Shown: one piece after another, positions 1-64,000 of the stretch
How positions within the stretch are numbered: position 1 is the stretch's first letter
Layout: each line of letters begins with the position of its first letter
The notes under the pieces: model-generated
Database searches by the model: none
Told to the model about the DNA's origin: nothing
The model's input: only the letters and a program-made list of their open reading frames with translations
Translations under genes and position numbers: made by a program
Assembly (NCBI GenBank): GCA_913062815.1
Contig: CAJXWZ010000025.1
Span: 1-64,000 of the forward strand
From: an uncultured Colwellia sp.
GTDB lineage: Bacteria > Pseudomonadota > Gammaproteobacteria > Enterobacterales > Alteromonadaceae
Reading direction: 5' to 3'
DNA: 64,000 nucleotides

Positions 1-513
1 TATTATTGTATGATTCATATACAGTCCTATTTTTGTTTTATTAAGATGAACTCCCTATAAACTTATATGACAATTTTGCAGTCGGATATGATGCAATACG
101 TCAAATCATGCCTTTATTTGTCATAAAATATTTTAATGTCATTTCTGTTCATTACCTGAGTTTATTATTTGTAAATATTGCCTTGCAAAATTGAATTTAT
201 GACTATTCTGGTGCGAATAATTAAGAAATATCTTGTAAACATTATTTGAAAATTCTTTTATCTAGGCTTGTCTGAGTCTTAAAGAGGTACCATTAATCAT
301 TGATGGTAAGAAAACTTGCTCACAAAGGTGGCACCATTAGTTACTCATTTCGTTAATCAAATGAAATGGTACTTCGTGTATTTTGTGTAGAAACTTCACA
401 ATAAGATACTTATGAAAATCAAATTAAACATTGGACTTAGCGGGGGAGGGCAAATAGTAACATATTTAAATCACTTTAATAATTAATTTATGTCTAAAAT
501 AATACCTGTGCCG
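1..513. other. Left-edge region without a recognisable gene
   Basis: AT-rich, with stop codons in all frames and no open frame of useful length with a ribosome binding site. I see no RNA gene and no convincing promoter. It lies next to a decayed transposase, so it may be degraded mobile-element or flank DNA, but nothing in the sequence proves this. Confidence 0.5.
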
Positions 514-735
514 TTATACCCGACCTATGTAGAGTGATCTGGTCAAGCTAAGCGCACACTTTCCTCTTACATTTTCAAACTCAATCGGAGACATGTCTTT
601 TAAAGTCGTATGCAACTGCTTTTAGTTGTAATATTTAATAAATTCTTCAACATCTATTTACATGCTATTTATCGTTAAATGATAAACATGCAACAACCAT
701 TCGTTTTTTAAACTACCAAAGAATCGTTCAACAAC
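514..735 (-). pseudogene. IS3-family transposase (OrfB) C-terminal remnant
   Basis: Read on the minus strand, the frame gives VVERFFGSLKNEWLLHV, then EEFIKYYN, KQLHTTLKDMSPIEFEN and a stop. This is the order of the C-terminal part of the DDE transposase of IS3-type elements (VERFF.SLK.EW, then YN..RLH..L...SP..FE). Two stop codons interrupt the frame, one after the segment HLTINSM and one after YYN, and the N-terminal catalytic part is absent. It is therefore a dead fragment. I cannot define its terminal inverted repeats. Confidence 0.75.
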
Positions 736-763
736 TGTGATCAGTATTATTGGTCACAGTTGT
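731..763. repeat. 10-bp inverted repeat downstream of bcp
   Basis: ACAACTGTGA at 731-740 is perfectly repeated in inverse at 754-763 with a 13-base loop. It begins 11 bases beyond the stop codon of the minus-strand bcp gene, where a terminator would be expected, but no T-run follows the stem on the minus strand. It also touches the transposase remnant. A transcript-end hairpin or an element end are both possible. Confidence 0.4.
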
Positions 764-773
764 AGCTATAATA

Positions 774-1241
774 TTAGCTAATGGTTTTTATATAATCGAG
801 AACCACTTCATGATGGTCTTTTGTTTTAAATTTGTTAAATACATGTTTAACATTACCTTTTTCATCAATTAGAAAGCTTGTTCTTATCACGCCCATATTC
901 TCTTTACCCATAAACTTTTTTAATTGCCATACATGGTACTTTTCACAAACAGCGTGTTCTTCATCTGCTAACAAAGTAAAGTTAAGTTTTTGTTTGTTGA
1001 TAAAGTTAGTTAACTTTTTAGGCGTATCTGGGCTTAAACCGAGAACAACAACATTGTGGGCATCTAGTTCAGCTTTAGTGTCACGGAGTCCTTGAGCTTG
1101 AATAGTGCAACCTGGGGTTGAAGCGCGTGGGTAGAAGTAGATTAGTACTTTTTTCCCTTGCAGTTCAGAGAGCGTAACTGAATTATTGTCTTGGTCATTT
1201 AGGGTGAAATCTGGTGCAGTTTGTCCCACTTCGATTGTCAT
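774..1241 (-). CDS. bcp: Thioredoxin-dependent peroxiredoxin Bcp (probable hybrid, full length)
   Basis: This encodes a 155-residue AhpC/TSA-type peroxiredoxin that reduces hydroperoxides in the cytoplasm using thioredoxin. The peroxidatic Cys45 sits in STPGCT. The position of the usual resolving cysteine (five residues on) is Gln50, so it should work as a 1-Cys type or use Cys99. I chose the ATG at 1241 because AAGGA precedes it at good distance; a longer frame to 1286 adds 15 residues with no homology. A second, truncated bcp lies at 7892-8239. Both share the 10 bases at codons 107-110 (KKF), where the other copy breaks off. This copy is therefore likely an element-borne 5' two-thirds joined to the original host 3' end. 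Function is sure; the hybrid origin is inferred. Confidence 0.9.
   Translation of the reverse strand: MTIEVGQTAPDFTLNDQDNNSVTLSELQGKKVLIYFYPRASTPGCTIQAQGLRDTKAELDAHNVVVLGLSPDTPKKLTNFINKQKLNFTLLADEEHAVCEKYHVWQLKKFMGKENMGVIRTSFLIDEKGNVKHVFNKFKTKDHHEVVLDYIKTIS
911..920. mobile_element. Candidate attachment core, left junction
   Basis: TAAACTTTTT at 911-920 lies inside the intact bcp gene at codons KKF. The same ten bases recur at 7903-7912 exactly where the truncated bcp stops resembling its family. The two would be the crossover cores bounding an integrative element of about 7.0 kb. The core is short and AT-rich, so chance identity cannot be excluded, but its position in both gene copies is the same. 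Confidence 0.5.
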
Positions 1242-1351
1242 AGTTTGTGTCCTTATTTGAATGTTGTATTTACGGTGATTTATCACCGTTCTATTTGGTA
1301 TATTTATAATCTGCTAATGAGGGCTACTTTAGGTGGTTAAAAATATCTTGT

Positions 1352-1367
1352 CTAGTGTAAACACTAG
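1352..1367. repeat. Perfect 16-bp palindrome CTAGTGTAAACACTAG
   Basis: It lies 13 bases beyond the stop of the small recombinase-module gene and about 110 bases upstream of the bcp start. A second near-palindrome, ACGGTGAT/ATCACCGT, lies around 1270-1287. These could be recombinase or regulator binding sites at the element end, or a weak hairpin closing the recombinase operon. No T-run makes a standard terminator. Confidence 0.45.
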
Positions 1368-1379
1368 GTAGGAAGATTT

Positions 1380-1865
1380 TTATCTAAACTTACCCTCAAT
1401 GACGTTGTCTGGTCGCGTTTTCACAATTTTATCCATAGCCCTTTCTCTTTCATAAATTGGGATCATTTCCATTAACTCTTGTACCATTTTAATATGATTT
1501 GTTGCTTGAGCAGCAAGAGCTTTTTTATGGCTTTTAGCCAATTCAAAATACTCAGCTTTCTTTTTATTGGCTTGAGTTCTATCTCTTTTTAGTTTTTTTA
1601 CTTCCCCCTCTAAAAGTTCAATGGGGGATTCTCCTGACTCACTTTTCTCAACACGGTTAGTGAGCGATTTAGTTTTAATCATGCCCTTTATATCACCATG
1701 GTTACGAAGAGAACCTACCGACAGCCCAGCTTCTTTCTCCACCGTGCTGTCATTGATTTTTAGCTTTCCCTCTTTAGCCTTTAATCTTAATTCTCGATTG
1801 TCAGGTTTACCTTCAATCAATCGTTCTAAGGCATCTAAGAGTTTATTTCTTGTAGCTTGCTTCAT
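1380..1865 (-). CDS. gmtX: Small coiled-coil protein of recombinase module (GmtX / Tn554 TnpC-like)
   Basis: 161 residues, highly charged. The first 75 residues look like a small helical DNA-binding segment (…INDSTVEKEAGLSVGSLRNHG); residues about 80-135 are a Lys/Glu-rich helix predicted to form a coiled coil. It is the last gene of a four-gene minus-strand operon, and its ATG overlaps the stop of the preceding recombinase gene by four bases. Small proteins of this size and build accompany tyrosine-recombinase trios such as Tn554 TnpC and the gamma-mobile trio, where they are thought to help recombination. The family name is assigned from memory of operon layout, so the symbol is tentative; the protein itself is clearly real. 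Confidence 0.6.
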   Translation of the reverse strand: MKQATRNKLLDALERLIEGKPDNRELRLKAKEGKLKINDSTVEKEAGLSVGSLRNHGDIKGMIKTKSLTNRVEKSESGESPIELLEGEVKKLKRDRTQANKKKAEYFELAKSHKKALAAQATNHIKMVQELMEMIPIYERERAMDKIVKTRPDNVIEGKFR

Positions 1866-4072
1866 ACTGTTACTCCTGTGTAGGGTATAAGAAGATCTTG
1901 TACTTGTTTTGGTAGCACCACAGGCTCATAATCAATGCCCAAGTCATTCATGATACGCTCTGCTGCTTTAATTTTGATGTAAGACTCTGAAGCTGCCTGT
2001 GGAGTTAGCTCGTTGTGCTGAATATCATAGTAAATGTGGGTTTCAGCCTCTTTTCGCATAGCCTCAGCGTAGACGGCATCAACGACGTAATCATTAGCAC
2101 AGTCAACACACTCCATTAAATTCACTTGTGTTCGTAGGCTACAATTAGAAGATGTGCAGTAGATACCTGGAGCTACTACATGGATATGACGTTGGCCGTC
2201 ACGAATGACATTTTCCCAATATGCAAGGGTTAGCATATTGTTATACTTGTCACCATCAGTAAAGGCGTTCGTACCTTTTTCTATCATCCTTTTAGCGAAT
2301 TCTTTACCTTTACCTCCAGCGACCCGCTCCTTGTTGGCGAACTTCTGATAGATATTTAGATATATTTTAGCCTTTTGATTAACTCTTTCATTACCAATCA
2401 CAGAACATAAATTTATATTTTTAACTTTTTTCTTACGAAGCTTCTGAAATTTGCTCGCATACTTAGCATAGTGGCGTGTCATGGCTAGAGAAACATGGCT
2501 AAATTGTTGTTTTAATTGTGGGAATGATAGTAACTCATAGCCAATTAGGTAATATGCAAACGAGCGACGAAGTTGATGGCAACAGAACTCATAAGTTTTA
2601 CCTAATTCAAAATCTTGCGCTGGGGTAGAAAGCTTTAGATCTTTAATGTCTTCATTGGTTAGTGCAAGTTCGTTGGCTAAGGTAGTGTGAAACCATTTTT
2701 TAGCTTTTTTTGAAATAGAACATTTCCTACTTGCATTAAAATCACCATTAAGTTTATGGAAAAATTTAGTGCTGTCAGAGTGATGTTTACGTAAAGGTTT
2801 GTGAATAGCTTGAAGTATCTCATATGCTTTCATACCTAAGTTACTGGTTACAAACTCGTCTTGTTTTGATTGTGATCCTTTTATCGTTTTTGACAGATCA
2901 GTGTTTAACACATAAATGGTTTGACCAGAAATAACTTCTTTCTTACAACCATTAACTGTATGGAGGTGGTAAGCCTCATCGATTCGCATTCCAGACTTGG
3001 CTATTAATGTCCATAAGCACCCACCAGAGTATGCCATAAGTAGGCTTTTAACTTGAGAAGGGTAGGATAAGGTTTTACCGCCTACAGTAATTTCTCTCTC
3101 TGGGTAGCACTTATCATAAAAATTAGCCTTTACTATTGGTTGATGCTCTTGCAAAAGAGCTAGAATCTGTATTTCCGTTGGAGACTCTAGCTCATTAAAT
3201 GATTCCATGAATGCTTTATTTTTAGTCTTGTCATACTTATTACTATTTGATAGTCGCCAAATCAACTTGCCAGTAGGGTGTTTCTTCATGCCTTTGTGTA
3301 GGTATTTCGTATACCCTTTGTAGATATTATCACTAAAATTCAATAAGTAAGTTGAAAGTTCTTCAACCTCATCAAGAATAGGATAAAGGCTATTTATTAA
3401 TGATTCAGCCTTACATAAAGCTCGATAATAGAGGCGTAGCGGTATAACGGGGTACTGCTCATTTTCTATTAAAGTAAGGTTAAAATCAGAAGCAGCTAAC
3501 GTACTCATTAATGAAACATTAAAAGGTAGCCCTTTCTTTTCAATGAATAGTTTGTTGATAGGACTGTATGTATGTTCTCTTCTAAACTCGAGCTCTGTTG
3601 AACTTTCTAATACCCATCTTTCTAGGCAGTCGAAATCAATATGAAAAAAGCTATTTACACCTTTTAATAAAAGAGGTTCGATAAACTTTTTTAAGACTAT
3701 TAAGGTGAGGTATAATGTTTCAAATGAGTAATCTTTAGGTGAAATCCACATCATCTTCAAAATAATAGCCTTTAGCTCATTTTGAAGGTTTCGCTCTATA
3801 ACTTTAGCATTTAGCGAAAAATCTAAGCTCTTAAAACTGGATGTATTGGGTTCAAAGAATGATTGAAGTTTTTTCCATGCTTTATTATCACCAATTTTAC
3901 CCAATGATTGCCCCGTTGTATCGAAACCTATGTCAAGTTGCTCAAACTCATCCCAGTCTCCGCGCTCAATCGCTGGTTTTAAAATATCAATAAGGTAATT
4001 TGAATACGCACCTACATTACTTTGTGCATTTTTAATCGACTCAAAATGGTCGATATTGAATATTTTTATCAT
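1862..4072 (-). CDS. gmtZ: Large tyrosine recombinase of the module (GmtZ-like integrase)
   Basis: 736 residues, about twice the size of a phage integrase. The catalytic set of tyrosine recombinases is visible: Arg363 in SGMRIDEA, His499-x-x-Arg502 in HQLRRSFA, His526 in FSHVSLAM and the likely nucleophile Tyr535 in TRHYAKY. After the catalytic domain, residues 639-658 carry four cysteines (C639, C644, C655, C658) that could bind zinc. The N-terminal 300 residues are unique. It starts 14 bases after the preceding gene and overlaps the next by four bases, so the genes are co-transcribed. It should catalyse strand exchange together with the other two recombinases. Choice of GmtZ rather than a Tn554 TnpB-type name is uncertain. 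Confidence 0.7.
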   Translation of the reverse strand: MIKIFNIDHFESIKNAQSNVGAYSNYLIDILKPAIERGDWDEFEQLDIGFDTTGQSLGKIGDNKAWKKLQSFFEPNTSSFKSLDFSLNAKVIERNLQNELKAIILKMMWISPKDYSFETLYLTLIVLKKFIEPLLLKGVNSFFHIDFDCLERWVLESSTELEFRREHTYSPINKLFIEKKGLPFNVSLMSTLAASDFNLTLIENEQYPVIPLRLYYRALCKAESLINSLYPILDEVEELSTYLLNFSDNIYKGYTKYLHKGMKKHPTGKLIWRLSNSNKYDKTKNKAFMESFNELESPTEIQILALLQEHQPIVKANFYDKCYPEREITVGGKTLSYPSQVKSLLMAYSGGCLWTLIAKSGMRIDEAYHLHTVNGCKKEVISGQTIYVLNTDLSKTIKGSQSKQDEFVTSNLGMKAYEILQAIHKPLRKHHSDSTKFFHKLNGDFNASRKCSISKKAKKWFHTTLANELALTNEDIKDLKLSTPAQDFELGKTYEFCCHQLRRSFAYYLIGYELLSFPQLKQQFSHVSLAMTRHYAKYASKFQKLRKKKVKNINLCSVIGNERVNQKAKIYLNIYQKFANKERVAGGKGKEFAKRMIEKGTNAFTDGDKYNNMLTLAYWENVIRDGQRHIHVVAPGIYCTSSNCSLRTQVNLMECVDCANDYVVDAVYAEAMRKEAETHIYYDIQHNELTPQAASESYIKIKAAERIMNDLGIDYEPVVLPKQVQDLLIPYTGVTV

Positions 4073-4086
4073 GATTTATACTCAAC

Positions 4087-6414
4087 TTAGCGATAGATGG
4101 ACACTAAAGCGTGATTCATTGTGACACGGGGGTGGCGACCATTTAAAGTAAACATCGCAATAGCATTTTCAAAAACATCAGGGCTTGCTCCTTCTAAGGT
4201 ATATTCAAAAGCGTCAATCTTATCTTGAACCTTTTGTTTAGCATTTGGGTGGTGGTCTAAAGCTTCTTTTAATACATCAATAAAGGATATTAGCTTGTAA
4301 ATTGCATTTGGCTCATCAACTGCTTTAGCTGATTTACACTTATAGCAAATATCAAACTCTGAGCAGGCTAAGTCTTTACCAATTGCTTTATTTGTTGCTC
4401 TCTGTGTGCTTTTCCCATTTCTTAAATCTTGCTTTCCATTGCACACTACACCATTAGGGTTGGTCGCTATATTTTTCTTTAACCAAGCGTCATGTGTAAG
4501 TATTTCAATGCCAAGCTTTTCTCTAACTTCTTTTTTAGCTTGTTCAAGGTTGCCACCAGTAGCTATACGCTCAAGTACTTGAATCGCTTGTGAAAGAATT
4601 TTCATGTTGGTTTCAGGGTGTCCATTAGCATAGTGTCTATCTAGTGTTGATAACGTATTTTGCAGTAAGTTGGTCAAGTGAGATAAATGGCCATCTTTAT
4701 ACTCTTGGGAACTAGTAGTTTCTCTAAATCGGCTTGATTGAAGCGAAAGGAAGTAGTCATTAACCTTTATGCTCCAATAACTCATGGTGTTAGAGCTTAT
4801 CGGGTTAAACCCTGCCCATTGTCTTGGCTTCATATTGAGCGGACCATGCCTCAGTAAGAAGTGTTGGTGGTTCTTGTTTGCGCTATTAGCTCTCCATTTT
4901 GCCCATTTTTCAATGTCTTTTACCAATGACAATTCACTAATTGGAACATCAAAGAAGCCTCGTTCACCATCTTGATATAAAAACGAAATACAGACATTAC
5001 CGTCTTTATCTTTCTCTGAATAGGTTAATGGTAATAATGCTCCTTTTAGTGATTTTCCGGTAAAGCATGATAAAATCAGGTAACTGATATTTAATATGTT
5101 TTTGGTAGATCTTGACTTATCTAATTGGTATAATGATTTACTAACAATAGTTCGGCCAATCTTATTTTTCATTGTCTTTAATTCAATAGATTTACTTTGT
5201 TGGAATGTATAGAAAAGCTCACGAAACCAAGGTAAGTTTAATGTTCGATGTGAAGATACTAGGTTTAATTGCGTTTGTAAGTGTTTGTTAATTTCTTTTA
5301 CTTTAAACTCATTCGACACTTGCTCATTTGAATCAAGCGTGAAAAGTAACTCCTTATCACTTCCGTAAAGTAATGAGAGCTCTGACAGTATTTCAATAAA
5401 TACTACTCCTGATTTTTTTTCAACATCGAATGAAACACTATCGTCAACCTCATTTGTTAATGTAGCACTAACGTCCTTGTTCGCTCTTGTTTTAAAACCT
5501 CTCACTTTGATGGTTTTTATTGATTTATCACGACTGTCTGTTTCAACAACGATAGGGTGGCACACCTCCCTTACAATACTGTCATTCAGTGATGTGAAAT
5601 AGCAAAACAAGTGGTATGCTGCGCCCATTGTCATATTAAAAGCACTGTATTGCCTAACCTTTCCCCTAGGGTCGCAAAGCGAATTGGAAATTAGAAGTTT
5701 TTCTTTATGGCTTCCAAAATCAATAGTCACGGGAAGATCATCAACAACAGGATTATCCTCCTTTTTAATCGCAATTAACTGCGAAGCTAAACCAAAAAAT
5801 AAATCACTCAAACGAGAAACTATTATTTTTTCATCTTCTTCTGAGTAAGGTTTGATAGGGTCCGTTCTACTTTTAAAAATACGGTGTTGATGTATCCAAC
5901 TTTCATCATAAACGCCACACCATGTTAGAGCTTTTTTCACGCCTGTTCGGGCTAATACACACGTAGACTCCTTGATGCCAACGACATCACCATTACTTCT
6001 TTGCCAAATACGTAAAGATGGATCATACGCTTTCATTTGATGACGAAGCTCTCCATCATTACCAAAATACTTGAGATAACCTGCCCTCGAAAATGGATCT
6101 ACATTCTGGCTGTCACAGTAGAAAACATAAGTCTGGAATTGCTCGAGTGTTGTTTTGTTGGATTTTGCTGAATTGCCATTATTAACATACTCTTGAGATT
6201 TTCTTGTGAAATTTTTAATGTACGAGACACGATCTTTGATTCGTTCATTATTTAGGTCACACCCGAGGTGTGTGAGGTATGTGATATCAAAGTAACGAAT
6301 AGCTCTATTATCTGTTTCTTTAATTGGTATGGTAAGAGCTAATGCCGTTACATTATTTGGGCTATGGGGTGCTTTAACTTGCTTAGACCCTCTTGATAAT
6401 GGGCTTTTTGCCAT
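4087..6414 (-). CDS. Recombinase-like protein of the module with incomplete catalytic set (VPA1269-like)
   Basis: 775 residues. The C-terminal half has the outline of a tyrosine recombinase: a helix-rich region, RFRETTSS in place of box II, and DRHYANGHPE with a possible nucleophile tyrosine. However, the first catalytic Arg is not found (TGKSLKGA) and the box II His is replaced, so it may be catalytically weak or structural. The tail holds a cysteine cluster (CSEFDICYKCKS) that could bind zinc. I prefer the ATG at 6414, two bases after the upstream stop and with GGAG ten bases before it; a GTG at 6423 has poor spacing. The middle gene of the trio; proteins of this size in that position are called VPA1269 family, which I recall but cannot check. 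Confidence 0.6.
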   Translation of the reverse strand: MAKSPLSRGSKQVKAPHSPNNVTALALTIPIKETDNRAIRYFDITYLTHLGCDLNNERIKDRVSYIKNFTRKSQEYVNNGNSAKSNKTTLEQFQTYVFYCDSQNVDPFSRAGYLKYFGNDGELRHQMKAYDPSLRIWQRSNGDVVGIKESTCVLARTGVKKALTWCGVYDESWIHQHRIFKSRTDPIKPYSEEDEKIIVSRLSDLFFGLASQLIAIKKEDNPVVDDLPVTIDFGSHKEKLLISNSLCDPRGKVRQYSAFNMTMGAAYHLFCYFTSLNDSIVREVCHPIVVETDSRDKSIKTIKVRGFKTRANKDVSATLTNEVDDSVSFDVEKKSGVVFIEILSELSLLYGSDKELLFTLDSNEQVSNEFKVKEINKHLQTQLNLVSSHRTLNLPWFRELFYTFQQSKSIELKTMKNKIGRTIVSKSLYQLDKSRSTKNILNISYLILSCFTGKSLKGALLPLTYSEKDKDGNVCISFLYQDGERGFFDVPISELSLVKDIEKWAKWRANSANKNHQHFLLRHGPLNMKPRQWAGFNPISSNTMSYWSIKVNDYFLSLQSSRFRETTSSQEYKDGHLSHLTNLLQNTLSTLDRHYANGHPETNMKILSQAIQVLERIATGGNLEQAKKEVREKLGIEILTHDAWLKKNIATNPNGVVCNGKQDLRNGKSTQRATNKAIGKDLACSEFDICYKCKSAKAVDEPNAIYKLISFIDVLKEALDHHPNAKQKVQDKIDAFEYTLEGASPDVFENAIAMFTLNGRHPRVTMNHALVSIYR

Positions 6415-6416
6415 AC

Positions 6417-7814
6417 TTACCACACTCCATTTAGCTTGTTGTTCTTGCGCTTGGCTGCAGAGCGCTGAGAGTCATATTCATTTATGGATTTTACATATTT
6501 TTCAATTATAGAGGTGTCTGAATGTCCCATGAGTTCCGCTAATTCATCCTTTAAAAAATCATAGCTAACTTCACGGTATTCTGCTTCCTCTCGCAACCAG
6601 TTACTAGCAAATGTTGAGCGACAATCATGTATTCTGTAATACCAAGTCGGGTCAATGTTTATTAGGTGTTGGCGGAAATTAGAGAAGTGCTTTTCAAGTG
6701 TATTTTGTGAATAGACAGCACCTTTATTTGAGAGGAATAGGTAGTATTTATTGTCTGACATATTTCCAGATTCGATAAGGTTATTTTGCTTTGATGCGTT
6801 ACTCATTCGCTGCTTACTAAACCTATAAATTTCAAGTTCTTCGTAAATAGTAATCGGTACTTCTATTGTTCGGGGTTTATTGAACTTAGTTACAATTATT
6901 CGTATAGGGATAACATCTAGCCCTGACGTGTCTATCTCTCCAATTTGATGTACTGGGAAATGGCATAACTCATCAATTCGAGTACCTGTTTTAACGGCAA
7001 GCTTGAACATTAATGGAAAGGGTTCTGGTAAGTATTCAATATGCTCATAAAACAACAGTTGGTGCTTAATCGTCATGGGCTTAAGTTTTTTGTGAGCAGG
7101 TGTTGAGTCAGCTCTAGGGAACATTTTCATAATGTTAGACATATCGACTTCACTAGGCTTATTTGATTTCGTGTGAGCTAATATATCGTGCTGACTACAG
7201 CCATTATTGTTTCCCACGGTAACTTTTGAGTAATGCGTTACAACATAATTGTTATCATTTTTGATGTATCCGCATTTTTGCAGCCACTTATAAAAACAAA
7301 TGACACAGCTCATATAGCTTCTCGCTGTTGCCAACGCTAACGCTTCATTTCCTTCCGAGTTTCTATGGCGACAATTTAAAAGTAAGAAATCAGCAAAACG
7401 CCAAGGAGCCCCTTCTTCTTCATATCTAGTTAGGCTCTTGTAAGTAACGTGCTCCCCACGGCGTATTAAAGTACCATTTTCATCGTGTTCATCAGAGTGT
7501 GTACTATCAAGAAAGCGAGTAAATAGTAGGAGAGCTTTAGCAATACTGTTTGTGTCCTTTATTTTGCCTTTACCGCGTAACTTTGATACAAGGTAGAGAG
7601 ATTGTGGGTAAACTATCGAGCCATCAGGAGCTAAAATGATATTTGTTTTTTTGTAATGATCTTTTTGAGGGGACGGGTTAAGGTGTGGGGATAAGACAGC
7701 CTCACCAGTACTTTCATTTATCTGCGGTGTAATCTTAAGCTGAGCTAGAGTATCAACTTCTATTTCGAATAACCGAAAGTCATCGTAAATAAGTTCTGCT
7801 TGAACATCTGACAT
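6417..7814 (-). CDS. gmtY: Tyrosine recombinase, first gene of the module (GmtY-like)
   Basis: 465 residues with a full catalytic set: Arg279 in KTGTRIDEL, His396-x-x-Arg399 in IHDCRSTFA, His431 in MGHSDTSI and Tyr440 in IIEKYVKS. The N-terminal part (about 85-200) is a SAM-like core-binding region. The ATG at 7814 has AAGGA about eight bases upstream; a TTG at 7838 would add eight residues but is less likely. It lies about 90 bases from the broken end of the host bcp gene, as an integrase at an element end usually does. It is probably the recombinase that recognises the bcp target. Family level is certain, GMT naming is from layout. Confidence 0.75.
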   Translation of the reverse strand: MSDVQAELIYDDFRLFEIEVDTLAQLKITPQINESTGEAVLSPHLNPSPQKDHYKKTNIILAPDGSIVYPQSLYLVSKLRGKGKIKDTNSIAKALLLFTRFLDSTHSDEHDENGTLIRRGEHVTYKSLTRYEEEGAPWRFADFLLLNCRHRNSEGNEALALATARSYMSCVICFYKWLQKCGYIKNDNNYVVTHYSKVTVGNNNGCSQHDILAHTKSNKPSEVDMSNIMKMFPRADSTPAHKKLKPMTIKHQLLFYEHIEYLPEPFPLMFKLAVKTGTRIDELCHFPVHQIGEIDTSGLDVIPIRIIVTKFNKPRTIEVPITIYEELEIYRFSKQRMSNASKQNNLIESGNMSDNKYYLFLSNKGAVYSQNTLEKHFSNFRQHLINIDPTWYYRIHDCRSTFASNWLREEAEYREVSYDFLKDELAELMGHSDTSIIEKYVKSINEYDSQRSAAKRKNNKLNGVW

Positions 7815-7891
7815 AATACATTCCTTAAAACCACCCAATATATTAAAGCTAGACTATCAAAGAAAATTATCAAGGTTTTGTATCATAGTTT

Positions 7892-8239
7892 TTATCCAAG
7901 GGTAAACTTTTTCAGACCCCAAACGCCAAAGTCATCAGCAACTTTATGATCTACATCAGAAAGTAGTGTGAAGTTTAACTCATCACGTTGGCAAAACTTC
8001 GCTAAACGCTTTGGCTCATCTGGAGAAATACCAAAAACAACAGTGTTTAATTCAATTAAACGACTTTGGCTATCGCGTAAGCCTTGTGCTTGAACAGTAC
8101 AGCCAGGTGTCATTGCCTTTGGGTAAAAATAGACTAAAACTTGTTTTTTACCAATAAAATCAGCTAATGCTATATTCTGCTCATTTTCGTCTTTTAAGGT
8201 AAATAAAGGTGCATTATCACCTATAGTTAGGGTGTTCAT
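7892..8239 (-). pseudogene. bcp: Truncated bcp (5' part of original peroxiredoxin gene)
   Basis: 115 codons of a Bcp peroxiredoxin: peroxidatic Cys47 in MTPGCT, then the usual core up to FGVWGLKKF, followed by three foreign residues (TLG) and a stop. The family continues about 45 residues further with the segment present in the copy at 774-1241. It starts 21 bases after gcvR, the normal gcvR-bcp operon of gammaproteobacteria, so this is the original chromosomal gene cut by insertion. A truncated protein could be made but would lack the C-terminal helix and strand. The break coincides with the shared ten-base core at 7903-7912. Confidence 0.85.
7903..7912. mobile_element. Candidate attachment core, right junction
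   Basis: TAAACTTTTT, identical to 911-920, marks the point where the truncated bcp loses homology to its family. Between the two cores lie the four recombinase-module genes and the 5' two-thirds of the second bcp. That is the expected product of site-specific insertion by an element carrying its own 5' replacement for the target gene. Confidence 0.5.
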
Positions 8240-8260
8240 ATCAATCCTTCAAGTGGGGGG

Positions 8261-8788
8261 TTATATTAAACTATGCGTTGTTTCTTTAATGCAGCCTTGA
8301 ACACCAAATTGCTCACAAAGCTCAAGAAAATCATTTTCAATATCGTCAATACTAATTTTTTGAGTTAGTGCAATAGAGATACTCGCACTCATATTATTAG
8401 TTTTCGGATCAATCTCTGACTTCAATGACGAAATATCAATTTTACGGGTGGCAAAAAATGCTGTCATTGCCTTTAAAATACCTGGTTGGTCGGTACCCGT
8501 ATAATTTGCTTGATAATGTTCTACTAAATCGTAAGACTTATGACCAGAGGTACGCTTCATCATTGTAATTAGGTCTAAGTTATGAGCCACCATAGGAAGA
8601 CGCGCTTCAATCTTGTTGATAGAGCGGTTGTCACCGTTTAGGAGCATGATAAAGGTAAACTCTAAGCCGAATATTGCCATTCTGCTATCTAAGATATTAC
8701 AACCACATTCACTCGCCAATTTAGTTAACTCGCTAACACAACCTGTTCTATCACTGCCCATGGCTGTTAGCACTAAATATTGAGACAT
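8261..8788 (-). CDS. gcvR: GcvR, regulator of the glycine cleavage system
   Basis: 175 residues made of two ACT domains: residues about 4-75 (YLVLTAMGSDRTGCVSEL) and about 92-165 (YQANYTGTDQPGILKAMTAF). GcvR binds GcvA and in the presence of glycine prevents activation of gcvTHP in Escherichia coli; the same role is likely here. It is followed at 21 bases by the truncated bcp, the usual gene pair. Upstream and divergent is bamC. Length and domain content are standard. Confidence 0.9.
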   Translation of the reverse strand: MSQYLVLTAMGSDRTGCVSELTKLASECGCNILDSRMAIFGLEFTFIMLLNGDNRSINKIEARLPMVAHNLDLITMMKRTSGHKSYDLVEHYQANYTGTDQPGILKAMTAFFATRKIDISSLKSEIDPKTNNMSASISIALTQKISIDDIENDFLELCEQFGVQGCIKETTHSLI

Positions 8789-9020
8789 TTACTCGCCTAG
8801 TTGATTGAAAAAAGAGATTATAGCTTATCTTAGCGACAAAAATAACCATGGATAAAGGGAATAATATTCTTGTGTTTGCAAAAACAGCCAAGTACCATGG
8901 TGCGCTAATTTATATATACCCTTTATATGTTTTTTTGAAGCACGGTTGAACCAAATACGGTTTAGGCCATCAAACGAATACTATTAATATTTACCCAAGT
9001 GGTTTTTCTCAGGAGTTTTA
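8789..9020. other. Divergent gcvR/bamC intergenic region, no dapA
   Basis: 232 bases between two divergent genes. In Escherichia coli and many relatives dapA lies here, directly upstream of bamC; it is absent. CCATGG occurs twice (around 8847 and 8898). bamC has AGGAG eight bases before its ATG. Both promoters must lie here but I cannot place them reliably. Confidence 0.5.
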
Positions 9021-10136
9021 ATGAGTCGTCAATTTTTTTGTCTTTCTGTGCTTACTTTAGCATTGTCAGCGTGTAGTAGTGTTGACAGTAAGCATGCGCA
9101 GGGAGATTTTGATTATGCAAAAAAACAAGAATCTAAAGAGTTCATCGTTCCTGACAGTTTAGACAAGCCGGCAACACAGCGAGAATTTGCCATTCCCAAT
9201 GATGTAAATCATCAAGGCCCTATCGGTAGCAAAGTAGATATTAGAGCTCCGTCATTGGTATTACCTATTGCCGCTTCTTCTCGTGTTATTTCAGAATCAG
9301 ATCAAGCCATTATTTGGTTTGATAAAGTTCTAGAAGATGAAAACTTACTCACTTTTATTAAAGGTTCACTTATTAGTCAATTAACATCTGATGATGTAAG
9401 TTATGAAGAAGTGGAAGTCACTAGTGATAGCGACTTAAAAGGTATAGCAGAGACTCTAGATTCAAAGTGGTATCACAATGAAGTAGAAACAGGCTGGCTA
9501 TTTACCGATATTGAATCATCTACAAGCATGCGCTTTCGGTATGAGTTTTTCCTTAAACCTCATGGGCGAAGTGTATCGTTAAAAGTATCACTCATTGATT
9601 ACATGAAAACGGATAATGAAGGTGGTACTAAAAATATTGATCCCATTGACAAACAACGTGCTGAGATGGCGATGCTTAATGAAGTGGTTGCTCAAGTAGA
9701 TTACAATTATCGCTTGCAACAACGAGAAAACCGCTTGATGCGTGCTAATCAAAAGCTTGTCACAGTTGGCGAGAACAAAGCAGCAGAGTCTGCTTATGTG
9801 GTTGAAATGTCTTTAGATAACCTTTGGGATAATATGCCTATTTTCTTTGAGAAACATGGCTTTACCATTAGTGATCTAGATGAAACTAAAAAGATATACT
9901 TTGTTGACTTTACCAAGCCTGATATAGGTATTTGGGATAGTATCTGGGGTGATGAGCAACCCGTTATTGATGTTAGTGATGCTAAATATCAATTTGTACT
10001 CGATCCTTTAGATGATAAGAATCAAAAGACATCTGTTAGTATTTATGATGCTAATGGAGAGCCATTAACGCTAGATACGTTAGAGCGAATATTCCCTGTT
10101 ATTGAAGCCGGCTTATCTTTTAGAAACTTCTATTAA
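9021..10136 (+). CDS. bamC: Outer membrane assembly lipoprotein BamC (NlpB)
   Basis: 371 residues. The N-terminus is a lipoprotein signal with lipobox LSAC and lipidated Cys18. It is followed by an extended region about residues 25-85 (known to bind BamD in the family) and two helix-grip domains, about 95-215 and 260-371 (SAYVVEMSLDNLWDNMP marks the second). BamC is a periplasm-facing subunit of the BAM complex that folds outer-membrane beta-barrels. A strong SD, AGGAG, lies before the ATG. The gene is alone in its transcription unit, closed by the hairpin at 10162-10193. Confidence 0.88.
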   Translation: MSRQFFCLSVLTLALSACSSVDSKHAQGDFDYAKKQESKEFIVPDSLDKPATQREFAIPNDVNHQGPIGSKVDIRAPSLVLPIAASSRVISESDQAIIWFDKVLEDENLLTFIKGSLISQLTSDDVSYEEVEVTSDSDLKGIAETLDSKWYHNEVETGWLFTDIESSTSMRFRYEFFLKPHGRSVSLKVSLIDYMKTDNEGGTKNIDPIDKQRAEMAMLNEVVAQVDYNYRLQQRENRLMRANQKLVTVGENKAAESAYVVEMSLDNLWDNMPIFFEKHGFTISDLDETKKIYFVDFTKPDIGIWDSIWGDEQPVIDVSDAKYQFVLDPLDDKNQKTSVSIYDANGEPLTLDTLERIFPVIEAGLSFRNFY

Positions 10137-10161
10137 GCGATAAACCTCTACAATATATAAT

Positions 10162-10193
10162 AAAAAAACGCTGATTTTTCAGCGTTTTTTTAT
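10162..10193. terminator. Bidirectional intrinsic terminator
   Basis: AACGCTGA and its inverse TCAGCGTT form a stem with a four-base T loop, flanked by a run of A on the left and T on the right. It can end bamC on the plus strand and the DUF2897 operon on the minus strand; both genes converge on it. Confidence 0.9.
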
Positions 10194-10203
10194 TTCTAAT
10201 AAA

Positions 10204-10395
10204 TTATTTTGAATGGTCTTTTTCAATGGTTGGCATTTGATGTTCTGCTCTTTTTGACCTTGGTAGAGTTTCTTGAAGATCATTTAAATTCTTTTTTCGC
10301 ATTTTATGGTTCGTACTTTTTTGAAAGGTACTCAAATTTCCAATAATAATGAGCAATGCGATAGCTATAATGAGGTAAGAAATCCAGTTGTCCAT
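10204..10395 (-). CDS. DUF2897-type single-pass membrane protein
   Basis: 63 residues: one hydrophobic segment at about residues 5-22 (ISYLIIAIALLIIIGN), then a basic tail (HKMRKKNLNDLQ). This size and layout match the small DUF2897 proteins of Alteromonadales and Vibrionales, which have no known function. It follows the M15 peptidase gene by 23 bases and is probably in the same operon as dapE. Assignment is by general resemblance. Confidence 0.65.
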   Translation of the reverse strand: MDNWISYLIIAIALLIIIGNLSTFQKSTNHKMRKKNLNDLQETLPRSKRAEHQMPTIEKDHSK

Positions 10396-10418
10396 ATGTT
10401 TTCCTATGAGGCTTTTGT

Positions 10419-11147
10419 CTAGTTAAACCCTTGGGGGGCATTGCAGACATTGTTAATGTATCGACTAAATATTTCAGACAAGTTATTTGTAATCGCTGCT
10501 TTTCCTGCGATATCTATTTTCGACAGGTAATCTTGAAGTATTGCTAACTCTAGTTGAGGTTGAAACTTCCTTGCAAGGGGGGCATACGATAAATGCCAAG
10601 GCTCAGGAGCAATTCCACCTCTAAATTTATCGTAAGGAAAATAAAAACCATAATTTACCGCATTATGTGCCAACCAAGTTGTTAATTTTGCCATCGGTCC
10701 CGTTTGACTGTATTCCCAAGGCTCTAGCCGTAAGGGTTTTCCTGCCAATAAATTATCGGCATATATATCTATATCACAGCCCCAATGGTGTCGGCTAGCG
10801 CCAGGTAATGCGGAATAAACTAAAATAGCTTTTACAATTTCACCGTCATCTAGCGTGTTAACATCTACTTTCTTGCCATCAATATCATTAATTACTGTTA
10901 TACCACTAAACTTGTTATTCCAGATGAGCAGTTGTCGCTCAAAAGAGCGAAAACCACTCGCTATTTTTATCTCAATATCCTCTTTTTTGGCGCAGGCAAC
11001 CAATGCTTGAAAATTTTCAAGCATTGAATGATGAACCCCAACAGTATGGTTAGTTTCTGGTTGCTTAAAATAGCTGATATGGCTATCTGTTAAGCCCAAA
11101 ATTTCCTTTGAGATATTATTAGGGGATAAATCATTCATTGACTTCAT
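10419..11147 (-). CDS. M15-family D-Ala-D-Ala carboxypeptidase-like protein
   Basis: 242 residues. The M15B zinc-peptidase signature is complete: SGFRSFERQ at 64-72, the metal site SRHHWGCDID with His120 and Asp127, and EPWHL with Glu182 and His185. Enzymes of this family trim D-alanyl-D-alanine from peptidoglycan peptides. No signal peptide is evident (the N-terminus is MKSMNDLSPNN), so action in the cytoplasm on recycled peptides or export by another route are both open. It lies 24 bases downstream of dapE, which fits a cell-wall/diaminopimelate context. Confidence 0.85.
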   Translation of the reverse strand: MKSMNDLSPNNISKEILGLTDSHISYFKQPETNHTVGVHHSMLENFQALVACAKKEDIEIKIASGFRSFERQLLIWNNKFSGITVINDIDGKKVDVNTLDDGEIVKAILVYSALPGASRHHWGCDIDIYADNLLAGKPLRLEPWEYSQTGPMAKLTTWLAHNAVNYGFYFPYDKFRGGIAPEPWHLSYAPLARKFQPQLELAILQDYLSKIDIAGKAAITNNLSEIFSRYINNVCNAPQGFN

Positions 11148-11171
11148 TTGCTATGCTCTTTGGGTAGAGTA

Positions 11172-12365
11172 TTACTTACTACTATTATTATTATTTAGTA
11201 ATACATTCTCTAAACAAGCATAGTAAATATCACAAAGTTTATCTAAATCATCACAGACAACGGCTTCATTAACTTGGTGTATAGTTCCGTTACATGGCCC
11301 TAGTTCAATTACTTTTGCGCCGGTTGGTGCGATAAAGCGGCCATCAGATGTTCCTCCTGATGTAGATAATACTGGTTTAATTCCTGTCACCGAAGTAACT
11401 GCTTGGCTAACAGCAGATAAAAAATCACCTGCTTCATTGTTTAGCTCAGTAATAAAAGGTTTACCATTGAAGGTCCATTCTATTTCATAGTCTAACTGGT
11501 GCTTAGCTAAAATTGATTCTACTTTATCAACGATAATTTGATCAGATAACTCTGTACTATATCGCAGGTTTAGCAATGCAGTTAAATGCCCTGGTACAAC
11601 GTTAGTTGCACCCGTACCGGCATTAATATTCGATAATTGAAAGCTGGTTGCAGGAAAGTAGTCATTGCCATGATCCCAATGTACTTGACTGAGTTCAGTT
11701 AAGGCTGGCATAGCTTTATGAATAGGGTTTATGACATGTTCAGGATAGGCAACATGTCCTTGTTTACCTTTTATATCGATTTCGGCAGAAATTGAACCAC
11801 GACGGCCATTTTTGATAACATCACCAACACGATCAGTGCTTGAAGGTTCACCAACAATACAGTAGGTAATTTTCTCATTACGCGCTTCCAAGGTATCGAT
11901 TACGCGGGTAGTGCCGTTAATAAAAGGGCCTTCTTCATCGCTAGTGATTAAAAAGCTTATCGTGCCATAATATTTGGGGTGGTTTTTAATAAAGCGCTCA
12001 GTTGCAACAATCATCGCAGCTAAGCTGCCTTTCATATCGGCAGCACCTCGACCATAAAGCACACCATCTATGATAGTAGGTTCAAAAGGAGGCGTATCCC
12101 AAAGCGCTAGATTTCCTGCAGGTACAACATCGGTATGACCAGCAAAGCAAAAAACAGGTGCTTTAAATGCTACGTCATCAGTAAATCCAACGCGTTTAGA
12201 CCACAAGTTAGTGGTATCTTCAAATATAAGAGTTTCATTGTCGAAGCCAAGCTTTGCAAGTCGCTCTTTCATCAGCTGCTGGCAGCCGGCATCCTCCGGT
12301 GTTACGGAAGGACGAGAAATTAAGTCTATGGCTAATTCTATTACGTCGCTGGTTGGCGAAGACAT
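11172..12365 (-). CDS. dapE: Succinyl-diaminopimelate desuccinylase DapE
   Basis: 397 residues, M20 metallopeptidase family. Zinc ligands are visible: His77 in [11 protein letters not shown], Asp110 in GRGAADMKG, Glu144/Glu145 in TSDEEGP, and a C-terminal His in GTIHQVNE. It splits N-succinyl-LL-2,6-diaminopimelate to succinate and diaminopimelate for lysine and peptidoglycan synthesis. The family is usually about 375 residues, so the protein is slightly long with a short Asn-rich tail. It is preceded by the ArsC-like gene, a frequent neighbour in this order. Confidence 0.95.
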
Positions 12366-12424
12366 GGCAATCCTTTTAATATTTTTCTATGCATAATCGC
12401 TAATAGATAGTTTAAAGTACAAGT

Positions 12425-12808
12425 TTATGATGTTAGTGCGGAAAAATATTTTTGATAAATATCTGCTTTAAAGCCTAAATGTAATTGCTTGCTTGTCATA
12501 TCGTTTGATTGAATTAGTAACAAAGGGCGCTTTAACAGGGTAGGTTGCATCATAACTTGTTCAAAAGCTATTTCATCAGTTAGGTTGTTTTTTACTTCAT
12601 CGCTTAAGTTTCTATAAGTTGTACTGCGTTTGTTGACTAACGTTGCCCAGTTATTTAATGCCACAAAATTGCTCAGTAGCTCTTTTGTTAATGGCTGTTT
12701 TTTAAAGTCGTAAAATTCATAAGCAATATCATTTGTATTTAGCCATTTTAAAGCTTTTTTAACAGTATCGCAGTTGTTTATTCCATAGAGGGTTATTGAT
12801 TCTTTCAT
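12425..12808 (-). CDS. ArsC/Spx-family protein (YffB-like)
   Basis: 127 residues with a thioredoxin-like fold typical of the ArsC family: ITLYGINNCDTVKKALKWL at the N-terminus holds the single cysteine (about Cys14), and KRPLL at about residue 100 is the conserved substrate-loop segment. E. coli YffB, in the same place upstream of dapE, is a glutathione-dependent thiol reductase-like protein of uncertain role; arsenate reduction should not be assumed. It lies 60 bases upstream of dapE. Confidence 0.85.
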   Translation of the reverse strand: MKESITLYGINNCDTVKKALKWLNTNDIAYEFYDFKKQPLTKELLSNFVALNNWATLVNKRSTTYRNLSDEVKNNLTDEIAFEQVMMQPTLLKRPLLLIQSNDMTSKQLHLGFKADIYQKYFSALTS

Positions 12809-12832
12809 TTTAATTTCTGGTTAGTTGTGTGG

Positions 12833-13213
12833 TTATTGTATTACTTGGTAATCATTAGCTCTTAGAGTCGCTATTGCTGACGTTAGTGTGTCTTTTTTTA
12901 CTAAAATGTAGTCGGTGTCAAAGGTAGATATCGCAAATATACTGATCTTATTATTAGCTAACACGGTTGAGATACTAGATAAAATACCCGTTAAGGTAAA
13001 ATCTAATGGCCCTACAACTTCTAAAGCTTGCCAGTCAGGCTCACACTCGTCACTGTCGATAGAAATATTCTGTGGCAGCACAATTGACACTTCATCAAAG
13101 GTTTTAGCAATAAAGTACATTGATGCTGAAAAAACCTGCGGTGGAATATCACTATGCTCAGGCAAGCTATGAATAGTAAAACACTCTTCTAAGAGTTTTA
13201 ACGTTAACTTCAT
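12833..13213 (-). CDS. ACT-domain protein (CASTOR/POLLUX-type)
   Basis: 126 residues with two ACT-like halves. The second carries the family hallmark GPLDFTLTGILSSIS…ISIFAISTFDTDYILVKKD at about 67-110. Such small proteins are thought to bind an amino acid, but no substrate is known in bacteria. It lies 24 bases upstream of the ArsC-like gene and probably heads the operon running to dapE and on to the DUF2897 gene. Confidence 0.8.
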   Translation of the reverse strand: MKLTLKLLEECFTIHSLPEHSDIPPQVFSASMYFIAKTFDEVSIVLPQNISIDSDECEPDWQALEVVGPLDFTLTGILSSISTVLANNKISIFAISTFDTDYILVKKDTLTSAIATLRANDYQVIQ

Positions 13214-13766
13214 TATTATCCTTTTAAATCATTAAGAAGGCAAAGTTACATTGGACAAAGCTGATTCTACAACTACTATAACGATTTTTTATTGTGAACT
13301 CTAGTAGAGCGGACGAACAACTTAGCTGATTGAACGTCACTAAAGCTGTGGGTTTTATAGTGTGTATGCCATTATATGACACTTAACCATTTAATGATTA
13401 GGAGTTTAATGCAAGTATGGATTTTATTCTTAGGTGCTATTTATTGTGTAATGAGACAACGATAAAACTTATTACCGATTACTAAAGTTGATGTCATAAA
13501 TATCTCTAAAATGGAAAAGCTTAGGTATTGCCAAATACATTAAAAGGAGAATATTCTACTTGCCAGGATAGGCCCAAAGTATAGAGCGCTATTTTGACCG
13601 CCAATTGGCAGGAATACGATTGTTTTTGAATTATTAATTTCATCGATAATACTATTTGCTTGAGAGTAGTTTCAGTGGATATTTTATTAAGATTAAAATA
13701 ACAATCTATTACAAGTTTGTTTGATACTAACTTTTCCAAGCCACGCTTTACTGCTATAGTTAGTTT
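13214..13766. other. Intergenic region with no large gene
   Basis: About 550 bases between divergent units. It contains a candidate 18-codon ORF (13409-13465). A 72-codon minus-strand frame at 13521-13739 has no recognisable domain and no good ribosome binding site. No RNA gene or terminator was found. Confidence 0.5.
13409..13465 (+). CDS. Candidate 18-residue hydrophobic micropeptide
   Basis: The frame reads MQVWILFLGAIYCVMRQR and then a stop. It is preceded by TTAGGAGTTTA, a near-ideal ribosome binding site seven bases before the ATG, which is why it is listed. The peptide is one hydrophobic stretch with a basic end, as in small membrane peptides. No downstream gene is close enough to make it an obvious leader. 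It could equally be chance in AT-rich DNA. Confidence 0.3.
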   Translation: MQVWILFLGAIYCVMRQR

Positions 13767-14237
13767 ATGAACTTATCTGTAGTACAACTCATTAGTTTGG
13801 GTCAACGATATATAAAACTTTGGCCAGAAAAGGCTGAATTAGCACAATACTTTTCTGATTACCGAGCGGTGCAAACTGCTCGTTATGTGTGCCGATATTT
13901 TCCTGCTTTAGCGTTGTTTACTTTTATTATGCAGCTTTATTTCGCCTCTGGATATTTAACGGGTGTTGGCAGCATCGATAAAGCGTTGGCGGCATTACCA
14001 CAAGCTTTGGTATATGGGCTTTTCCTTTTGTCTATTCCAATACAGGCATTAGTCGTGTTAGGCGTAAAAGCAGATAAGTTTTTGCCGCCATCTTTAGCTT
14101 CATGGTATAGATCAGGCTTAGAAAAAGCGAAAGAGCAAGGCGGGGGAAATTTACTCTCTAAGTTAGTGGTAGCTAAACCCAGGTTTATTGATTTAGCTCA
14201 GTTGTTACAGTTAACGTTTACCTCTCAACGAAATTAA
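13767..14237 (+). CDS. yfbV: YfbV family inner-membrane protein (UPF0208)
   Basis: 156 residues. The N-terminal GQRYIKLWP and RYVCRYFPALALFTF and the later LPPSLASWY match the UPF0208/YfbV pattern (GQ.Y.K.WP, R..RF.P..A.FT, LPP....W). Two transmembrane segments are visible at about 45-65 and 80-100. YfbV in E. coli is reported to insulate the Ter macrodomain boundary; whether that holds here is unknown. Single gene, converging with rlmA. Confidence 0.85.
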   Translation: MNLSVVQLISLGQRYIKLWPEKAELAQYFSDYRAVQTARYVCRYFPALALFTFIMQLYFASGYLTGVGSIDKALAALPQALVYGLFLLSIPIQALVVLGVKADKFLPPSLASWYRSGLEKAKEQGGGNLLSKLVVAKPRFIDLAQLLQLTFTSQRN

Positions 14238-14260
14238 CTGCCACTTATATTTTCGTATAC

Positions 14261-15073
14261 TTATAACTTCCTATACAGGCGTAGTATGAAATCCGCTTGG
14301 CAGGTAAAGTTTTTCATGGTTTTTATTTGTGATAGTAAAGCTGCTGATGCCTTAAATGAAAATGGTGTCATTGCCAATAAATTCAGCACATCCTCACTAC
14401 TTTCAAAACTCATAGGGTAAGTTAACTTTTGCTCTTCAATTAGTGTTAAGTCCTTGATTGGGGTTTTACTGGCATCATGCTCACTTGCTTCATTATATAT
14501 TAATGCTTTAAGTTCAAATAAATGACGCTCAGCAGGGGTTACCGTCAGCAAATAACCGCCAGTTTTAAGAATTCGTGTAAATTCCGTTTCTAAAATAGGA
14601 GCATAAACAGAAATGAGCCAAGCAAAGAAACCATCACTAAAACTGAGTTTTGATAAGGTGCCTACGCTGAAATGACAGTCTTTATACCGTTTTGCACCAA
14701 TTTTTATTGTTTCCTTCGCAATATCGACGCCATATACACTATTCGTTGGTGACTTATGTTGATGAGTATAAAATCCTTCACCACAACCGGCATCAAACAC
14801 AGGTAAGCTTTGCTCGCCGTATTGTTGATAAAGCGCTAGCATTTTATCTACTAAAGGTTGATAAAAGCCTTTATCTAAAAAATTCCGACGAGCAAGTACC
14901 ATATCTTTGTTATCGCCGGGTGTTTTTGAATGTTTAAATTGCACCGGCAAAAGATTTACATAGCCTTGTTTGGCTTGATCAAAGCTATGATTATTGTCAC
15001 AGCGATAGGTCTGATGATTAAAAGCCAATGGCTGCTGGCATAAAGGACAAAGATAATTCGTTAATGAAGACAT
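14261..15073 (-). CDS. rlmA: 23S rRNA (guanine-N1)-methyltransferase RlmA
   Basis: 270 residues. The N-terminus has a zinc site (CPLCQQPL, then YRCDNNHSFD) followed by the family stretch AKQGYVNLLPVQ and GDNKDMVLARRNFL. The SAM-binding motif VFDAGCGEGFY lies at about 93-103. The enzyme methylates N1 of a guanine in helix 35 of 23S rRNA (G745 in E. coli). Length is standard. It is 13 bases downstream of xthA and probably co-transcribed. Confidence 0.92.
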   Translation of the reverse strand: MSSLTNYLCPLCQQPLAFNHQTYRCDNNHSFDQAKQGYVNLLPVQFKHSKTPGDNKDMVLARRNFLDKGFYQPLVDKMLALYQQYGEQSLPVFDAGCGEGFYTHQHKSPTNSVYGVDIAKETIKIGAKRYKDCHFSVGTLSKLSFSDGFFAWLISVYAPILETEFTRILKTGGYLLTVTPAERHLFELKALIYNEASEHDASKTPIKDLTLIEEQKLTYPMSFESSEDVLNLLAMTPFSFKASAALLSQIKTMKNFTCQADFILRLYRKL

Positions 15074-15086
15074 AATAACTTAATTA

Positions 15087-15896
15087 CTAACCTTCAAAAG
15101 TAGACCATATAGGTGCGTGATCAGAAGGTTTCTCAATGCCACGTAGTTCATAATCAATATCTGATTCAATACATTGTTTTGAAAGTGATTTTGTCGCTAA
15201 TATGACATCAATTCGCAAACCTCTATTATCATCAAAGCCACGAGAGCGATAATCAAACCAAGAATATCGTTCAGTGCGACTTGGATGCAATTGACGGAAA
15301 GTGTCAGTAAATCCCCAATTCATCAAAGTAGTTAGCCATTCTCGCTCTTCCAGTTGAAATGAGCATTTGCCTGTTTTTAACCAACGCTTACGGTTGACTT
15401 CGCCAATGCCTATGTCTAAATCAAGAGGGGAGATATTAATGTCACCCATCACAATGACTTGCTCTTCTTTAGTATGATTTTCATCTAAATAAGTCATCAA
15501 ATCTTGATAAAACTTCCGTTTGTATGGATATTTCGTTTCATGACTTATATTTTCACCTTGAGGAAAGTAACCATTGAGTACAGTAATTTTTTCGCCTTGC
15601 TCATTGGTTGTCTCTACCATGATCATGCGGCGCTGAGCATCATCATCATCTGTTGGAAATCCTTTCTGCACATTGAGAGCTGCTTTTTTACATAACATGG
15701 CTACACCGTAATGTGCTTTTTGTCCATGAAAGTATACGTGATAGCCCATTGCTTCAACGGCTTCTAAAGGGAACATTTCATCATGTACCTTTATCTCTTG
15801 TAAACCAATGATGTCTGGTTGATGTTTATCAATAATCGCTTGTAATTGATGTAGTCGAGCACGAAGGCCATTTATGTTAAAAGAGATAATTTTCAT
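15087..15896 (-). CDS. xthA: Exodeoxyribonuclease III
   Basis: 269 residues, endonuclease/exonuclease/phosphatase fold. Catalytic motifs are present: [10 protein letters not shown] at the N-terminus, Glu34 in LQEIKV, GDINISP at about 151, and the C-terminal SDHAPI. It nicks DNA at abasic sites and removes 3' blocking groups in base-excision repair. Length and order of motifs fit E. coli Xth. It heads a two-gene unit with rlmA. Confidence 0.95.
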
Positions 15897-16118
15897 AGGT
15901 AGGTGATCTCACTAATTTTTTTTGATCTTGCTGGTTTAGTCTAGTTCTCGCAAGTTATTTTTAAAGAAAATGTATTTTGTGCCTATATTTCGAACAAATA
16001 CTCAGTAAAGTGTTAAGAAATGTAATTTAACCGTAACAGCTCGTACCGCGTATTGTTAATGATCTGTAACTTGTTTAAGCTTGCCTCAGTTAATCATTAT
16101 TAAGTAAAGGAAAAGACC

Positions 16119-16826
16119 ATGACTGCTTCAGTAAAGAAAATTTTATTAGTTGAAGATGATCGTCAATTATCGGATTTAGTAACCGATTTTTTAACCAGTG
16201 AAGGTTATCATGTTAAGCAAGAATTTCGTGGCGATACCGTGGCTAAACGAGTTGACTCATTTACTCCAGACTTAATAATTTTAGATATTATGTTGCCAGG
16301 AAAAGATGGTTTTGCAGTGTGTCGTGATATACGTCCTAGTTTCTCAGGACCTATTTTAATGTTAACAGCTAAGGGTACTGACTTTGATCAAGTGTTAGGC
16401 TTAGAAATAGGTGCGGATGATTATGTTATTAAGCCGGTGGAGCCTCGTGTATTACTTGCTCGCGTTACAGCCTTGTTAAGAAGAGGTAAGTTACCAAACC
16501 AACATAGTGAAGCGGGTGAAGTTGTATGCGGTGATTTACATATCAATAGAGCTTCGCGAAAAGTGACATTAAAAAAGGATAATGTTGACTTAACCAGTCA
16601 AGAATTCGATCTACTTTGGTTACTTGCTAGCAAAGCAGGGGAAGTACAAAATCGTGATTATATCTATAAAGCCGTTGTAGGGCGTGAGTATGATGGCTTA
16701 GACAGAAGTGTAGATGTGAGAATATCAAGGTTGCGTAAAAAATTGTTTGATGATACCGAAACCCCATTTAGAATTAAGACAATTTGGGGGCAAGGCTATT
16801 TATTTGTTCCTGATGCTTGGACATAA
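16119..16826 (+). CDS. rstA: OmpR-family response regulator, RstA-like
   Basis: 235 residues: receiver domain about 7-120 with phospho-acceptor Asp56 (LIILDIMLP) and Lys106 region (DYVIKPVEP), then a winged-helix DNA-binding domain about 140-232. The segment GREYDGLDRSVDVRISRLRKKL is typical of the RstA/OmpR recognition wing. The ATG has AAAGGAAAAG before it. The histidine kinase gene follows after 92 bases. RstA-type identity is from the C-terminal sequence and kinase partner; the signal is unknown. Confidence 0.8.
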   Translation: MTASVKKILLVEDDRQLSDLVTDFLTSEGYHVKQEFRGDTVAKRVDSFTPDLIILDIMLPGKDGFAVCRDIRPSFSGPILMLTAKGTDFDQVLGLEIGADDYVIKPVEPRVLLARVTALLRRGKLPNQHSEAGEVVCGDLHINRASRKVTLKKDNVDLTSQEFDLLWLLASKAGEVQNRDYIYKAVVGREYDGLDRSVDVRISRLRKKLFDDTETPFRIKTIWGQGYLFVPDAWT

Positions 16827-16918
16827 AAGAGTAATACAAGAGTAATATAAGAGCGAAATCATCGGTTTGATTTTACTCTATTCATAGTTAATCAATCGAT
16901 TAATAACAAGGGGAAGTA

Positions 16919-18217
16919 ATGACGTTTCGTTTTAGTTCAGTAGGGCGGTCTTTTTTCAGTCTTTATTTTCTCATTATCACCGTGTTTATTATTTTCTCAT
17001 GGCTACTTGATAATGTTTGGAATAGTTATATAGAACAAGATATAGAGTCATACACCGGCTATAAAACCATGTTAATGGCTGTGGGTGACTATGCTACAAA
17101 GCATCCTGAAGCTGAATGGCAAACGATAGTTGAAAAAACGGCACAACGTTATCAGCTCCCATTAAAACTTATAAGTATCAAAGCATTTGATGCCATGGAA
17201 CATGAAGACCATCATGCACTGAAGCACGAAACAACTCATGTATATTTCCATGGTGATATGGTGAATTTACATTATCTGATCCCCAACAGTGATTCTGTAA
17301 TAACACTGGGTCCTGCAAAAATGCCAACTAGACCACGAATTAAGTCGATTTATAGAGTACTAATCTTAGCTTTTTTTGGCCTGATTATATTTTTTTGGTT
17401 ATGGCCAGTATCGAGAGATCTAGAGCGACTTAAAAAGACTACTAGTGAATTTGGGCAGGGTAATTTTAATGTAGGCCCCGCAACAGCGACATCAGCAATG
17501 GTAGCACCCATGGTTCAGTCTTTTAATATGATGGCTGAGCGCATAAAACGCCTAATTGATGCACATAAAGAGTTGAGCAGTGCAGTTTCCCATGAATTAA
17601 GAACGCCGCTGGCCCGAAGTAAATTTGCATTGCAGATGCTTTCTACAGTAAATAATGATGAAAAAAGAAAAAAATATCAGCAACAAATAAACAATGATAT
17701 TTGCGAATTAGAAGAGCTCATCAATGAAATGCTCATTTATGCTTCTTTTGATAGTGATAGACCTGAGCTTAATTTTACCTATGAAAATATTCCTAAATTG
17801 ATTGCTAAACAAATAAACAGTCATGAAAAAGATACGATTGACATAGAATTTATTGATAATACGGAAAATTTGTCAGCGGTATGCGATAGCCATTTTATAG
17901 ATAGAGCGCTGAATAATTTTATTAGTAACGCGATTAAGTATGGCGGAGGTAAAGTTAAAGTGAGCATTACGCGCACTGCAAATAATATGTGCTGTATTTG
18001 TGTTGAAGACAACGGTGAAGGCGTTTCAGATGAATTTAAAGGGGTGATTTTTGATGCGTTTTCTCGGGGAGATCAATCACGTAACCGTGAAACTGGCGGT
18101 TTTGGTTTAGGTTTAGCTATTGTTGCAAGAATTATGGAATGGCATCAAGGTAAGGCTACTATTTCAGATAGCGAACTTGGCGGTGCGGCTTTTTCCCTTA
18201 TTTGGCCTATAGAGTAA
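16919..18217 (+). CDS. rstB: Sensor histidine kinase, RstB-like
   Basis: 432 residues. Transmembrane helices at about 12-32 and 146-163 bracket a periplasmic domain of about 110 residues rich in His (HEDHHALKH at 95-103). Then come HAMP, the dimerisation motif with phospho-His225 (SHELRTPLA) and an HATPase domain with N box NFISNAIKYG and G boxes (DNGEGV, GFGLGLAI). It pairs with the upstream response regulator. The His cluster could sense metal or pH, which is speculation. Confidence 0.85.
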   Translation: MTFRFSSVGRSFFSLYFLIITVFIIFSWLLDNVWNSYIEQDIESYTGYKTMLMAVGDYATKHPEAEWQTIVEKTAQRYQLPLKLISIKAFDAMEHEDHHALKHETTHVYFHGDMVNLHYLIPNSDSVITLGPAKMPTRPRIKSIYRVLILAFFGLIIFFWLWPVSRDLERLKKTTSEFGQGNFNVGPATATSAMVAPMVQSFNMMAERIKRLIDAHKELSSAVSHELRTPLARSKFALQMLSTVNNDEKRKKYQQQINNDICELEELINEMLIYASFDSDRPELNFTYENIPKLIAKQINSHEKDTIDIEFIDNTENLSAVCDSHFIDRALNNFISNAIKYGGGKVKVSITRTANNMCCICVEDNGEGVSDEFKGVIFDAFSRGDQSRNRETGGFGLGLAIVARIMEWHQGKATISDSELGGAAFSLIWPIE

Positions 18218-18343
18218 TTAATTTACGGTAAATGACTATTTTATGGAATTAATTATAAAGTTTTAAAGTCTTTGGCCGATAGCTTCTTTACTAGTGTATT
18301 TTGCAAAATTGTTTTGCATTTCATTGTAAAGAAGAGATAAATT

Positions 18344-18925
18344 TTGGCTGTAAATGTTCTAGAACATACGTTTAACAATAACACTAATGTTACTGACCCC
18401 TTGTTGCATGAATTGCAATTGGGCGAGCAGTTAAATGATTGTGTTCATCAGTCAAGGCGTGCAGATTTTTCTTTAATGCTAGCGATGCTTTGTGATGATG
18501 TTCGAGAACAGAGTCAATTTGTTTTACCACAAGCTTCTGCTATTGATGGCACGGCAACGGATGTTAAAGAGCAGACGACAAATACTTTAAGAACTTATTT
18601 TGATTTACCCTTAGAAGCCCCGTTGGCATTAGAGCATATCGAACAAATTCATCAATACAATCAAGCTAGTTTAATCGTTGATAATGATCTGCCAAACTTA
18701 CATTTAAGCAATGCCATTGCTCCTAAACCCTTAGCTTTTCGAAATGATAACAAGCATATAAACAGTAATGTCATAGGTAATACTTCCTTGGTTTGCCAAG
18801 CGAAATATGCTAAAAACCAGCTTGATGAATGTATTAACAAACCTTTGGATATGAAAGTTGATTCTTGGTTAAAAGCGGTTCAAACTTCAATCGTAAAAAC
18901 AAGTCTATTAAACGTTGCAGCTTAG
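18344..18925 (+). CDS. VC2046/SO_2500 family protein
   Basis: 193 residues starting at a TTG with AAGAAGAGA before it; no better ATG covers the conserved part. The stretch LGEQLNDCVHQSRRADFSLMLAMLCDDV at about 27-54 is the recognisable family segment of a conserved Alteromonadales/Vibrionales protein without known function. No signal peptide or transmembrane segment. It stands alone, convergent with the ychJ-like gene, leaving only five bases between the two stops. Confidence 0.65.
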   Translation: MAVNVLEHTFNNNTNVTDPLLHELQLGEQLNDCVHQSRRADFSLMLAMLCDDVREQSQFVLPQASAIDGTATDVKEQTTNTLRTYFDLPLEAPLALEHIEQIHQYNQASLIVDNDLPNLHLSNAIAPKPLAFRNDNKHINSNVIGNTSLVCQAKYAKNQLDECINKPLDMKVDSWLKAVQTSIVKTSLLNVAA

Positions 18926-18930
18926 GGCAT

Positions 18931-19467
18931 TTATTTACCACAGCACTGTTTAAATTTTTTACCTTTTTTTATTGTCCATGCGGTTGAAAATTTATTGCAC
19001 GGGCACAAGTCTTTACGTTTAACCTCTTCTTTTTCACAGTGCTCAATGATGTCACCATCTAAATATCGCCAATGAACAGCTTTATTCATATCAGTTTCTA
19101 GTATAAAACGTGATTTTTCTCTTAATTCGTATAAATATCCTTGGTTAACGTAAAAAGCTGAAAACTCAACAAATTGTTCAGCGTTATCCGTTGTCAATGC
19201 TACAGGTTCATTGGTACTGTGAATCTTAAGTGCAAGCCATTTACAGCTACTTCCCCATTCAGAAATTTCTTTTATTGTTTGAGAACTTTGACTATTTTTA
19301 GCATAAGTATCAAAAACATATTGAGCGTCACCCATAGCATAAGCACTAAAGCGAGAACGCATCAATTGCTCAGGTGTTTTTGGCAAAGTTACTAAAGTTA
19401 TAAAAGGTTGACAACATTGATGGAAATCTAATGCAGAGCCACAAAAGCAAGGAGAGTTAATTGACAT
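18931..19467 (-). CDS. ychJ: YchJ-like protein with SEC-C metal-binding motifs
   Basis: 178 residues. An N-terminal SEC-C motif (CFCGSALDFHQCC) and a C-terminal one (CPCNKF…KFKQCCGK) flank a central NTF2-like domain containing LMRSRFSAYAMGDAQY. SEC-C motifs bind zinc. YchJ proteins have no established function. Length is close to the family norm of about 150-180. Confidence 0.82.
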   Translation of the reverse strand: MSINSPCFCGSALDFHQCCQPFITLVTLPKTPEQLMRSRFSAYAMGDAQYVFDTYAKNSQSSQTIKEISEWGSSCKWLALKIHSTNEPVALTTDNAEQFVEFSAFYVNQGYLYELREKSRFILETDMNKAVHWRYLDGDIIEHCEKEEVKRKDLCPCNKFSTAWTIKKGKKFKQCCGK

Positions 19468-19747
19468 GACGTTTTGAGTTTAACAGAGGTTCGAGAGATG
19501 AATAATAACACATGCACGTTAAGCTGCGCGCCTAATTCTATTGAGAGCAATCGATAATAAATGTAATTATAAATTGGTTATGTCTCTGTACGCTTACATC
19601 AATAAAAGGAAAGTTAGGTAATCTAAAAAGTAAGTAATATACTCATAATACTGATTTTTTTAATCATTCAGCCATTTAATTTACTATAATTATACGACGA
19701 ATAACGCTTTGTATTGTAGTTTCAAGGCAAAACAAGGAGATTTTATC

Positions 19748-20992
19748 ATGACTATTAAAATGGTTAGCGTTCATACATTTATTTTTATTTGCATATTCAT
19801 GGCTTTGTTTAGTAGTGAAGTCCAGTCAGCACAAAAAGAATATTCAATTTATATTGATGCTGATTTTACTGGCGCTAAACAATCCAGCCACTCCATAAAG
19901 CAAGGAATAATCACCGCACTTGCTGAAGTGAACAATGAAGTTCAGAATTTTAAATTTAAACTCATTGATAAAAACCATCGAGCAAATTCGTTAAGGAGTA
20001 AAAAGAACCTTCAAGCATACCTTGAAGATGATAAAGCCCTATTAGTTTTTTCTGGCCTTCATTCACCTCCACTACTATCTAATAAAACGTTTATTAATAA
20101 TGAGAAAATATTGCTATTAGACCCTTGGGCAGCAGCAGGCCCTATCACTCGAGCGAAATCAAATGAGAATTGGATTTTTCGACTGTCAATAGATGATAGC
20201 AATGCTGGCACTTTTATTGTGAACAGGTCAATAAATGAAGGCTTTAAAAAAGCACATATTTTATTGGAAGATACCGGTTGGGGGAAATCTAATGAAAAAA
20301 CAATGAATTTAGCCTTAGCCGAGCATGGCTTAAAGCCTGTGGGTATCAGTTGGTTTAATTGGGGGCTTGGCGTAAATCAAGCTAAGTTAATTTTGCACAG
20401 CATTGCAGAGTCAGAAGCAGATGTTATATTTTTTGTTGGTAATGCTCCAGAAGGGAAAGTATTTTCAAAAGCCATGGTTGCCTTACCTGAATCATTAAAG
20501 ATACCTATTCGTAGTCACTGGGGTATCACAGGGGGAGATTTCAGTCAGGTGATCACAAAACAAGATAGAGCCATGCTTAATTTACAATTTATCCAAACTA
20601 ATTTTACTTTTTTAAACAAAAACTTGTCTAAATTTGAAACGTCAGTGCTCGAACTTGCAAAAGCTAATAATATCGGTATAAATGACAAATATGATATTAA
20701 AGCTCATACCGGTTTTGTGCACAGTTATGATTTAACCAAAATTTTAATTGCAGCAATAAATCAGGCGGGCTTAACGGGCAATAAGCAAGATGATAAAATT
20801 GCAATACACCAAGCTTTGACTAACTTGCGGGCACCTGTTCAAGGTTTGTTAAAAAATTATCAGCAACCATTCTCGATATATTCACAGAGTAATTTAAATG
20901 CGCATGAAGCATTAACAACTACAGACTATGCCATGGGGGCTTATGATATGGATGACAATGTAGTGCTAATAAATTCAATTAAGGAAGACTAA
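19748..20992 (+). CDS. Periplasmic binding protein (type 1, ABC receptor-like)
   Basis: 414 residues from the ATG at 19748, which has AAGGAG nine bases upstream. The signal peptide covers about residues 1-28, ending near VQSA. The remainder resembles branched-chain amino-acid type receptors (YSIYIDADFTGAKQSS, IKQGIITALAEVN, and AHTGFVHSYDLTKILIAAINQAG near the end). No ABC permease or ATPase is nearby. Instead a membrane histidine kinase begins five bases after the stop, so the protein probably presents a small ligand to that kinase. The ligand cannot be told. Confidence 0.8.
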   Translation: MTIKMVSVHTFIFICIFMALFSSEVQSAQKEYSIYIDADFTGAKQSSHSIKQGIITALAEVNNEVQNFKFKLIDKNHRANSLRSKKNLQAYLEDDKALLVFSGLHSPPLLSNKTFINNEKILLLDPWAAAGPITRAKSNENWIFRLSIDDSNAGTFIVNRSINEGFKKAHILLEDTGWGKSNEKTMNLALAEHGLKPVGISWFNWGLGVNQAKLILHSIAESEADVIFFVGNAPEGKVFSKAMVALPESLKIPIRSHWGITGGDFSQVITKQDRAMLNLQFIQTNFTFLNKNLSKFETSVLELAKANNIGINDKYDIKAHTGFVHSYDLTKILIAAINQAGLTGNKQDDKIAIHQALTNLRAPVQGLLKNYQQPFSIYSQSNLNAHEALTTTDYAMGAYDMDDNVVLINSIKED

Positions 20993-20997
20993 GCTTA

Positions 20998-22794
20998 GTG
21001 AAAAAGTCTATATCATTTGCTTTAGCGCGTTTTGTTTTTATTAGCTATCTAGGCTTAGCGATTATCACATCAATTCTGGTCATCAATTATGTATTGAACT
21101 CTACCAATAAAGAATATGACAAAGTGGTAAATAGGGAAATTAGCACTATCAGTCATAATTACAAAATATTTCTAGAAAGACACTTAATATTACTTTTTGA
21201 GCAAGCAAACAATCCACTTTTTGTACAAAGCTTAATGCAGCCAGAAGTAAACTTAGGCAAGGTTCGGGACTTTATGGCAGATTTGACCTTACTTGGGCAT
21301 AAATATAGTGAAACACTATTAGACTTTGAAGGTAACATTTTGCATTCAACTGAAAGTGCAGAAGTTATCGACTATAAAGCTTTCAAATGGACAAATGAAT
21401 TATTGAACAAGCAAAAGGGTGAGCACATTAGTGTACTTGAAGTCGGTAATAGTTATTATTGGGCTTTTGCGGTGCCCATTAGTTATAACAACAGTGTTGA
21501 AGGTATTTTGATTGCACACGTCCCTGTAGATAGTATTAATCAACAAGATGAAGGCGATAGACTCAAAGGTTTAATGATTGAAGTGATTAATAGTGGCAAG
21601 GTCTTAGCTGTTTTTGGAGAACATATTATAGGCCGACAGCATATTGAAAAATGGCAGAAAATAGGCGTGACCTTTAGGTTTACTGTCGATGAAAAAGTCA
21701 GAAATGAAGAGCTAACTCGTTTAGTACTGCAGCTAAGCGCAATAATATTAATAGCTATATCGGTGACGACATTTTTAACTTACCTGTTTGGTTATCGCTA
21801 TTTTGTAAAACCTATTCTGGCGTTATCCCAGGCAACAGATAAACTTGATAAGGGGGTTGAACACATAAATTTAACTGAAAACATCAAGATAAGAGAGCTC
21901 GCCGAGTTATTTAAAAAGTTTAATTTGATGACAGAGAAAGTTGCTAAAAGAGAGCAGTCATTAAAGAAAAGCTATAGTAAATTATCACAAGCCAATGAAG
22001 AATTAAAACAAAGTGAGTCGCAGTTAGTACAATCTGAGAAAATGGCAAGCATCGGTGTATTAGCCTCGGGCGTAGCACATGAAATTAATAATCCTATTGG
22101 TTTTATTAAAAGCAATTTAACGGTACTAAAAGAATACTTTGATGATATAGAAAGCTATTATGAAGACAGCCTATCAAACCTAAGTAATGAAACCCAAAAA
22201 ACTATCCAGCAAAGACTCGCAAAGAAGCATGATCTGGAATTTCTCTTTTCTGATATACCGCCTTTACTTGATAGTTGTATCGGTGGTGTGGAGCGTGTAA
22301 CAGAAATAGTGCAAAGCCTGAAAACATTTGCTCGTGTCGATTTACCTGAAAAATCTTTGACTGATATCAACGAAGGGCTTAATGCAACTTTAAACATGGT
22401 GTGGAATGAGCTCAAGTTTAATTGCAAAGTTCATCCTGACTTAATGCATTTACCACGAATAATGGCTTATCCAGGGAAATTGAACCAAGTATTTATGAAT
22501 TTATTGATTAATGCAGGTCAGTCTATTGAGGAAAATGGACAGATATATATTCGGAGCTTTTCCAAAGATGACAATATAATCATCGAAGTTGAAGATAACG
22601 GCTGTGGAATTTCACCTGAACAAATTTCTCAAATATTCACGCCTTTTTTTACAACTAAAGTCATTGGCGAGGGGACCGGTTTAGGTTTGTCTATTAGCCA
22701 CCAAATTATCGAGCAACATGGGGGTGAAATTAAAGTCACATCGACCTTAGGTAAGGGCAGTTGCTTTACTATTAGCTTACCCATAGAGGTTTAA
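20998..22794 (+). CDS. Membrane histidine kinase paired with the binding protein
   Basis: 598 residues from a GTG start with AAGGA upstream. Transmembrane helices at about 10-30 and 243-263 enclose a periplasmic sensor of about 210 residues (dCache/double-PAS-like size). A HAMP-like linker and a long coiled coil (about 315-350) lead to phospho-His361 in SGVAHEINNPIG. The HATPase domain carries NLLINAGQSI, DNGCGIS and GTGLGLSISHQII. There is no receiver domain, so it needs a separate response regulator, and none is in this operon. It may feed a regulator of the polysaccharide locus downstream. Confidence 0.85.
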   Translation: MKKSISFALARFVFISYLGLAIITSILVINYVLNSTNKEYDKVVNREISTISHNYKIFLERHLILLFEQANNPLFVQSLMQPEVNLGKVRDFMADLTLLGHKYSETLLDFEGNILHSTESAEVIDYKAFKWTNELLNKQKGEHISVLEVGNSYYWAFAVPISYNNSVEGILIAHVPVDSINQQDEGDRLKGLMIEVINSGKVLAVFGEHIIGRQHIEKWQKIGVTFRFTVDEKVRNEELTRLVLQLSAIILIAISVTTFLTYLFGYRYFVKPILALSQATDKLDKGVEHINLTENIKIRELAELFKKFNLMTEKVAKREQSLKKSYSKLSQANEELKQSESQLVQSEKMASIGVLASGVAHEINNPIGFIKSNLTVLKEYFDDIESYYEDSLSNLSNETQKTIQQRLAKKHDLEFLFSDIPPLLDSCIGGVERVTEIVQSLKTFARVDLPEKSLTDINEGLNATLNMVWNELKFNCKVHPDLMHLPRIMAYPGKLNQVFMNLLINAGQSIEENGQIYIRSFSKDDNIIIEVEDNGCGISPEQISQIFTPFFTTKVIGEGTGLGLSISHQIIEQHGGEIKVTSTLGKGSCFTISLPIEV

Positions 22795-22819
22795 AATATA
22801 AATGCTTCATGTCATTTTG

Positions 22820-22838
22820 TGATGGAAATAGACCATCA
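22820..22838 (+). terminator. Possible weak terminator
   Basis: TGATGG and CCATCA form a six-base stem shortly after the kinase gene, followed by TGTTTACTTTG. The stem is short and the T-run imperfect, so this is only a candidate end for the two-gene unit. Confidence 0.3.
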
Positions 22839-22965
22839 TGTTTACTTTGTCAATTTGATAAATCTATAGCATTTAAATTTGCAAATTAGGAGTGGTATCT
22901 CAGTTTCTAAGTCTATGCTTATATATCTTATTGATTTTTAATTGTAAAATGTCATTTGAATTCTT

Positions 22966-22981
22966 TGGTACAGATTATGCT
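22966..22981 (+). promoter_or_regulatory. Candidate sigma-54 promoter of the 89-residue gene
   Basis: TGGTACAGATTATGCT matches the -24/-12 consensus TGGCACG-N4-TTGC(A/T) with exact GG-N10-GC spacing. It lies 35 bases before the ATG at 23017. Confidence 0.6.
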
Positions 22982-23016
22982 CTTTCCAATTAGTAGATTG
23001 TTTTACGGAGCTAGTT

Positions 23017-23286
23017 ATGAATTCACAATTGAAGCAAGCAAATAAAATAGATATTGGCTGTACTGCCATTCAAATTTCTCATGCGTCTAATGTTCTAGGC
23101 CTCTTTCAAACAACATTGTCTAAATTGTCGGAAGCTTCAAACCTACCAATAAGAGTGGTGTGTGGTGATCAAGATAAGTACATCATCAGGCAGCAGTTAA
23201 AAGAAATGAATTGTCAATCTGAAGTATTCATGGATGAAGACCTATCTAATGAAGGACCTTCAATAGTTATAACTTTTCAATCCTGA
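23017..23286 (+). CDS. Small protein of unknown function in the sigma-54 regulon
   Basis: 89 residues, not recognised. The ATG has ACGGAG before it. The sequence suggests an alternating alpha/beta fold: strand IDIGCTAIQIS, helix NVLGLFQTTLSKLSEA, strand IRVVCG, helix KYIIRQQLKEM, then strands EVFMDED and SIVITFQS. There is no signal peptide or transmembrane segment, and three cysteines. It forms a unit by itself, between a sigma-54-type promoter and a strong terminator, next to secreted-protein genes with the same kind of promoter. A cytoplasmic regulatory or adaptor role in the biofilm programme is possible but not shown. Confidence 0.65.
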   Translation: MNSQLKQANKIDIGCTAIQISHASNVLGLFQTTLSKLSEASNLPIRVVCGDQDKYIIRQQLKEMNCQSEVFMDEDLSNEGPSIVITFQS

Positions 23287-23345
23287 ATATCAAACTATCC
23301 AATTTAGTTACTTATCTCCAAATTATTTATCCATTGTTCTTAATG

Positions 23346-23400
23346 CACTAACTAAAATGATTTCATTAAATGAAGTATTTTAGTTAGTGTATTCTTTTTT
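23346..23400 (+). terminator. Strong intrinsic terminator
   Basis: A 13-base perfect stem (CACTAACTAAAAT at 23346-23358 with its inverse at 23377-23389) encloses a loop that itself folds as TTCAT/ATGAA. It is followed by TATTCTTTTTT. It closes the 89-residue gene. Confidence 0.85.
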
Positions 23401-23431
23401 ATTATACTATCGATAAATTTTCGTTTTTTGA

Positions 23432-23447
23432 TTAGCAAAATGCAATT
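23432..23447 (+). promoter_or_regulatory. Candidate enhancer motif (GCA-N3-TGC)
   Basis: TTAGCAAAATGCAATT, about 53 bases upstream of the -24 element of the LruC gene promoter. The core GCAAAATGCAAT is identical to the one at 49084-49095, which lies at almost the same distance from another sigma-54-type promoter. Confidence 0.45.
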
Positions 23448-23496
23448 TTGATAAATATACGCTTTCTAAGTAGTTGTATTATATGTTTAAAATTAC

Positions 23497-23512
23497 TGGA
23501 ATACTCCTTGCA
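23497..23512 (+). promoter_or_regulatory. Candidate sigma-54 promoter of the LruC-protein gene
   Basis: TGGAATACTCCTTGCA has exact GG-N10-GC and the full TTGCA of the -12 box. It lies 34 bases upstream of the ATG, which has TAGGAG as ribosome binding site. Confidence 0.65.
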
Positions 23513-23546
23513 ATAGACTAGTTAATCTATTCGTAGGAGTAAATTT

Positions 23547-25640
23547 ATGTGTAATGTTAAAAGCTATCTCTACATGTTCTTTGTCGTTAGTTTGTTTTTT
23601 TCAAACCTTGGACGAGGTGCTCCATTTGAGTCTTGTCCTTCCAAAGCTTTTTTAATGCAACAGCAGGTTGCTCAGCTTTATGGTGTTAATTTAGTAACGG
23701 GTGATTATTCGTTGTTATCATCTGATTTAGGCACAAATGACAAAATAAATGCTATTGGGTTTAACTTTCATGATAATTACCTTTATGGATGGGGATATGA
23801 ATGGGGCACTATTGTCCGTATAGGCAACGACTATCAAGCTGAGCCTCTTCCCATTGACTCAAATCCAGGAATTAACTTCTTTGTTGGTGATATAGCGCTA
23901 CATGAAAATGCCTATTATTTTTATAAGAAAGGGTCAAGCTACGGGTTATATAAAGTATCCCTTGATGAGCAAAGTGGGGACTATTTAAATGCGATTAAAA
24001 TTATAGATGGCTCTTCTTTAAATATGACTATTTATGATTTTGCTTTCCACCCAAGTAACCAATATTTATATACGGTTGATAAGAATGGTCAGCTATTTCA
24101 AATAGATTCCTCAAACGGCAGTAAAACTTCCTTAGGAAATGTAGGACAGTCAGGAACTTTTGGAGCCGTTTATTTTGATGTAGATGGTAAGTTCTATATC
24201 AGTCGTAATAATGATGGCCATGTTTTTATTATAGATCCCCAAAAAACAAACCCAACCGCTGAGTTTTTTGCTTATGGCCCAAGTGCTACTCAAAACGATG
24301 GCGCACGTTGTGCTGTGGCACCTGTAATAGATGAATCAGTACCAGCAACTACCGATTTTGGTGATGCCCCCGATAGTTTTGGTACTACCCTTTATAGCAA
24401 CGGTGCTAGACATGGAAATAGCAATAACTATTTAGGCAATAGCATTTCATATGAACATACAGCAAAGGTTTATCCTGCAGTTGATCAGGATGATGGTTTA
24501 GTGTTTCTAACGCCTTTAATAGCAGGCTTAGATAGCTTACTGCAAGTTCAAGCTACCGGCAGTGGTTACTTGAGCATTTGGGGTGACTGGAATAGAGATG
24601 GTGTTTTTGCAACCAATGAAAAATTACTATCTGATAAATATATGTCAGATGCTACCGAAACATTTCTTGTTCAATCACCTTTTGATGCATTGAATGGTTT
24701 TACTTGGCTTCGGGCTAGATTTAGTTCCACACAAGGTATTGTTTCAAGTGGCGGGGTGTCAGATGGTGAAGTTGAAGATTATCGCATTCTAGTTACTAAT
24801 CCTAACAATAGTCAAATACAAGATACGCCATTTTATATTGCCTTTGAAGATCGTTGGCCTGAAAAAGGTGATTATGATATGAATGATGTGGTTATTGCGC
24901 AGAACTCCTCTATTTTATTAACTGAGAACTTTGAAGTAAAACAAATAGAGTTTACTGGGGAGTTAAAAGCTTTAGGTGCTGCTTATCATAGTGGCTTCGC
25001 AATACAGCTAGATAATGTATCGCCCAATAATGTTGATCCCGCACTGGTAAGGTTTGAAATTAATGGTGTTTTGCAAGAGGTATCTCCTATAGAAGAAGAT
25101 ACTGAATATTTAGTAATCAAGATATCAGAAGACCTAGAATCACATATAGTGCTAACACAAGCATGTGAATATTATAAAACAGAGCATAATTGTACTAATA
25201 GTTCACAAATGACCTTTAGTGTAACCGTGCCATTTATTTCACCGATTGCCATTAATGCCTTTCCTGAAGCGCCATATAATCCATTTATTTTCGCACAGCC
25301 TCATATGTATCATGGCGATAGTTTTTATCACCCAGGCAGAAGTTTGGAAATTCATCTTAAAAACAAAATGCCAACATCAAAAGCAGATTTAACAATGTTT
25401 GGTGTCGCAGATGATCGCTCTAATGTGAATACAAATGCCACTTATCAAACTGCATCTGGTTTGCCTTGGGCACTTGCAATTAACCCTGGTTCATCACAAG
25501 AATGGAAGCACCCTAAAGAAAGGGTTGATTTACTTCAAGCATACCCTGGCTTTAGCGATTTTGTTGAGACAAATGGTGGTACATCGTCGAGTTGGTTTTC
25601 TGAAATAAATTCAGTTACCAGTAAAACTTATAACTTCTAA
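23547..25640 (+). CDS. Secreted LruC-domain protein with GEVED domain
   Basis: 697 residues. A signal peptide covers about 1-25. Residues about 30-255 look like a beta-propeller-type repeat region (INAIGFNFHDNYLYGWG, YDFAFHPSNQYLYTVD). Residues about 270-420 are a GEVED domain (FGDAPDSFGT … WGDWNRDGVF … DGEVEDYRI). The C-terminal LruC domain starts with AFEDRWPEKGDYDMNDVV at about 431. No membrane anchor or sorting signal is seen at the end. LruC proteins are large extracellular proteins of little-known function. The sigma-54-type promoter and the neighbouring polysaccharide locus suggest a biofilm-matrix or surface protein. Confidence 0.85.
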   Translation: MCNVKSYLYMFFVVSLFFSNLGRGAPFESCPSKAFLMQQQVAQLYGVNLVTGDYSLLSSDLGTNDKINAIGFNFHDNYLYGWGYEWGTIVRIGNDYQAEPLPIDSNPGINFFVGDIALHENAYYFYKKGSSYGLYKVSLDEQSGDYLNAIKIIDGSSLNMTIYDFAFHPSNQYLYTVDKNGQLFQIDSSNGSKTSLGNVGQSGTFGAVYFDVDGKFYISRNNDGHVFIIDPQKTNPTAEFFAYGPSATQNDGARCAVAPVIDESVPATTDFGDAPDSFGTTLYSNGARHGNSNNYLGNSISYEHTAKVYPAVDQDDGLVFLTPLIAGLDSLLQVQATGSGYLSIWGDWNRDGVFATNEKLLSDKYMSDATETFLVQSPFDALNGFTWLRARFSSTQGIVSSGGVSDGEVEDYRILVTNPNNSQIQDTPFYIAFEDRWPEKGDYDMNDVVIAQNSSILLTENFEVKQIEFTGELKALGAAYHSGFAIQLDNVSPNNVDPALVRFEINGVLQEVSPIEEDTEYLVIKISEDLESHIVLTQACEYYKTEHNCTNSSQMTFSVTVPFISPIAINAFPEAPYNPFIFAQPHMYHGDSFYHPGRSLEIHLKNKMPTSKADLTMFGVADDRSNVNTNATYQTASGLPWALAINPGSSQEWKHPKERVDLLQAYPGFSDFVETNGGTSSSWFSEINSVTSKTYNF

Positions 25641-25650
25641 GGAGTAAGGT

Positions 25651-26124
25651 ATGAAATTACGATACAGAAACTTTCTGAATATACTATTTGTTTTAAATAT
25701 CATTAGTTGTGGGGGGGGAGGTGGAGGAGAAGAAAGTACAAAAACACCTGCACCAGCAGCACCGACAGTGCCTGAAGCAGAACAAACAACGAATGATCTT
25801 GTTAGTAATACTGCTTTTGATTTTAGTAGTGGTTTCGATTTGAGTTTGACTTTGGCTTCTATAGATGGAGCAACAAACCATTATTATGTAAATGTTTGCA
25901 GTGACTATGCCATAGAAAATGGCGTACAAGCTATTAATTACGAAAGTTGTAAGATAAGAACATCTTTCACTGCTAACGAGCAAGCATTTAAGATTTCTTT
26001 GAGCGTCGAAGAAACTAATCTCATCGCTCAAATATGGCCCATGGAAAATAATGCCAGCCCCATAAATCTATTCTGGGACCGAAATGCAGACGGTGATATA
26101 TGGGTGATTAGGGTAGATATTTAA
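25651..26124 (+). CDS. Lipoprotein with Gly-rich and Pro/Ala-rich linker
   Basis: 157 residues. The signal sequence ends in lipobox IISC with Cys20, followed by a run of six Gly and a linker rich in Thr, Pro and Ala. The mature domain (about 55-157) is beta-rich (FDLSLTLASIDGATNHYYVNVC … IWPMENNASPINLFWDRN) and contains two to three cysteines. Not a family I recognise. It starts ten bases after the LruC gene with AAGGAG upstream, so the two are surely co-expressed and may act together at the cell surface. Confidence 0.75.
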   Translation: MKLRYRNFLNILFVLNIISCGGGGGGEESTKTPAPAAPTVPEAEQTTNDLVSNTAFDFSSGFDLSLTLASIDGATNHYYVNVCSDYAIENGVQAINYESCKIRTSFTANEQAFKISLSVEETNLIAQIWPMENNASPINLFWDRNADGDIWVIRVDI

Positions 26125-26150
26125 CTCAAAAGTTATGAAAGGGAGCCTTT

Positions 26151-26168
26151 GTCTTTATTGTTAAAGAC
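26151..26168 (+). terminator. Possible terminator after the lipoprotein gene
   Basis: GTCTTTA and TAAAGAC form a seven-base stem with a four-base loop, followed by TTCCTTCTT. It is AT-rich and weak. Confidence 0.35.
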
Positions 26169-26224
26169 TTCCTTCTTAACAAAACTTTTCATCCCTCACA
26201 AATATTTTTTATCCCTATTCTTAT

Positions 26225-26240
26225 TTAGCAAATTGCAAAG
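26225..26240 (+). promoter_or_regulatory. Candidate enhancer motif (GCA-N3-TGC)
   Basis: TTAGCAAATTGCAAAG, core GCAAATTGC, about 88 bases upstream of the weak sigma-54-type promoter at 26325. It differs from the 23432 motif at one position within the first thirteen. Confidence 0.4.
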
Positions 26241-26324
26241 CATCCCGCAAAAAGCGTACCCATATAAAGATAGAATATCAATTGTAAATTGTATTTGTTT
26301 AGTATAAACATAGGCTTACTTAGT

Positions 26325-26340
26325 TGGCATGGCTATTGAT
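26325..26340 (+). promoter_or_regulatory. Weak sigma-54-like promoter of the wzz (sypO-type) operon
   Basis: TGGCATGGCTATTGAT has a nearly perfect -24 box, but the -12 dinucleotide is GA rather than GC. It is listed because of its position 40 bases before the ATG at 26381 and the motif upstream. Confidence 0.35.
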
Positions 26341-26380
26341 ATGTATAAGTTATGTTTTATATCATAGTGGTTGCAGCGTA

Positions 26381-26833
26381 ATGAAAAATTCTTTTAAATA
26401 CCCAATTTTCATTTGTTTTGTACTGTTTACTAGTGGTTGTGTTTCATCTGCATTACAGACAGCAATGCAAAAACTTGAACAGGATGCTTCCGCTAAAAGC
26501 CAAGTGAATAAAGAAGCATTACAAGTGATTCAATCACTACGCCTTCAACAGCAATTGGAAAGTAAAGCTACAGTCTTTTCATACCAACAATATCAGAGTC
26601 AATTATTACCTGCTGAGCAACTTCGCTTTAAAGCGCTAATGTTGCAACCAGGTAAGAAAGCTGTATTGCACGTTGCTCCTGCAACGGCGGCGACAAGTCT
26701 ACAAAAAATACTCCTTGCAACAAAGAGAGCCGATGAAATGTTAAAGCTTCTTTCGACTAGTCAGAGAAAAATCGTCATTAAATTTAACCCTAGCCAAGCC
26801 GTCGATACATTACTCATTGAGTTGGAGTCATAA
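26381..26833 (+). CDS. Small lipoprotein heading the sypO-type operon
   Basis: 150 residues from the ATG at 26381; an upstream start at 26324 would overlap the promoter. The signal ends in lipobox TSGC with Cys20. The mature part is helical and Gln-rich (ALQTAMQKLEQDAS, LQVIQSLRLQQQLESK) and then contains KIVIKFNPSQAVDTLLIELES, ending two bases before the next gene. I do not recognise the family. The helical region may contact the co-polymerase or exporter; that is an inference from operon position only. Confidence 0.7.
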   Translation: MKNSFKYPIFICFVLFTSGCVSSALQTAMQKLEQDASAKSQVNKEALQVIQSLRLQQQLESKATVFSYQQYQSQLLPAEQLRFKALMLQPGKKAVLHVAPATAATSLQKILLATKRADEMLKLLSTSQRKIVIKFNPSQAVDTLLIELES

Positions 26834-26834
26834 C

Positions 26835-28292
26835 ATGAATACTAGTGTTGTAGTCAATATACACCTTATTTTTGCTGCTGCTTGGCGTAGAAGATATATG
26901 ATTGTTATGCCAATCATTATTTTCCCTATTATTGCTTTGATTACTTGTTTACTTGCACCGAGGACCTGGGAAACACATACCACTATCTTGGTACAAGAAA
27001 GCGCCAAAATGAATCCATTTTTAGAAGATCTGTCTGTATCTACAGATCTTGAGAATAGAATAACGGCCTTAGATACTTTATTACATAGTCGCCATACCTT
27101 AATAAATGTTGGCTATGACTTAGATATCATATCAGTTGAATCAACCAATGATGACATAGAAAGTTTTGTTAAAAAATTATCAGCGTCATTGAGCGTTAAG
27201 TTGATGGGGAAAGACCTCGTTAAATTAGTATATCGAACTGATAATACGGAAAATATAGTGAAAACATTGGAAATTGTGCGTGAACGTTTTCTTGAAAAAC
27301 TGCTTGCTCCTGAGTTATCAGCAATTGATGCATCAGAAACTTTCTTGACGGAGCAGTTAGCGCTGCAAAAGTTATCTTTGCATAAAGCGGAAGTGAATTT
27401 AGCAGAATTTAAGCAACAAAATACCGAGAGTTTACCGAGTTTGTACAGTACAAATACAACCAGAATGGCTCAATTAAATATGTTGCTCGAAGAACGTAAA
27501 ATAGAACTTTCAGGTGCCGTGGCGGCTAAAAAAACTATAAGAACTCGGTTGGCACAAGTGGATCCCGTTATGAGTGAAATTGAGCAGAATATTGTCGAAA
27601 CGAAAAGTGAATTAGCAATGTTACGCTCTCGTTATACCGATAGTCATAGTAAGGTGCAAACAGCTGATCGAAAGTTGGCTCAACTTGAAAGAGAACGTAC
27701 CGTACAAAGCAAGTCGTCTTATAAAATGAATGATGATGCGCTAAACCGTTTATGGGAAATAGCCAGTAAAATGGAAGATGGTGATATGGACAGTAATCAA
27801 AATTTTTTATTGGTTTCACAACTTAAAGAGCTTCAATTTGCTGTTGGTAAAGTTGAACAAATAAAAGAAGAAATAAATTCAATTTCGAAACAATCAGAAG
27901 CGTTAAAAGCATTAATTCTTGTTTCGGGTGATAAGGAAAGACAATTATTAGCGTTGGAGCGAGATCTTAAAGTAAAGCGTAGCCTATACTCTGACCTTCT
28001 TTCTCGCTCTGAAAAAGCCAAAATAACGGGAGCTTTAGGGAAATTTGAGCAGCCAGAGCGAATCAAGATTATTGATGAGCCCTATAAGCCCACTAATCCA
28101 ACTAATTTCACCTTATCTATTTTCCTTATCGCTGGTGTTATGGGAGGAATAGCTTTGGGAGGGGGGCTAGCTTTATTTGTTGAAATTGCGGACACCAGTA
28201 TTCGCTCAAAACAACAAGTTGAGTTAATTACATCAGCTCCTGTTATAACTCGTATCCCTTTCATATCACCTAATTTAGGAGACAAATTATGA
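26835..28292 (+). CDS. sypO: Wzz/GumC-type polysaccharide chain-length protein (SypO-like)
   Basis: 485 residues from the ATG at 26835 (GGAG seven bases upstream). Two transmembrane helices, about 22-44 and 424-446, bracket a large periplasmic domain with long coiled coils (about 170-260 and 330-390), the layout of polysaccharide co-polymerases. No cytoplasmic kinase domain is attached. It should set chain length or support export of the exopolysaccharide. The next gene overlaps its stop by four bases. The order Wzz-GT-GT-sugar transferase is that of sypO-P-Q-R. Confidence 0.85.
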   Translation: MNTSVVVNIHLIFAAAWRRRYMIVMPIIIFPIIALITCLLAPRTWETHTTILVQESAKMNPFLEDLSVSTDLENRITALDTLLHSRHTLINVGYDLDIISVESTNDDIESFVKKLSASLSVKLMGKDLVKLVYRTDNTENIVKTLEIVRERFLEKLLAPELSAIDASETFLTEQLALQKLSLHKAEVNLAEFKQQNTESLPSLYSTNTTRMAQLNMLLEERKIELSGAVAAKKTIRTRLAQVDPVMSEIEQNIVETKSELAMLRSRYTDSHSKVQTADRKLAQLERERTVQSKSSYKMNDDALNRLWEIASKMEDGDMDSNQNFLLVSQLKELQFAVGKVEQIKEEINSISKQSEALKALILVSGDKERQLLALERDLKVKRSLYSDLLSRSEKAKITGALGKFEQPERIKIIDEPYKPTNPTNFTLSIFLIAGVMGGIALGGGLALFVEIADTSIRSKQQVELITSAPVITRIPFISPNLGDKL

Positions 28293-29383
28293 AACCTGCC
28301 ATTGTACATGTAGTTCAGCATCTAAAGCCGGGCGGAATTGAAAGCTTCGCACTAGAGTTTCAAAAAGTAGCAGCGCCATTTTTTGATGTTTATATTGTTT
28401 CTTTAGAATGTTCATATTATCAAAACTATTGGCATGACATTCCTTCAAATACTAAATTTATAAAAGCACTGAATAAAAAGCCAGGATGGCAATTAAATAC
28501 GCTTGAACAGTTAACCCGATTCTTGAAAAATATTCAACCGATCTATGTGCATACTCATCATATTGGTCCATTAATTTATGGTGGTTTAGCTGCTAAATTA
28601 GCAAATATAAAGCATGTAGTGCACACAGAACACGATGCTTGGCACTTAGCAAATAAGAAGCGAAAATTTCTACAATTTCTAGCATTAAAATTGATAAATC
28701 CTATTTTTGTCGCAGATGCAAATTTTGTTGCTGAACAGGTTAAAACCCTAATGCCTAGCATCAAACCGATTGTCATTAGAAATGGTGTAGATACCGATAA
28801 GTTTAAACCAACAATAAAAGATAAGGCCTTTTATAAAAAGGAAGTAAACTTACCTGTTGAGATGAGTTTTATTGGTTGTGCTGCTAGATTAGAATCAGTA
28901 AAAGCACATGACGTATTAATTAAAGCGTTATCTAAATTGCCAAACTCAGTTGGGTTACTCCTTGCCGGAACAGGAAGTTTACGTGATGAGTTAAATACAC
29001 TTGTTAAAAGTCTACATTTAGAAAATAGAGTCTTCTTTCTAGGGCATGTAGAAAATATGAATAATTTCTATGCGTTATTAGACGTATTTTGTTTAAGCTC
29101 TAACAATGAAGGGCTGCCTATCTCTCCTCTAGAAGCACAAGCGTGTAATGTGCCCGTTGTGTTAACTGATGTCGGTGGTTGTAAAGAAGCTGTTTGTAAT
29201 AAGACTGGCGTAGTGGTAACACCTAATGATCCAATTTTATTAGCTCAAGCTCTCTCTCATTGTTTAGAGCAGAAGATTGATGATAGCCCGCGAGAATTTG
29301 TTAAAAAAGAACGTTCAATTAAACAAATGATACGACAATATCTCTCGTTACTGCAATCCGATTTAAGGAGCAAATTATGTTAG
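28289..29383 (+). CDS. Glycosyltransferase family 4 (SypP position)
   Basis: 364 residues, GT-B fold. The N-terminal HVVQHLKPGGIESFALEFQK holds the Gly-rich acceptor loop. The C-terminal NNEGLPISPLEAQACNVPVVLTDVGG at about 268-293 is the E-x7-E donor site of GT4 enzymes. It transfers a sugar to the growing lipid-linked repeat unit at the cytoplasmic face; donor and linkage cannot be read. ATG overlaps the wzz stop, and its own stop is overlapped by the next gene. Confidence 0.85.
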   Translation: MKPAIVHVVQHLKPGGIESFALEFQKVAAPFFDVYIVSLECSYYQNYWHDIPSNTKFIKALNKKPGWQLNTLEQLTRFLKNIQPIYVHTHHIGPLIYGGLAAKLANIKHVVHTEHDAWHLANKKRKFLQFLALKLINPIFVADANFVAEQVKTLMPSIKPIVIRNGVDTDKFKPTIKDKAFYKKEVNLPVEMSFIGCAARLESVKAHDVLIKALSKLPNSVGLLLAGTGSLRDELNTLVKSLHLENRVFFLGHVENMNNFYALLDVFCLSSNNEGLPISPLEAQACNVPVVLTDVGGCKEAVCNKTGVVVTPNDPILLAQALSHCLEQKIDDSPREFVKKERSIKQMIRQYLSLLQSDLRSKLC

Positions 29384-30561
29384 ATTTAATCATACTTTAC
29401 CTATTTGTTTTTTCATGTTTTTTGATTGTTTATCATCATGTCCTATATCCAGTGTTATTAAAGTTGGTAGCAAAAAAGTTAAATTTGATACCACTTGAAA
29501 TCAAGGGAAGAAGCTATGTTAAAAGCACTAAGGATAAACAATTAAATCGCTTTTCAATCATCATCCCTGCTTATAACGAGGAAAAATATATTGCCGATAA
29601 AATACATAACTTAAGTGCATTAGATTATCCGAGTGATAAATATGAATTTATTTTATTATGCGATGGTTGTAGCGATCAAACGTACCAAGTTGCTAATGAC
29701 GCATTAACTCAATTGTCTTGCCAAGACTTACTCTTTCAAGTGATTAACTTTAATGAAAATAGAGGCAAGGTAGCAGTATTAAAAGATGGTATTAACAAGG
29801 CCAAATTCGAAAATATCGTATTAAGCGATGTTTCTGCTTTGCTACCCATCAATTCATTACTCATGTTAGATTCACATTTTGCAGATGACTTAGTTGGCGC
29901 GGTTTCAGGTGCTTATCGATTTGCGAGTAAAGGCTCTGCAGGAGAACAAAAATACTGGAATTATCAAACTGCAATAAAATCGAGAGAAAGTGCTGTGGCC
30001 AGTGTGCTCGGAGCTCATGGCGCTTTTTATGCACTAAGAAGAGTTTGCTATGAGGAAATACCAGTAGATACGATTAATGATGACTTTCTTATCCCAATGA
30101 ATGTGATCAAACAGGGCTTTCGTGTTGTTTATGAACCCAGAGTTGCTGCAGTAGAGTTAGAGAGTGTAGATATAAACCAAGATATGAAACGACGAGTTAG
30201 AATAGCTGCGGGAAATTTTCAACAGCTTATTTATCTATTGCCATTATTAGCGCCTAAATATGGTTGGAATGCATTTAATTTTGCTTCCGGGAAAGCACTA
30301 AGGGCGTTAACACCATTCATATTATTGATTATCTTACTGACCAGCCTGTATTTATTATCTACACACGCATTCTTTATCTATGTGTTTGTTACCCAAGTCT
30401 TAGTATATGGCGGTGTTTGGCTTACCAATATCCTTAAATATTCACCTAACAATAAATTGATCAAACTCGTTTGTTATCTGATCAATGGCTATTGGGTCGC
30501 GTTAATTGGCTCACTAAAATATATGCTTGGTTTACAACAAAAGGTTTGGACGAAAATCTAG
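29377..30561 (+). CDS. Membrane glycosyltransferase family 2 (SypQ position)
   Basis: 394 residues. One N-terminal transmembrane helix (about 2-25), a GT2 catalytic domain (RFSIIIPAYNEEKYI at about 52-66, LLCDGCSDQT, and a later DDFLIP), and C-terminal membrane helices at about 312-335 and 337-357. RRVRIAAGNFQQ resembles the Q/RxxRW-type region of processive GT2 enzymes in altered form. It probably adds a sugar at the membrane during repeat-unit or chain assembly. SD AAGGAG; it overlaps the previous gene by seven bases. Confidence 0.85.
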   Translation: MLDLIILYLFVFSCFLIVYHHVLYPVLLKLVAKKLNLIPLEIKGRSYVKSTKDKQLNRFSIIIPAYNEEKYIADKIHNLSALDYPSDKYEFILLCDGCSDQTYQVANDALTQLSCQDLLFQVINFNENRGKVAVLKDGINKAKFENIVLSDVSALLPINSLLMLDSHFADDLVGAVSGAYRFASKGSAGEQKYWNYQTAIKSRESAVASVLGAHGAFYALRRVCYEEIPVDTINDDFLIPMNVIKQGFRVVYEPRVAAVELESVDINQDMKRRVRIAAGNFQQLIYLLPLLAPKYGWNAFNFASGKALRALTPFILLIILLTSLYLLSTHAFFIYVFVTQVLVYGGVWLTNILKYSPNNKLIKLVCYLINGYWVALIGSLKYMLGLQQKVWTKI

Positions 30562-30569
30562 GAGAAATT

Positions 30570-31217
30570 ATGTCTATTTATACTTATACTAATTTTCAGC
30601 TTAATGTTAATCACATCAAACGCTTTATTGATGTATCGATAGCCGTGTTATTACTTAGCACCTTATGGCCCTTATTTATCTTTATTGCAGTATTAATTAA
30701 AGTAAGCAGCGCCGGTCCTATTATATATAGCCAGCGCCGCGTAGGGGTGATTTTGAATGATAGAACTGAATTTTTCGATATATATAAATTTAGAACTATG
30801 TGTAATAAAGCTGAAGCACTTACAGGGGCCATTTGGGCTGCGGAAAATGATCCTCGATTAACCTTAATAGGTAAACTTCTAAGAAAGTGTAGGCTTGATG
30901 AATTACCTCAATTAATCAATGTAATAAAAGGCGAGATGTCAATTGTTGGGCCTAGACCTGAACGTCCTGGCATTGCCCTATATTTAGAGAAGAAAATCCC
31001 TTTTTACTCAGAGCGAACTTATGATGTGCTTCCAGGTATTACAGGGTTAGCGCAGGTGCATCAAGGTTATGATACTTCAATCGAAGATGTGAAATCTAAA
31101 ATACTCTATGACTTTGCATACTCCTTATCACTGACTAAACTAACAAAGTGGCTAACGATGGATTTTCTTATAATATGTCGTACTCTGATGATAATGATCC
31201 TCGGTAGAGGTCGTTAA
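30570..31217 (+). CDS. sypR: Initiating sugar-phosphate transferase (SypR-like)
   Basis: 215 residues from the ATG at 30570 (GGAG before it); a longer frame back to 30471 lies inside the previous gene. It has one N-terminal membrane helix (about 16-37) and the full bacterial sugar transferase domain: SAGPIIYSQRRVG, FDIYKFRTMC, LRKCRLDELPQLINV and MSIVGPRPERP. Such enzymes load the first sugar phosphate on undecaprenyl phosphate and so start repeat-unit synthesis. The short form, without the extra N-terminal helices of WcaJ, fits SypR and PglC-like enzymes. Confidence 0.9.
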   Translation: MSIYTYTNFQLNVNHIKRFIDVSIAVLLLSTLWPLFIFIAVLIKVSSAGPIIYSQRRVGVILNDRTEFFDIYKFRTMCNKAEALTGAIWAAENDPRLTLIGKLLRKCRLDELPQLINVIKGEMSIVGPRPERPGIALYLEKKIPFYSERTYDVLPGITGLAQVHQGYDTSIEDVKSKILYDFAYSLSLTKLTKWLTMDFLIICRTLMIMILGRGR

Positions 31218-31260
31218 TGATGATTTTACACTCAACTTTAAGGGGGAAGTACTGATCGAG

Positions 31261-32151
31261 ATGAATAATATTAAAATAGTATGTATCGGTGGCGGACATG
31301 GATTAGGTCACTTGCTTAAAGTTATCTCTAAAATGCAAAATATTGATTTAACCGGTGTAGTCACCACAACTGATAATGGCGGCTCCACAGGAAGGTTAAG
31401 AGAAGACTCTAATACTATAGCATGGGGCGATATCAGGCATTGTTTGTCTGAACTTAGCCAAGAAAGTTCTATTCAATCTTTATTATTTGAGCATAGATTT
31501 AAAGAGTTTGGCGAATTGTCTGGTCACAGCCTAGGTAACCTAATGTTTTGTGCTATCAATGAAATGTGTCTAAAGCCAACTGACAGCGTTAAGGTGATGA
31601 CTAAGTTTTTAAATATAAAGGTAAATTTATTACCTATGTCTGATGCTGCAGCTCACTTGGTCAGTGAAACTAGAAATAAAGAAAGGTTTATTGGAGAAAC
31701 CTCAGTAGATCGCCATATGAAGGAAGAAGTGGTTAAGCTAGTCCTTGAACCAAGCATAAAACCAACAAGTGAAGTAATTCAAGCGATCAGCAGTGCAAAT
31801 ATATTATTTTTAGGTCCTGGAAGCTTCTTCACTAGTACCTTGCCTAGTTTATTGATGCCAGAGATTGTTGATGCAATAAACGAAAATGAAAATGTTGGCA
31901 TATACTTTTTAACTAATGTAGTGAAAGAGTTTACTAATCAGTGTGATGAGTTACTTTTTCAGCTAAATTTTTTAAAAGCATTAGGACTGAATAAAGACAT
32001 TTTTAGTGTTATACCAAACCACCGTAGATTAGACATGGTCAATGATGACCTCTCGTGTATTTTTGCCGAGATCCCTGCAGATAAGTATGGGCGGCATGAC
32101 GCTTTAGCGTTAGAGCGCTTTGTTGATCAAACTATTTACAATAATACCTGA
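31261..32151 (+). CDS. YvcK/CofD-like protein
   Basis: 296 residues. The N-terminus IKIVCIGGGHGLGHLLKVI and VTTTDNGGSTGRLREDS, and later GHSLGNLMFCAI, are the signature of the YvcK/YbhK branch of the CofD fold. These proteins bind UDP-sugars (UDP-GlcNAc in Bacillus YvcK) and link central carbon flow to envelope synthesis; catalytic activity is unproven. It lies 43 bases after the sugar transferase and is the last gene before a gap. I know of no such gene in the Vibrio fischeri syp locus. Here it may report or steer nucleotide-sugar supply. Confidence 0.85.
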   Translation: MNNIKIVCIGGGHGLGHLLKVISKMQNIDLTGVVTTTDNGGSTGRLREDSNTIAWGDIRHCLSELSQESSIQSLLFEHRFKEFGELSGHSLGNLMFCAINEMCLKPTDSVKVMTKFLNIKVNLLPMSDAAAHLVSETRNKERFIGETSVDRHMKEEVVKLVLEPSIKPTSEVIQAISSANILFLGPGSFFTSTLPSLLMPEIVDAINENENVGIYFLTNVVKEFTNQCDELLFQLNFLKALGLNKDIFSVIPNHRRLDMVNDDLSCIFAEIPADKYGRHDALALERFVDQTIYNNT

Positions 32152-32202
32152 CGAATATTCTCCAACTCATTCCGCTTAAACTTTTTAATTTGCTTCTTGT
32201 AT

Positions 32203-32216
32203 TTTGCATTATGCAT
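32203..32216 (+). promoter_or_regulatory. Candidate enhancer motif (GCA-N3-TGC)
   Basis: TTTGCATTATGCAT, core GCATTATGC, about 77 bases upstream of the sypA-type sigma-54 promoter. It has the same spacing of half-sites as the motifs at 23432 and 49081, with a different centre. Confidence 0.4.
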
Positions 32217-32291
32217 ATTATTCGCATTTTATAATTCTATATAAATGCAGTTAATCTCTTACCTTATTGAAAAATATAGTATTTTCATGGT

Positions 32292-32307
32292 TGGCTTATT
32301 CGTTGCA
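32292..32307 (+). promoter_or_regulatory. Candidate sigma-54 promoter of the sypA-type operon
   Basis: TGGCTTATTCGTTGCA has TGGC, exact GG-N10-GC spacing and TTGCA. It lies 37 bases upstream of the STAS gene ATG, which has GAGAGG before it. sypA in Vibrio fischeri likewise has a sigma-54 promoter. Confidence 0.7.
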
Positions 32308-32344
32308 GTATTCATGTTGAATACAACAAGTTGAGAGGTTTACC

Positions 32345-32695
32345 ATGCAAAATGACAACTACATTATCAATAACGACTTTGTAATTAAATTGCACGATGA
32401 ATTTGATGCAGAGCTTGTAAAATCAATGCGTGACGAATTAGAAGCGTTAAGCGAATTAACTACCAATATCGTAGTTGATCTTAATGATGTCAGGTTTATT
32501 GATTCATCAGGTATTGGCGCCATTGTTTTTCTCTATAAAAGAATGCTTGCCAAAGGCCTTAATCTTTCTGTGGTCGGTTTAGGTATTCAACCAGCCGAGC
32601 TTTTTGAGATGTTGATGCTAGACAAAACAATCAACTGCTACGAAAGTATTGAAAATTACTTGTTAAAAACTCAAGCAATTAAGACGGCATCATAA
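32345..32695 (+). CDS. sypA: STAS-domain protein, SypA-like partner-switch target
   Basis: 116 residues, a single STAS domain of the anti-sigma-factor-antagonist type. The phosphorylatable serine motif is FIDSSGIGAI with Ser54/Ser55. In Vibrio fischeri SypA controls biofilm formation and is phosphorylated or dephosphorylated by SypE. The matching SypE-type enzyme is encoded here at 38604-40103. It is the first gene of the operon, and its stop overlaps the start of the OmpA-like gene by one base. Confidence 0.85.
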   Translation: MQNDNYIINNDFVIKLHDEFDAELVKSMRDELEALSELTTNIVVDLNDVRFIDSSGIGAIVFLYKRMLAKGLNLSVVGLGIQPAELFEMLMLDKTINCYESIENYLLKTQAIKTAS

Positions 32696-33564
32696 TGACT
32701 AGTCTAATTAAACACATTGTAGTGTTACTACTCATGTTTTTGACTGGTTGCAGTTTAGTGAGTAGTAAACGCACTATGATTAGTATATTTGACCTTGAGC
32801 ATTCTGTTAAAAATCAAGACAAAGTGTTGCAACAGTATATTAAAGCAGCCCAGCACCAATTGCTTTCGTTAGAGAAAGCCACTGCCGGCCGCTGTTTAAA
32901 TGGTCAAATGTTTATTGCTAATGCTATCTTTTCAAGAGCAAAAAACGAATATCAAAATACTTTATATAAAGATGCGTTTATTACACTGACACATTTTGAT
33001 AGACAGATAAAAAAAACCCGCTGTATTTTGTCATATGTAGAAGGAAAATTTGGTTGTAAACAAACAAACAATACTTTTATGCTAAAACATTGGTATCAAG
33101 AAGGTCGATATGAACAATGTGATGTAAAAAACAACATAGAAGTTGTTCCCGTGACAAACAAGGCAGTGAAGGAGCTAGAAAATGAAATTATATTTGAAAC
33201 GCTTCATGAGTTTAATAGTGCAGATATTAAACCTATTTACCTAGCAAGCCTTGATAAAGTGGCCGAACTTTTAAATCTTTACCCTGAATCAATAATTTCG
33301 ATAGTTGGTAATGCGGATAGTATAGGTAGCAACTCTTATAATCATAATTTAGGGAAAAAAAGAGCCCAAGAAATTGCCGGGTATTTAATCGACAGGGGCG
33401 TTATACCAGTACGTATTACTGTATCTACTAATGGCGAGGAGCTAATTCGAGAAACTGAACATAATGATGTTGACCGAGTATTTAATCGTTACACGTTATT
33501 GACAGTTAAGTTGATAAGTCAGCGTGCTGAAGTTGAAGTTACTCAAGGAGATTCTCATGATTAG
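32695..33564 (+). CDS. sypB: OmpA-family lipoprotein, SypB-like
   Basis: 289 residues. The lipoprotein signal ends with LTGC, Cys19. The C-terminal OmpA/peptidoglycan-binding domain (about 185-280) contains IVGNADSIGSNSYNHNLGKKRAQEIAGYL in the expected order with a downstream Arg-rich segment (ETEHNDVDRVFNRYTLL). It probably ties the export machine to the cell wall. Between them lies a region with CxC-type spaced cysteines (C80s-C110s) of unknown role. It follows sypA with a one-base overlap and overlaps the exporter gene by eight bases. Confidence 0.82.
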   Translation: MTSLIKHIVVLLLMFLTGCSLVSSKRTMISIFDLEHSVKNQDKVLQQYIKAAQHQLLSLEKATAGRCLNGQMFIANAIFSRAKNEYQNTLYKDAFITLTHFDRQIKKTRCILSYVEGKFGCKQTNNTFMLKHWYQEGRYEQCDVKNNIEVVPVTNKAVKELENEIIFETLHEFNSADIKPIYLASLDKVAELLNLYPESIISIVGNADSIGSNSYNHNLGKKRAQEIAGYLIDRGVIPVRITVSTNGEELIRETEHNDVDRVFNRYTLLTVKLISQRAEVEVTQGDSHD

Positions 33565-35668
33565 GAAATTATTGATCTTTATACTTGTTTTCATCTTTAC
33601 TGTGAATACACATACACATGCACAAGCGTTAAAAATTCGTCCCGGAGATGTGTTAATGCTGGAATTGCCTGGTGAAGAAGCTTTTGAGAACACTTTTCAA
33701 GTAAAACGTGATGGTACACTTTCATTACCAGAAGTAGGGCAAATACTTATTACGGGTAAGACAGTCGAAGATGCTAAGACTCTGTTGAAAAAGGTGTTAG
33801 GTAATGAGTATAGGGCGATTAATGATTTTGAACTCTATCTAATTGAAAGACGTTTAACGGTTCAAGTGTTAGGTTTTGTGGAAACTCCCGGCATTATTGA
33901 TCTTCCTGAAGATGGCAATATACAAATGGCTTTACAAAGAGCTGGCGGAGCCACAGCTGGAGCCCAGTTAGACAAATTACAACTCAACAGAAACGGTGAT
34001 ATTGAAACGTTCGATTATAAAAAATACCTTGATACAGGTGACTTTTCAATTCTGCCACAAATAGAGTCCCTTGATGTGATTTTTGTACCCGCATCACCTT
34101 TAATTGGTAATGTTCAAATGGATTTCGATGCAGCAACGCTTTCTGCAAGTGGCGATGGCTCAGAAGCAAACACTGCAATTAAAGTGTTTGGTGAAGTGCT
34201 TAAACCTGGTGTTTTTTCTTTCAAAGAAGGTAATACTGTTGTTGACATGTTAATGAGAGCAGGGGGCGTGACACGATATGCAGGTGTTGAACATATTCGC
34301 GTTATTAATGAAGGTGAGCCTAAGTTATTTGATTTAAAGGCTTATCTCGATACCGGCGATACGGCACGTATGCCGAAAATAACAGCAGGCTCTACCTTGT
34401 TTGTCCCTATTCAAGAAGAAGAAATAAAAAGTGGCTTACGCACCATCTATGTTATGGGAGAGGTTTTTAAACCGGGTGCTTATGAGGCATCTAGTGGCAG
34501 TGCCTTTTTCGATATTTTAGCCAATGCTGGCGGCCCAACACGGTTTGCTGAAACTCGTCAACTGAGAATTATTAGAACAACAGGTAAAGTAGATGCATTT
34601 GATTTACAAGCCTATACTGAAGGGTTCGGTGATCATGTAGTGCCAACAATTTCAGTTGGAGATGCAATTTTTGTCCCTGAAAAAACTGACATGAATGAAA
34701 AGTCTTGGTTAAAAATTTCACCAAGCAGAGCCATCAGGGTTATTGGTGCAGTGGTTAAACCAGGTCGTTATGAATGGGGTAATGAAATGTCATTTTTAGA
34801 CATACTGTCACATGCAGGTGGTCCAACACAAGATGCTGACATCTCGCAAATTCGTATTATAAAAAATGGTCAAGACAGCAGAGATAAACCATTTGATTTG
34901 GGTCGTTTTATTACGGAAGGTGGAGATTTTTCGTTACTACCCAATGTCAGCGCAGGTGACACTATCGTTGTACCAGAGCGCCCTCGGGATGTAATTGATA
35001 ATAAAGCAAGGTGGCTAAGACAAGCGCAATCAAATTCAATTTATGTCTTTGGGCAAGTAGGGCAACCAGGCCGATATGCCTTTGATGATAAACTTCATTT
35101 TTTAGACATTTTATCAGCGGCTGATGGCCCTAATCAACATGCTGATATTCATCAGGTTAAGGTAACGCACCGTAATGGCAATCAAACTAAAGTAACGACA
35201 GTTGATTTAGGTTTGTATTTTGAAACAGGCGATGAAACTTTATTGCCGATGGTGAAATCAGGAGACACAATATATATACCTGAAAAGAACAAGCCTTGGC
35301 TAGATCAGAAAAAAGAGCAGACTGTTCGTATCATTGGCTCTGTTGATAAACCGGGTAGATATAAATTTAATGACCAAATGACAGTTTTAGATTTACTCGC
35401 TGAGTCTGGAGGACCAACACAAACTGCTTATTTGGAAAAAATAATGATCGTAAATATTTCGACAGCAGATCATCATCAAAATGCTAGCCAAGTGTTCAAT
35501 TTTGAGGCCTTTGTTAAGCATCCTAATTTTGAACGTTTACCAATCGTTAGAGCAGGTGACACAGTGTATGTACCTGATCTTTCGAGCAGTAATTGGAATA
35601 TATTTATGGGGAATGTAAAAGATGTTGTCAGTATTGTTTCCCTCGTTGCAATAACCGGAGGGCTATAA
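33557..35668 (+). CDS. sypC: Polysaccharide export protein with six SLBB domains, SypC-like
   Basis: 703 residues from the ATG at 33557 (CAAGGAG upstream). The signal peptide is about 1-22. Then comes a poly-export domain (LKIRPGDVLMLELPG … VKRDGTLSLPEVGQI) and six SLBB units, each starting with a pattern like V.G.V.KPG.Y and ending in AGGPT; they begin near residues 103, 213, 302, 397, 500 and 598. Wza-type outer-membrane exporters usually have two to three such units, so this is a long periplasmic tunnel. A short C-terminal hydrophobic stretch (VSIVSLVAITGGL) resembles the outer-membrane helix of Wza. No lipobox is seen. Confidence 0.85.
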   Translation: MIRKLLIFILVFIFTVNTHTHAQALKIRPGDVLMLELPGEEAFENTFQVKRDGTLSLPEVGQILITGKTVEDAKTLLKKVLGNEYRAINDFELYLIERRLTVQVLGFVETPGIIDLPEDGNIQMALQRAGGATAGAQLDKLQLNRNGDIETFDYKKYLDTGDFSILPQIESLDVIFVPASPLIGNVQMDFDAATLSASGDGSEANTAIKVFGEVLKPGVFSFKEGNTVVDMLMRAGGVTRYAGVEHIRVINEGEPKLFDLKAYLDTGDTARMPKITAGSTLFVPIQEEEIKSGLRTIYVMGEVFKPGAYEASSGSAFFDILANAGGPTRFAETRQLRIIRTTGKVDAFDLQAYTEGFGDHVVPTISVGDAIFVPEKTDMNEKSWLKISPSRAIRVIGAVVKPGRYEWGNEMSFLDILSHAGGPTQDADISQIRIIKNGQDSRDKPFDLGRFITEGGDFSLLPNVSAGDTIVVPERPRDVIDNKARWLRQAQSNSIYVFGQVGQPGRYAFDDKLHFLDILSAADGPNQHADIHQVKVTHRNGNQTKVTTVDLGLYFETGDETLLPMVKSGDTIYIPEKNKPWLDQKKEQTVRIIGSVDKPGRYKFNDQMTVLDLLAESGGPTQTAYLEKIMIVNISTADHHQNASQVFNFEAFVKHPNFERLPIVRAGDTVYVPDLSSSNWNIFMGNVKDVVSIVSLVAITGGL

Positions 35669-35669
35669 C

Positions 35670-36359
35670 ATGTGCGAATATCCTATTCATTATGTTGAAA
35701 TTGAAAATATTTATAGTCAAACCATAGGGGCAGGCTATCGTACTATAGCCGTAACGTCTGCTAAACAAGGAGAAGGTAAAACAACTTTGATTAAAGCGAT
35801 AGCGAAAAGAGCACAATTTTCAGGTAAAAATGTGCTTGTAGTCGAACTGAATACTTTCAATCCAGTACTTTCAGAAAAACTTAGGCAATTACCTGAAATA
35901 AAAGATCAAGATATTATTCCGGTTACTGACCAAGGTTATAATTTATTTCCGGCACCTAAAAATATTCAAGACATTATGCGTTACAAGGAATCAAACATAT
36001 TGGTAGGGGCAATTAAAGAATGGTTAACAGAGTACGATTGTGTTTTATTTGACACATCAGGACTGCAATCCCTCAACCAAAGCAATATACCACCAGAAAT
36101 TGTTTGCGAGGTTTGTGAAGGAGCTATACTCATTATTGAAGCAGGAATAACACCTGCTAATTTAATCGAAGAAGGCATACAGAAACTGAAAGTAAGAAAT
36201 GTTAATTTAATCGGCTCTGTCATAAATGATAAGCATAATCCTTCATTACTTACTGAAATAATTAGAGAAACGGCTCGGTTAAATTCAATATTCCCAAGCA
36301 TTATGGCTAAGTTAAGAAAAGCACTAGCATCAATAGTTTTGCTAAATGTCTCTGTATAA
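35670..36359 (+). CDS. sypD: CpsD/BY-kinase-like P-loop ATPase, SypD-like
   Basis: 229 residues. The P-loop is SAKQGEGKTT at about 31-40 and a Walker B-like CVLFDTSGL lies at about 124-132. The second acidic motif of tyrosine autokinases (D-x-D-x-R) is altered to VVELNTFNP, and the C-terminus has no tyrosine cluster. It may therefore be an ATP switch for the co-polymerase rather than a tyrosine kinase. It lies one base after sypC and has no membrane part, so it must act with a separate membrane protein such as the Wzz protein at 26835. Confidence 0.78.
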   Translation: MCEYPIHYVEIENIYSQTIGAGYRTIAVTSAKQGEGKTTLIKAIAKRAQFSGKNVLVVELNTFNPVLSEKLRQLPEIKDQDIIPVTDQGYNLFPAPKNIQDIMRYKESNILVGAIKEWLTEYDCVLFDTSGLQSLNQSNIPPEIVCEVCEGAILIIEAGITPANLIEEGIQKLKVRNVNLIGSVINDKHNPSLLTEIIRETARLNSIFPSIMAKLRKALASIVLLNVSV

Positions 36360-36382
36360 CTCATAAAAGTAGATAAATATTT

Positions 36383-38611
36383 ATGTCCATTGAACTTAAA
36401 AGTAGACCTGCAAAAATCTTGTTTGTTGATGATGAGATAGAAATTCTGAATGCTTTAAAACGGCAAACCAGAGGGTTAGACGAAGAAACCTTCTTTTTTA
36501 GTGACCCAAATGAGGCAGTTGAATTTGTCTACTCTCAAAATATAGATATCATTGTTTCTGATTTGAAAATGCCATCAATGGATGGTGTAACATTATTGTC
36601 TAATATTGCTGAGCGTTGTCCTGAAACAATCAGAATATTACTTACCGGTAATGCAAATGCTGATGTGGTGATTTCTGCTGTTAATAAAGGCCGGATATGG
36701 GGGTTTATCGAAAAACCTTGGCAAGGAGCACAATTAATAGCGTTATTAAAACAAGCCGTGCAAACCAAACAACTCATTCAAACGCGGAGTAATCAATTAT
36801 ATAAGGAGTTGGAACAAGCAAAAGTAATGGCTGATGCAGGATTAAATGCTAAAAATGAGTTTTTAGCAGTAATGAGTCATGAAATTAGAACCCCGATGAC
36901 CGCTATTTTAGGCTCTTTGGAGCTATTAGCTGATACCAGCATAGGACCTAAACAAGATAATCTAGTAAATAATGCACTTGGCGCAGGAAAAGCACTTTTA
37001 TCGGTGGTAAATAACGTCCTTGATTACTCAAAAATAGAAGCAGGTAAACTTTCATTAAATAGTAATAAATTTTCAATATTAAATTCTGTTGATTATTTAC
37101 ATGACATATTTATTGATACTGCTAAAGCCAAGAAAATATCATTAATGTTTTGCCTTTCACCGTCAATTTCTGAACAATTTATGCTAGATGAACAAAGGTT
37201 AAATCAAGTACTTATTAATTTAATTGGCAATGCAATTAAATTCACTGACTCTGGCGGCGTTGAACTGAGTATACATTCTGATGATAAAGATCTATTTTTT
37301 GAAGTGACCGATACCGGCATTGGGATTAACAAAGTAGATATTGAAGTGTTATTTGATGAATTCGTCCAAGTTGATTCGTCCTATCAACGACAATATGAAG
37401 GTACAGGTTTAGGTTTAGCTATTTCAAAACAACTGGTGGCATTGATGGGCGGAAAACTATCGGTCAGCTCTACTGTGGGTAAAGGGAGTACATTTAATTT
37501 TCAACTACCTCATCGATATTATGATAAAGCACTTATCGATGAAGAAAAATTGGTGAAACAAAAAGTTAGTTTAATTAACTTTGATGCTTTTTGTGAGCGA
37601 GCTTTAACAAAGCAACTTCAGCTGTGGAATTGTGACGTCACTTTGGTTAAAGAAAAAAGTTTAAAGCAACAACTATATATAGAAGGGCGTACTGAGTTAC
37701 CAGTTAAAGCAGATAAAATGCGTTATCTACCGCCAAGTGTAGAAAGTATTTTTGTAGATAACTATCAAGTTTTGTTAAGTGAAATCTTTGGAGGTTCAAT
37801 TCAAAAGGCAACTTCCTTTGATAATGAGCAAGTTATAGAAACGGGTAATAATGAAAGTATACTCGTTGTAGAAGACAGTTTACCAAACCAACTTGTTGCC
37901 CAAGCAATGTTGGAAAATGCAAATTATAAGGTTGATATCGCATCTAATGGTATAGAAGCCATTGAATTTGTAAAAAGCAATAGTTATAGGCTTGTTTTGA
38001 TGGATTTATCTATGCCAAAAATGGATGGGGCTCAAGCGTGTGAAATTCTTAGAAGTGAAGGGGGGAGATTTGCGGACCTCCCTATTTGGGCGATGACAGC
38101 CAATGTAGCAAAAAGGGATATTCAACACTGTATGGAAGCAGGGATGGATGATTTTATTGAAAAACCTATAAATCGAAAGTTACTATTGACTAAAATTCAT
38201 AGTTTATTAACAGCTGAATATGACGAACAATCTAATAACAAGGTGTTTGACCTTGACGTTATTAACACACTCGACTCGAATATAGTTAAACAGCTTGTTA
38301 AAGATACAGGTATTGATGTTTTCTCCAAGATTTTAATGCTCTTTATTGACGAAACATTACGAAGGGTTGATCGTATTGAGCAAGCTTTTAAAGGCAGGGT
38401 TTACACAGAAATAAAAAATGAAGCACATGCTATCAAAAGTAGTTCAGCAACTATTGGTGCGATGAAGCTAAACCATTTAGCTATAATGCTTGAGCGTGAC
38501 AGCAATGAAGGCAACCAAGAAAAATTAGAACCGATTGTTGCTATATTGTTGGATACCGCAAATGCAGCTATTTCTGAATTAAAGCAATATAAGGAAAAAC
38601 GCTGTGTCTGA
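36383..38611 (+). CDS. sypF: Soluble hybrid histidine kinase REC-HK-REC-HPt, SypF-like
   Basis: 742 residues. Receiver domain 1 (about 11-128) has Asp60 in VSDLKMP. The kinase core has phospho-His166 in MSHEIRTPM, NLIGNAIKFT, DTGIGI and GTGLGLAIS. Receiver 2 (about 490-610) has its Asp in LVLMDLSMP. The HPt domain (about 640-735) has its His in NEAHAIKSSS. There is no transmembrane segment. Vibrio fischeri SypF also ends in receiver and HPt and passes phosphate to SypG; here the input is a receiver domain, so another kinase could drive it. It overlaps the next gene by eight bases. Confidence 0.85.
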   Translation: MSIELKSRPAKILFVDDEIEILNALKRQTRGLDEETFFFSDPNEAVEFVYSQNIDIIVSDLKMPSMDGVTLLSNIAERCPETIRILLTGNANADVVISAVNKGRIWGFIEKPWQGAQLIALLKQAVQTKQLIQTRSNQLYKELEQAKVMADAGLNAKNEFLAVMSHEIRTPMTAILGSLELLADTSIGPKQDNLVNNALGAGKALLSVVNNVLDYSKIEAGKLSLNSNKFSILNSVDYLHDIFIDTAKAKKISLMFCLSPSISEQFMLDEQRLNQVLINLIGNAIKFTDSGGVELSIHSDDKDLFFEVTDTGIGINKVDIEVLFDEFVQVDSSYQRQYEGTGLGLAISKQLVALMGGKLSVSSTVGKGSTFNFQLPHRYYDKALIDEEKLVKQKVSLINFDAFCERALTKQLQLWNCDVTLVKEKSLKQQLYIEGRTELPVKADKMRYLPPSVESIFVDNYQVLLSEIFGGSIQKATSFDNEQVIETGNNESILVVEDSLPNQLVAQAMLENANYKVDIASNGIEAIEFVKSNSYRLVLMDLSMPKMDGAQACEILRSEGGRFADLPIWAMTANVAKRDIQHCMEAGMDDFIEKPINRKLLLTKIHSLLTAEYDEQSNNKVFDLDVINTLDSNIVKQLVKDTGIDVFSKILMLFIDETLRRVDRIEQAFKGRVYTEIKNEAHAIKSSSATIGAMKLNHLAIMLERDSNEGNQEKLEPIVAILLDTANAAISELKQYKEKRCV

Positions 38612-40103
38612 AAGTCACTTATACAATAAGTATATTTTTCCAGACCTTCATGAAGTTAAAGTTATTCGAGCTGAGGTTGGGCGAATACTTGTAAAGCTAA
38701 ACGTGCAAAAGCATTATCACAATAAAATTTTATTAGCATTATCAGAGTATTTAACAAACTTAGTTAAACATTCAAAGCCTAAGACAACTAAGGTTTCAGT
38801 CGATATTGTGCGTAGTAATGATGGATTGTCTTTTATTATTCAGGATGATGGCGGTTATTTTACCGGTCTAGAACGAGGGATTACTTTTCATCAACCACCT
38901 CAATTTGATGAGTCAGGCATGGGACTTGATATTATATTCCACCTTTTCCCTCTCAGTCTTTATAGTAGAAAAGGTAAACAGAATGTCTTTAAATTTAGTC
39001 TATGCCCAAACGAAATTAACTCATCAAATGTCATTGCCATAATAGATGATGAACCTATGCAAAGAACGTTGCTAACTTCATATTTATCAGAGCAATATAG
39101 TGTAGTTAGTTACCAAGATGGCCAAGACTTTCTTACGAATATGTCGAAGGAACGATTTGATTTAGTCATCTGTGATATTGAAATGCCAAATATTGACGGC
39201 CTTGCGGTAAAAAGTGCACTGCAAAATGACCCTGAGATGTCGCAAGTACCTTTTATTTTTTTAACGGCGAATGATGACCCTAAAATGGAAGTATCGGCAA
39301 GTGAGCTAGGAATAGATAATTACCTAACTAAACCAATCAGTAAGGAGAGGTTATTGATGTCTATAGAGCGAACGCTTATTAGAAATCGTCAACTTAGTCA
39401 TCAATCACATCAAGTTTTTAATAACGCATTAAAACCAAACATACTCAATAACAATAACCATTATTCAATGGCACTAAGGACTCTTTCTCCAGAAATCGGC
39501 GGAGGTGATTTTGTTGTGCAAAAATCATTTGCCAATAGAGAAATATTAATTCTAGCTGACGTAATGGGGCATGATGCCACATCAAAACTATTTGCCCATT
39601 CCTTTGATGGATATATCAAAGGGTTGATTGAACAAACCGCAGATATACGTATTGCGGATATATTTACCCTTTTGTCTAAGCAGGTATTTAACGACCCACT
39701 GTTAAGTGAAATGCTGCTCACTTGCGTAGGCATAGAGTTAAATGAAAATTATATTGACCTTGTTAGTGCTGGACACCCTAGTCCGAAAATATTAAGTAAT
39801 AAAAGCATAGAGGAAGTAAGCCTTGTAGGTCGGTTGCCAGGGGTTTGTGCAGATACTAGTTATTGCACTAAACGTATCAATTTGGTAGCAAATCAACGCA
39901 TGTTACTTTTTACTGATGGTTTTTTAGATTGGGCAGAGAGCGATCAACAGTCAAACTTATTTTTAGACGCTATTGCTAAACTGAATGAAAAAGGTGATTT
40001 ACTATCAGTTGAACAATTGTCAGACGCTATTTACAGTGAACTTATAAGTTATTGCGGTGAATTAAATGATGATATGACTTTTATTGTTGTAGAAAAAGAT
40101 TAA
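38604..40103 (+). CDS. sypE: RsbW-like kinase / receiver / PP2C phosphatase, SypE-like
   Basis: 499 residues from a GTG start inside the end of sypF. Three domains in order: a HATPase serine-kinase domain of RsbW type (about 15-135; LLALSEYLTNLVKHS and GMGLDIIFH), a receiver (about 143-260; Asp191 in VICDIEMP) and a PP2C/SpoIIE phosphatase (about 285-498; SPEIGGGDFV, LADVMGHD, FTDGFLDWAES, ELNDDMTFIVV). This exact architecture is that of SypE, which phosphorylates and dephosphorylates SypA in response to its receiver. Both active sites look intact. It should set the state of the STAS protein encoded at 32345. Confidence 0.88.
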   Translation: MSESHLYNKYIFPDLHEVKVIRAEVGRILVKLNVQKHYHNKILLALSEYLTNLVKHSKPKTTKVSVDIVRSNDGLSFIIQDDGGYFTGLERGITFHQPPQFDESGMGLDIIFHLFPLSLYSRKGKQNVFKFSLCPNEINSSNVIAIIDDEPMQRTLLTSYLSEQYSVVSYQDGQDFLTNMSKERFDLVICDIEMPNIDGLAVKSALQNDPEMSQVPFIFLTANDDPKMEVSASELGIDNYLTKPISKERLLMSIERTLIRNRQLSHQSHQVFNNALKPNILNNNNHYSMALRTLSPEIGGGDFVVQKSFANREILILADVMGHDATSKLFAHSFDGYIKGLIEQTADIRIADIFTLLSKQVFNDPLLSEMLLTCVGIELNENYIDLVSAGHPSPKILSNKSIEEVSLVGRLPGVCADTSYCTKRINLVANQRMLLFTDGFLDWAESDQQSNLFLDAIAKLNEKGDLLSVEQLSDAIYSELISYCGELNDDMTFIVVEKD

Positions 40104-40396
40104 GTAAACCTAAGATCTGTTGCTCTTGCATTCTCTAATAAGCTAGCTCTATGTCGCGATACGCTAAAGTGCAATAACGCAGTAGATATAGCTAATAAAC
40201 GCTGTTTTTCGGATTAATTTAAATGCTTTTTGCTCTTTGTTCCGAGGTATTTATGTAGAAAGACTATGCTAAATTCCTCGAGTCGTGTTTAAAAAGCATT
40301 TAATGCAAACAAAATTTAACCATGAAAGATCAACAATCCCTAATATATTAGCTAAACTAAAGGTATGCAGATATTTTTAAAGGGATAATTTTATAT
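40104..40396. other. Intergenic region between sypE-like and sypG-like genes
   Basis: 293 bases, unusual in an otherwise tightly packed locus. It contains the nested inverted repeat at 40219-40303. No sigma-54-type site was found before sypG, which would allow the activator to be made independently of its own promoters. A standard promoter is likely here but not placed. Confidence 0.5.
40219..40303. repeat. Nested inverted repeat (long hairpin)
   Basis: The outer arms TTAAATGCTTTTT (40219-40231) and AAAAAGCATTTAA (40291-40303) are a perfect 13-base inverted repeat. Inside, CGAGGTATTTA (40243-40253) and TAAATTCCTCG (40270-40280) pair with one mismatch. The whole forms a two-storey hairpin of 85 bases. 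It could end the sypE transcript, structure the sypG leader, or be a small palindromic mobile repeat. Confidence 0.55.
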
Positions 40397-41815
40397 ATGC
40401 CTACTACAAGAGTCTTAATTGTTGAGGATAGCCAGACATTATCAGCTGTATATGGAAGCTATTTAGCAAACGAACCATACCAGCTAGCATTTACTGAAAA
40501 TGGAGCGGATGCCTTAGACATAATAAAAAGTGATCCTCCTAAGTTGCTCATATTAGATCTAAACCTTCCTGATGTGGACGGCATGACTATATTGCAATAT
40601 ATTCATGAACATCAAATACCTACAGTTGTTGTCGTTTTAACTGCTCATGGTTCTGTTGACTTGGCTGTAGATGCCATGAAATACGGAGCGTTCGATTTTA
40701 TTAGTAAACCGATAGAGGCGAAACGTTTACAAATAACTTTAAGAAATGCCAGTAAAAATCATGAGCTGAAACAAATTGTTGATGTGTTTAAGGAGAAATA
40801 TGAACGTGATAAGTATCACGGTTTTATTGGTTCTTCACCTGAAATGCAAAGCGTTTATCATATCATTGAGAATGCAGCGCCAAGTCAGGCCACTGTTTTT
40901 GTCACCGGAGAAAGTGGTACAGGCAAAGAGTTGTGCGCTGAGGCGTTACATAAGCAAAGTCCGCGAAGTCATAATAAATTTGTTGCCTTAAATTGCGCGG
41001 CAATTCCAAATGAATTAATGGAAAGTGAAATTTTTGGACACGTAAAAGGCGCATTTACAGGGGCATTAAAAGACAGAGAAGGCGCTGCTACGCTAGCGAA
41101 TGAAGGGACATTGTTTTTAGATGAGCTATGTGAAATGAATATCGAGCTACAGAGTAAAATACTTCGCTTTGTTCAAACGGGTACCTTCCAAAAAGTTGGC
41201 TCAAGCAAATTAGAAAAAGTTAACGTACGTTTTATCTGCGCTACAAATAAAGCGCCACTAAAAGAAGTAGAAGAGGGAAGGTTTAGAGAAGATCTCTATT
41301 ATCGGCTGCATGTCATCCCCATTCACTTACCTGCTTTGAAAGAAAGAGGGGCTGATATCCTAAAAATTGCCACGAGTTTTCTGAGTAATATATGTAATGA
41401 AGAGCGCAAAGCTTTTAAGCAGTTTAGTAAAGCAGTTGAGAAAATTTTTCTCAACTATTCTTGGCCTGGTAATGTCAGAGAACTAGAAAATGTGATTCGA
41501 AATTTAGTTGTTTTAAATAATGGCGAAGAAGTATTGCCTTCAATGTTACCACCACCGTTAAATGGGCAAGATGTTAACTTGGCTACTAAGTTATTTGTCA
41601 GTGAAGTAAATTCAGATCCTACCAATAGTAACGTAGCCGTTGCTCAAAATAATGATATCACCCCTTTATGGCTTGTGGAGAAAGGTGTTATTGAAGAAGC
41701 CGTGCGGTTTTGCGAGGGTAATATTCCTAAAGCTGCGGCTTTATTAGAAGTGAGCCCATCAACAATATATAGAAAAAAACAGGCTTGGGATGAATTAGAC
41801 GCTAAAATTTTATAG
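40397..41815 (+). CDS. sypG: Sigma-54-dependent response regulator, SypG-like
   Basis: 472 residues. Receiver about 4-120 with Asp54 (LLILDLNLP). AAA+ domain about 142-375 with Walker A GESGTGKE at 171-178, the sigma-54-contact loop GAFTGA at 218-223 and Walker B-type TLFLDEL. A Fis-type helix-turn-helix is at about 435-470 (IPKAAALLEVSPSTIYRKK). It is the only bacterial enhancer-binding protein in the window and sits among several -24/-12 promoter matches. By analogy with SypG it is phosphorylated through the SypF-like HPt and opens sigma-54 promoters of the locus. Confidence 0.92.
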   Translation: MPTTRVLIVEDSQTLSAVYGSYLANEPYQLAFTENGADALDIIKSDPPKLLILDLNLPDVDGMTILQYIHEHQIPTVVVVLTAHGSVDLAVDAMKYGAFDFISKPIEAKRLQITLRNASKNHELKQIVDVFKEKYERDKYHGFIGSSPEMQSVYHIIENAAPSQATVFVTGESGTGKELCAEALHKQSPRSHNKFVALNCAAIPNELMESEIFGHVKGAFTGALKDREGAATLANEGTLFLDELCEMNIELQSKILRFVQTGTFQKVGSSKLEKVNVRFICATNKAPLKEVEEGRFREDLYYRLHVIPIHLPALKERGADILKIATSFLSNICNEERKAFKQFSKAVEKIFLNYSWPGNVRELENVIRNLVVLNNGEEVLPSMLPPPLNGQDVNLATKLFVSEVNSDPTNSNVAVAQNNDITPLWLVEKGVIEEAVRFCEGNIPKAAALLEVSPSTIYRKKQAWDELDAKIL

Positions 41816-42733
41816 GCTAATGTGAGTAATTATAGGGTAATGGTCTGAATAATTGACAACATCGATACGTTCTCTTGAACATATCATCATGTTCGAATTA
41901 ATAAAAACATGGTCGATAGCAACTGTTAAAAATGGCAATATATTTTGTATGTTAGGCCATGAACCTTTGAAACTTCCATTTAATGTCGTTGTGAAAAGTT
42001 TTATTCTCGCTGAGAAGCTTGAAAGATTAAAATCACCAACGATTAATATACTTTCACTTTTCAACAATTTTATTTGGCTAGCTAACTGGTACAAAGTATT
42101 GTTTCTTTTTTTCCAAAGCTCTTTTGTGCGCGGTGACGGAGGATGTAATGTGAATAAATGAATTGTTTCATTAGTATAGTGCCATTGCATTTGTATAAGA
42201 TGAGAGTTGTTTTGGTGTTTGAAGTATTTTTCTTTTGTAAATGGATGTTGACTCAATATTAATTGGTCTGTTGCTATATGTTCTGCTAAAGAAATACCGG
42301 TGACAAAATATGGATATATAGGACTTAACTGATTGATAAGCTCCTTTCTTGCTAATGGGCTGATTTCTTGTAATACCACCAGATCATAGTTTGTCCCCAT
42401 TAATAGCGAGACTAATTTTCGGTTATCATTTTCATTATATCTATTATTGAATTGAAAAACACTGATGCGGTTATTGCATTGTTTGCTTGAATGTAAGCTG
42501 CTATCTATAGTTATCAAAGTACCTATAATACTAAGGTGTAGCATAAAGGTGTAAATCACAATCTTTGTCTTAAGATAGTTAACTAATAGTACAAGTAAAA
42601 TAATATAAGCGATCAAAATGACCAGGGGAGACGCCAATAAGTTTTCCAAATACCATGGAGAGTATACATCAGGTCGTACTAACCAAATAAATGATGGACT
42701 TGCTAATATTAAAAATAAAGATTTTCGTTCCAT
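41810..42733 (-). CDS. Membrane-anchored endonuclease/exonuclease/phosphatase-family protein
   Basis: 307 residues from the ATG at 42733, which has AGGA seven bases upstream; a TTG at 42754 is an alternative. Hydrophobic segments at about 10-25, 37-54 and 60-80 precede an EEP domain: VLQEISP, then VGDFNLSSFSARIKLF and SDHYPIITHI at the end. Substrates of this fold range from DNA to phospholipids and inositol phosphates, so the function is open. It runs opposite to sypG and its stop codon abuts and overlaps the sypG end. Its place inside a polysaccharide locus is unusual. Confidence 0.75.
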   Translation of the reverse strand: MERKSLFLILASPSFIWLVRPDVYSPWYLENLLASPLVILIAYIILLVLLVNYLKTKIVIYTFMLHLSIIGTLITIDSSLHSSKQCNNRISVFQFNNRYNENDNRKLVSLLMGTNYDLVVLQEISPLARKELINQLSPIYPYFVTGISLAEHIATDQLILSQHPFTKEKYFKHQNNSHLIQMQWHYTNETIHLFTLHPPSPRTKELWKKRNNTLYQLASQIKLLKSESILIVGDFNLSSFSARIKLFTTTLNGSFKGSWPNIQNILPFLTVAIDHVFINSNMMICSRERIDVVNYSDHYPIITHISL

Positions 42734-43039
42734 ATCATTATCCTGTTCAACCAAGCGTTAATCATCTATTCTGCAACATTTCTGCCAATTCATTTCAGCC
42801 ATAACATAATTTTCAGCTAACCTGCATTGTTGCTAACATCTGCCAATAGATGCTTTTTAATTTGACAATATTCATTGGCGTTTCAACATTATTCTGCTTT
42901 GCAAAATAAAAAATACCACTCTCGTTTTGCAAACATTGTTATTCATCAATCATGTTAACTTTATGATAAATAGTTGAATTATTATCTGGCCTGTTTTGTG
43001 CTCATAAACAGATAGGCTAAATAGTTTTTTGAGGTTTGT
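42734..43039. other. Divergent intergenic region upstream of the second polysaccharide operon
   Basis: 306 bases between the minus-strand EEP gene and the plus-strand glycosyltransferase. It holds the sigma-54-type promoter at 42987. Two partial copies of the TTGCAAA motif (42898-42910 and 42927-42939) lie 50-90 bases upstream of that promoter, neither with the complete GCA-N3-TGC. No RNA gene was seen. Confidence 0.5.
42987..43002 (+). promoter_or_regulatory. Candidate sigma-54 promoter of the second polysaccharide operon
   Basis: TGGCCTGTTTTGTGCT has TGGC, exact GG-N10-GC spacing and TGCT. It lies 37 bases upstream of the first ATG of a five-gene operon, which has TTTGAGG before it. Confidence 0.65.
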
Positions 43040-44077
43040 ATGGCAGGTACACAACATAAAATTTGTTTATTAATAGATAGTAAGACTTACGGCGGAATTG
43101 AAACCCATGTTTGTCATTTAGCAAAAGGATTAGTAGCGAGTGGCAAGCAAGTGTGTATTGTGCTGATCACCGATCATGGCTTTCACCCTGTTTTTGATCA
43201 GGACGACTCAATTAAGTCAATTATGTACAAAGCCGAAAAAGGAATATTTTCACTTTTTAGTTTACTTGAAAAATTAGAAGTAGACCTTATTCATACTCAC
43301 GGTTACAAAGCCGGTATTTTTGGCCGACTGTTTGGGTTTATATACCAAAAGGCGATTGTCTCTACTTTTCACGCAGGGGAAAGAGGAAATCTTAAAATGC
43401 GCTTCTATTGTTGGTTGGATAGAGTTACGGCTTTTCGTTCTACTTGTATCTGTGTTTCTAAGCAAATAGCGCAATCGATTAGCAGTAATACTACTGTGAT
43501 TCAAAACTTTGTTGAGATGCCTAAAGAAGACAATTTGGATACTAAACAAGCCAAGAAAATTGCTTTTGTTGGTCGGTTTAGTTTTGAAAAGGGTCCTGAT
43601 CTATTTTATCAGATAGTAACAAAATTGCCTGAAATGGAATTTACCATGTTTGGCGATGGACCAATGTTTAGACAAATAAATCGGTTAAAACCTAGAAACT
43701 TAACGTTAGTCGGTCAAGTCAATTCCATGTCTGGTTACTGGTCACAAATAAAATTGCTTTGTATCACCAGTCGCGAAGAAGGACTCCCTTTGGTTGCTTT
43801 AGAAGCATTAGCGAGAGGTATTCCTGTGGTTAGTTATGATGTTGGTGGTTTAGCAAGTGTTGTGCATGATAACCAGACAGGTTGGTTGATCCCTCCTTTA
43901 AATGAACATGCCTTTATCAACCGTCTGAAAAAAATAGCAAAATTTAATCACTCAAGTAGCGATAAGATTGCACTATTTTCAAAAAACTATATCAAAACAA
44001 ATTTTTCATCTAGAGCTATCATTCCTAAGATAATTCAATGTTATAGCTCTGCACTTATGGAGCAGGGCTATGCTTAA
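43040..44077 (+). CDS. Glycosyltransferase family 4 (SypH position)
   Basis: 345 residues, GT-B fold. DSKTYGGIETHVCHLAKGL at the N-terminus is the acceptor-side Gly-rich loop. SREEGLPLVALEALARGIPVVSYDVGG at about 249-275 is the E-x7-E donor site. It heads the operon directly after the sigma-54-type promoter, and its stop overlaps the flippase gene by eight bases. It likely adds one sugar of the lipid-linked repeat unit; the sugar is unknown. Confidence 0.85.
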   Translation: MAGTQHKICLLIDSKTYGGIETHVCHLAKGLVASGKQVCIVLITDHGFHPVFDQDDSIKSIMYKAEKGIFSLFSLLEKLEVDLIHTHGYKAGIFGRLFGFIYQKAIVSTFHAGERGNLKMRFYCWLDRVTAFRSTCICVSKQIAQSISSNTTVIQNFVEMPKEDNLDTKQAKKIAFVGRFSFEKGPDLFYQIVTKLPEMEFTMFGDGPMFRQINRLKPRNLTLVGQVNSMSGYWSQIKLLCITSREEGLPLVALEALARGIPVVSYDVGGLASVVHDNQTGWLIPPLNEHAFINRLKKIAKFNHSSSDKIALFSKNYIKTNFSSRAIIPKIIQCYSSALMEQGYA

Positions 44078-45407
44078 GAAAAAATATAGAAATCTGATGA
44101 GTCAATCTGTTTACTATGGCTTAGGTATGTTTCTAATGAAGGGGATCTCGTTAGTAATGCTGCCTGTTTATACACATTATTTGTCACCAGAAGATTATGG
44201 AAGGTTGGAGATTCTGGTGGTAATGGCGAATGTATTTTCAATTATTCTCGGTTTTGGCTTAGTTGAAGCACTTTGTCGATTTGTGGGTTTAGCCAAAGAG
44301 TATAGTGATAAAAAGAAGCATGCAGGTGAATGCCTTTTCATCGCTCTTATTGTTGCTTTCAGCTCTTATTTATTCTTTTATTTTTTATCTTCCTCAATTG
44401 CTACGCTACTCCCGGATGCAATTACTGCACACGAAGTCTATTTACTAGGGATGGCCTTAGCCGTTAGTGGTCTAATTAATGTGCCCTTAGCCTGGTTACG
44501 CATAACTGATAATGCGATATTGTTTTTTAAAATCACTATGCTGAAGGTGTTGTTGCAGGTGGTATTATCAGTTTACTGGTTAGCCCAAGGAATGGGGATA
44601 TCAAGTATTCTAGCAGCCGGAGCTGTTTCCTCTGTTATTGTTGCAGTTTTCTTATGTTTTATACAAATTAAAGAAACGGGTCTGCACTTTTCACTAAACA
44701 ACTTAATTAACATTTCAAAATACGCATCACCTATTTTTATTGGTGGCTTAGCAACATTTGCGCTCTCGGGGATGGATAGGTGGGTATTAGCAGAATATTT
44801 TGGAGCAAAGGAAATTGCAGCTTATGCAATTGCTATTAAGTTTGCTTTAGTTCCTACTTTACTCATTCAACCTTTTACTTTGTGGTGGCTCCCTAAAAGA
44901 TATAGCGTTTTAAATGAATCGAATGGCAAGGAAGTCAATGCGCATTTTGCTATTCTTGGCTCTATAATATCTGTTTTGACCTGCGGAGCAATAGGGTTTA
45001 TTGGTCCGTATTTAATCCAATTGTTAACCCCAGTTGAATATCACTCAGCTATAACAATATTACCTTGGTTATTGCTTTGTATGTTAATCAAAATGGTATC
45101 TGAGTTACTAAATTTAGGGTGTTTTATTGATAAGAGCAGTCAAACTCAAATGAATATCAATTTTTTTAGCTGTGGTGTTGGGGCTTTATTATTGCTTGTT
45201 TTAGTGCCGATATTCATGGTTGTCGGCGCAATAGCTTCTCTATTAGTGGCTAATATCCTACGTTTGGTTTTATTCTATCATTATAGTCAAAAACAACTTT
45301 ATCTTCCTTACCGGTTTGGCTATTTATGCACTGCTTTTGGTGCAGCAATAATCGCAATGTGGCTTGGGCAATTAATAGAGAGTAACGCATGGATAGTTGC
45401 AATTTAA
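44070..45407 (+). CDS. sypK: Wzx-type oligosaccharide flippase, SypK-like
   Basis: 445 residues with about 12-14 hydrophobic segments spread over the whole chain and the N-terminal MLPVYTHYLSPEDYGRLEIL typical of the polysaccharide-biosynthesis MATE/MOP superfamily. It should turn undecaprenyl-linked repeat units to the periplasmic face for polymerisation. It overlaps both neighbours (8 and 19 bases), so translation is coupled within the operon. Confidence 0.88.
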   Translation: MLKKKYRNLMSQSVYYGLGMFLMKGISLVMLPVYTHYLSPEDYGRLEILVVMANVFSIILGFGLVEALCRFVGLAKEYSDKKKHAGECLFIALIVAFSSYLFFYFLSSSIATLLPDAITAHEVYLLGMALAVSGLINVPLAWLRITDNAILFFKITMLKVLLQVVLSVYWLAQGMGISSILAAGAVSSVIVAVFLCFIQIKETGLHFSLNNLINISKYASPIFIGGLATFALSGMDRWVLAEYFGAKEIAAYAIAIKFALVPTLLIQPFTLWWLPKRYSVLNESNGKEVNAHFAILGSIISVLTCGAIGFIGPYLIQLLTPVEYHSAITILPWLLLCMLIKMVSELLNLGCFIDKSSQTQMNINFFSCGVGALLLLVLVPIFMVVGAIASLLVANILRLVLFYHYSQKQLYLPYRFGYLCTAFGAAIIAMWLGQLIESNAWIVAI

Positions 45408-46729
45408 AGGGATTTGCCATTGCTACGTACATAATGCTAACTGTTAGCGTTATGTACCTTTTCCCACATCCTATAGTTTTGGTTGCTTTTGGGGTCGTTC
45501 CTTTTGCGCTTTGGGGGGTAGTTCGTTTTTCATTCTATGTGGTTATAGGGTTTGTGGTTTTTTCTTTCTTTAGAATTCATGAAGTTTTTCCGATGATAGA
45601 GCCTTTAAAATTTCCAATGATGCTTGCATTAGGCTCACTATTGGTAATTTCTATTCGTTTAACGATAACTAGAAACTTGCATCCTTATTGGAGCAAACAG
45701 TTTACTTACCTTATGTTATTTTTCATTCTTGTAACCTTAGCAATTCCATTTTCAGCTAATGTTGGTGTAGCAACGACAGCTTGGACTGGGGTATATAGTA
45801 AAATCATTATAATGACATTCGTTATTGCATGGATGATGCGCGAGGAAAGTCACTTTATCATTTCATGCCGTATTTTTCTTGTAGCGGGTGCATGTGTAGG
45901 CATTGTCGCTCTAATAAACAAAGCTAATGGCGTGGGCCTTGTAGAAGGGACAAGAGTTACCATAGGACGAGATATTGGCTCACTGCTTGGCGATCCTAAT
46001 GATTTGGCGCTAGTGTTACTTTACCCTATGGCATATGCAATAGCGTCTTTTTTAGAGAATCAATTAACTCGATTTGAAAGGGTATTTGCTTTTGTAGTAT
46101 TTGTTTTGTTGCTTTTTGCTTTATTGGCAACGCAAAGTAGGGGGGGGTTGTTAGGATTTTTAGCGGTTGTGGGGTTATTTGCCTACAATCGAGTACGTTC
46201 AAAAATAATGCTGTTTGGCGGTGGTACTGTTGTTTTATTGATATTGTTTGCAGTAGCAGGTATTAGCGATAGATCGTCAGGAGGAGCAGCAGAAGAAGGT
46301 ATTGATGAATCTGCAATGGGACGTATATATGCTTGGGAAGCTGCCTGGAATATGGCCCTTGATAATCCATTTTTAGGAGTAGGTATAAACAACTTTATCC
46401 ATAATTATTTTTCTTATAGCACACATTGGGATGGAATGAATCATGCGGTGCATTCTACTTGGTTTGGCGTGTTAGCGGAGTCAGGATTCTTAGGGCTATT
46501 TTTGTTTGTAGGTTTGATTGTGACAACCTTTACTGCCGCTTGGAAAATTTTAAAAAATACCGATTTAGCTAAGCTTTCACCTGGCATGAGAGTTACTGTT
46601 AATGCAGCCCCTGCGGGCATTGTTGGCTTTGTCGTGTCAGGCACCTTTCTTACTCAAGGTTTTATCTGGCCAATTTACTTACAGGTTGCACTTGTTATCG
46701 CTTTACAACGTTATTTTCATAAAGAATAG
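45389..46729 (+). CDS. sypL: O-antigen ligase/Wzy-type polymerase, SypL-like
   Basis: 446 residues with about 11 hydrophobic segments. The central TQSRGGLLGFLAVVG (about 249-263) and the large periplasmic loop with GVGINNFIHNYF and HAVHSTWFGVLAESGFLG (about 330-370) are the O-antigen ligase (Wzy_C) signature. It joins repeat units or transfers chains in the periplasm. It starts within the flippase gene. Whether it polymerises or ligates cannot be told from sequence. Confidence 0.87.
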   Translation: MDSCNLKGFAIATYIMLTVSVMYLFPHPIVLVAFGVVPFALWGVVRFSFYVVIGFVVFSFFRIHEVFPMIEPLKFPMMLALGSLLVISIRLTITRNLHPYWSKQFTYLMLFFILVTLAIPFSANVGVATTAWTGVYSKIIIMTFVIAWMMREESHFIISCRIFLVAGACVGIVALINKANGVGLVEGTRVTIGRDIGSLLGDPNDLALVLLYPMAYAIASFLENQLTRFERVFAFVVFVLLLFALLATQSRGGLLGFLAVVGLFAYNRVRSKIMLFGGGTVVLLILFAVAGISDRSSGGAAEEGIDESAMGRIYAWEAAWNMALDNPFLGVGINNFIHNYFSYSTHWDGMNHAVHSTWFGVLAESGFLGLFLFVGLIVTTFTAAWKILKNTDLAKLSPGMRVTVNAAPAGIVGFVVSGTFLTQGFIWPIYLQVALVIALQRYFHKE

Positions 46730-46767
46730 GCTGAAAATTAAGTTTAAAAAATTTGAAGGAGCTAAAT

Positions 46768-47985
46768 ATGAAAAATGTTTTGTTCGTACACTACGGTGAA
46801 GATTGGATACGCGGTAGTGAAATTGTTCTTTTGGATATGCTAACTTCATCAATTAACCTTGGCAGAAAGCCTATTTTGTGGTGTAACAGTAAAGTGCTAG
46901 CTCAAGAGGCTACTAAAATCGGCGCTAAAGTTATTCTAGACAGGTTTGTCAATATTGGTTATTGGACTCTGCCACGGTGGGATTTTTTTCAATATTTCAA
47001 AATTTTACTAAAGACCAAGAAGATCATAAAAGCGCATGATATTGACTTGGTTCACTGTAATAATGGGGCACCATGCCAATGGCTATCTTTGGTATGTAAA
47101 TTAATGGGAGTACCATTACTTCTACACTTACACGCACGATATCAACAAAGAGATAGAGTTATATTGCTATTTCATTTTGCCGACCGAGTGATTGGGGTAA
47201 GCAAAGCTGTTTTGACTATTTTTAACGACTATGAATTTGAACCAAAGATTTTATCTGTCGTTCACAATGGCATTTCAGAAAAAAGAGTGGAATCCAAAGT
47301 ACTTATAAATATCAGAGAAATGATTAACGCAAAAGAAGATGATTTCGTTATTCTTTATATAGGTTCGTTGATCAAACGCAAGGGCATAGATACTTTAATC
47401 GCTAGTTTAAATAGGTTGGGCACAATGCGCTCGGTAAAATTGGCAATTTTCGGGAGCGGAGAAGAGCTGAGTAATTTACTTCAGTTAATTGAACAATTAA
47501 AACTTGGTGATGTGGTTTCAATATTTTCTGAAGTTTCTGATGTTGGTAGCTTATATTCCAGCAATGCAGATTGTTTTATTTCTGTGCCTTTAGAAGAAGT
47601 GTTCGGTTTAACTTTAGCTGAAGCAAGTTTGTCAGGGTTACCTATTATCAGTACAACCGTTCCTGGTGTTAATGAAATTTATACTCACGAGCAAAATGCC
47701 TTGTTAGTGCCTGCAGGAAATTGCGATGAGTTAGCAATTGCGATATCGCGATTGATAGAGACCCCTAATTTTGCAAAGCAATTGGCCATAAGTGGCAAAG
47801 AGCACATTAGCAATAATTATTCTCTGATTAATCAAAGTGCTGAAGTTGAGCAGCAATACCACATGCTGTTTGCATCAAGACAAAAATCATTTTTTTCATG
47901 CTTTGTCGCTACTTTCTTTATTTTTGTGAAATCATGCTCTGAAAAGTTAAATAACTTACTTAAACGGAAGGTGAGATATGACTAA
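46768..47985 (+). CDS. Glycosyltransferase family 4 (SypI/SypJ type)
   Basis: 405 residues from the ATG at 46768 (GAAGGAG upstream). VHYGEDWIRGSEIVLLDML marks the N-terminal domain, and VPLEEVFGLTLAEASLSGLPII at about 272-293 is the E-x7-E donor site. The middle has FVILYIGSLIKRKGIDTLI, the usual start of the second Rossmann domain. The last 30 residues are hydrophobic and then basic and may touch the membrane. It follows the ligase by 38 bases and overlaps the next gene by eight. Confidence 0.85.
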   Translation: MKNVLFVHYGEDWIRGSEIVLLDMLTSSINLGRKPILWCNSKVLAQEATKIGAKVILDRFVNIGYWTLPRWDFFQYFKILLKTKKIIKAHDIDLVHCNNGAPCQWLSLVCKLMGVPLLLHLHARYQQRDRVILLFHFADRVIGVSKAVLTIFNDYEFEPKILSVVHNGISEKRVESKVLINIREMINAKEDDFVILYIGSLIKRKGIDTLIASLNRLGTMRSVKLAIFGSGEELSNLLQLIEQLKLGDVVSIFSEVSDVGSLYSSNADCFISVPLEEVFGLTLAEASLSGLPIISTTVPGVNEIYTHEQNALLVPAGNCDELAIAISRLIETPNFAKQLAISGKEHISNNYSLINQSAEVEQQYHMLFASRQKSFFSCFVATFFIFVKSCSEKLNNLLKRKVRYD

Positions 47986-49069
47986 GCAGGTGTTGATTTT
48001 TGATCCTGTGCCTTATAAAGGCGGTTCAAAAAAGGTGGCACAATCAGTATTGTCGACGTTTCCTGAAAACCTTTCTGTGGTTGTGGTCTCAAATGATAAG
48101 CTTTCTTGGCAGCCTTGTAATGTTGAAGTTTTACCGCTGTACTCAGTAAACTTTTTAGTTAATAAAACAGAAGGGCTCGGCTACTTTCTTAAACATTTTT
48201 TCTATAGCTTAGTTTTATTGTATTACTTCATTAAGCGAGGAACTTTTTCTAAGGTAATAGGGATTTCTGGACCAACAGTAGATTTATCTCTTTATGTACT
48301 AAGTATTATTGTTCGATGTGAAGTTATACAGCTCGTTCAAGGAAATGTGCCTGAGACGCGTATCGCTGCTTATGGATTAAAAAAAGCTTATAGCGTGCAT
48401 TATCTTCAATCTACAGAGGCTTCAATTAAGAACGCGCTGGTTAGGAGCAATAGCTTTTCACTCTTAAATTCTCCAAGATTTAACGACTTTGTCAATTCAG
48501 TCGATGCTAATGCTATATCAAAGAAACAAGAAAACAGTGCTGTTGGTGTGCTATGGGCCGCTTCACTTTTACCTTGGAAGCGACTTGAACTTTTTGTCGA
48601 AGCTTTCAAAGAGCTAGATCAGCAAGCAGAACACATTCTAAGTAATTATTATGGTGATGCATGCTTTATCGTAGCCAAAAATAACGATGTCATAGCGCCA
48701 TCGCGAGAGCTATATAAAATAAAGTTCCAGGAAGACCCAAAAGATTTAGATCACATTAGAGCCAATTCTTCAATTTTTGTATCAACATCAATAAAAGAGC
48801 CATTTGGCTTATCTATTCTAGAGTCGATGGTGGCAGGTTTAACTATTGTTATCCCAAAAGATGGTGCCTATTGGGATAAACACTTAACCCATGGCATCAA
48901 TTGCTTGAAGTTTGATGCCAATAACCCCCAAAGTTTATGCTTTGCTATTTTGACCCTTATCAATGATGGTGAGTTACGTAATAGACTGGCAAAGAATAGT
49001 CAACAATTTGCACGCGGTTATACCAACCTAAAGTGCTATTCGAAGATTCTCAACTCTATTATCAATTAG
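47978..49069 (+). CDS. Glycosyltransferase family 4-like (SypJ type)
   Basis: 363 residues. The N-terminal half is diverged (FDPVPYKGGSKKVAQSVL), with a hydrophobic stretch at about 64-85 that may sit on the membrane. The C-terminal donor domain has GVLWAASLLPWKRLELFVEAF and KEPFGLSILESMVAGLTIVIPK at about 269-290, which keeps the glutamates of the E-x7-E site. It is the last gene of the operon begun at 43040; a nested inverted repeat follows. Confidence 0.8.
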   Translation: MTKQVLIFDPVPYKGGSKKVAQSVLSTFPENLSVVVVSNDKLSWQPCNVEVLPLYSVNFLVNKTEGLGYFLKHFFYSLVLLYYFIKRGTFSKVIGISGPTVDLSLYVLSIIVRCEVIQLVQGNVPETRIAAYGLKKAYSVHYLQSTEASIKNALVRSNSFSLLNSPRFNDFVNSVDANAISKKQENSAVGVLWAASLLPWKRLELFVEAFKELDQQAEHILSNYYGDACFIVAKNNDVIAPSRELYKIKFQEDPKDLDHIRANSSIFVSTSIKEPFGLSILESMVAGLTIVIPKDGAYWDKHLTHGINCLKFDANNPQSLCFAILTLINDGELRNRLAKNSQQFARGYTNLKCYSKILNSIIN

Positions 49070-49072
49070 CTA

Positions 49073-49138
49073 AATCGTTTATTGCAAAATGCAATTATTT
49101 GCCTGCTTAAATACTTATGTGATTGTTAATAAACGATT
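49073..49138. repeat. Inverted repeat enclosing a second palindrome
   Basis: AATCGTTTATT (49073-49083) is perfectly inverted at 49128-49138, followed by GTTTTTG. The palindrome ATTGCAAAATGCAAT (49081-49095) overlaps the left arm. The outer pair may terminate the preceding operon; the inner one matches the candidate enhancer motif. Confidence 0.5.
49081..49095 (+). promoter_or_regulatory. Candidate enhancer motif (GCA-N3-TGC)
   Basis: ATTGCAAAATGCAAT, about 55 bases upstream of the -24 element at 49148. It shares a 12-base identical core with the motif at 23432-23447, which lies about 53 bases upstream of its own promoter. Confidence 0.45.
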
Positions 49139-49147
49139 GTTTTTGAT

Positions 49148-49163
49148 TGGTACGTCTTATGCA
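49148..49163 (+). promoter_or_regulatory. Candidate sigma-54 promoter of the acyltransferase operon
   Basis: TGGTACGTCTTATGCA differs from TGGCACG-N4-TTGCA at two positions and keeps exact GG-N10-GC spacing, the best overall match in the window. sypM in Vibrio fischeri is also preceded by a sigma-54 promoter. Confidence 0.7.
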
Positions 49164-49394
49164 CTGTAAAGCTGTACAGTTATCAAAGGTAGTTATCGTG
49201 TGTGGACGTATGGGTGACAGAGTCGTTTGTGACGAGTTAAGTTTGATTCGAAAATTTTTTTGGATTACACAAATGCTTCCGCTCAACTTCACTATTCGTC
49301 AATGTCATTTCTTTGCAATTGCCGGCCTATTTTGAGGGTGATTTATTGGAAGATGCATTGTTTAATTAATAATAGCAAAGTTGGTAGTAGTCTA

Positions 49395-50105
49395 ATGAAT
49401 ACATTCAATATGAAATATGCCAAACAATGGGCGAAAACAAGTGATCATAAAATGGCTAAATTGATAAAGAGAAGTTGGTTTGCAATTAAATCATTTGAGA
49501 TCCCACAAGTTCCAATTATTTTTAGTGTTTTATATGTATTGCATATAACACTTAAGCAAGTATTTTCTGACTTTACCCGTATTTTTTATTATACGGCTAT
49601 CTTCAAAACAAGGGTTAATAACCAGCCGAAGCGCCTCTATTTATATGGTGGCTTACCCGTTGTTATTGGTAGTTTAGAAATCACTATGGGAGATGACGTT
49701 CGGTTGGCGGCTATGACCACGATAAGCGGGCGCACGGTAGGTAATTACCGTCCATCGCTAGTAATAGGAAACAATGTCGGAATTGCTTGGCGTACCTCTA
49801 TCTCTGTTGGCACTACCGTTATTTTAGGTGATAACGTTCGTATTGCCGGTGATTGCTTTTTAGCAGGATATCCAGGTCATCCTGTTGATGCTAAGGAACG
49901 CGCAAAGGGTAAGCCAGATACAGAAAATCAAATTGGCGATATTATCCTAGAAAATGATGTGTGGCTTGGCACAGGAGTGAAAGTTATGCCAGGGGTAACA
50001 ATAGGCGAGGGTAGCATTGTGGCTGCTGGAAGTGTTGTTACCAAAGACTTACCTAAGCATGTACTAGCTGCAGGAGTGCCAGCTTGTATAGTGAAGTCAC
50101 TTTGA
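49395..50105 (+). CDS. sypM: Hexapeptide-repeat acyltransferase, SypM-like
   Basis: About 236 residues from the ATG at 49395; the frame is open further upstream (another ATG at 49353) and the true start is uncertain because no good ribosome binding site is present. After an N-terminal segment (about 1-65) with a hydrophobic stretch come left-handed beta-helix repeats: VIGSLEITMGDD, VIGNNVGIAW, ILGDNVRIAGDCF, then VWLGTGVKVMPGVTIGEGSIVAAGSVVTKDLPKHV. This is a LbetaH transferase that would O-acetylate or otherwise acylate the polysaccharide. Confidence 0.82.
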   Translation: MNTFNMKYAKQWAKTSDHKMAKLIKRSWFAIKSFEIPQVPIIFSVLYVLHITLKQVFSDFTRIFYYTAIFKTRVNNQPKRLYLYGGLPVVIGSLEITMGDDVRLAAMTTISGRTVGNYRPSLVIGNNVGIAWRTSISVGTTVILGDNVRIAGDCFLAGYPGHPVDAKERAKGKPDTENQIGDIILENDVWLGTGVKVMPGVTIGEGSIVAAGSVVTKDLPKHVLAAGVPACIVKSL

Positions 50106-50115
50106 GGAGATAAAC

Positions 50116-51333
50116 ATGTCCATCCACACTGAAGTTAACAAGAGTCGTCCATTAATCGTATTTGGTGAAGATTGGGGCGGTCATCCAAGTTCAACTCAGC
50201 ATCTTATTAAAGAATTAAATCAACATAGAAAAGTAATTTGGATTAATTCGATAGGCTTGAGAAAACCTAAATTGACATGGCGAGATTTTTACCGTGTGGT
50301 AAAAAAACTAACATCATTTATCCGACCTAAGAAAGAAAATTCTAAACTCGCAGAAATAAACCAATGCCGCAATTTTACCGTTATAAGTCCTTTGGTTGTG
50401 CCTTGTGCAAATTCATGGTTTTCGGTGAAAATAAGTAAGTGGATGTTGGCTAGGCAGATAAGAAAGGCTGTAATAAGCCTTGATATTAAAGACCCCATTG
50501 TATGGTGTTCTTTACCGACAGCCGTTGATTATATATCGCTCTTTGAAAACAGCATCAGTGTATATTATTGTGGTGATGACTTTGGCAGTTTAGCAGGTGT
50601 AGATCATGCTGTGGTCTTAAAAAAAGAGCAGTTACTTGTTAACAAAGTAAAATATGTATTTACCGCAAGCGAAGCCTTGTTAAGTAAATTCCCAAAAGAA
50701 AAGGCAGTAATAGTGCCTCATGGAGTCAACTTTCCTTTGTTTAATAATAAGCAAAGAGAAATGCCTGATGACTTACCAAGGGGAGGCTTTATTGCGGGCT
50801 TTTATGGCAGTATCTCGACATGGATAGATCAAGATCTTATTTTATCTGCCGCCAGAAGCCTACCAAGTTGGAACTTTGTCTTTATTGGTAATGTCGAGTG
50901 CAATATAGATGCATTACTTGGTGTGCCAAATATATATTTCTTGGAGGCTAAGCAGCACTATGAATTACCCAATTATATTCAACACTGGAGTGTTGCTTTA
51001 CTACCATTTATAAACAACAAACAAATACAAATGTGTAATCCTTTAAAATTAAGAGAGTATTTAGCCAGTGGTACGCCAGTAGTATCCACAAAATTTAATG
51101 CAGTAGCCGCTTACGAAGATCATGTGAAAATTATTGGTGACAAAGAGGATATAGCCCAAGCTATTTTACTTGCCAATGCCGAAGTTACTACAAAGATGAA
51201 TTTTGATAGCATTGTCCATATTAATGATTTGCTGGCGATAACCTCAGTTAAAAAGGTAAGAACTAATAGTGTCATTAGTGAGTCATGGCAAAATAGGGCA
51301 GATAAAATTGATAACTATTTGATTGGATGCTAA
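50116..51333 (+). CDS. Glycosyltransferase, GT4/GT1-like (SypN type)
   Basis: 405 residues; strong SD GAGGAG before the ATG, ten bases after the acyltransferase. N-terminal FGEDWGGHPSSTQHLIKEL, central ISVYYCGDDFGSLAG, and the second domain beginning GGFIAGFYGSISTWID resemble the family with a YY.D motif seen in exopolysaccharide clusters. The usual E-x7-E is replaced by MCNPLKLREYLASGTPVV with conserved K-x-x-E-Y. It likely transfers a sugar to the repeat unit or chain. It ends the two-gene operon. Confidence 0.8.
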   Translation: MSIHTEVNKSRPLIVFGEDWGGHPSSTQHLIKELNQHRKVIWINSIGLRKPKLTWRDFYRVVKKLTSFIRPKKENSKLAEINQCRNFTVISPLVVPCANSWFSVKISKWMLARQIRKAVISLDIKDPIVWCSLPTAVDYISLFENSISVYYCGDDFGSLAGVDHAVVLKKEQLLVNKVKYVFTASEALLSKFPKEKAVIVPHGVNFPLFNNKQREMPDDLPRGGFIAGFYGSISTWIDQDLILSAARSLPSWNFVFIGNVECNIDALLGVPNIYFLEAKQHYELPNYIQHWSVALLPFINNKQIQMCNPLKLREYLASGTPVVSTKFNAVAAYEDHVKIIGDKEDIAQAILLANAEVTTKMNFDSIVHINDLLAITSVKKVRTNSVISESWQNRADKIDNYLIGC

Positions 51334-51502
51334 GCGTTTTTTTATTAAAAGAGCGCTTATAACTACTTTGTTTGTTTACATTTAAATAATAATATTGCTA
51401 TGGTTAAACACTAAGCTCTCTCCTCTTACTTGATAGTTATACTGAAGTATGATTTTCCTCTAAATGGGTGTTCTTAATGATGATACGAAAGAAATTTAAA
51501 AG

Positions 51503-51518
51503 CGGCTAATCATATGCT
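51503..51518 (+). promoter_or_regulatory. Candidate sigma-54 promoter of the receiver/HD-GYP-like gene
   Basis: CGGCTAATCATATGCT keeps exact GG-N10-GC and TGCT, but the -24 box begins with C. It lies 45 bases upstream of the ATG at 51564. No GCA-N3-TGC motif was found upstream. Confidence 0.5.
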
Positions 51519-51563
51519 TATGCGGTAATTGCCATTCAATGGCTATAAAAATGGAATTGTGCA

Positions 51564-52850
51564 ATGACTAAACCTGAGTTATTAATAGTAGATGATGAAG
51601 AAGATGTGCTTAACGCGCTTAAAAGGCTTTTACGAAAAGAGTTTGAGCTGCATTTGTTTTCAGATCCGCTTGCGGCATTAGATTTCTTTAAAAATAATCC
51701 TGTACCTCTGGTTATATCAGACATGCGTATGCCTATAATGGACGGAGCTACATTTTTAGCAAGAGTCACAGAAATTAGTCAAAGGTCAAAACGTTTTCTT
51801 TTAACCGGTCATGCAGATATTAACTCAACAGTTTCTGCAGTAAATGAAGGAAAGATCTCTCATTATTTTGCTAAGCCATGGGACAATAATGAATTGGTCT
51901 CTGAACTAAAGTTAGCGCACGAGTTGTTTCTTTCTGAAGTTAAATCTAAAAGGTTATTAAGAAGAAATATTGAAAAGAATGCTGAGCTTTCTCTTTTAAA
52001 TGATGCCTTAGGGCTAGAAGTCGATAAAGGCAAGAAAAAACTAGAATTGCTTTCATATCGAGAAGCTAAAAGTTTTGTAAGGCTCAAAAAAACATTTTCA
52101 ACATTCATTGACCTTAATGCGGATACTATTTCTCTTCATACTCAAGACAAGACTAAGCACAATTATAGAGTTGCTGCGCAAGCTAGACTTGTTGCAGAAC
52201 AGTTGACGAATGACAAACTGGTTATTTTTCAAATTTATATTGCAGGTCTACTATATGAAACTGGCAAGTTAGCCCTACCACAATCATTACTAGTGCAAAC
52301 GTTTGACTCAATGAGTCAACAAGACCGAACTTTATTTAATAACTTTTATAGTGAAGGTTTCAATTTGCTACTCAAAGTAAAAGAGCTTAGTAATATCGCC
52401 AACATCATTAAGCATATCCCAGAGCATTATAATGGGCTAGGTCTTCCGGAGCATTTGTCTAAGGAAGATATCCCTCTTGGATCTCGGATATTATCGGTAG
52501 TCTCCGCATACGATAACTTAGCTATTGGTAGACAAACACAAGCTGTTATTTCTACTATTGAGGCTCAACACCGTATTAAGGAACTGTCTAAATCAATATA
52601 TGATCCCCATGTTGTTAATCAATTTATTACCTTACTGGAGAGCATGCCAAATGCAACCGAGGGTAGTGTTGAGTATATTGTTAATATTTCGCAACTTGAA
52701 GTTGACCATATTCTCGCTAAAGATTTAGCGAACCCTAATCAAAGTATCCTTTTGACCAAAGGAACAATTATCGAAGCTCATCATATTGAAAAATTGAAAG
52801 CATTAGAGGTTGAACATAACGTCTCTTTTTCTTTATTCATTTTAAAATAA
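51564..52850 (+). CDS. Receiver protein with degenerate HD-GYP domain
   Basis: 428 residues. Receiver about 5-120 with Asp53 (VISDMRMP), a coiled coil about 120-165, then an HD-GYP-like domain about 175-380. Metal ligands of active HD-GYP phosphodiesterases are changed: HN at 199-200 where HD is expected, YETGK at 231-235 for HDIGK, and HIPEHYNGLGLPE at 284-296 in place of HHE..DG.GYP. It is likely inactive against cyclic di-GMP and may bind it or a protein partner. The first receiver of the SypF-like protein is similar. It is a single gene with its own sigma-54-type promoter. Confidence 0.82.
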   Translation: MTKPELLIVDDEEDVLNALKRLLRKEFELHLFSDPLAALDFFKNNPVPLVISDMRMPIMDGATFLARVTEISQRSKRFLLTGHADINSTVSAVNEGKISHYFAKPWDNNELVSELKLAHELFLSEVKSKRLLRRNIEKNAELSLLNDALGLEVDKGKKKLELLSYREAKSFVRLKKTFSTFIDLNADTISLHTQDKTKHNYRVAAQARLVAEQLTNDKLVIFQIYIAGLLYETGKLALPQSLLVQTFDSMSQQDRTLFNNFYSEGFNLLLKVKELSNIANIIKHIPEHYNGLGLPEHLSKEDIPLGSRILSVVSAYDNLAIGRQTQAVISTIEAQHRIKELSKSIYDPHVVNQFITLLESMPNATEGSVEYIVNISQLEVDHILAKDLANPNQSILLTKGTIIEAHHIEKLKALEVEHNVSFSLFILK

Positions 52851-53089
52851 AATGTATTTATTTACTTATAGCAGTTTTTAACTGCATTGACTGACAACGG
52901 TCATTGCAATAAAAGACAATTGTCGTATAAAAGTAACTATTGGTAGCATTCCATTACACTTTTACCCTAAATTTAAATAACCTATTGCCATTAGCATATT
53001 GATCAATTTGGTTTTGATCAGTATAACTAAAACAACTATTGCTCATCCATCACCCTTATTCTTACTTTGAATTCTGAGACTATAAATTT

Positions 53090-55558
53090 ATGAAATTAAA
53101 ATTATTAGCTGCTACTTTAAGTTTATCTTTAGTTGCATGTGTAAACACGGAAAAACTAGTACAAAATAATCCTGACAAAGCCTCTTTGCCTGCAACGGTT
53201 ATAGTACCTGCTAGTGTTGATGCAGCAGTGATTTCTGCTAATCAAACTATTACCCTAGAGCAAATAATGGCTGATCCTGACTGGTTTGGTCGCGCGCCTG
53301 AATCATGGTATTGGGGTGATGATAGTAATACGGTTTTTTATAAACAAAAGCAATTGGGAACACCACTAAGAGATTTGTTGGTCAAGTCATTGGCTGCTAA
53401 TTCAACCGTTAGCAAAGTAAAGTTATCTAACCAGCATAAAGTTTCAAACAATAATGCCAAAAGAAACATAACTGACAGCCATGAGGTTTACACCTATAGT
53501 GGTAATGTTTTCGTGAAAGACCTAACCAGTAAAATGGTAACTCAGATCACACATACCTCTACCCAAGAAACTGACGCGATATTTTTAACAAATGGTCAAG
53601 TAGCCTATAGAGCAGGAAACAGCTTCTTTTCCCATAATTTATCGTCAGGACAAATTGTCGAATTAGCTAACTTACAAATGAAAGAGCAGCCAAAAGAGAT
53701 TCAAGCGCCAGCGAGTTACTTAGCGAAAGAGCAACATAAATTAATTAGCTACATTGCGCTACAACAAAGAAATGCAAAACTTAAAGAAGAACAAAAAAAT
53801 AAGCTAACCACAAATAATAGTTCTATTTTCCAACGTAAATTTTATTTCGGAAAAGATAATCGCGTCAGTCACGCTAGTTTATCGCCAGCGGGTGATAAGT
53901 TATTAGTCAGCATAGCTTCAGCAAAATCTAGTCGTGATAAAGCTGATATTATGCCAAATTATGTTACTAAAGATGGCACAATCGCCGCAGAAAAAGTGCG
54001 TGCACGCGTGGCTAATAACCGACAATACCAAGAAACGCTTTTTATTATTGATTTGAGCACCGGGCAGAAAACAGCGTTGAGTTATGAAAGTTTGCCTGAT
54101 TTTGATGCGGATGTACTCGCAAAAGTAAAAAAGGAAAATTTTGCCCGAGAAGGGAAAAACTACACGAGCAAAAAACAAGCGCGAAATATTCATTTATTGC
54201 AAATGTGGCACCCCGTTAAATGGAGTACAGATGGCAGTGAAGTGGCTATGTTTTTAGAGGCTTGGGATAATAAAACCCGTTGGTTAACAACGGTTGATTT
54301 TTCTAAGGGTGAATTGGTTACTCAACATAAGCTTCATGATGATGCGTGGATTAACTACTCTTTGAATGAGTTTGATTGGGTGGGTAATAGTGCACTTTAT
54401 TATTTATCTGAAGAAAGCGGTTACTCGCACCTTTATCATAAGGCCTTGAGTAGTAAAAAAGCGACACAATTAACTTCAGGAAAATTTGAAGTGAGTGCTG
54501 TTACGTTAATGAAAGACAAACAGCGCTTTGTGTTTAAGGCGAATAAAAAACACCCTGGCATTTATGAAATTTATCAAGTTGATTCAACCAAGCGCCTTAG
54601 TGCCCTAACAGATTTAGGCGGAATGAATAATTACGCCCTAAGCCCAGATGAATCAAAGTTACTAATCGAACATTCAAGCTTAACAATGCCACCAGAGTTG
54701 TATGTTAAAACACTAATAGCGGACGATGCAGTACAAATAACATATACTGTTTCAGAAGCGTTTAAAGCCATGCCGTGGTCAGCACCAACGATAGTTGCCA
54801 TACCTTCGAGCCATCAAAAAGAGCCGATATATTCACGTGTCTATTTACCAGAAAACTATGATAAGACCAATGAAAAAAACCGTGCGGTAATGTTTACCCA
54901 TGGCGCAGGTTACTTGCAAAACTCTCATTTAGGCTGGTCAGGTTATTTCCGCGAATTTATGTTTCACTCTATGTTAGTACAGCAAGGGTATGTCGTAATA
55001 GATATGGACTATCGCGCTTCAGCCGGGTATGGCCGAGATTGGCGAACCAGTATATATCGTCATATGGGAAAAGTTGAAGTTGAAGATATGCGTGACGGTG
55101 TAAATTGGATTGTTGAAAATGCAAATGTAGATGCTGATAGAGTCGGAACATATGGTGGCTCATATGGTGGGTTTTTAACACTTATGTCGATGTTTACAGC
55201 ACCTGATTTATTCGAATCTGGCTCCGCTATTCGCTTGGTTTCTGATTGGGCATATTATAATCATGGCTATACTGCTAATATTTTAAATACACCTGCAGAC
55301 GATGCTATAGCATATGAACGTAGCTCGCCTATTTATTTTGCTGAAGGTTTGAATAAGCCACTATTGATAAATGCACCAATGGTCGATGATAATGTGTTTT
55401 TTGAAGATACGGTTCGTTTAGTGCAACGTTTAATTGAATTAGAGAAACAAGACTTTGAAACGGCCATTTATCCGGTCGAGCCCCACGGTTTTGTTCAACC
55501 TAGCTCGTGGCTAAATGAATATCGTCGTATTTATAAGTTGTTTGAAAACACCTTATAA
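53090..55558 (+). CDS. S9-family prolyl oligopeptidase-like lipoprotein (DPP IV type)
   Basis: 822 residues. Lipoprotein signal with LVAC, Cys17. Residues about 60-560 form a beta-propeller region with WD-like strands. The alpha/beta-hydrolase domain follows with the nucleophile Ser691 in GGSYGG, acid Asp766 or Asp767 in PMVDDNV and His799 in EPHGF, so the triad is complete. It should cleave short peptides, often after proline, outside or at the outer membrane. It stands alone with a terminator. No link to the polysaccharide locus is visible. Confidence 0.9.
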   Translation: MKLKLLAATLSLSLVACVNTEKLVQNNPDKASLPATVIVPASVDAAVISANQTITLEQIMADPDWFGRAPESWYWGDDSNTVFYKQKQLGTPLRDLLVKSLAANSTVSKVKLSNQHKVSNNNAKRNITDSHEVYTYSGNVFVKDLTSKMVTQITHTSTQETDAIFLTNGQVAYRAGNSFFSHNLSSGQIVELANLQMKEQPKEIQAPASYLAKEQHKLISYIALQQRNAKLKEEQKNKLTTNNSSIFQRKFYFGKDNRVSHASLSPAGDKLLVSIASAKSSRDKADIMPNYVTKDGTIAAEKVRARVANNRQYQETLFIIDLSTGQKTALSYESLPDFDADVLAKVKKENFAREGKNYTSKKQARNIHLLQMWHPVKWSTDGSEVAMFLEAWDNKTRWLTTVDFSKGELVTQHKLHDDAWINYSLNEFDWVGNSALYYLSEESGYSHLYHKALSSKKATQLTSGKFEVSAVTLMKDKQRFVFKANKKHPGIYEIYQVDSTKRLSALTDLGGMNNYALSPDESKLLIEHSSLTMPPELYVKTLIADDAVQITYTVSEAFKAMPWSAPTIVAIPSSHQKEPIYSRVYLPENYDKTNEKNRAVMFTHGAGYLQNSHLGWSGYFREFMFHSMLVQQGYVVIDMDYRASAGYGRDWRTSIYRHMGKVEVEDMRDGVNWIVENANVDADRVGTYGGSYGGFLTLMSMFTAPDLFESGSAIRLVSDWAYYNHGYTANILNTPADDAIAYERSSPIYFAEGLNKPLLINAPMVDDNVFFEDTVRLVQRLIELEKQDFETAIYPVEPHGFVQPSSWLNEYRRIYKLFENTL

Positions 55559-55587
55559 TCATCTATTAAATGATTGTTATGTTTGCA

Positions 55588-55622
55588 AACCAGTAGCTAA
55601 CCAAAGCCACTGGTTTTTTTTA
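55588..55622 (+). terminator. Intrinsic terminator of the S9 peptidase gene
   Basis: AACCAGT and ACTGGTT form a stem, extended by GCT/AGC after one mismatch, followed by a run of eight T. The stem lies across the last codons of the convergent rhombosortase gene. Confidence 0.8.
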
Positions 55623-56211
55623 TTTTTAATAGATAAACAATAGAAAACAATAGACCGCCGATGGCTCCCCATAGGTGTGCATCTACAGCCACATTAGCTT
55701 CAATTAGACTACTAACATCAGCACTGGCTCCGTATAGTTGTTCATGGGCAATCTTGAGCCATACACCGATGAACAAAAGATAACCTGTTTTATCATTATT
55801 AAAGATATCCATTAACGCCCCAAATATAAATATGCCATGTAAGACCCCTGATAAACCTACGTATTGTAATAATGCAGGGTTAAAGAAATATATACCTAAA
55901 CTTGTACTAACGGCACAACTTAAAAATACGCAGCTGTAGTTCTTTAGGTTATAAAATTGGCCATGAAGCGCCCAAAGTAAAGTTAATGCCGCTAAGTTAA
56001 GGGATAAATGAAAGCCATTAGTATGAAGTAAATGACCTGTAAATATGCGCCATAACTCTCCTTCACTTATTAAGTCTCTTTGATAGAACAACGCTTGAGT
56101 AATAGAGTCGCCATTTACATTTTCTAAAATAAAAAGTAATAGAGATAAGGCAAAGAGCAGTAAAACAAGTGAAGATTGGCGGCGAGATAGAGGTAAATTA
56201 CTAAAATTCAT
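55597..56211 (-). CDS. rrtA: Rhombosortase
   Basis: 204 residues with about six membrane helices. The rhomboid serine-protease pattern of the rhombosortase branch is present: GHLLHTNGFHLSLNL at 59-73, nucleophile Ser121 in GLSG, and His179 in AHLWGAIGG. Rhombosortases cut the C-terminal GlyGly-CTERM signal of secreted proteins in the inner membrane. No GlyGly-CTERM protein is complete in the window; the large protein starting at 59731 is a candidate substrate whose C-terminus lies outside. Confidence 0.85.
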   Translation of the reverse strand: MNFSNLPLSRRQSSLVLLLFALSLLLFILENVNGDSITQALFYQRDLISEGELWRIFTGHLLHTNGFHLSLNLAALTLLWALHGQFYNLKNYSCVFLSCAVSTSLGIYFFNPALLQYVGLSGVLHGIFIFGALMDIFNNDKTGYLLFIGVWLKIAHEQLYGASADVSSLIEANVAVDAHLWGAIGGLLFSIVYLLKIKKTSGFG

Positions 56212-56298
56212 GTCTGTTAATGTTTAAGGCTGAAGTCTTTATTGCTTGAGTATACAATGTCGGCATAGTAATTTTAATATATACGGTACATTTCTTTT

Positions 56299-56946
56299 AT
56301 GGCTAGAAATTTGTGTACACAGTGTCAACGTCCTACAAGGGCCTGTATTTGTGATTTTATCTATAAGATCAACAATATAATTCCAGTTTTAGTATTGCAA
56401 CACCCAACAGAGGTAAAGCAAGTTAAAGGCACCGTCGCCTTGTTAGAACGTTCATTTGATTTATGTCAGGTATTGGTAGGCGAAGATTTTACAAAAAATA
56501 CTGAATTAAACCATCTATTAGCTAAACATAGCTCAGTTTTGCTTTATCCCAGTAAACAAGCTCAAGTTATTCCTTTAAATATAAATGGTAGTTACAATAA
56601 GCAACAATTTTTTGACAACAATAAACCACCACTATTGATAATACTCGATGGTACATGGAAAAAAGTTTATCGTATGTTTATGTTATCTAAAAACTTACAA
56701 TCTCTAAAGCAAATTTGTTTACCTGATATTGTAGCCAATCAAGGTCAATATTTAATTCGCAAGGTAGCAAAAGCAAAGGCCTTATCAAGTTTGGAAGCCA
56801 CTTGCTACGCACTTTCATTACTTGAAGGGGATTTGCAAAAAATCAGTATTTCTCCAACAAACCAAGGAATAGATTGTGGTTGTTATCAGCCGCTCATAAA
56901 TAAATTTGTACAGTTTAATCAATTTCAGTTATCTTTTAGAAAATGA
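56299..56946 (+). CDS. tapT: DTW-domain tRNA-uridine aminocarboxypropyltransferase (TapT-like)
   Basis: 215 residues. Zinc cysteines CTQCQRPTRACIC at 6-18, VLQHPTEVKQVKGT, the DTW-type motif LDGTWKK, and LIRKVAKAKALSSLEA are all in family order. DTW proteins transfer an aminocarboxypropyl group from SAM to uridine 47 in the variable loop of tRNA (acp3U). It has no obvious operon partners. Length is slightly shorter than E. coli YfiP/TapT. Confidence 0.85.
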   Translation: MARNLCTQCQRPTRACICDFIYKINNIIPVLVLQHPTEVKQVKGTVALLERSFDLCQVLVGEDFTKNTELNHLLAKHSSVLLYPSKQAQVIPLNINGSYNKQQFFDNNKPPLLIILDGTWKKVYRMFMLSKNLQSLKQICLPDIVANQGQYLIRKVAKAKALSSLEATCYALSLLEGDLQKISISPTNQGIDCGCYQPLINKFVQFNQFQLSFRK

Positions 56947-57004
56947 ATAATTCATATTATTCATTTATTAATAATTTTTCCTAAACAAAACAATGTGATT
57001 CCCA

Positions 57005-58765
57005 ATGACTATTAATCTCCTTTTATCGCTTTCATCGGCCAGCTTACTTTTAATCGCTAATACAGTTATAGCGAACCCTGTTGCTACCAAAAGAGAAACC
57101 CGAGAACCTGAAGCTGCTACAGGTTATGAGAATAAGAAAGCTGTTCATGGTTCAAAATACATGGTGGTGGCAGCCAATCCATATGCAAGTAAAGCCGGGT
57201 TTAATATATTAGCTCAAGGCGGAAGTGCTGTTGATGCAGCAATAGCTGTTCAGCTGGTACTTACCTTAGTTGAGCCGCAATCATCCGGTATTGGTGGTGG
57301 CACGTTTATGCTTCACTGGGATGAACAAAATAAGCATATGACTAGTTTTGATGGTAGAGAAATAGCACCAGCATCAGCAACGAGCAGCTTATTTTTAGAT
57401 AAAAAGGGTAATGCACTTAAGTGGATTGATGCTGTTGTCGGCGGTCGCTCTGTTGGCGTACCAGGTGTAATAGCAACCTTTAAAAAAGCACATGATCGTT
57501 ATGGTAAATTGCCTTGGTCTGTATTATTTGAACCAGCTATCTCACTTGCAGATAAAGGCTTTGTAGTATCTAAGCGTTTAGAAAAGCTATTAAGTATGAA
57601 TTTTAACCCGGGCATTCATTCTTTGAAGGAAATAAACCAGTACTTTTTTCCTAATGGAAAATCTGTAAAAGCAGGAGATGTTCTGGTAAATAAAAAATTA
57701 GCTAATGTTTATCGCAGTATTGCAAAAGAAGGCATTGATGTTTTTTATAAAGGTTGGATAGCTAAAAGAATTGTTGATGAAGTTCAAAATTCAACGATTT
57801 CACCTGGTTTACTTTCTTTAAAAGACATGGCGAACTATCAAGTTATGGAGCGTCAGCCTGTTTGCGGAGACTATCGACAATACAACATATGTGGCATGGC
57901 ACCACCCAGTTCTGGAGGTGTTGCTGTTATTCAAATTTTGGGACAGTTAGAAAAATTTGAGCTATCTAAATATCAACCAAATTCAATAGAGGCGATGCAT
58001 TTATACACTCAAAGCTCGCGCTTAGCTTTTGCCGACAGGAATCGATATATTGCAGATGCTGATTTTGTTGAAGTACCCACTGAAGGGCTTATTGAACCAG
58101 ACTATTTAGCTAAACGTTCTCTTTTGATAGATCCAAACAAAGATATGGGTAAAGCTGTTTCAGGACAACCAATTGGAGCAATTGCTTTAGCCAAAGACAA
58201 TGCCATTGAACGCCCATCTACGTCGCATTTTACTATCATTGATGGTCAAGGTAACGCTGTTTCTATGACCAGTAGTATTGAAAATGGGTTTGGCTCAGCG
58301 TTGATGGTTGAAGGGTTTATTTTAAATAACCAGTTGACTGATTTTTCTTTAGCACCCAAAAGAAATGGCAATTTGGTGGCAAATAGAGTTCAGCCCAATA
58401 AACGTCCTCGAAGCTCCATGGCACCGATGATGGTTTTCAATAAAGACAAATCCTTAAAACTGCTGGTAGGCTCACCGGGTGGCAGCCGTATTATTAACTA
58501 TGTTGCACAAACCATGATAGGAGTACTTGATTGGAACCTCGATCCTCAAGAAGCTATTAATCTGCCAAAAATATCAAATCGAAATTATGTGACTACACTT
58601 GAACGTGGTACTTCTGCGGCTGCGTTAAAGACGTTATTTGAGGAAAAAGGTCATCAAGTTCAATTACGTGATTTAAATAGTGGTATTCATGCTATCGAGG
58701 TGACAAAAACAGGTCTGGTTGGCGGTGCTGATCCTCGCAGGGAAGGACTTGTTTTAGCTAAATAG
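57005..58765 (+). CDS. ggt: Gamma-glutamyltransferase
   Basis: 586 residues, full length. A signal peptide covers about 1-23. The proenzyme should cut itself before Thr406 (PSTSHFTI), giving large and small subunits. Substrate-binding parts seen: QSSGIGGGTFMLHWD, FDGREIAP and later the small-subunit GSPGGSRIINYV. It hydrolyses or transpeptidates gamma-glutamyl compounds such as glutathione in the periplasm. Upstream no strong SD is seen. The terminator at 58800 closes the gene. Confidence 0.93.
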   Translation: MTINLLLSLSSASLLLIANTVIANPVATKRETREPEAATGYENKKAVHGSKYMVVAANPYASKAGFNILAQGGSAVDAAIAVQLVLTLVEPQSSGIGGGTFMLHWDEQNKHMTSFDGREIAPASATSSLFLDKKGNALKWIDAVVGGRSVGVPGVIATFKKAHDRYGKLPWSVLFEPAISLADKGFVVSKRLEKLLSMNFNPGIHSLKEINQYFFPNGKSVKAGDVLVNKKLANVYRSIAKEGIDVFYKGWIAKRIVDEVQNSTISPGLLSLKDMANYQVMERQPVCGDYRQYNICGMAPPSSGGVAVIQILGQLEKFELSKYQPNSIEAMHLYTQSSRLAFADRNRYIADADFVEVPTEGLIEPDYLAKRSLLIDPNKDMGKAVSGQPIGAIALAKDNAIERPSTSHFTIIDGQGNAVSMTSSIENGFGSALMVEGFILNNQLTDFSLAPKRNGNLVANRVQPNKRPRSSMAPMMVFNKDKSLKLLVGSPGGSRIINYVAQTMIGVLDWNLDPQEAINLPKISNRNYVTTLERGTSAAALKTLFEEKGHQVQLRDLNSGIHAIEVTKTGLVGGADPRREGLVLAK

Positions 58766-58799
58766 CGGTTTAATATATGATCGGCAAGAAATAGTGACA

Positions 58800-58846
58800 A
58801 GTGCGGCAATAAAAGGTCTTTTGTGATTATTTCGCACTGCTTTTTT
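58800..58846 (+). terminator. Intrinsic terminator of ggt
   Basis: AGTGCG (58800-58805) and CGCACT (58833-58838) form the base of a hairpin whose interior can pair further (AATAA/TTATT). It is followed by GCTTTTTT. Confidence 0.7.
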
Positions 58847-59007
58847 CATTACTTTTGTCACTATAGCCGTTATGCTTGCTCTGTTATTACTCTTTAAATA
58901 AGTTTGGTTATTGCCTATCAAATTGGTTTGTTTTTTGCTTGTAACACTTATAGTTCTATTTCATCTAGAATAACCCTTAGACGACAATAATTTGTCAGGA
59001 GAGTAGT

Positions 59008-59598
59008 GTGAGCAGTAAAAAACGTCTTAATAAATCAACCTCAACGTTAGTAACAGTTCTTATCAGCGTACTAATGTTGGTCTCCGCCAATAGTTATGCT
59101 ATTGAACCTTTAATACATATTCACAAAGCTGATCAAGAAGGCACGTATGGTGTGAGTCTAGGTTTAAGTGATAGCTTTTTCAAACAAAAAGAATTTAATT
59201 GGAGTGTTAGTTATAATCGACTACAAGACGTTAATGTAACTTGGAATGGTGATGATATTGACTTTTCTTTAGATACTATTGATCTTATGTTGAGCTACCG
59301 TTATCAACCAAAATCCTATAGTACTTTTATTAAAAGTTTGATGTTTGAATTTCAAGCGGGTGTGGGTGTTTCCTTAACTGAAAACAAATTTGTTTGGCCA
59401 GCGTTAAACGAAGAAAAGTTCTTTTCTGAACAAGGTGACATTAATGGCGTAGTCGCCTTTTTAGTGCATAAAAAATTCACAAATCAAGTGTCTATGCAGC
59501 TTGGGGTAAAACATTACCCGGATTATTCTGAGTTTGGTAATGTTTCATCTATTTTTGTTGGTTTCAGTTATCGTTTTGGGCAACAAGAAGGTTATTAA
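59008..59598 (+). CDS. Small outer-membrane beta-barrel-like protein
   Basis: 196 residues from a GTG start with CAGGAGAG before it. A signal peptide ends near NSYA at about 31. The mature part shows alternating aromatic/hydrophobic strands (YGVSLGLSD, WSVSYNRLQD, LMLSYRYQP, FEFQAGVGVSL, MQLGVKHYPD) and ends with SSIFVGFSYRFG, a typical barrel closing strand, plus a short tail. No specific family was recognised. It is alone, 130 bases before the large acidic protein. Confidence 0.75.
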   Translation: MSSKKRLNKSTSTLVTVLISVLMLVSANSYAIEPLIHIHKADQEGTYGVSLGLSDSFFKQKEFNWSVSYNRLQDVNVTWNGDDIDFSLDTIDLMLSYRYQPKSYSTFIKSLMFEFQAGVGVSLTENKFVWPALNEEKFFSEQGDINGVVAFLVHKKFTNQVSMQLGVKHYPDYSEFGNVSSIFVGFSYRFGQQEGY

Positions 59599-59730
59599 TT
59601 AGCCATTCTTGTTGAATGAACTAATCTTAAATAACTTTTAACCAAACATCATTTAGCTTACCTAATCCGCGGAAAGTTAAAACTTGGTTCTTTGGTTTCT
59701 CATTTTAGTATGCGTATGGAGAAGTTTTAA

Positions 59731-62700
59731 ATGCGTGGATTTAAATATTTATCGATTCTAATTATATTATTCAGTAGTGCTGTTTTTGCAGTTGATACTG
59801 ATGGTGACGGCTATGATGATGCCGATGATATGTTTCCTACAGACCCGCTTGAATGGCACGATACTGATTTAGATGGAACAGGTAATAATTCTGACCTTGA
59901 TATTGATGGGGACGGGTTAAATAATACAATCGATAATAATGATGATGGTGATCTAGTTATTGATTTTCACGATCCTTTTCCCATTAATCATTTTGAGTGG
60001 TTAGATACAGACAATGACGGTCTGGGTAATAATGAAGACACGAATGATGATAATGATGCGGCTCCCGATGTAACCGATGCTTTTCCTCTTGATGCAACTG
60101 AAACTGTAGATACAGACAGCGATACCATTGGTGATAATGCCGATTCTGACGATGATAACGATGGCGTTATCGATAACTTTGATGCCTTCCCTCTAGACCC
60201 ACTAGAAACAATTGATACTGATATCGATGGTATTGGTAATAATGCTGATGATGACGATGATGGTGACGGTGTTCTCGATGGCGATGATCTATATCCACTT
60301 GATCCTACGGAATCAGGAGACAGTGATGGTGATGGTTTGGGCAATAATGCCGATGCTGATAGAGATGGTGATGGCGTTGTTAATGCAAGTGATATATTTC
60401 CTGATGATAGTAGTGAATGGTTTGATACCGATTTAGATGGTATAGGGAATAACACTGATAGTGATGATGATGGTGACGGTACTTTAGATATAAATGATGA
60501 CCTTCCGTTAGATGCAACAGAAATTACTGATACCGATAATGATGGTTTAGGTAATGTTGCTGATGATGATGATGATAATGATGGGGTACAAGATGCGTTA
60601 GACAAATGCCCCCTTGATCCTTTAGAAAGGTTAGATACGGACAATGATGGTATATGTGATGGGCCTGATACTGATGCTGATGGCGATGGCGTAGCCGACT
60701 CACTAGATGTATACCCTCTTGATAGTGATGAGCAATATGATTTTGATGGCGATGGTATCGGGGACAACGCCGATGCCGATCAAGATGGCGATGGAGTTGC
60801 AAATGCAGATGACTTTGCCCCACTCGATCCAACAGAAATTGTTGATACAGACTTAGATGGTATTGGCAATAATGCCGATACAGATGATGATGGTGACGGT
60901 GTTATTGATGTAAACGATGTCGCTCCTCTCGATGCTACAGAATTTACCGATACTGATGGCGATGGTATTGGGAATAACAGTGATCCCGATCAAGACGGTG
61001 ATGGTGTTTCAAACTTAAATGATTTTGCTCCATTAGATTCAAGTGAGTATATCGACACAGATAATGATGGTATTGGCAACAATGCTGATGTTGACGATGA
61101 TGGTGATGGTGTTTCTGATGTAAACGATATATTCCCGTTAGATAGTTTAGAAAGTGAAGATCTCGATGGCGATGGCATTGGGAATAATTCTGATCCTGAT
61201 GTGGATGGAGATGGTATCGCAAATAGTATTGATGACTTCCCATTGGATATGAATGATGCCACAGATACTGATGCTGATGGTATTGGTAATAATGTCGATA
61301 TTGATGATGATGGTGACGGAGTAAATGACTCTGTTGATCCATTCCCTCTTAACCCTAATGAAACTACAGACACTGATGGTGACGGTATTGGTAATAATAC
61401 CGATGCCGATGATGATAATGACGGCATCATAGATAGCGTAGATGACTTCCCGTTAGATCTAGCTGAGTATGTTGACACAGACAATGACGGTATAGGTGAC
61501 AATACTGATGATGACGATGATGCAGATGGCGTTCTGGATTCCGATGACCCTTTTCCGTTAAACCCAGCTGAAAGTATTGATACAGATGGTGATGGCATTG
61601 GTAATAATAGCGATGCGGATGATGATGGCGATGGTATTGTTGATAGCGTAGATGAGTATCCACTTGATCTAAATGAATATATTGACACAGATAATGATGG
61701 TTTAGGTGATAATGCCGATGACGACGATGATGCTGATGGTGTTTTAGATTCTCAAGATGCATTTCGTTTAGACCCTACAGAGCATCTCGATACAGATGGT
61801 GACGGCCTAGGCAATAATGTTGATAGTGATGATGATAATGATGCCTTTACCGATGATATGGATGCTTTTCCTTCAAATGTACTTGAATGGTTTGATACTG
61901 ACCTAGACGGCATAGGCAATAACGCTGATGATGATGATGATGGTGATGGTGTTTTGGATGCGCAAGATGCTTTCCCATTAGATATTTATGAATCTTTAGA
62001 TATTGATGGCGATGGTCTAGGTAATAACAGTGATAGCGATGATGACAACGATGGTTTTGTCGATCATCTTGATGCACTACCAAACGATCCTTTAGAGCAC
62101 GAAGATACCGATAATGATGGTATTGGCAATGTTGCCGATCAGGATGATGATGGTGATGGGGTCATTGACGCTTTAGATTTATTCCCTTTAAATGCAAATG
62201 AGTTTGAAGACAACGATAGTGATGGTTTAGGTAACAATGAAGATAGCGACGATGATAATGATGGTACACCTGATCATCTTGACGCATTTCCCCTTGATCC
62301 CTTTGAGATAAGTGATACCGACAATGATGGTATTGGGGATGTACTTGACAATGATGATGACGGTGACGGTGTCTTAGATTTTTATGATGACTTACCGCTA
62401 GATGCTAATGAGCAGGTTGATACGGATGGCGATCTTATTGGCGATAATGCCGATTTAGATGACGATGGCGACGGTATGAGTGATGCTTTTGAGTTACTGT
62501 ATAACTTTGATCCCCTTGAAGAAGCGGATGGTACTTACGATACCGATCAAGATGGCATTACTAATGCTGAAGAAGCGCAAGCCAACTCAAATCCATTACT
62601 CGATGATTATGCTCCGATAATTGCACCACCCCAGGCGGTTCACATTAATGCAGCACATACTTATACAATGTTAGAATTAGCTGATCTTATTTCACTCACT

Positions 62701-64000
62701 CAGGTGAGTGTCTCAGATGGTAAAGATGGGGCTAATTGTTGTAATTTAACTGCGCTTGGTTTTGAAACGGGCGCTAAAAATATTAGTTCGGGCTTATTTC
62801 CAATTACATGGCGTGCAGTTGATAATGCTGGAAATATTGCCACAACTGAACAAACACTTAACGTACATCCATTGGTAAATTTTGCCAAAGAACAAACAGT
62901 TGCAGAGGGAGGCACTGCAAGAGTTAAGGTTGTTCTATCTGGTATCGCTCCTAGTTATCCGCTTGAAATACCGTTCAATATTTCTGGAACGGTTGATGAT
63001 GCGGATTATCAATTAAACAGTAATAAAATCGTTATAACAGAAGGGAGTCAAGGCTTTATCGATATTCCATTTAATATTGATTTTGAAATAGAAGGGCAAG
63101 AACAGTTTGTTATAAGTTTTGAACAAGGTGTTAATGGTGGAATCAATAATAAACATACGATTCATGTTGTAGAGACTAATGTAGCGCCAGAAACTTCTAT
63201 AGTTTTGCAGCAAAATAATATTATAACAAACCAAATAGCTATAGATGCAGGTGAAGCCAATATAACACTAACAATAAGTGATTCAAATGTAGATGATACC
63301 CACATTATAGCGTGGCAACTTCCGGAATACTTAGGGGCACAAATTAGTGCTAATAAATTGCAAGTATTTATTGACCCTCTTGCGGTTGCTTTGCCTGATG
63401 AAAATAAAGGTTTAATAGAGTTATCAGTTACTGTAACCGATAGTGGCAATACCACGAATAATGGTAGTGAGCCATTGTCACAGACGAAGTACTTTGCGGT
63501 ACCTCTGGTAAATAGTTTAGCTAGGTTGAGTACTACCGATACTGATAGAGATGGTATATCCGATCTGACAGAAGGATATGAAGACAATGATAATGATGGC
63601 TTACCTGCCTTTTTAGATATATCAGCGATTCCTTATTTACAACCTCTGCACGTTAATTCATCCGTGGTTAAATTAGCTGAAACAGAGCCTGGTTTACATC
63701 TACAGTTAGGTAAGTTTGCTAAATTACAATTCTCTGATGGTATGCAACTATCACAGCAAGAAATTGATGCTACAGGTCTAATTGAACCGGACAATTTAGT
63801 AAATCAAGGCGGTTATTTTGATTTCGAAATTCATCAGATAACACCTTTTGGAAACTCTGCTTTTATTGTATTGCCATTGTCACAACCCATTGCAGAATAT
63901 GCGGTATATCGTAAATATACCGTAGAAAACCAATGGCAAGACTTTGTGACAAATAGTAATAATGGCTTGGCGTCAAGTATTGCCGTTAATGGTGTTTGCC
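59731..64000 (+). CDS. Giant secreted protein with thrombospondin type 3 repeats (3' end outside window)
   Basis: At least 1423 residues; the frame is open to the window edge. GGAGAAG precedes the ATG and a signal peptide covers about 1-20 (…SSAVFA). Residues about 21-945 hold 25 units of about 36 residues of the kind DTDGDGIGNN-D-DDDGDGV-D--D-FPLDP-E, calcium-binding TSP3 repeats that make the region extremely acidic. Then follow an HYR-like segment (about 965-1045), a Calx-beta-like domain (about 1048-1135), a cadherin-like segment, one more DTDRDGIS stretch, and at about 1310-1423 a region like the choice-of-anchor U domain (VYRKYTVENQWQDFV). Proteins of this kind often end in a GlyGly-CTERM signal, so the nearby rhombosortase may process it. 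Confidence 0.88.
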   Translation, partial: MRGFKYLSILIILFSSAVFAVDTDGDGYDDADDMFPTDPLEWHDTDLDGTGNNSDLDIDGDGLNNTIDNNDDGDLVIDFHDPFPINHFEWLDTDNDGLGNNEDTNDDNDAAPDVTDAFPLDATETVDTDSDTIGDNADSDDDNDGVIDNFDAFPLDPLETIDTDIDGIGNNADDDDDGDGVLDGDDLYPLDPTESGDSDGDGLGNNADADRDGDGVVNASDIFPDDSSEWFDTDLDGIGNNTDSDDDGDGTLDINDDLPLDATEITDTDNDGLGNVADDDDDNDGVQDALDKCPLDPLERLDTDNDGICDGPDTDADGDGVADSLDVYPLDSDEQYDFDGDGIGDNADADQDGDGVANADDFAPLDPTEIVDTDLDGIGNNADTDDDGDGVIDVNDVAPLDATEFTDTDGDGIGNNSDPDQDGDGVSNLNDFAPLDSSEYIDTDNDGIGNNADVDDDGDGVSDVNDIFPLDSLESEDLDGDGIGNNSDPDVDGDGIANSIDDFPLDMNDATDTDADGIGNNVDIDDDGDGVNDSVDPFPLNPNETTDTDGDGIGNNTDADDDNDGIIDSVDDFPLDLAEYVDTDNDGIGDNTDDDDDADGVLDSDDPFPLNPAESIDTDGDGIGNNSDADDDGDGIVDSVDEYPLDLNEYIDTDNDGLGDNADDDDDADGVLDSQDAFRLDPTEHLDTDGDGLGNNVDSDDDNDAFTDDMDAFPSNVLEWFDTDLDGIGNNADDDDDGDGVLDAQDAFPLDIYESLDIDGDGLGNNSDSDDDNDGFVDHLDALPNDPLEHEDTDNDGIGNVADQDDDGDGVIDALDLFPLNANEFEDNDSDGLGNNEDSDDDNDGTPDHLDAFPLDPFEISDTDNDGIGDVLDNDDDGDGVLDFYDDLPLDANEQVDTDGDLIGDNADLDDDGDGMSDAFELLYNFDPLEEADGTYDTDQDGITNAEEAQANSNPLLDDYAPIIAPPQAVHINAAHTYTMLELADLISLTQVSVSDGKDGANCCNLTALGFETGAKNISSGLFPITWRAVDNAGNIATTEQTLNVHPLVNFAKEQTVAEGGTARVKVVLSGIAPSYPLEIPFNISGTVDDADYQLNSNKIVITEGSQGFIDIPFNIDFEIEGQEQFVISFEQGVNGGINNKHTIHVVETNVAPETSIVLQQNNIITNQIAIDAGEANITLTISDSNVDDTHIIAWQLPEYLGAQISANKLQVFIDPLAVALPDENKGLIELSVTVTDSGNTTNNGSEPLSQTKYFAVPLVNSLARLSTTDTDRDGISDLTEGYEDNDNDGLPAFLDISAIPYLQPLHVNSSVVKLAETEPGLHLQLGKFAKLQFSDGMQLSQQEIDATGLIEPDNLVNQGGYFDFEIHQITPFGNSAFIVLPLSQPIAEYAVYRKYTVENQWQDFVTNSNNGLASSIAVNGVC
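59787..62560 (+). repeat. Tandem ~108-bp coding repeats (TSP3 array)
   Basis: 25 imperfect tandem units rich in GAT/GAC codons. They vary in length by a few codons and in sequence, so they are old rather than freshly copied. The units at about 61400-61560 and 61620-61760 are the most alike pair (both contain DADGVLDS), suggesting a more recent two-unit duplication. The reverse strand reads as long Ser/Pro-rich frames that are artefacts. Confidence 0.85.

Follow-up and report, generated by a model that had tools for sequence, protein, structure and literature searches.

The syp locus directs a polysaccharide with which squid symbionts build biofilms, and loci of this type are known in many marine bacteria. 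In Aliivibrio fischeri, the locus has 18 genes (sypA to sypR), serine-switch motifs in SypA and SypE, a sigma-54-like site before sypA, and an LruC protein nearby, all of which recur in the window analyzed here (the whole stretch of 64,000 nucleotides). Related scv loci, a family to which the window locus belongs, have been described in 28 genera, including Thalassotalea and Thalassomonas, with a broad aquatic host range and variable gene content (PMC8941931); because Alteromonadales loci have been in print since that 2022 report, the locus type is not new. SypA has been placed below transcription (PMC10120452), and its target was given as unidentified in this 2023 account, as in 2015 (PMC4517449); a SypA variant that cannot be phosphorylated, S56A, exists (PMC10120452). 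Separately, GlmR is described as stimulating GlmS (PMC7525490) and as making UDP-GlcNAc, the Listeria protein being an accessory uridyltransferase (PMC10128056).

The window carries a YvcK/GlmR gene between sypR and sypA, a placement for which we found no published account. The main text of PMC8941931, which our check covered, mentions none of YvcK, CofD, GlmR, or GlmS. YvcK is an unexpected addition to a known locus type, and we suggest that it may be a missing link in polysaccharide-coat control.

Gene content and order of the locus

We compared 25 window proteins with the 23 open reading frames of a 29-kb syp stretch from a named A. fischeri genome by BLASTP. All 18 proteins from SypA to SypR were reciprocal best hits at 30-50% identity, reciprocity here referring to the two compared stretches and not to whole proteomes; the alignments covered only 86 aa for SypA, 114 aa for SypB, and 295 aa for SypF. 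On the same two-stretch measure, orthologs of the structural genes C, D, and H to R were all present. The first-pass annotation had proposed a complete syp-type locus at 26381..52850, which these hits bear out, and every gene type that it named lies there. It left I and J unnamed, which are the two glycosyltransferases at 46753-49069, and its left edge was too late. We place the start at 23547, at the gene for an LruC/DUF4842 protein, because this gene and two small lipoprotein-like genes are kept in constant order in 10/10 family loci (window counted) and the LruC protein is a reciprocal best hit of its counterpart beside sypA in A. fischeri. The features are as follows.

23497..23512, +, sigma-54 -24/-12-like element upstream of the gene for the LruC protein (9/11)
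23547..25640, +, LruC/DUF4842 protein, probably secreted, with a putative matrix or surface role (TIGR04456, 260 bits; cut-off 36)
25651..26124, +, small lipoprotein-like protein (10/10 family loci; no Pfam family)
26324..26833, +, small lipoprotein-like protein (10/10 family loci; no Pfam family; true start probably 26381, in agreement with the first-pass annotation)
26817..28292, +, SypO, Wzz/GNVR chain-length protein (domain and reciprocal best hit)
28289..29383, +, SypP, GT4 glycosyltransferase (domain and reciprocal best hit)
29377..30561, +, SypQ, GT2 glycosyltransferase (reciprocal best hit; top NCBIfam match PgaC, at 87.7 bits far under the cut-off of 422)
30471..31217, +, SypR, sugar-phosphate transferase (reciprocal best hit; listed start probably too early)
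31261..32151, +, YvcK/GlmR (CofD-related) paralog (TIGR01826, 244 bits; curated cut-off 196; syp-linked clade)
32292..32307, +, sigma-54 -24/-12-like element before sypA (9/11)
32345..32695, +, SypA, STAS protein (reciprocal best hit; Ser54 aligned to A. fischeri Ser56)
32695..33564, +, SypB, OmpA-type lipoprotein (reciprocal best hit)
33524..35668, +, SypC, export protein carrying multiple SLBB domains (reciprocal best hit)
35670..36359, +, SypD, CpsD-like ATPase (reciprocal best hit)
36383..38611, +, SypF-like hybrid kinase, REC-HisKA-HATPase-REC-HPt, probably soluble (reciprocal best hit; hydrophobicity scan)
38604..40103, +, SypE, serine kinase-REC-PP2C phosphatase (reciprocal best hit; tree)
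40397..41815, +, SypG, sigma-54 activator of the LuxO family (reciprocal best hit; place in locus)
41810..42754, -, EEP-family protein with no assigned role (domain)
42772-42787, sigma-54-like element before the EEP gene (10/11)
42987..43002, +, sigma-54-like element before sypH (8/11)
43040..44077, +, SypH, GT4 glycosyltransferase (reciprocal best hit)
44070..45407, +, SypK, flippase (reciprocal best hit)
45389..46729, +, SypL, ligase/polymerase (reciprocal best hit)
46753..47985, +, SypI, GT4 glycosyltransferase (reciprocal best hit)
47978..49069, +, SypJ, GT4 glycosyltransferase (reciprocal best hit)
49260..50105, +, SypM, hexapeptide acetyltransferase (reciprocal best hit)
50116..51333, +, SypN, glycosyltransferase (reciprocal best hit)
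51564..52850, +, receiver plus HD protein, NosR-like, with a degenerate HD motif (NF053512, just under cut-off)

The 18/18 reciprocal best hits speak against a chance or artifactual origin of the likeness, and judged by its sequence the cluster is a true syp/scv locus. Several locus proteins do match models of the XrtA/PEP-CTERM-type exopolysaccharide system below cut-off, and SypC narrowly exceeds one such cut-off (183.1 versus 180 bits), as might be expected if the cluster were an XrtA-type system merely resembling syp; however, the A. fischeri hits take in the SypA/SypE/SypG core, and we regard that reading as extremely improbable.

The genes run in the order O-P-Q-R-YvcK-A-B-C-D-F-E-G-EEP(-)-H-K-L-I-J-M-N-REC-HD, all on the plus strand with the sole exception of the EEP gene. 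The coordinates agree with the earlier description of an order permuted relative to Vibrio fischeri (O-P-Q-R first, then A-B-C-D-F-E-G, then H-K-L..M-N) and with its three added genes (YvcK-like, EEP, and receiver/HD), all of them additions relative to the A. fischeri locus. Such an order is not unusual, since O-P-Q-R before A is common: genes of this block also directly precede A in Psychromonas, Motilimonas, Marinomonas, Pseudoalteromonas, a Pseudomonas MAG, and a Plesiomonas plasmid, and Photobacterium lipolyticum has Q-R before A where its stretch ends. A plasmid search with SypE returned two Plesiomonas records; the same search with YvcK returned 28 records.

The last gene encodes a protein that scores 374.7 bits against the NosR-type response regulator model NCBIfam NF053512 and so stays under its cut-off of 400. 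Compared with the canonical HD motif, the corresponding residues read Y-E, and because of this change the protein is probably not a working phosphodiesterase. A homolog follows sypN in five family genomes (G234, G406, G443, G425, and G379).

Regulators and sigma-54-like sites

Conserved motifs in the alignments include the SypA serine, the SypE kinase and phosphatase boxes, and the SypF phospho-sites. Window Ser54 of SypA occupies the position of A. fischeri Ser56 within an identical DSSGIGAIV block, and SypE retains its kinase, receiver, and PP2C domains. In a phylogeny of SypE, proposed earlier as a check on the locus, the window protein groups with SypE of same-family syp loci with 100/100 support; because the tree holds only SypE-like proteins and no unrelated outgroup, it is a weak test of whether SypE belongs to another family. 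For SypG, the sigma-54 activator domains and position in the locus fit, but the tree leaves LuxO unplaced, and identity is 53.6% with an Aliivibrio LuxO versus 49.9% with A. fischeri SypG. SypG is thus indistinguishable from LuxO by sequence, and the name rests on locus position. The SypF-like kinase has the core and HPt domains; in contrast to A. fischeri SypF, it has an extra N-terminal receiver and no membrane segment, a Kyte-Doolittle scan of the protein having found no hydrophobic stretch. A membrane-type SypF is not required for syp/scv, because SypF is missing from the locus in 38/62 scv-positive Vibrio species, according to PMC8941931.

Sigma-54-like sites scoring at least 8/11 precede the LruC gene in 10/10 family loci and sypA in 9/10 (window counted in both), at a background of 0.11 per 270 bases. 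For sypH, sites of at least 7/11 are found in 9/9 family loci having this gene, at a background of 0.25 per 270 bases. Only such recurring position counts: a plain scan of the whole window gave 41 matches versus 32.9 expected, and because 11/100 shuffles were as high, the total is uninformative. Sites of at least 8/11 were also found before sypI (8/9 family loci, the window not among them), sypM (4/7), sypO (3/10), the EEP gene (1/3), sypC (1/10), and sypQ (1/10); the scan found the EEP site absent before EEP of the two other family loci with this gene. We noted that sypL, an internal gene, nonetheless has such a site upstream in 4/9 family loci, which counts against the promoter reading. These site counts are not independent because the family loci are inter-related (G406 and G443, like G460 and G379, are nearly identical).

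The V. fischeri SypG enhancer motif, as given in PMC10162802, matches exactly upstream of syp genes in A. fischeri and, in a second syp locus of the window's own assembly, once between EEP and H. In contrast to A. fischeri, no exact match lies upstream of the window genes scanned; the window has two one-mismatch matches, both before sypA, and zero matches to a palindromic variant of the motif.

A YvcK/GlmR paralog within the locus

In a YvcK tree of 52 rows selected from the fetched loci, the window protein falls in a syp-linked clade of 10 loci from 9/295 family genomes, every one inside a syp locus. The gene directly adjoins sypA in 9/10 of them. An ordinary YvcK copy lies elsewhere in the same assembly. 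The genome also holds a fourth, weak CofD-like match under the cut-off.

Like Bacillus and Listeria GlmR, the window protein passes the family model and keeps the GGG and GGST motifs and the first Asp before GGST. It differs from them in being an additional copy that sits within a locus for biofilm polysaccharide, and in its proposed active-site Asn, which is replaced. The Listeria residues D40, D41, and N198, transferred by count from PDB alignments, read D, N, and S in the window protein. Within the clade, the Asn is changed to Ser in 9/10 members and the second Asp to Asn in 10/10; ordinary family copies read D, N, P in 22/22. Because both residues are replaced in the syp clade, enzyme activity is not assured. 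An Arg stands at a putative UDP-GlcNAc-binding position in 9/10 clade members, its putative equivalence to B. subtilis R301 resting on the R-H motif. None of the PDB matches to the window protein extends past residue 222, and a predicted structure was set aside as evidence (mean pLDDT 67.5, with residues 38-52, 219-233, and 249-296 falling under 50).

From what was observed directly (gene content, conserved motifs, promoter-like sites, and the linkage and co-occurrence of YvcK), we favor with moderate confidence, as the best explanation, a syp locus with a dedicated YvcK/GlmR checkpoint of amino-sugar supply. In outline, R, P, Q, H, I, J, N, and M would assemble an oligosaccharide on a lipid carrier, with amino sugars and acetyl groups as probable constituents; K, L, and O would flip and polymerize it, and B, C, and D would export it as biofilm polysaccharide. 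Transcription would start at putative sigma-54 promoters upstream of sypA, sypH, and the LruC gene, with SypG activating them via a SypF-type phosphorelay, and the SypA/SypE serine switch would set output below transcription. YvcK/GlmR might then tie polysaccharide output to UDP-GlcNAc supply, comparably to GlmR and the cell wall in Bacillus, by GlmS stimulation or by its own UDP-GlcNAc synthesis; it may be functionally part of the SypA/SypE module and may contact SypA. Gene linkage and co-occurrence name YvcK/GlmR as one candidate SypA target, testable in an existing genetic system, and if this is true the biofilm polysaccharide program would be directly coupled to hexosamine metabolism.

Linkage of YvcK to SypE across genera

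Our SypE search found the protein in 27 genomes, own included, and longer stretches were taken for 20 of the other 26; two of these 20 (G047 and G260) carry no SypE label, the gene caller having favored longer overlapping frames. In a survey of 80 SypE loci, 45 were labeled (35 plus 10 more), and the other 35 (L190-L193, L195-L225), with a partial query match or remote, stayed unlabeled. YvcK was present in 8/45 labeled loci (Pseudoalteromonas 7/7 and Zooshikella 1/1) and not seen in the stretch for 37/45, which weighs against the checkpoint reading; some of the 45 end at a contig edge.

Across 108 Pseudoalteromonas genomes, YvcK exceeded its cut-off in 34/34 SypE-positive versus 2/74 SypE-negative genomes (Fisher p = 5e-26, a value that ignores shared ancestry); twelve genomes with sub-cut-off matches (11 at 78-90 bits and a broken copy in G1006) were scored as without YvcK. 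The inspection of gene neighborhoods covered 15 Pseudoalteromonas stretches. G1006, whose YvcK is broken, also has no A-E in its stretch, in keeping with linkage; G955 retains YvcK without A-E nearby, which counts against it.

The strongest form of coupling would make YvcK the direct effector of the switch: unphosphorylated SypA would bind YvcK and free precursor supply, and SypE would stop release by phosphorylating the SypA serine. The position of YvcK directly beside sypA in nearly all family loci is consistent with this, as are its distance of 2.9-3.5 kb from SypE in 31/34 Pseudoalteromonas genomes and its presence within 1.5 kb in 11/11 SypE loci of genus g15, probably Shewanella, although the linkage in Pseudoalteromonas and g15 may each be one old event. 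In three g15 and three Pseudoalteromonas genomes checked, the sole YvcK is the SypE-linked one. The sole YvcK of Zooshikella lies divergently beside STAS and SypE genes on a contig where no B, C, D, or glycan gene resembling those of the window was labeled, but that contig is short (11 kb). SypA, moreover, works below transcription through a protein still to be identified in the account of PMC10120452. Against direct action, and likewise against the checkpoint, SypE loci occur in genomes without detectable YvcK (Glaciecola HTCC2999 and an Azospirillaceae MAG, 2/16 genomes checked). YvcK and SypE are also unlinked in those Vibrionaceae genomes that we checked. In one genome each of A. fischeri, Vibrio penaeicida, Psychromonas, Aeromonas, Motilimonas, Photobacterium, and Enterovibrio, the sole YvcK is found beyond the syp stretch retrieved. 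We consider a direct effector role rather unlikely. Equally tentative is its extension, that the switch gates amino-sugar precursors, not a sigma factor, and that STAS-PP2C-YvcK is a metabolic partner switch found also apart from polysaccharide genes.

YvcK could instead lack any regulatory function and travel with the glycan cassette as a passenger, or serve it as a simple precursor enzyme. Its gene directly follows sypR, ahead of the promoter-like site of sypA, and has no upstream site of its own of at least 8/11 in any of the 10 family loci; the accessory uridyltransferase activity reported for Listeria GlmR (PMC10128056) would suit such an enzyme. In the five g15 stretches inspected, however, YvcK stays beside A, C, D, and E although ~40 kb of sequence holds no glycan gene resembling those of the window, so the linkage goes with the module for regulation and export and not with the glycan genes. 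A passenger or purely enzymatic role seems doubtful to us, and we retain the checkpoint as the preferred reading.

An additional syp locus in the assembly

The second syp locus carries YvcK and its own full-length GlmS gene, an ordinary GlmS also being present in the assembly; this agrees with the checkpoint reading. A GlmS gene beside SypE in the Azospirillaceae contig was not counted, as it may be that genome's ordinary GlmS. As to contamination, estimated at 3.67% for the assembly, the tetranucleotide correlation of the second locus with the window is 0.93, versus 0.82-0.92 for three other stretches of the same assembly; the test has little power because a different genome from this genus reaches 0.91 as well.

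V. fischeri syp is under HnoX-HahK control, as described in PMC12369376. An H-NOX gene and a kinase gene lie beside 7/10 family syp loci, the second locus included (Pfam check on two of the seven). Beside the window locus no H-NOX gene was seen, and upstream of it are genes for a periplasmic-binding protein and a HAMP-type kinase.

Gene content and order of the syp locus

Gene-by-gene inspection recovered the ORFs and domains that the first-pass annotation had assigned to this region. The features considered here are as follows.

19709-22794, periplasmic-binding protein and kinase
23547-25640, LruC/DUF4842 protein
26381-52850, syp locus
31261-32151 (+), YvcK/GlmR gene, between sypR and sypA
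36383-36770, NosR-like N-terminal receiver on a SypF-type kinase
41810-42754 (-), EEP-family gene, within the syp locus

We compared 25 window proteins by BLASTP, in both directions, with 23 ORFs of the Aliivibrio fischeri emors.2.1 syp stretch. All 18 proteins from SypA to SypR were reciprocal best hits in this comparison of stretch against stretch rather than of proteomes, a result that bears out the claim of syp gene content. Identities ranged from 30% (SypE) up to 50% (SypC, SypG, and SypM), with alignments covering 86 residues of SypA, 114 of SypB, and a 295-residue kinase core of SypF. A nineteenth reciprocal hit was the LruC/DUF4842 protein, whose A. fischeri counterpart adjoins sypA. 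Functional residues are retained in SypA, SypE, and SypF. Sequence gave no separation of SypG from LuxO.

The gene order does differ from that of A. fischeri, as first proposed. The word "permuted" needs qualifying: the O-P-Q-R block ahead of A recurs in several genera, and the A. fischeri order is therefore one alternative among several. One plan recurs at ten loci, that of the window included, in nine genomes of the family, which probably corresponds to the Alteromonadaceae sensu lato: the LruC protein, a pair of lipoprotein-like genes, then O-P-Q-R, YvcK, and A-B-C-D, followed by F-E-G where present and by H-K-L-I-J and M-N where the stretch extends that far (two loci, in G518 and G460, are cut in the fetched stretch). 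Genome G408 departs from it: about five other ORFs separate YvcK from A and H to N are absent from the stretch. E was not labelled in 3 of the 10 loci, namely a second syp locus of the source assembly and those of G408 and G518. Loci of this kind were already known: scv/syp loci of variable content are reported from 28 genera including Alteromonadales, with Thalassotalea and Thalassomonas named (PMC8941931).

A syp-linked YvcK

The YvcK/GlmR gene is the unexpected part of the locus. Three YvcK genes exceed the cut-off in the source assembly; two lie in syp loci (the window locus and the second one), and the third lies outside both. Across 295 family genomes, the syp-linked type scored 363-571 bits, the next match reaching 242, and its 10 members formed one clade (support 100/100). 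Among 369 class-wide genomes, few of them from this family, a match at E 1e-75 occurred in the source genome only.

YvcK also accompanies SypE in other genera. A survey of 108 Pseudoalteromonas genomes found YvcK over the cut-off in 36 and SypE (E at most 1e-30) in 34; YvcK occurs in 34/34 SypE-positive versus 2/74 SypE-negative genomes (Fisher p = 5e-26, ancestry not corrected). The two genes lie 2.9-3.5 kb apart in 31 of the 34 pairs, 33 kb apart in two, and on separate contigs in one. Both SypE-negative exceptions resemble remnants: the syp locus of G957 contains a short SypE-like ORF, and the stretch from G955 has only YvcK and an HPt gene. A third genome, G1006, retains G, HPt, and F alongside a broken YvcK. 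In a genus taken from gene context only to be Shewanella, YvcK lies within 1.5 kb of SypE at 11/11 loci; it is the sole copy in 3/3 genomes, the tree places it among ordinary YvcK, and window-like glycan genes were absent from the five 40-kb stretches inspected. On an 11-kb Zooshikella contig where no other syp genes were labelled, YvcK adjoins STAS and SypE genes. A necessary YvcK-SypE link is opposed by the absence of YvcK from the stretch at 37 of 45 labelled SypE loci and by 2 of 16 searched genomes in which none was found; the target of SypA may thus vary by lineage.

Published work shows GlmR stimulating GlmS in B. subtilis (PMC7525490) and, in Listeria and relatives, making UDP-GlcNAc in vitro (PMC10128056). 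SypQ has its best NCBIfam match in the poly-GlcNAc synthase PgaC, at a score well under the cut-off, and the second syp locus carries a GlmS gene whose product shares 42% identity with the ordinary GlmS. These observations suggest that the syp YvcK adjusts amino-sugar supply once the locus is on. On an Azospirillaceae contig, a GlmS gene adjoins a SypE-like gene; no YvcK was found in that genome. Titles and term counts of papers on YvcK, GlmR, CofD, or YbhK together with syp or biofilm, subscription journals and preprints being outside the scope, showed none that ties YvcK to syp in this way, a scope that falls short of proving novelty; YvcK, CofD, GlmR, and GlmS are absent from the excerpted main text of PMC8941931.

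Sigma-54-like sites

Sites resembling -24/-12 elements (at least 8 of 11) precede the LruC gene in 10/10 family loci and sypA in 9/10 (background 0.11 per 270 bases), and sites of at least 7 of 11 precede sypH in 9/9 (background 0.25). Sites of at least 8 of 11 also precede sypI (8/9, the window not among them), sypM (4/7), sypL (4/9), sypO (3/10), and sypC and sypQ (1/10 each); none precedes YvcK (0/10). None of these counts is independent, since the loci are related. The total of such sites across the whole window shows no excess over chance. The second locus keeps the sites ahead of the LruC gene, sypA, and sypH while its E, F, and G were not labelled; the SypG of the window may therefore act on both. 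The second locus has its own activator at its end.

The LruC/DUF4842 protein, encoded in 10/10 family syp loci, is a possible matrix protein; a literature search combining LruC with Vibrio and biofilm found only two papers, both on Leptospira. The EEP-family gene has a good sigma-54-like site (10 of 11), and weak EEP homologues sit between R and A in Psychromonas.

A possible nitric-oxide input

An H-NOX gene and a kinase lie next to 7/10 family loci (Pfam check in two), recalling HnoX-HahK nitric-oxide control of V. fischeri syp (PMC12369376). H-NOX was not seen beside the window locus, where the periplasmic-binding protein and kinase stand instead. The NosR model matched two features of the window locus, the N-terminal receiver of SypF and, just under its cut-off, the last gene, and two of the second locus, the activator and the REC-HD gene; a nitric-oxide input common to both is thus possible, though unproven. 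The SypF-type kinase combines this receiver with the lack of a membrane segment, which suggests that another kinase feeds it. The second locus (C27:40-62 kb of the same assembly) is divergent, with H-NOX, kinase, and NosR-like genes upstream. Two Pseudoalteromonas genomes (G986 and G1037, loci L254 and L256) likewise have H-NOX, kinase, and REC-HD genes close to syp genes.
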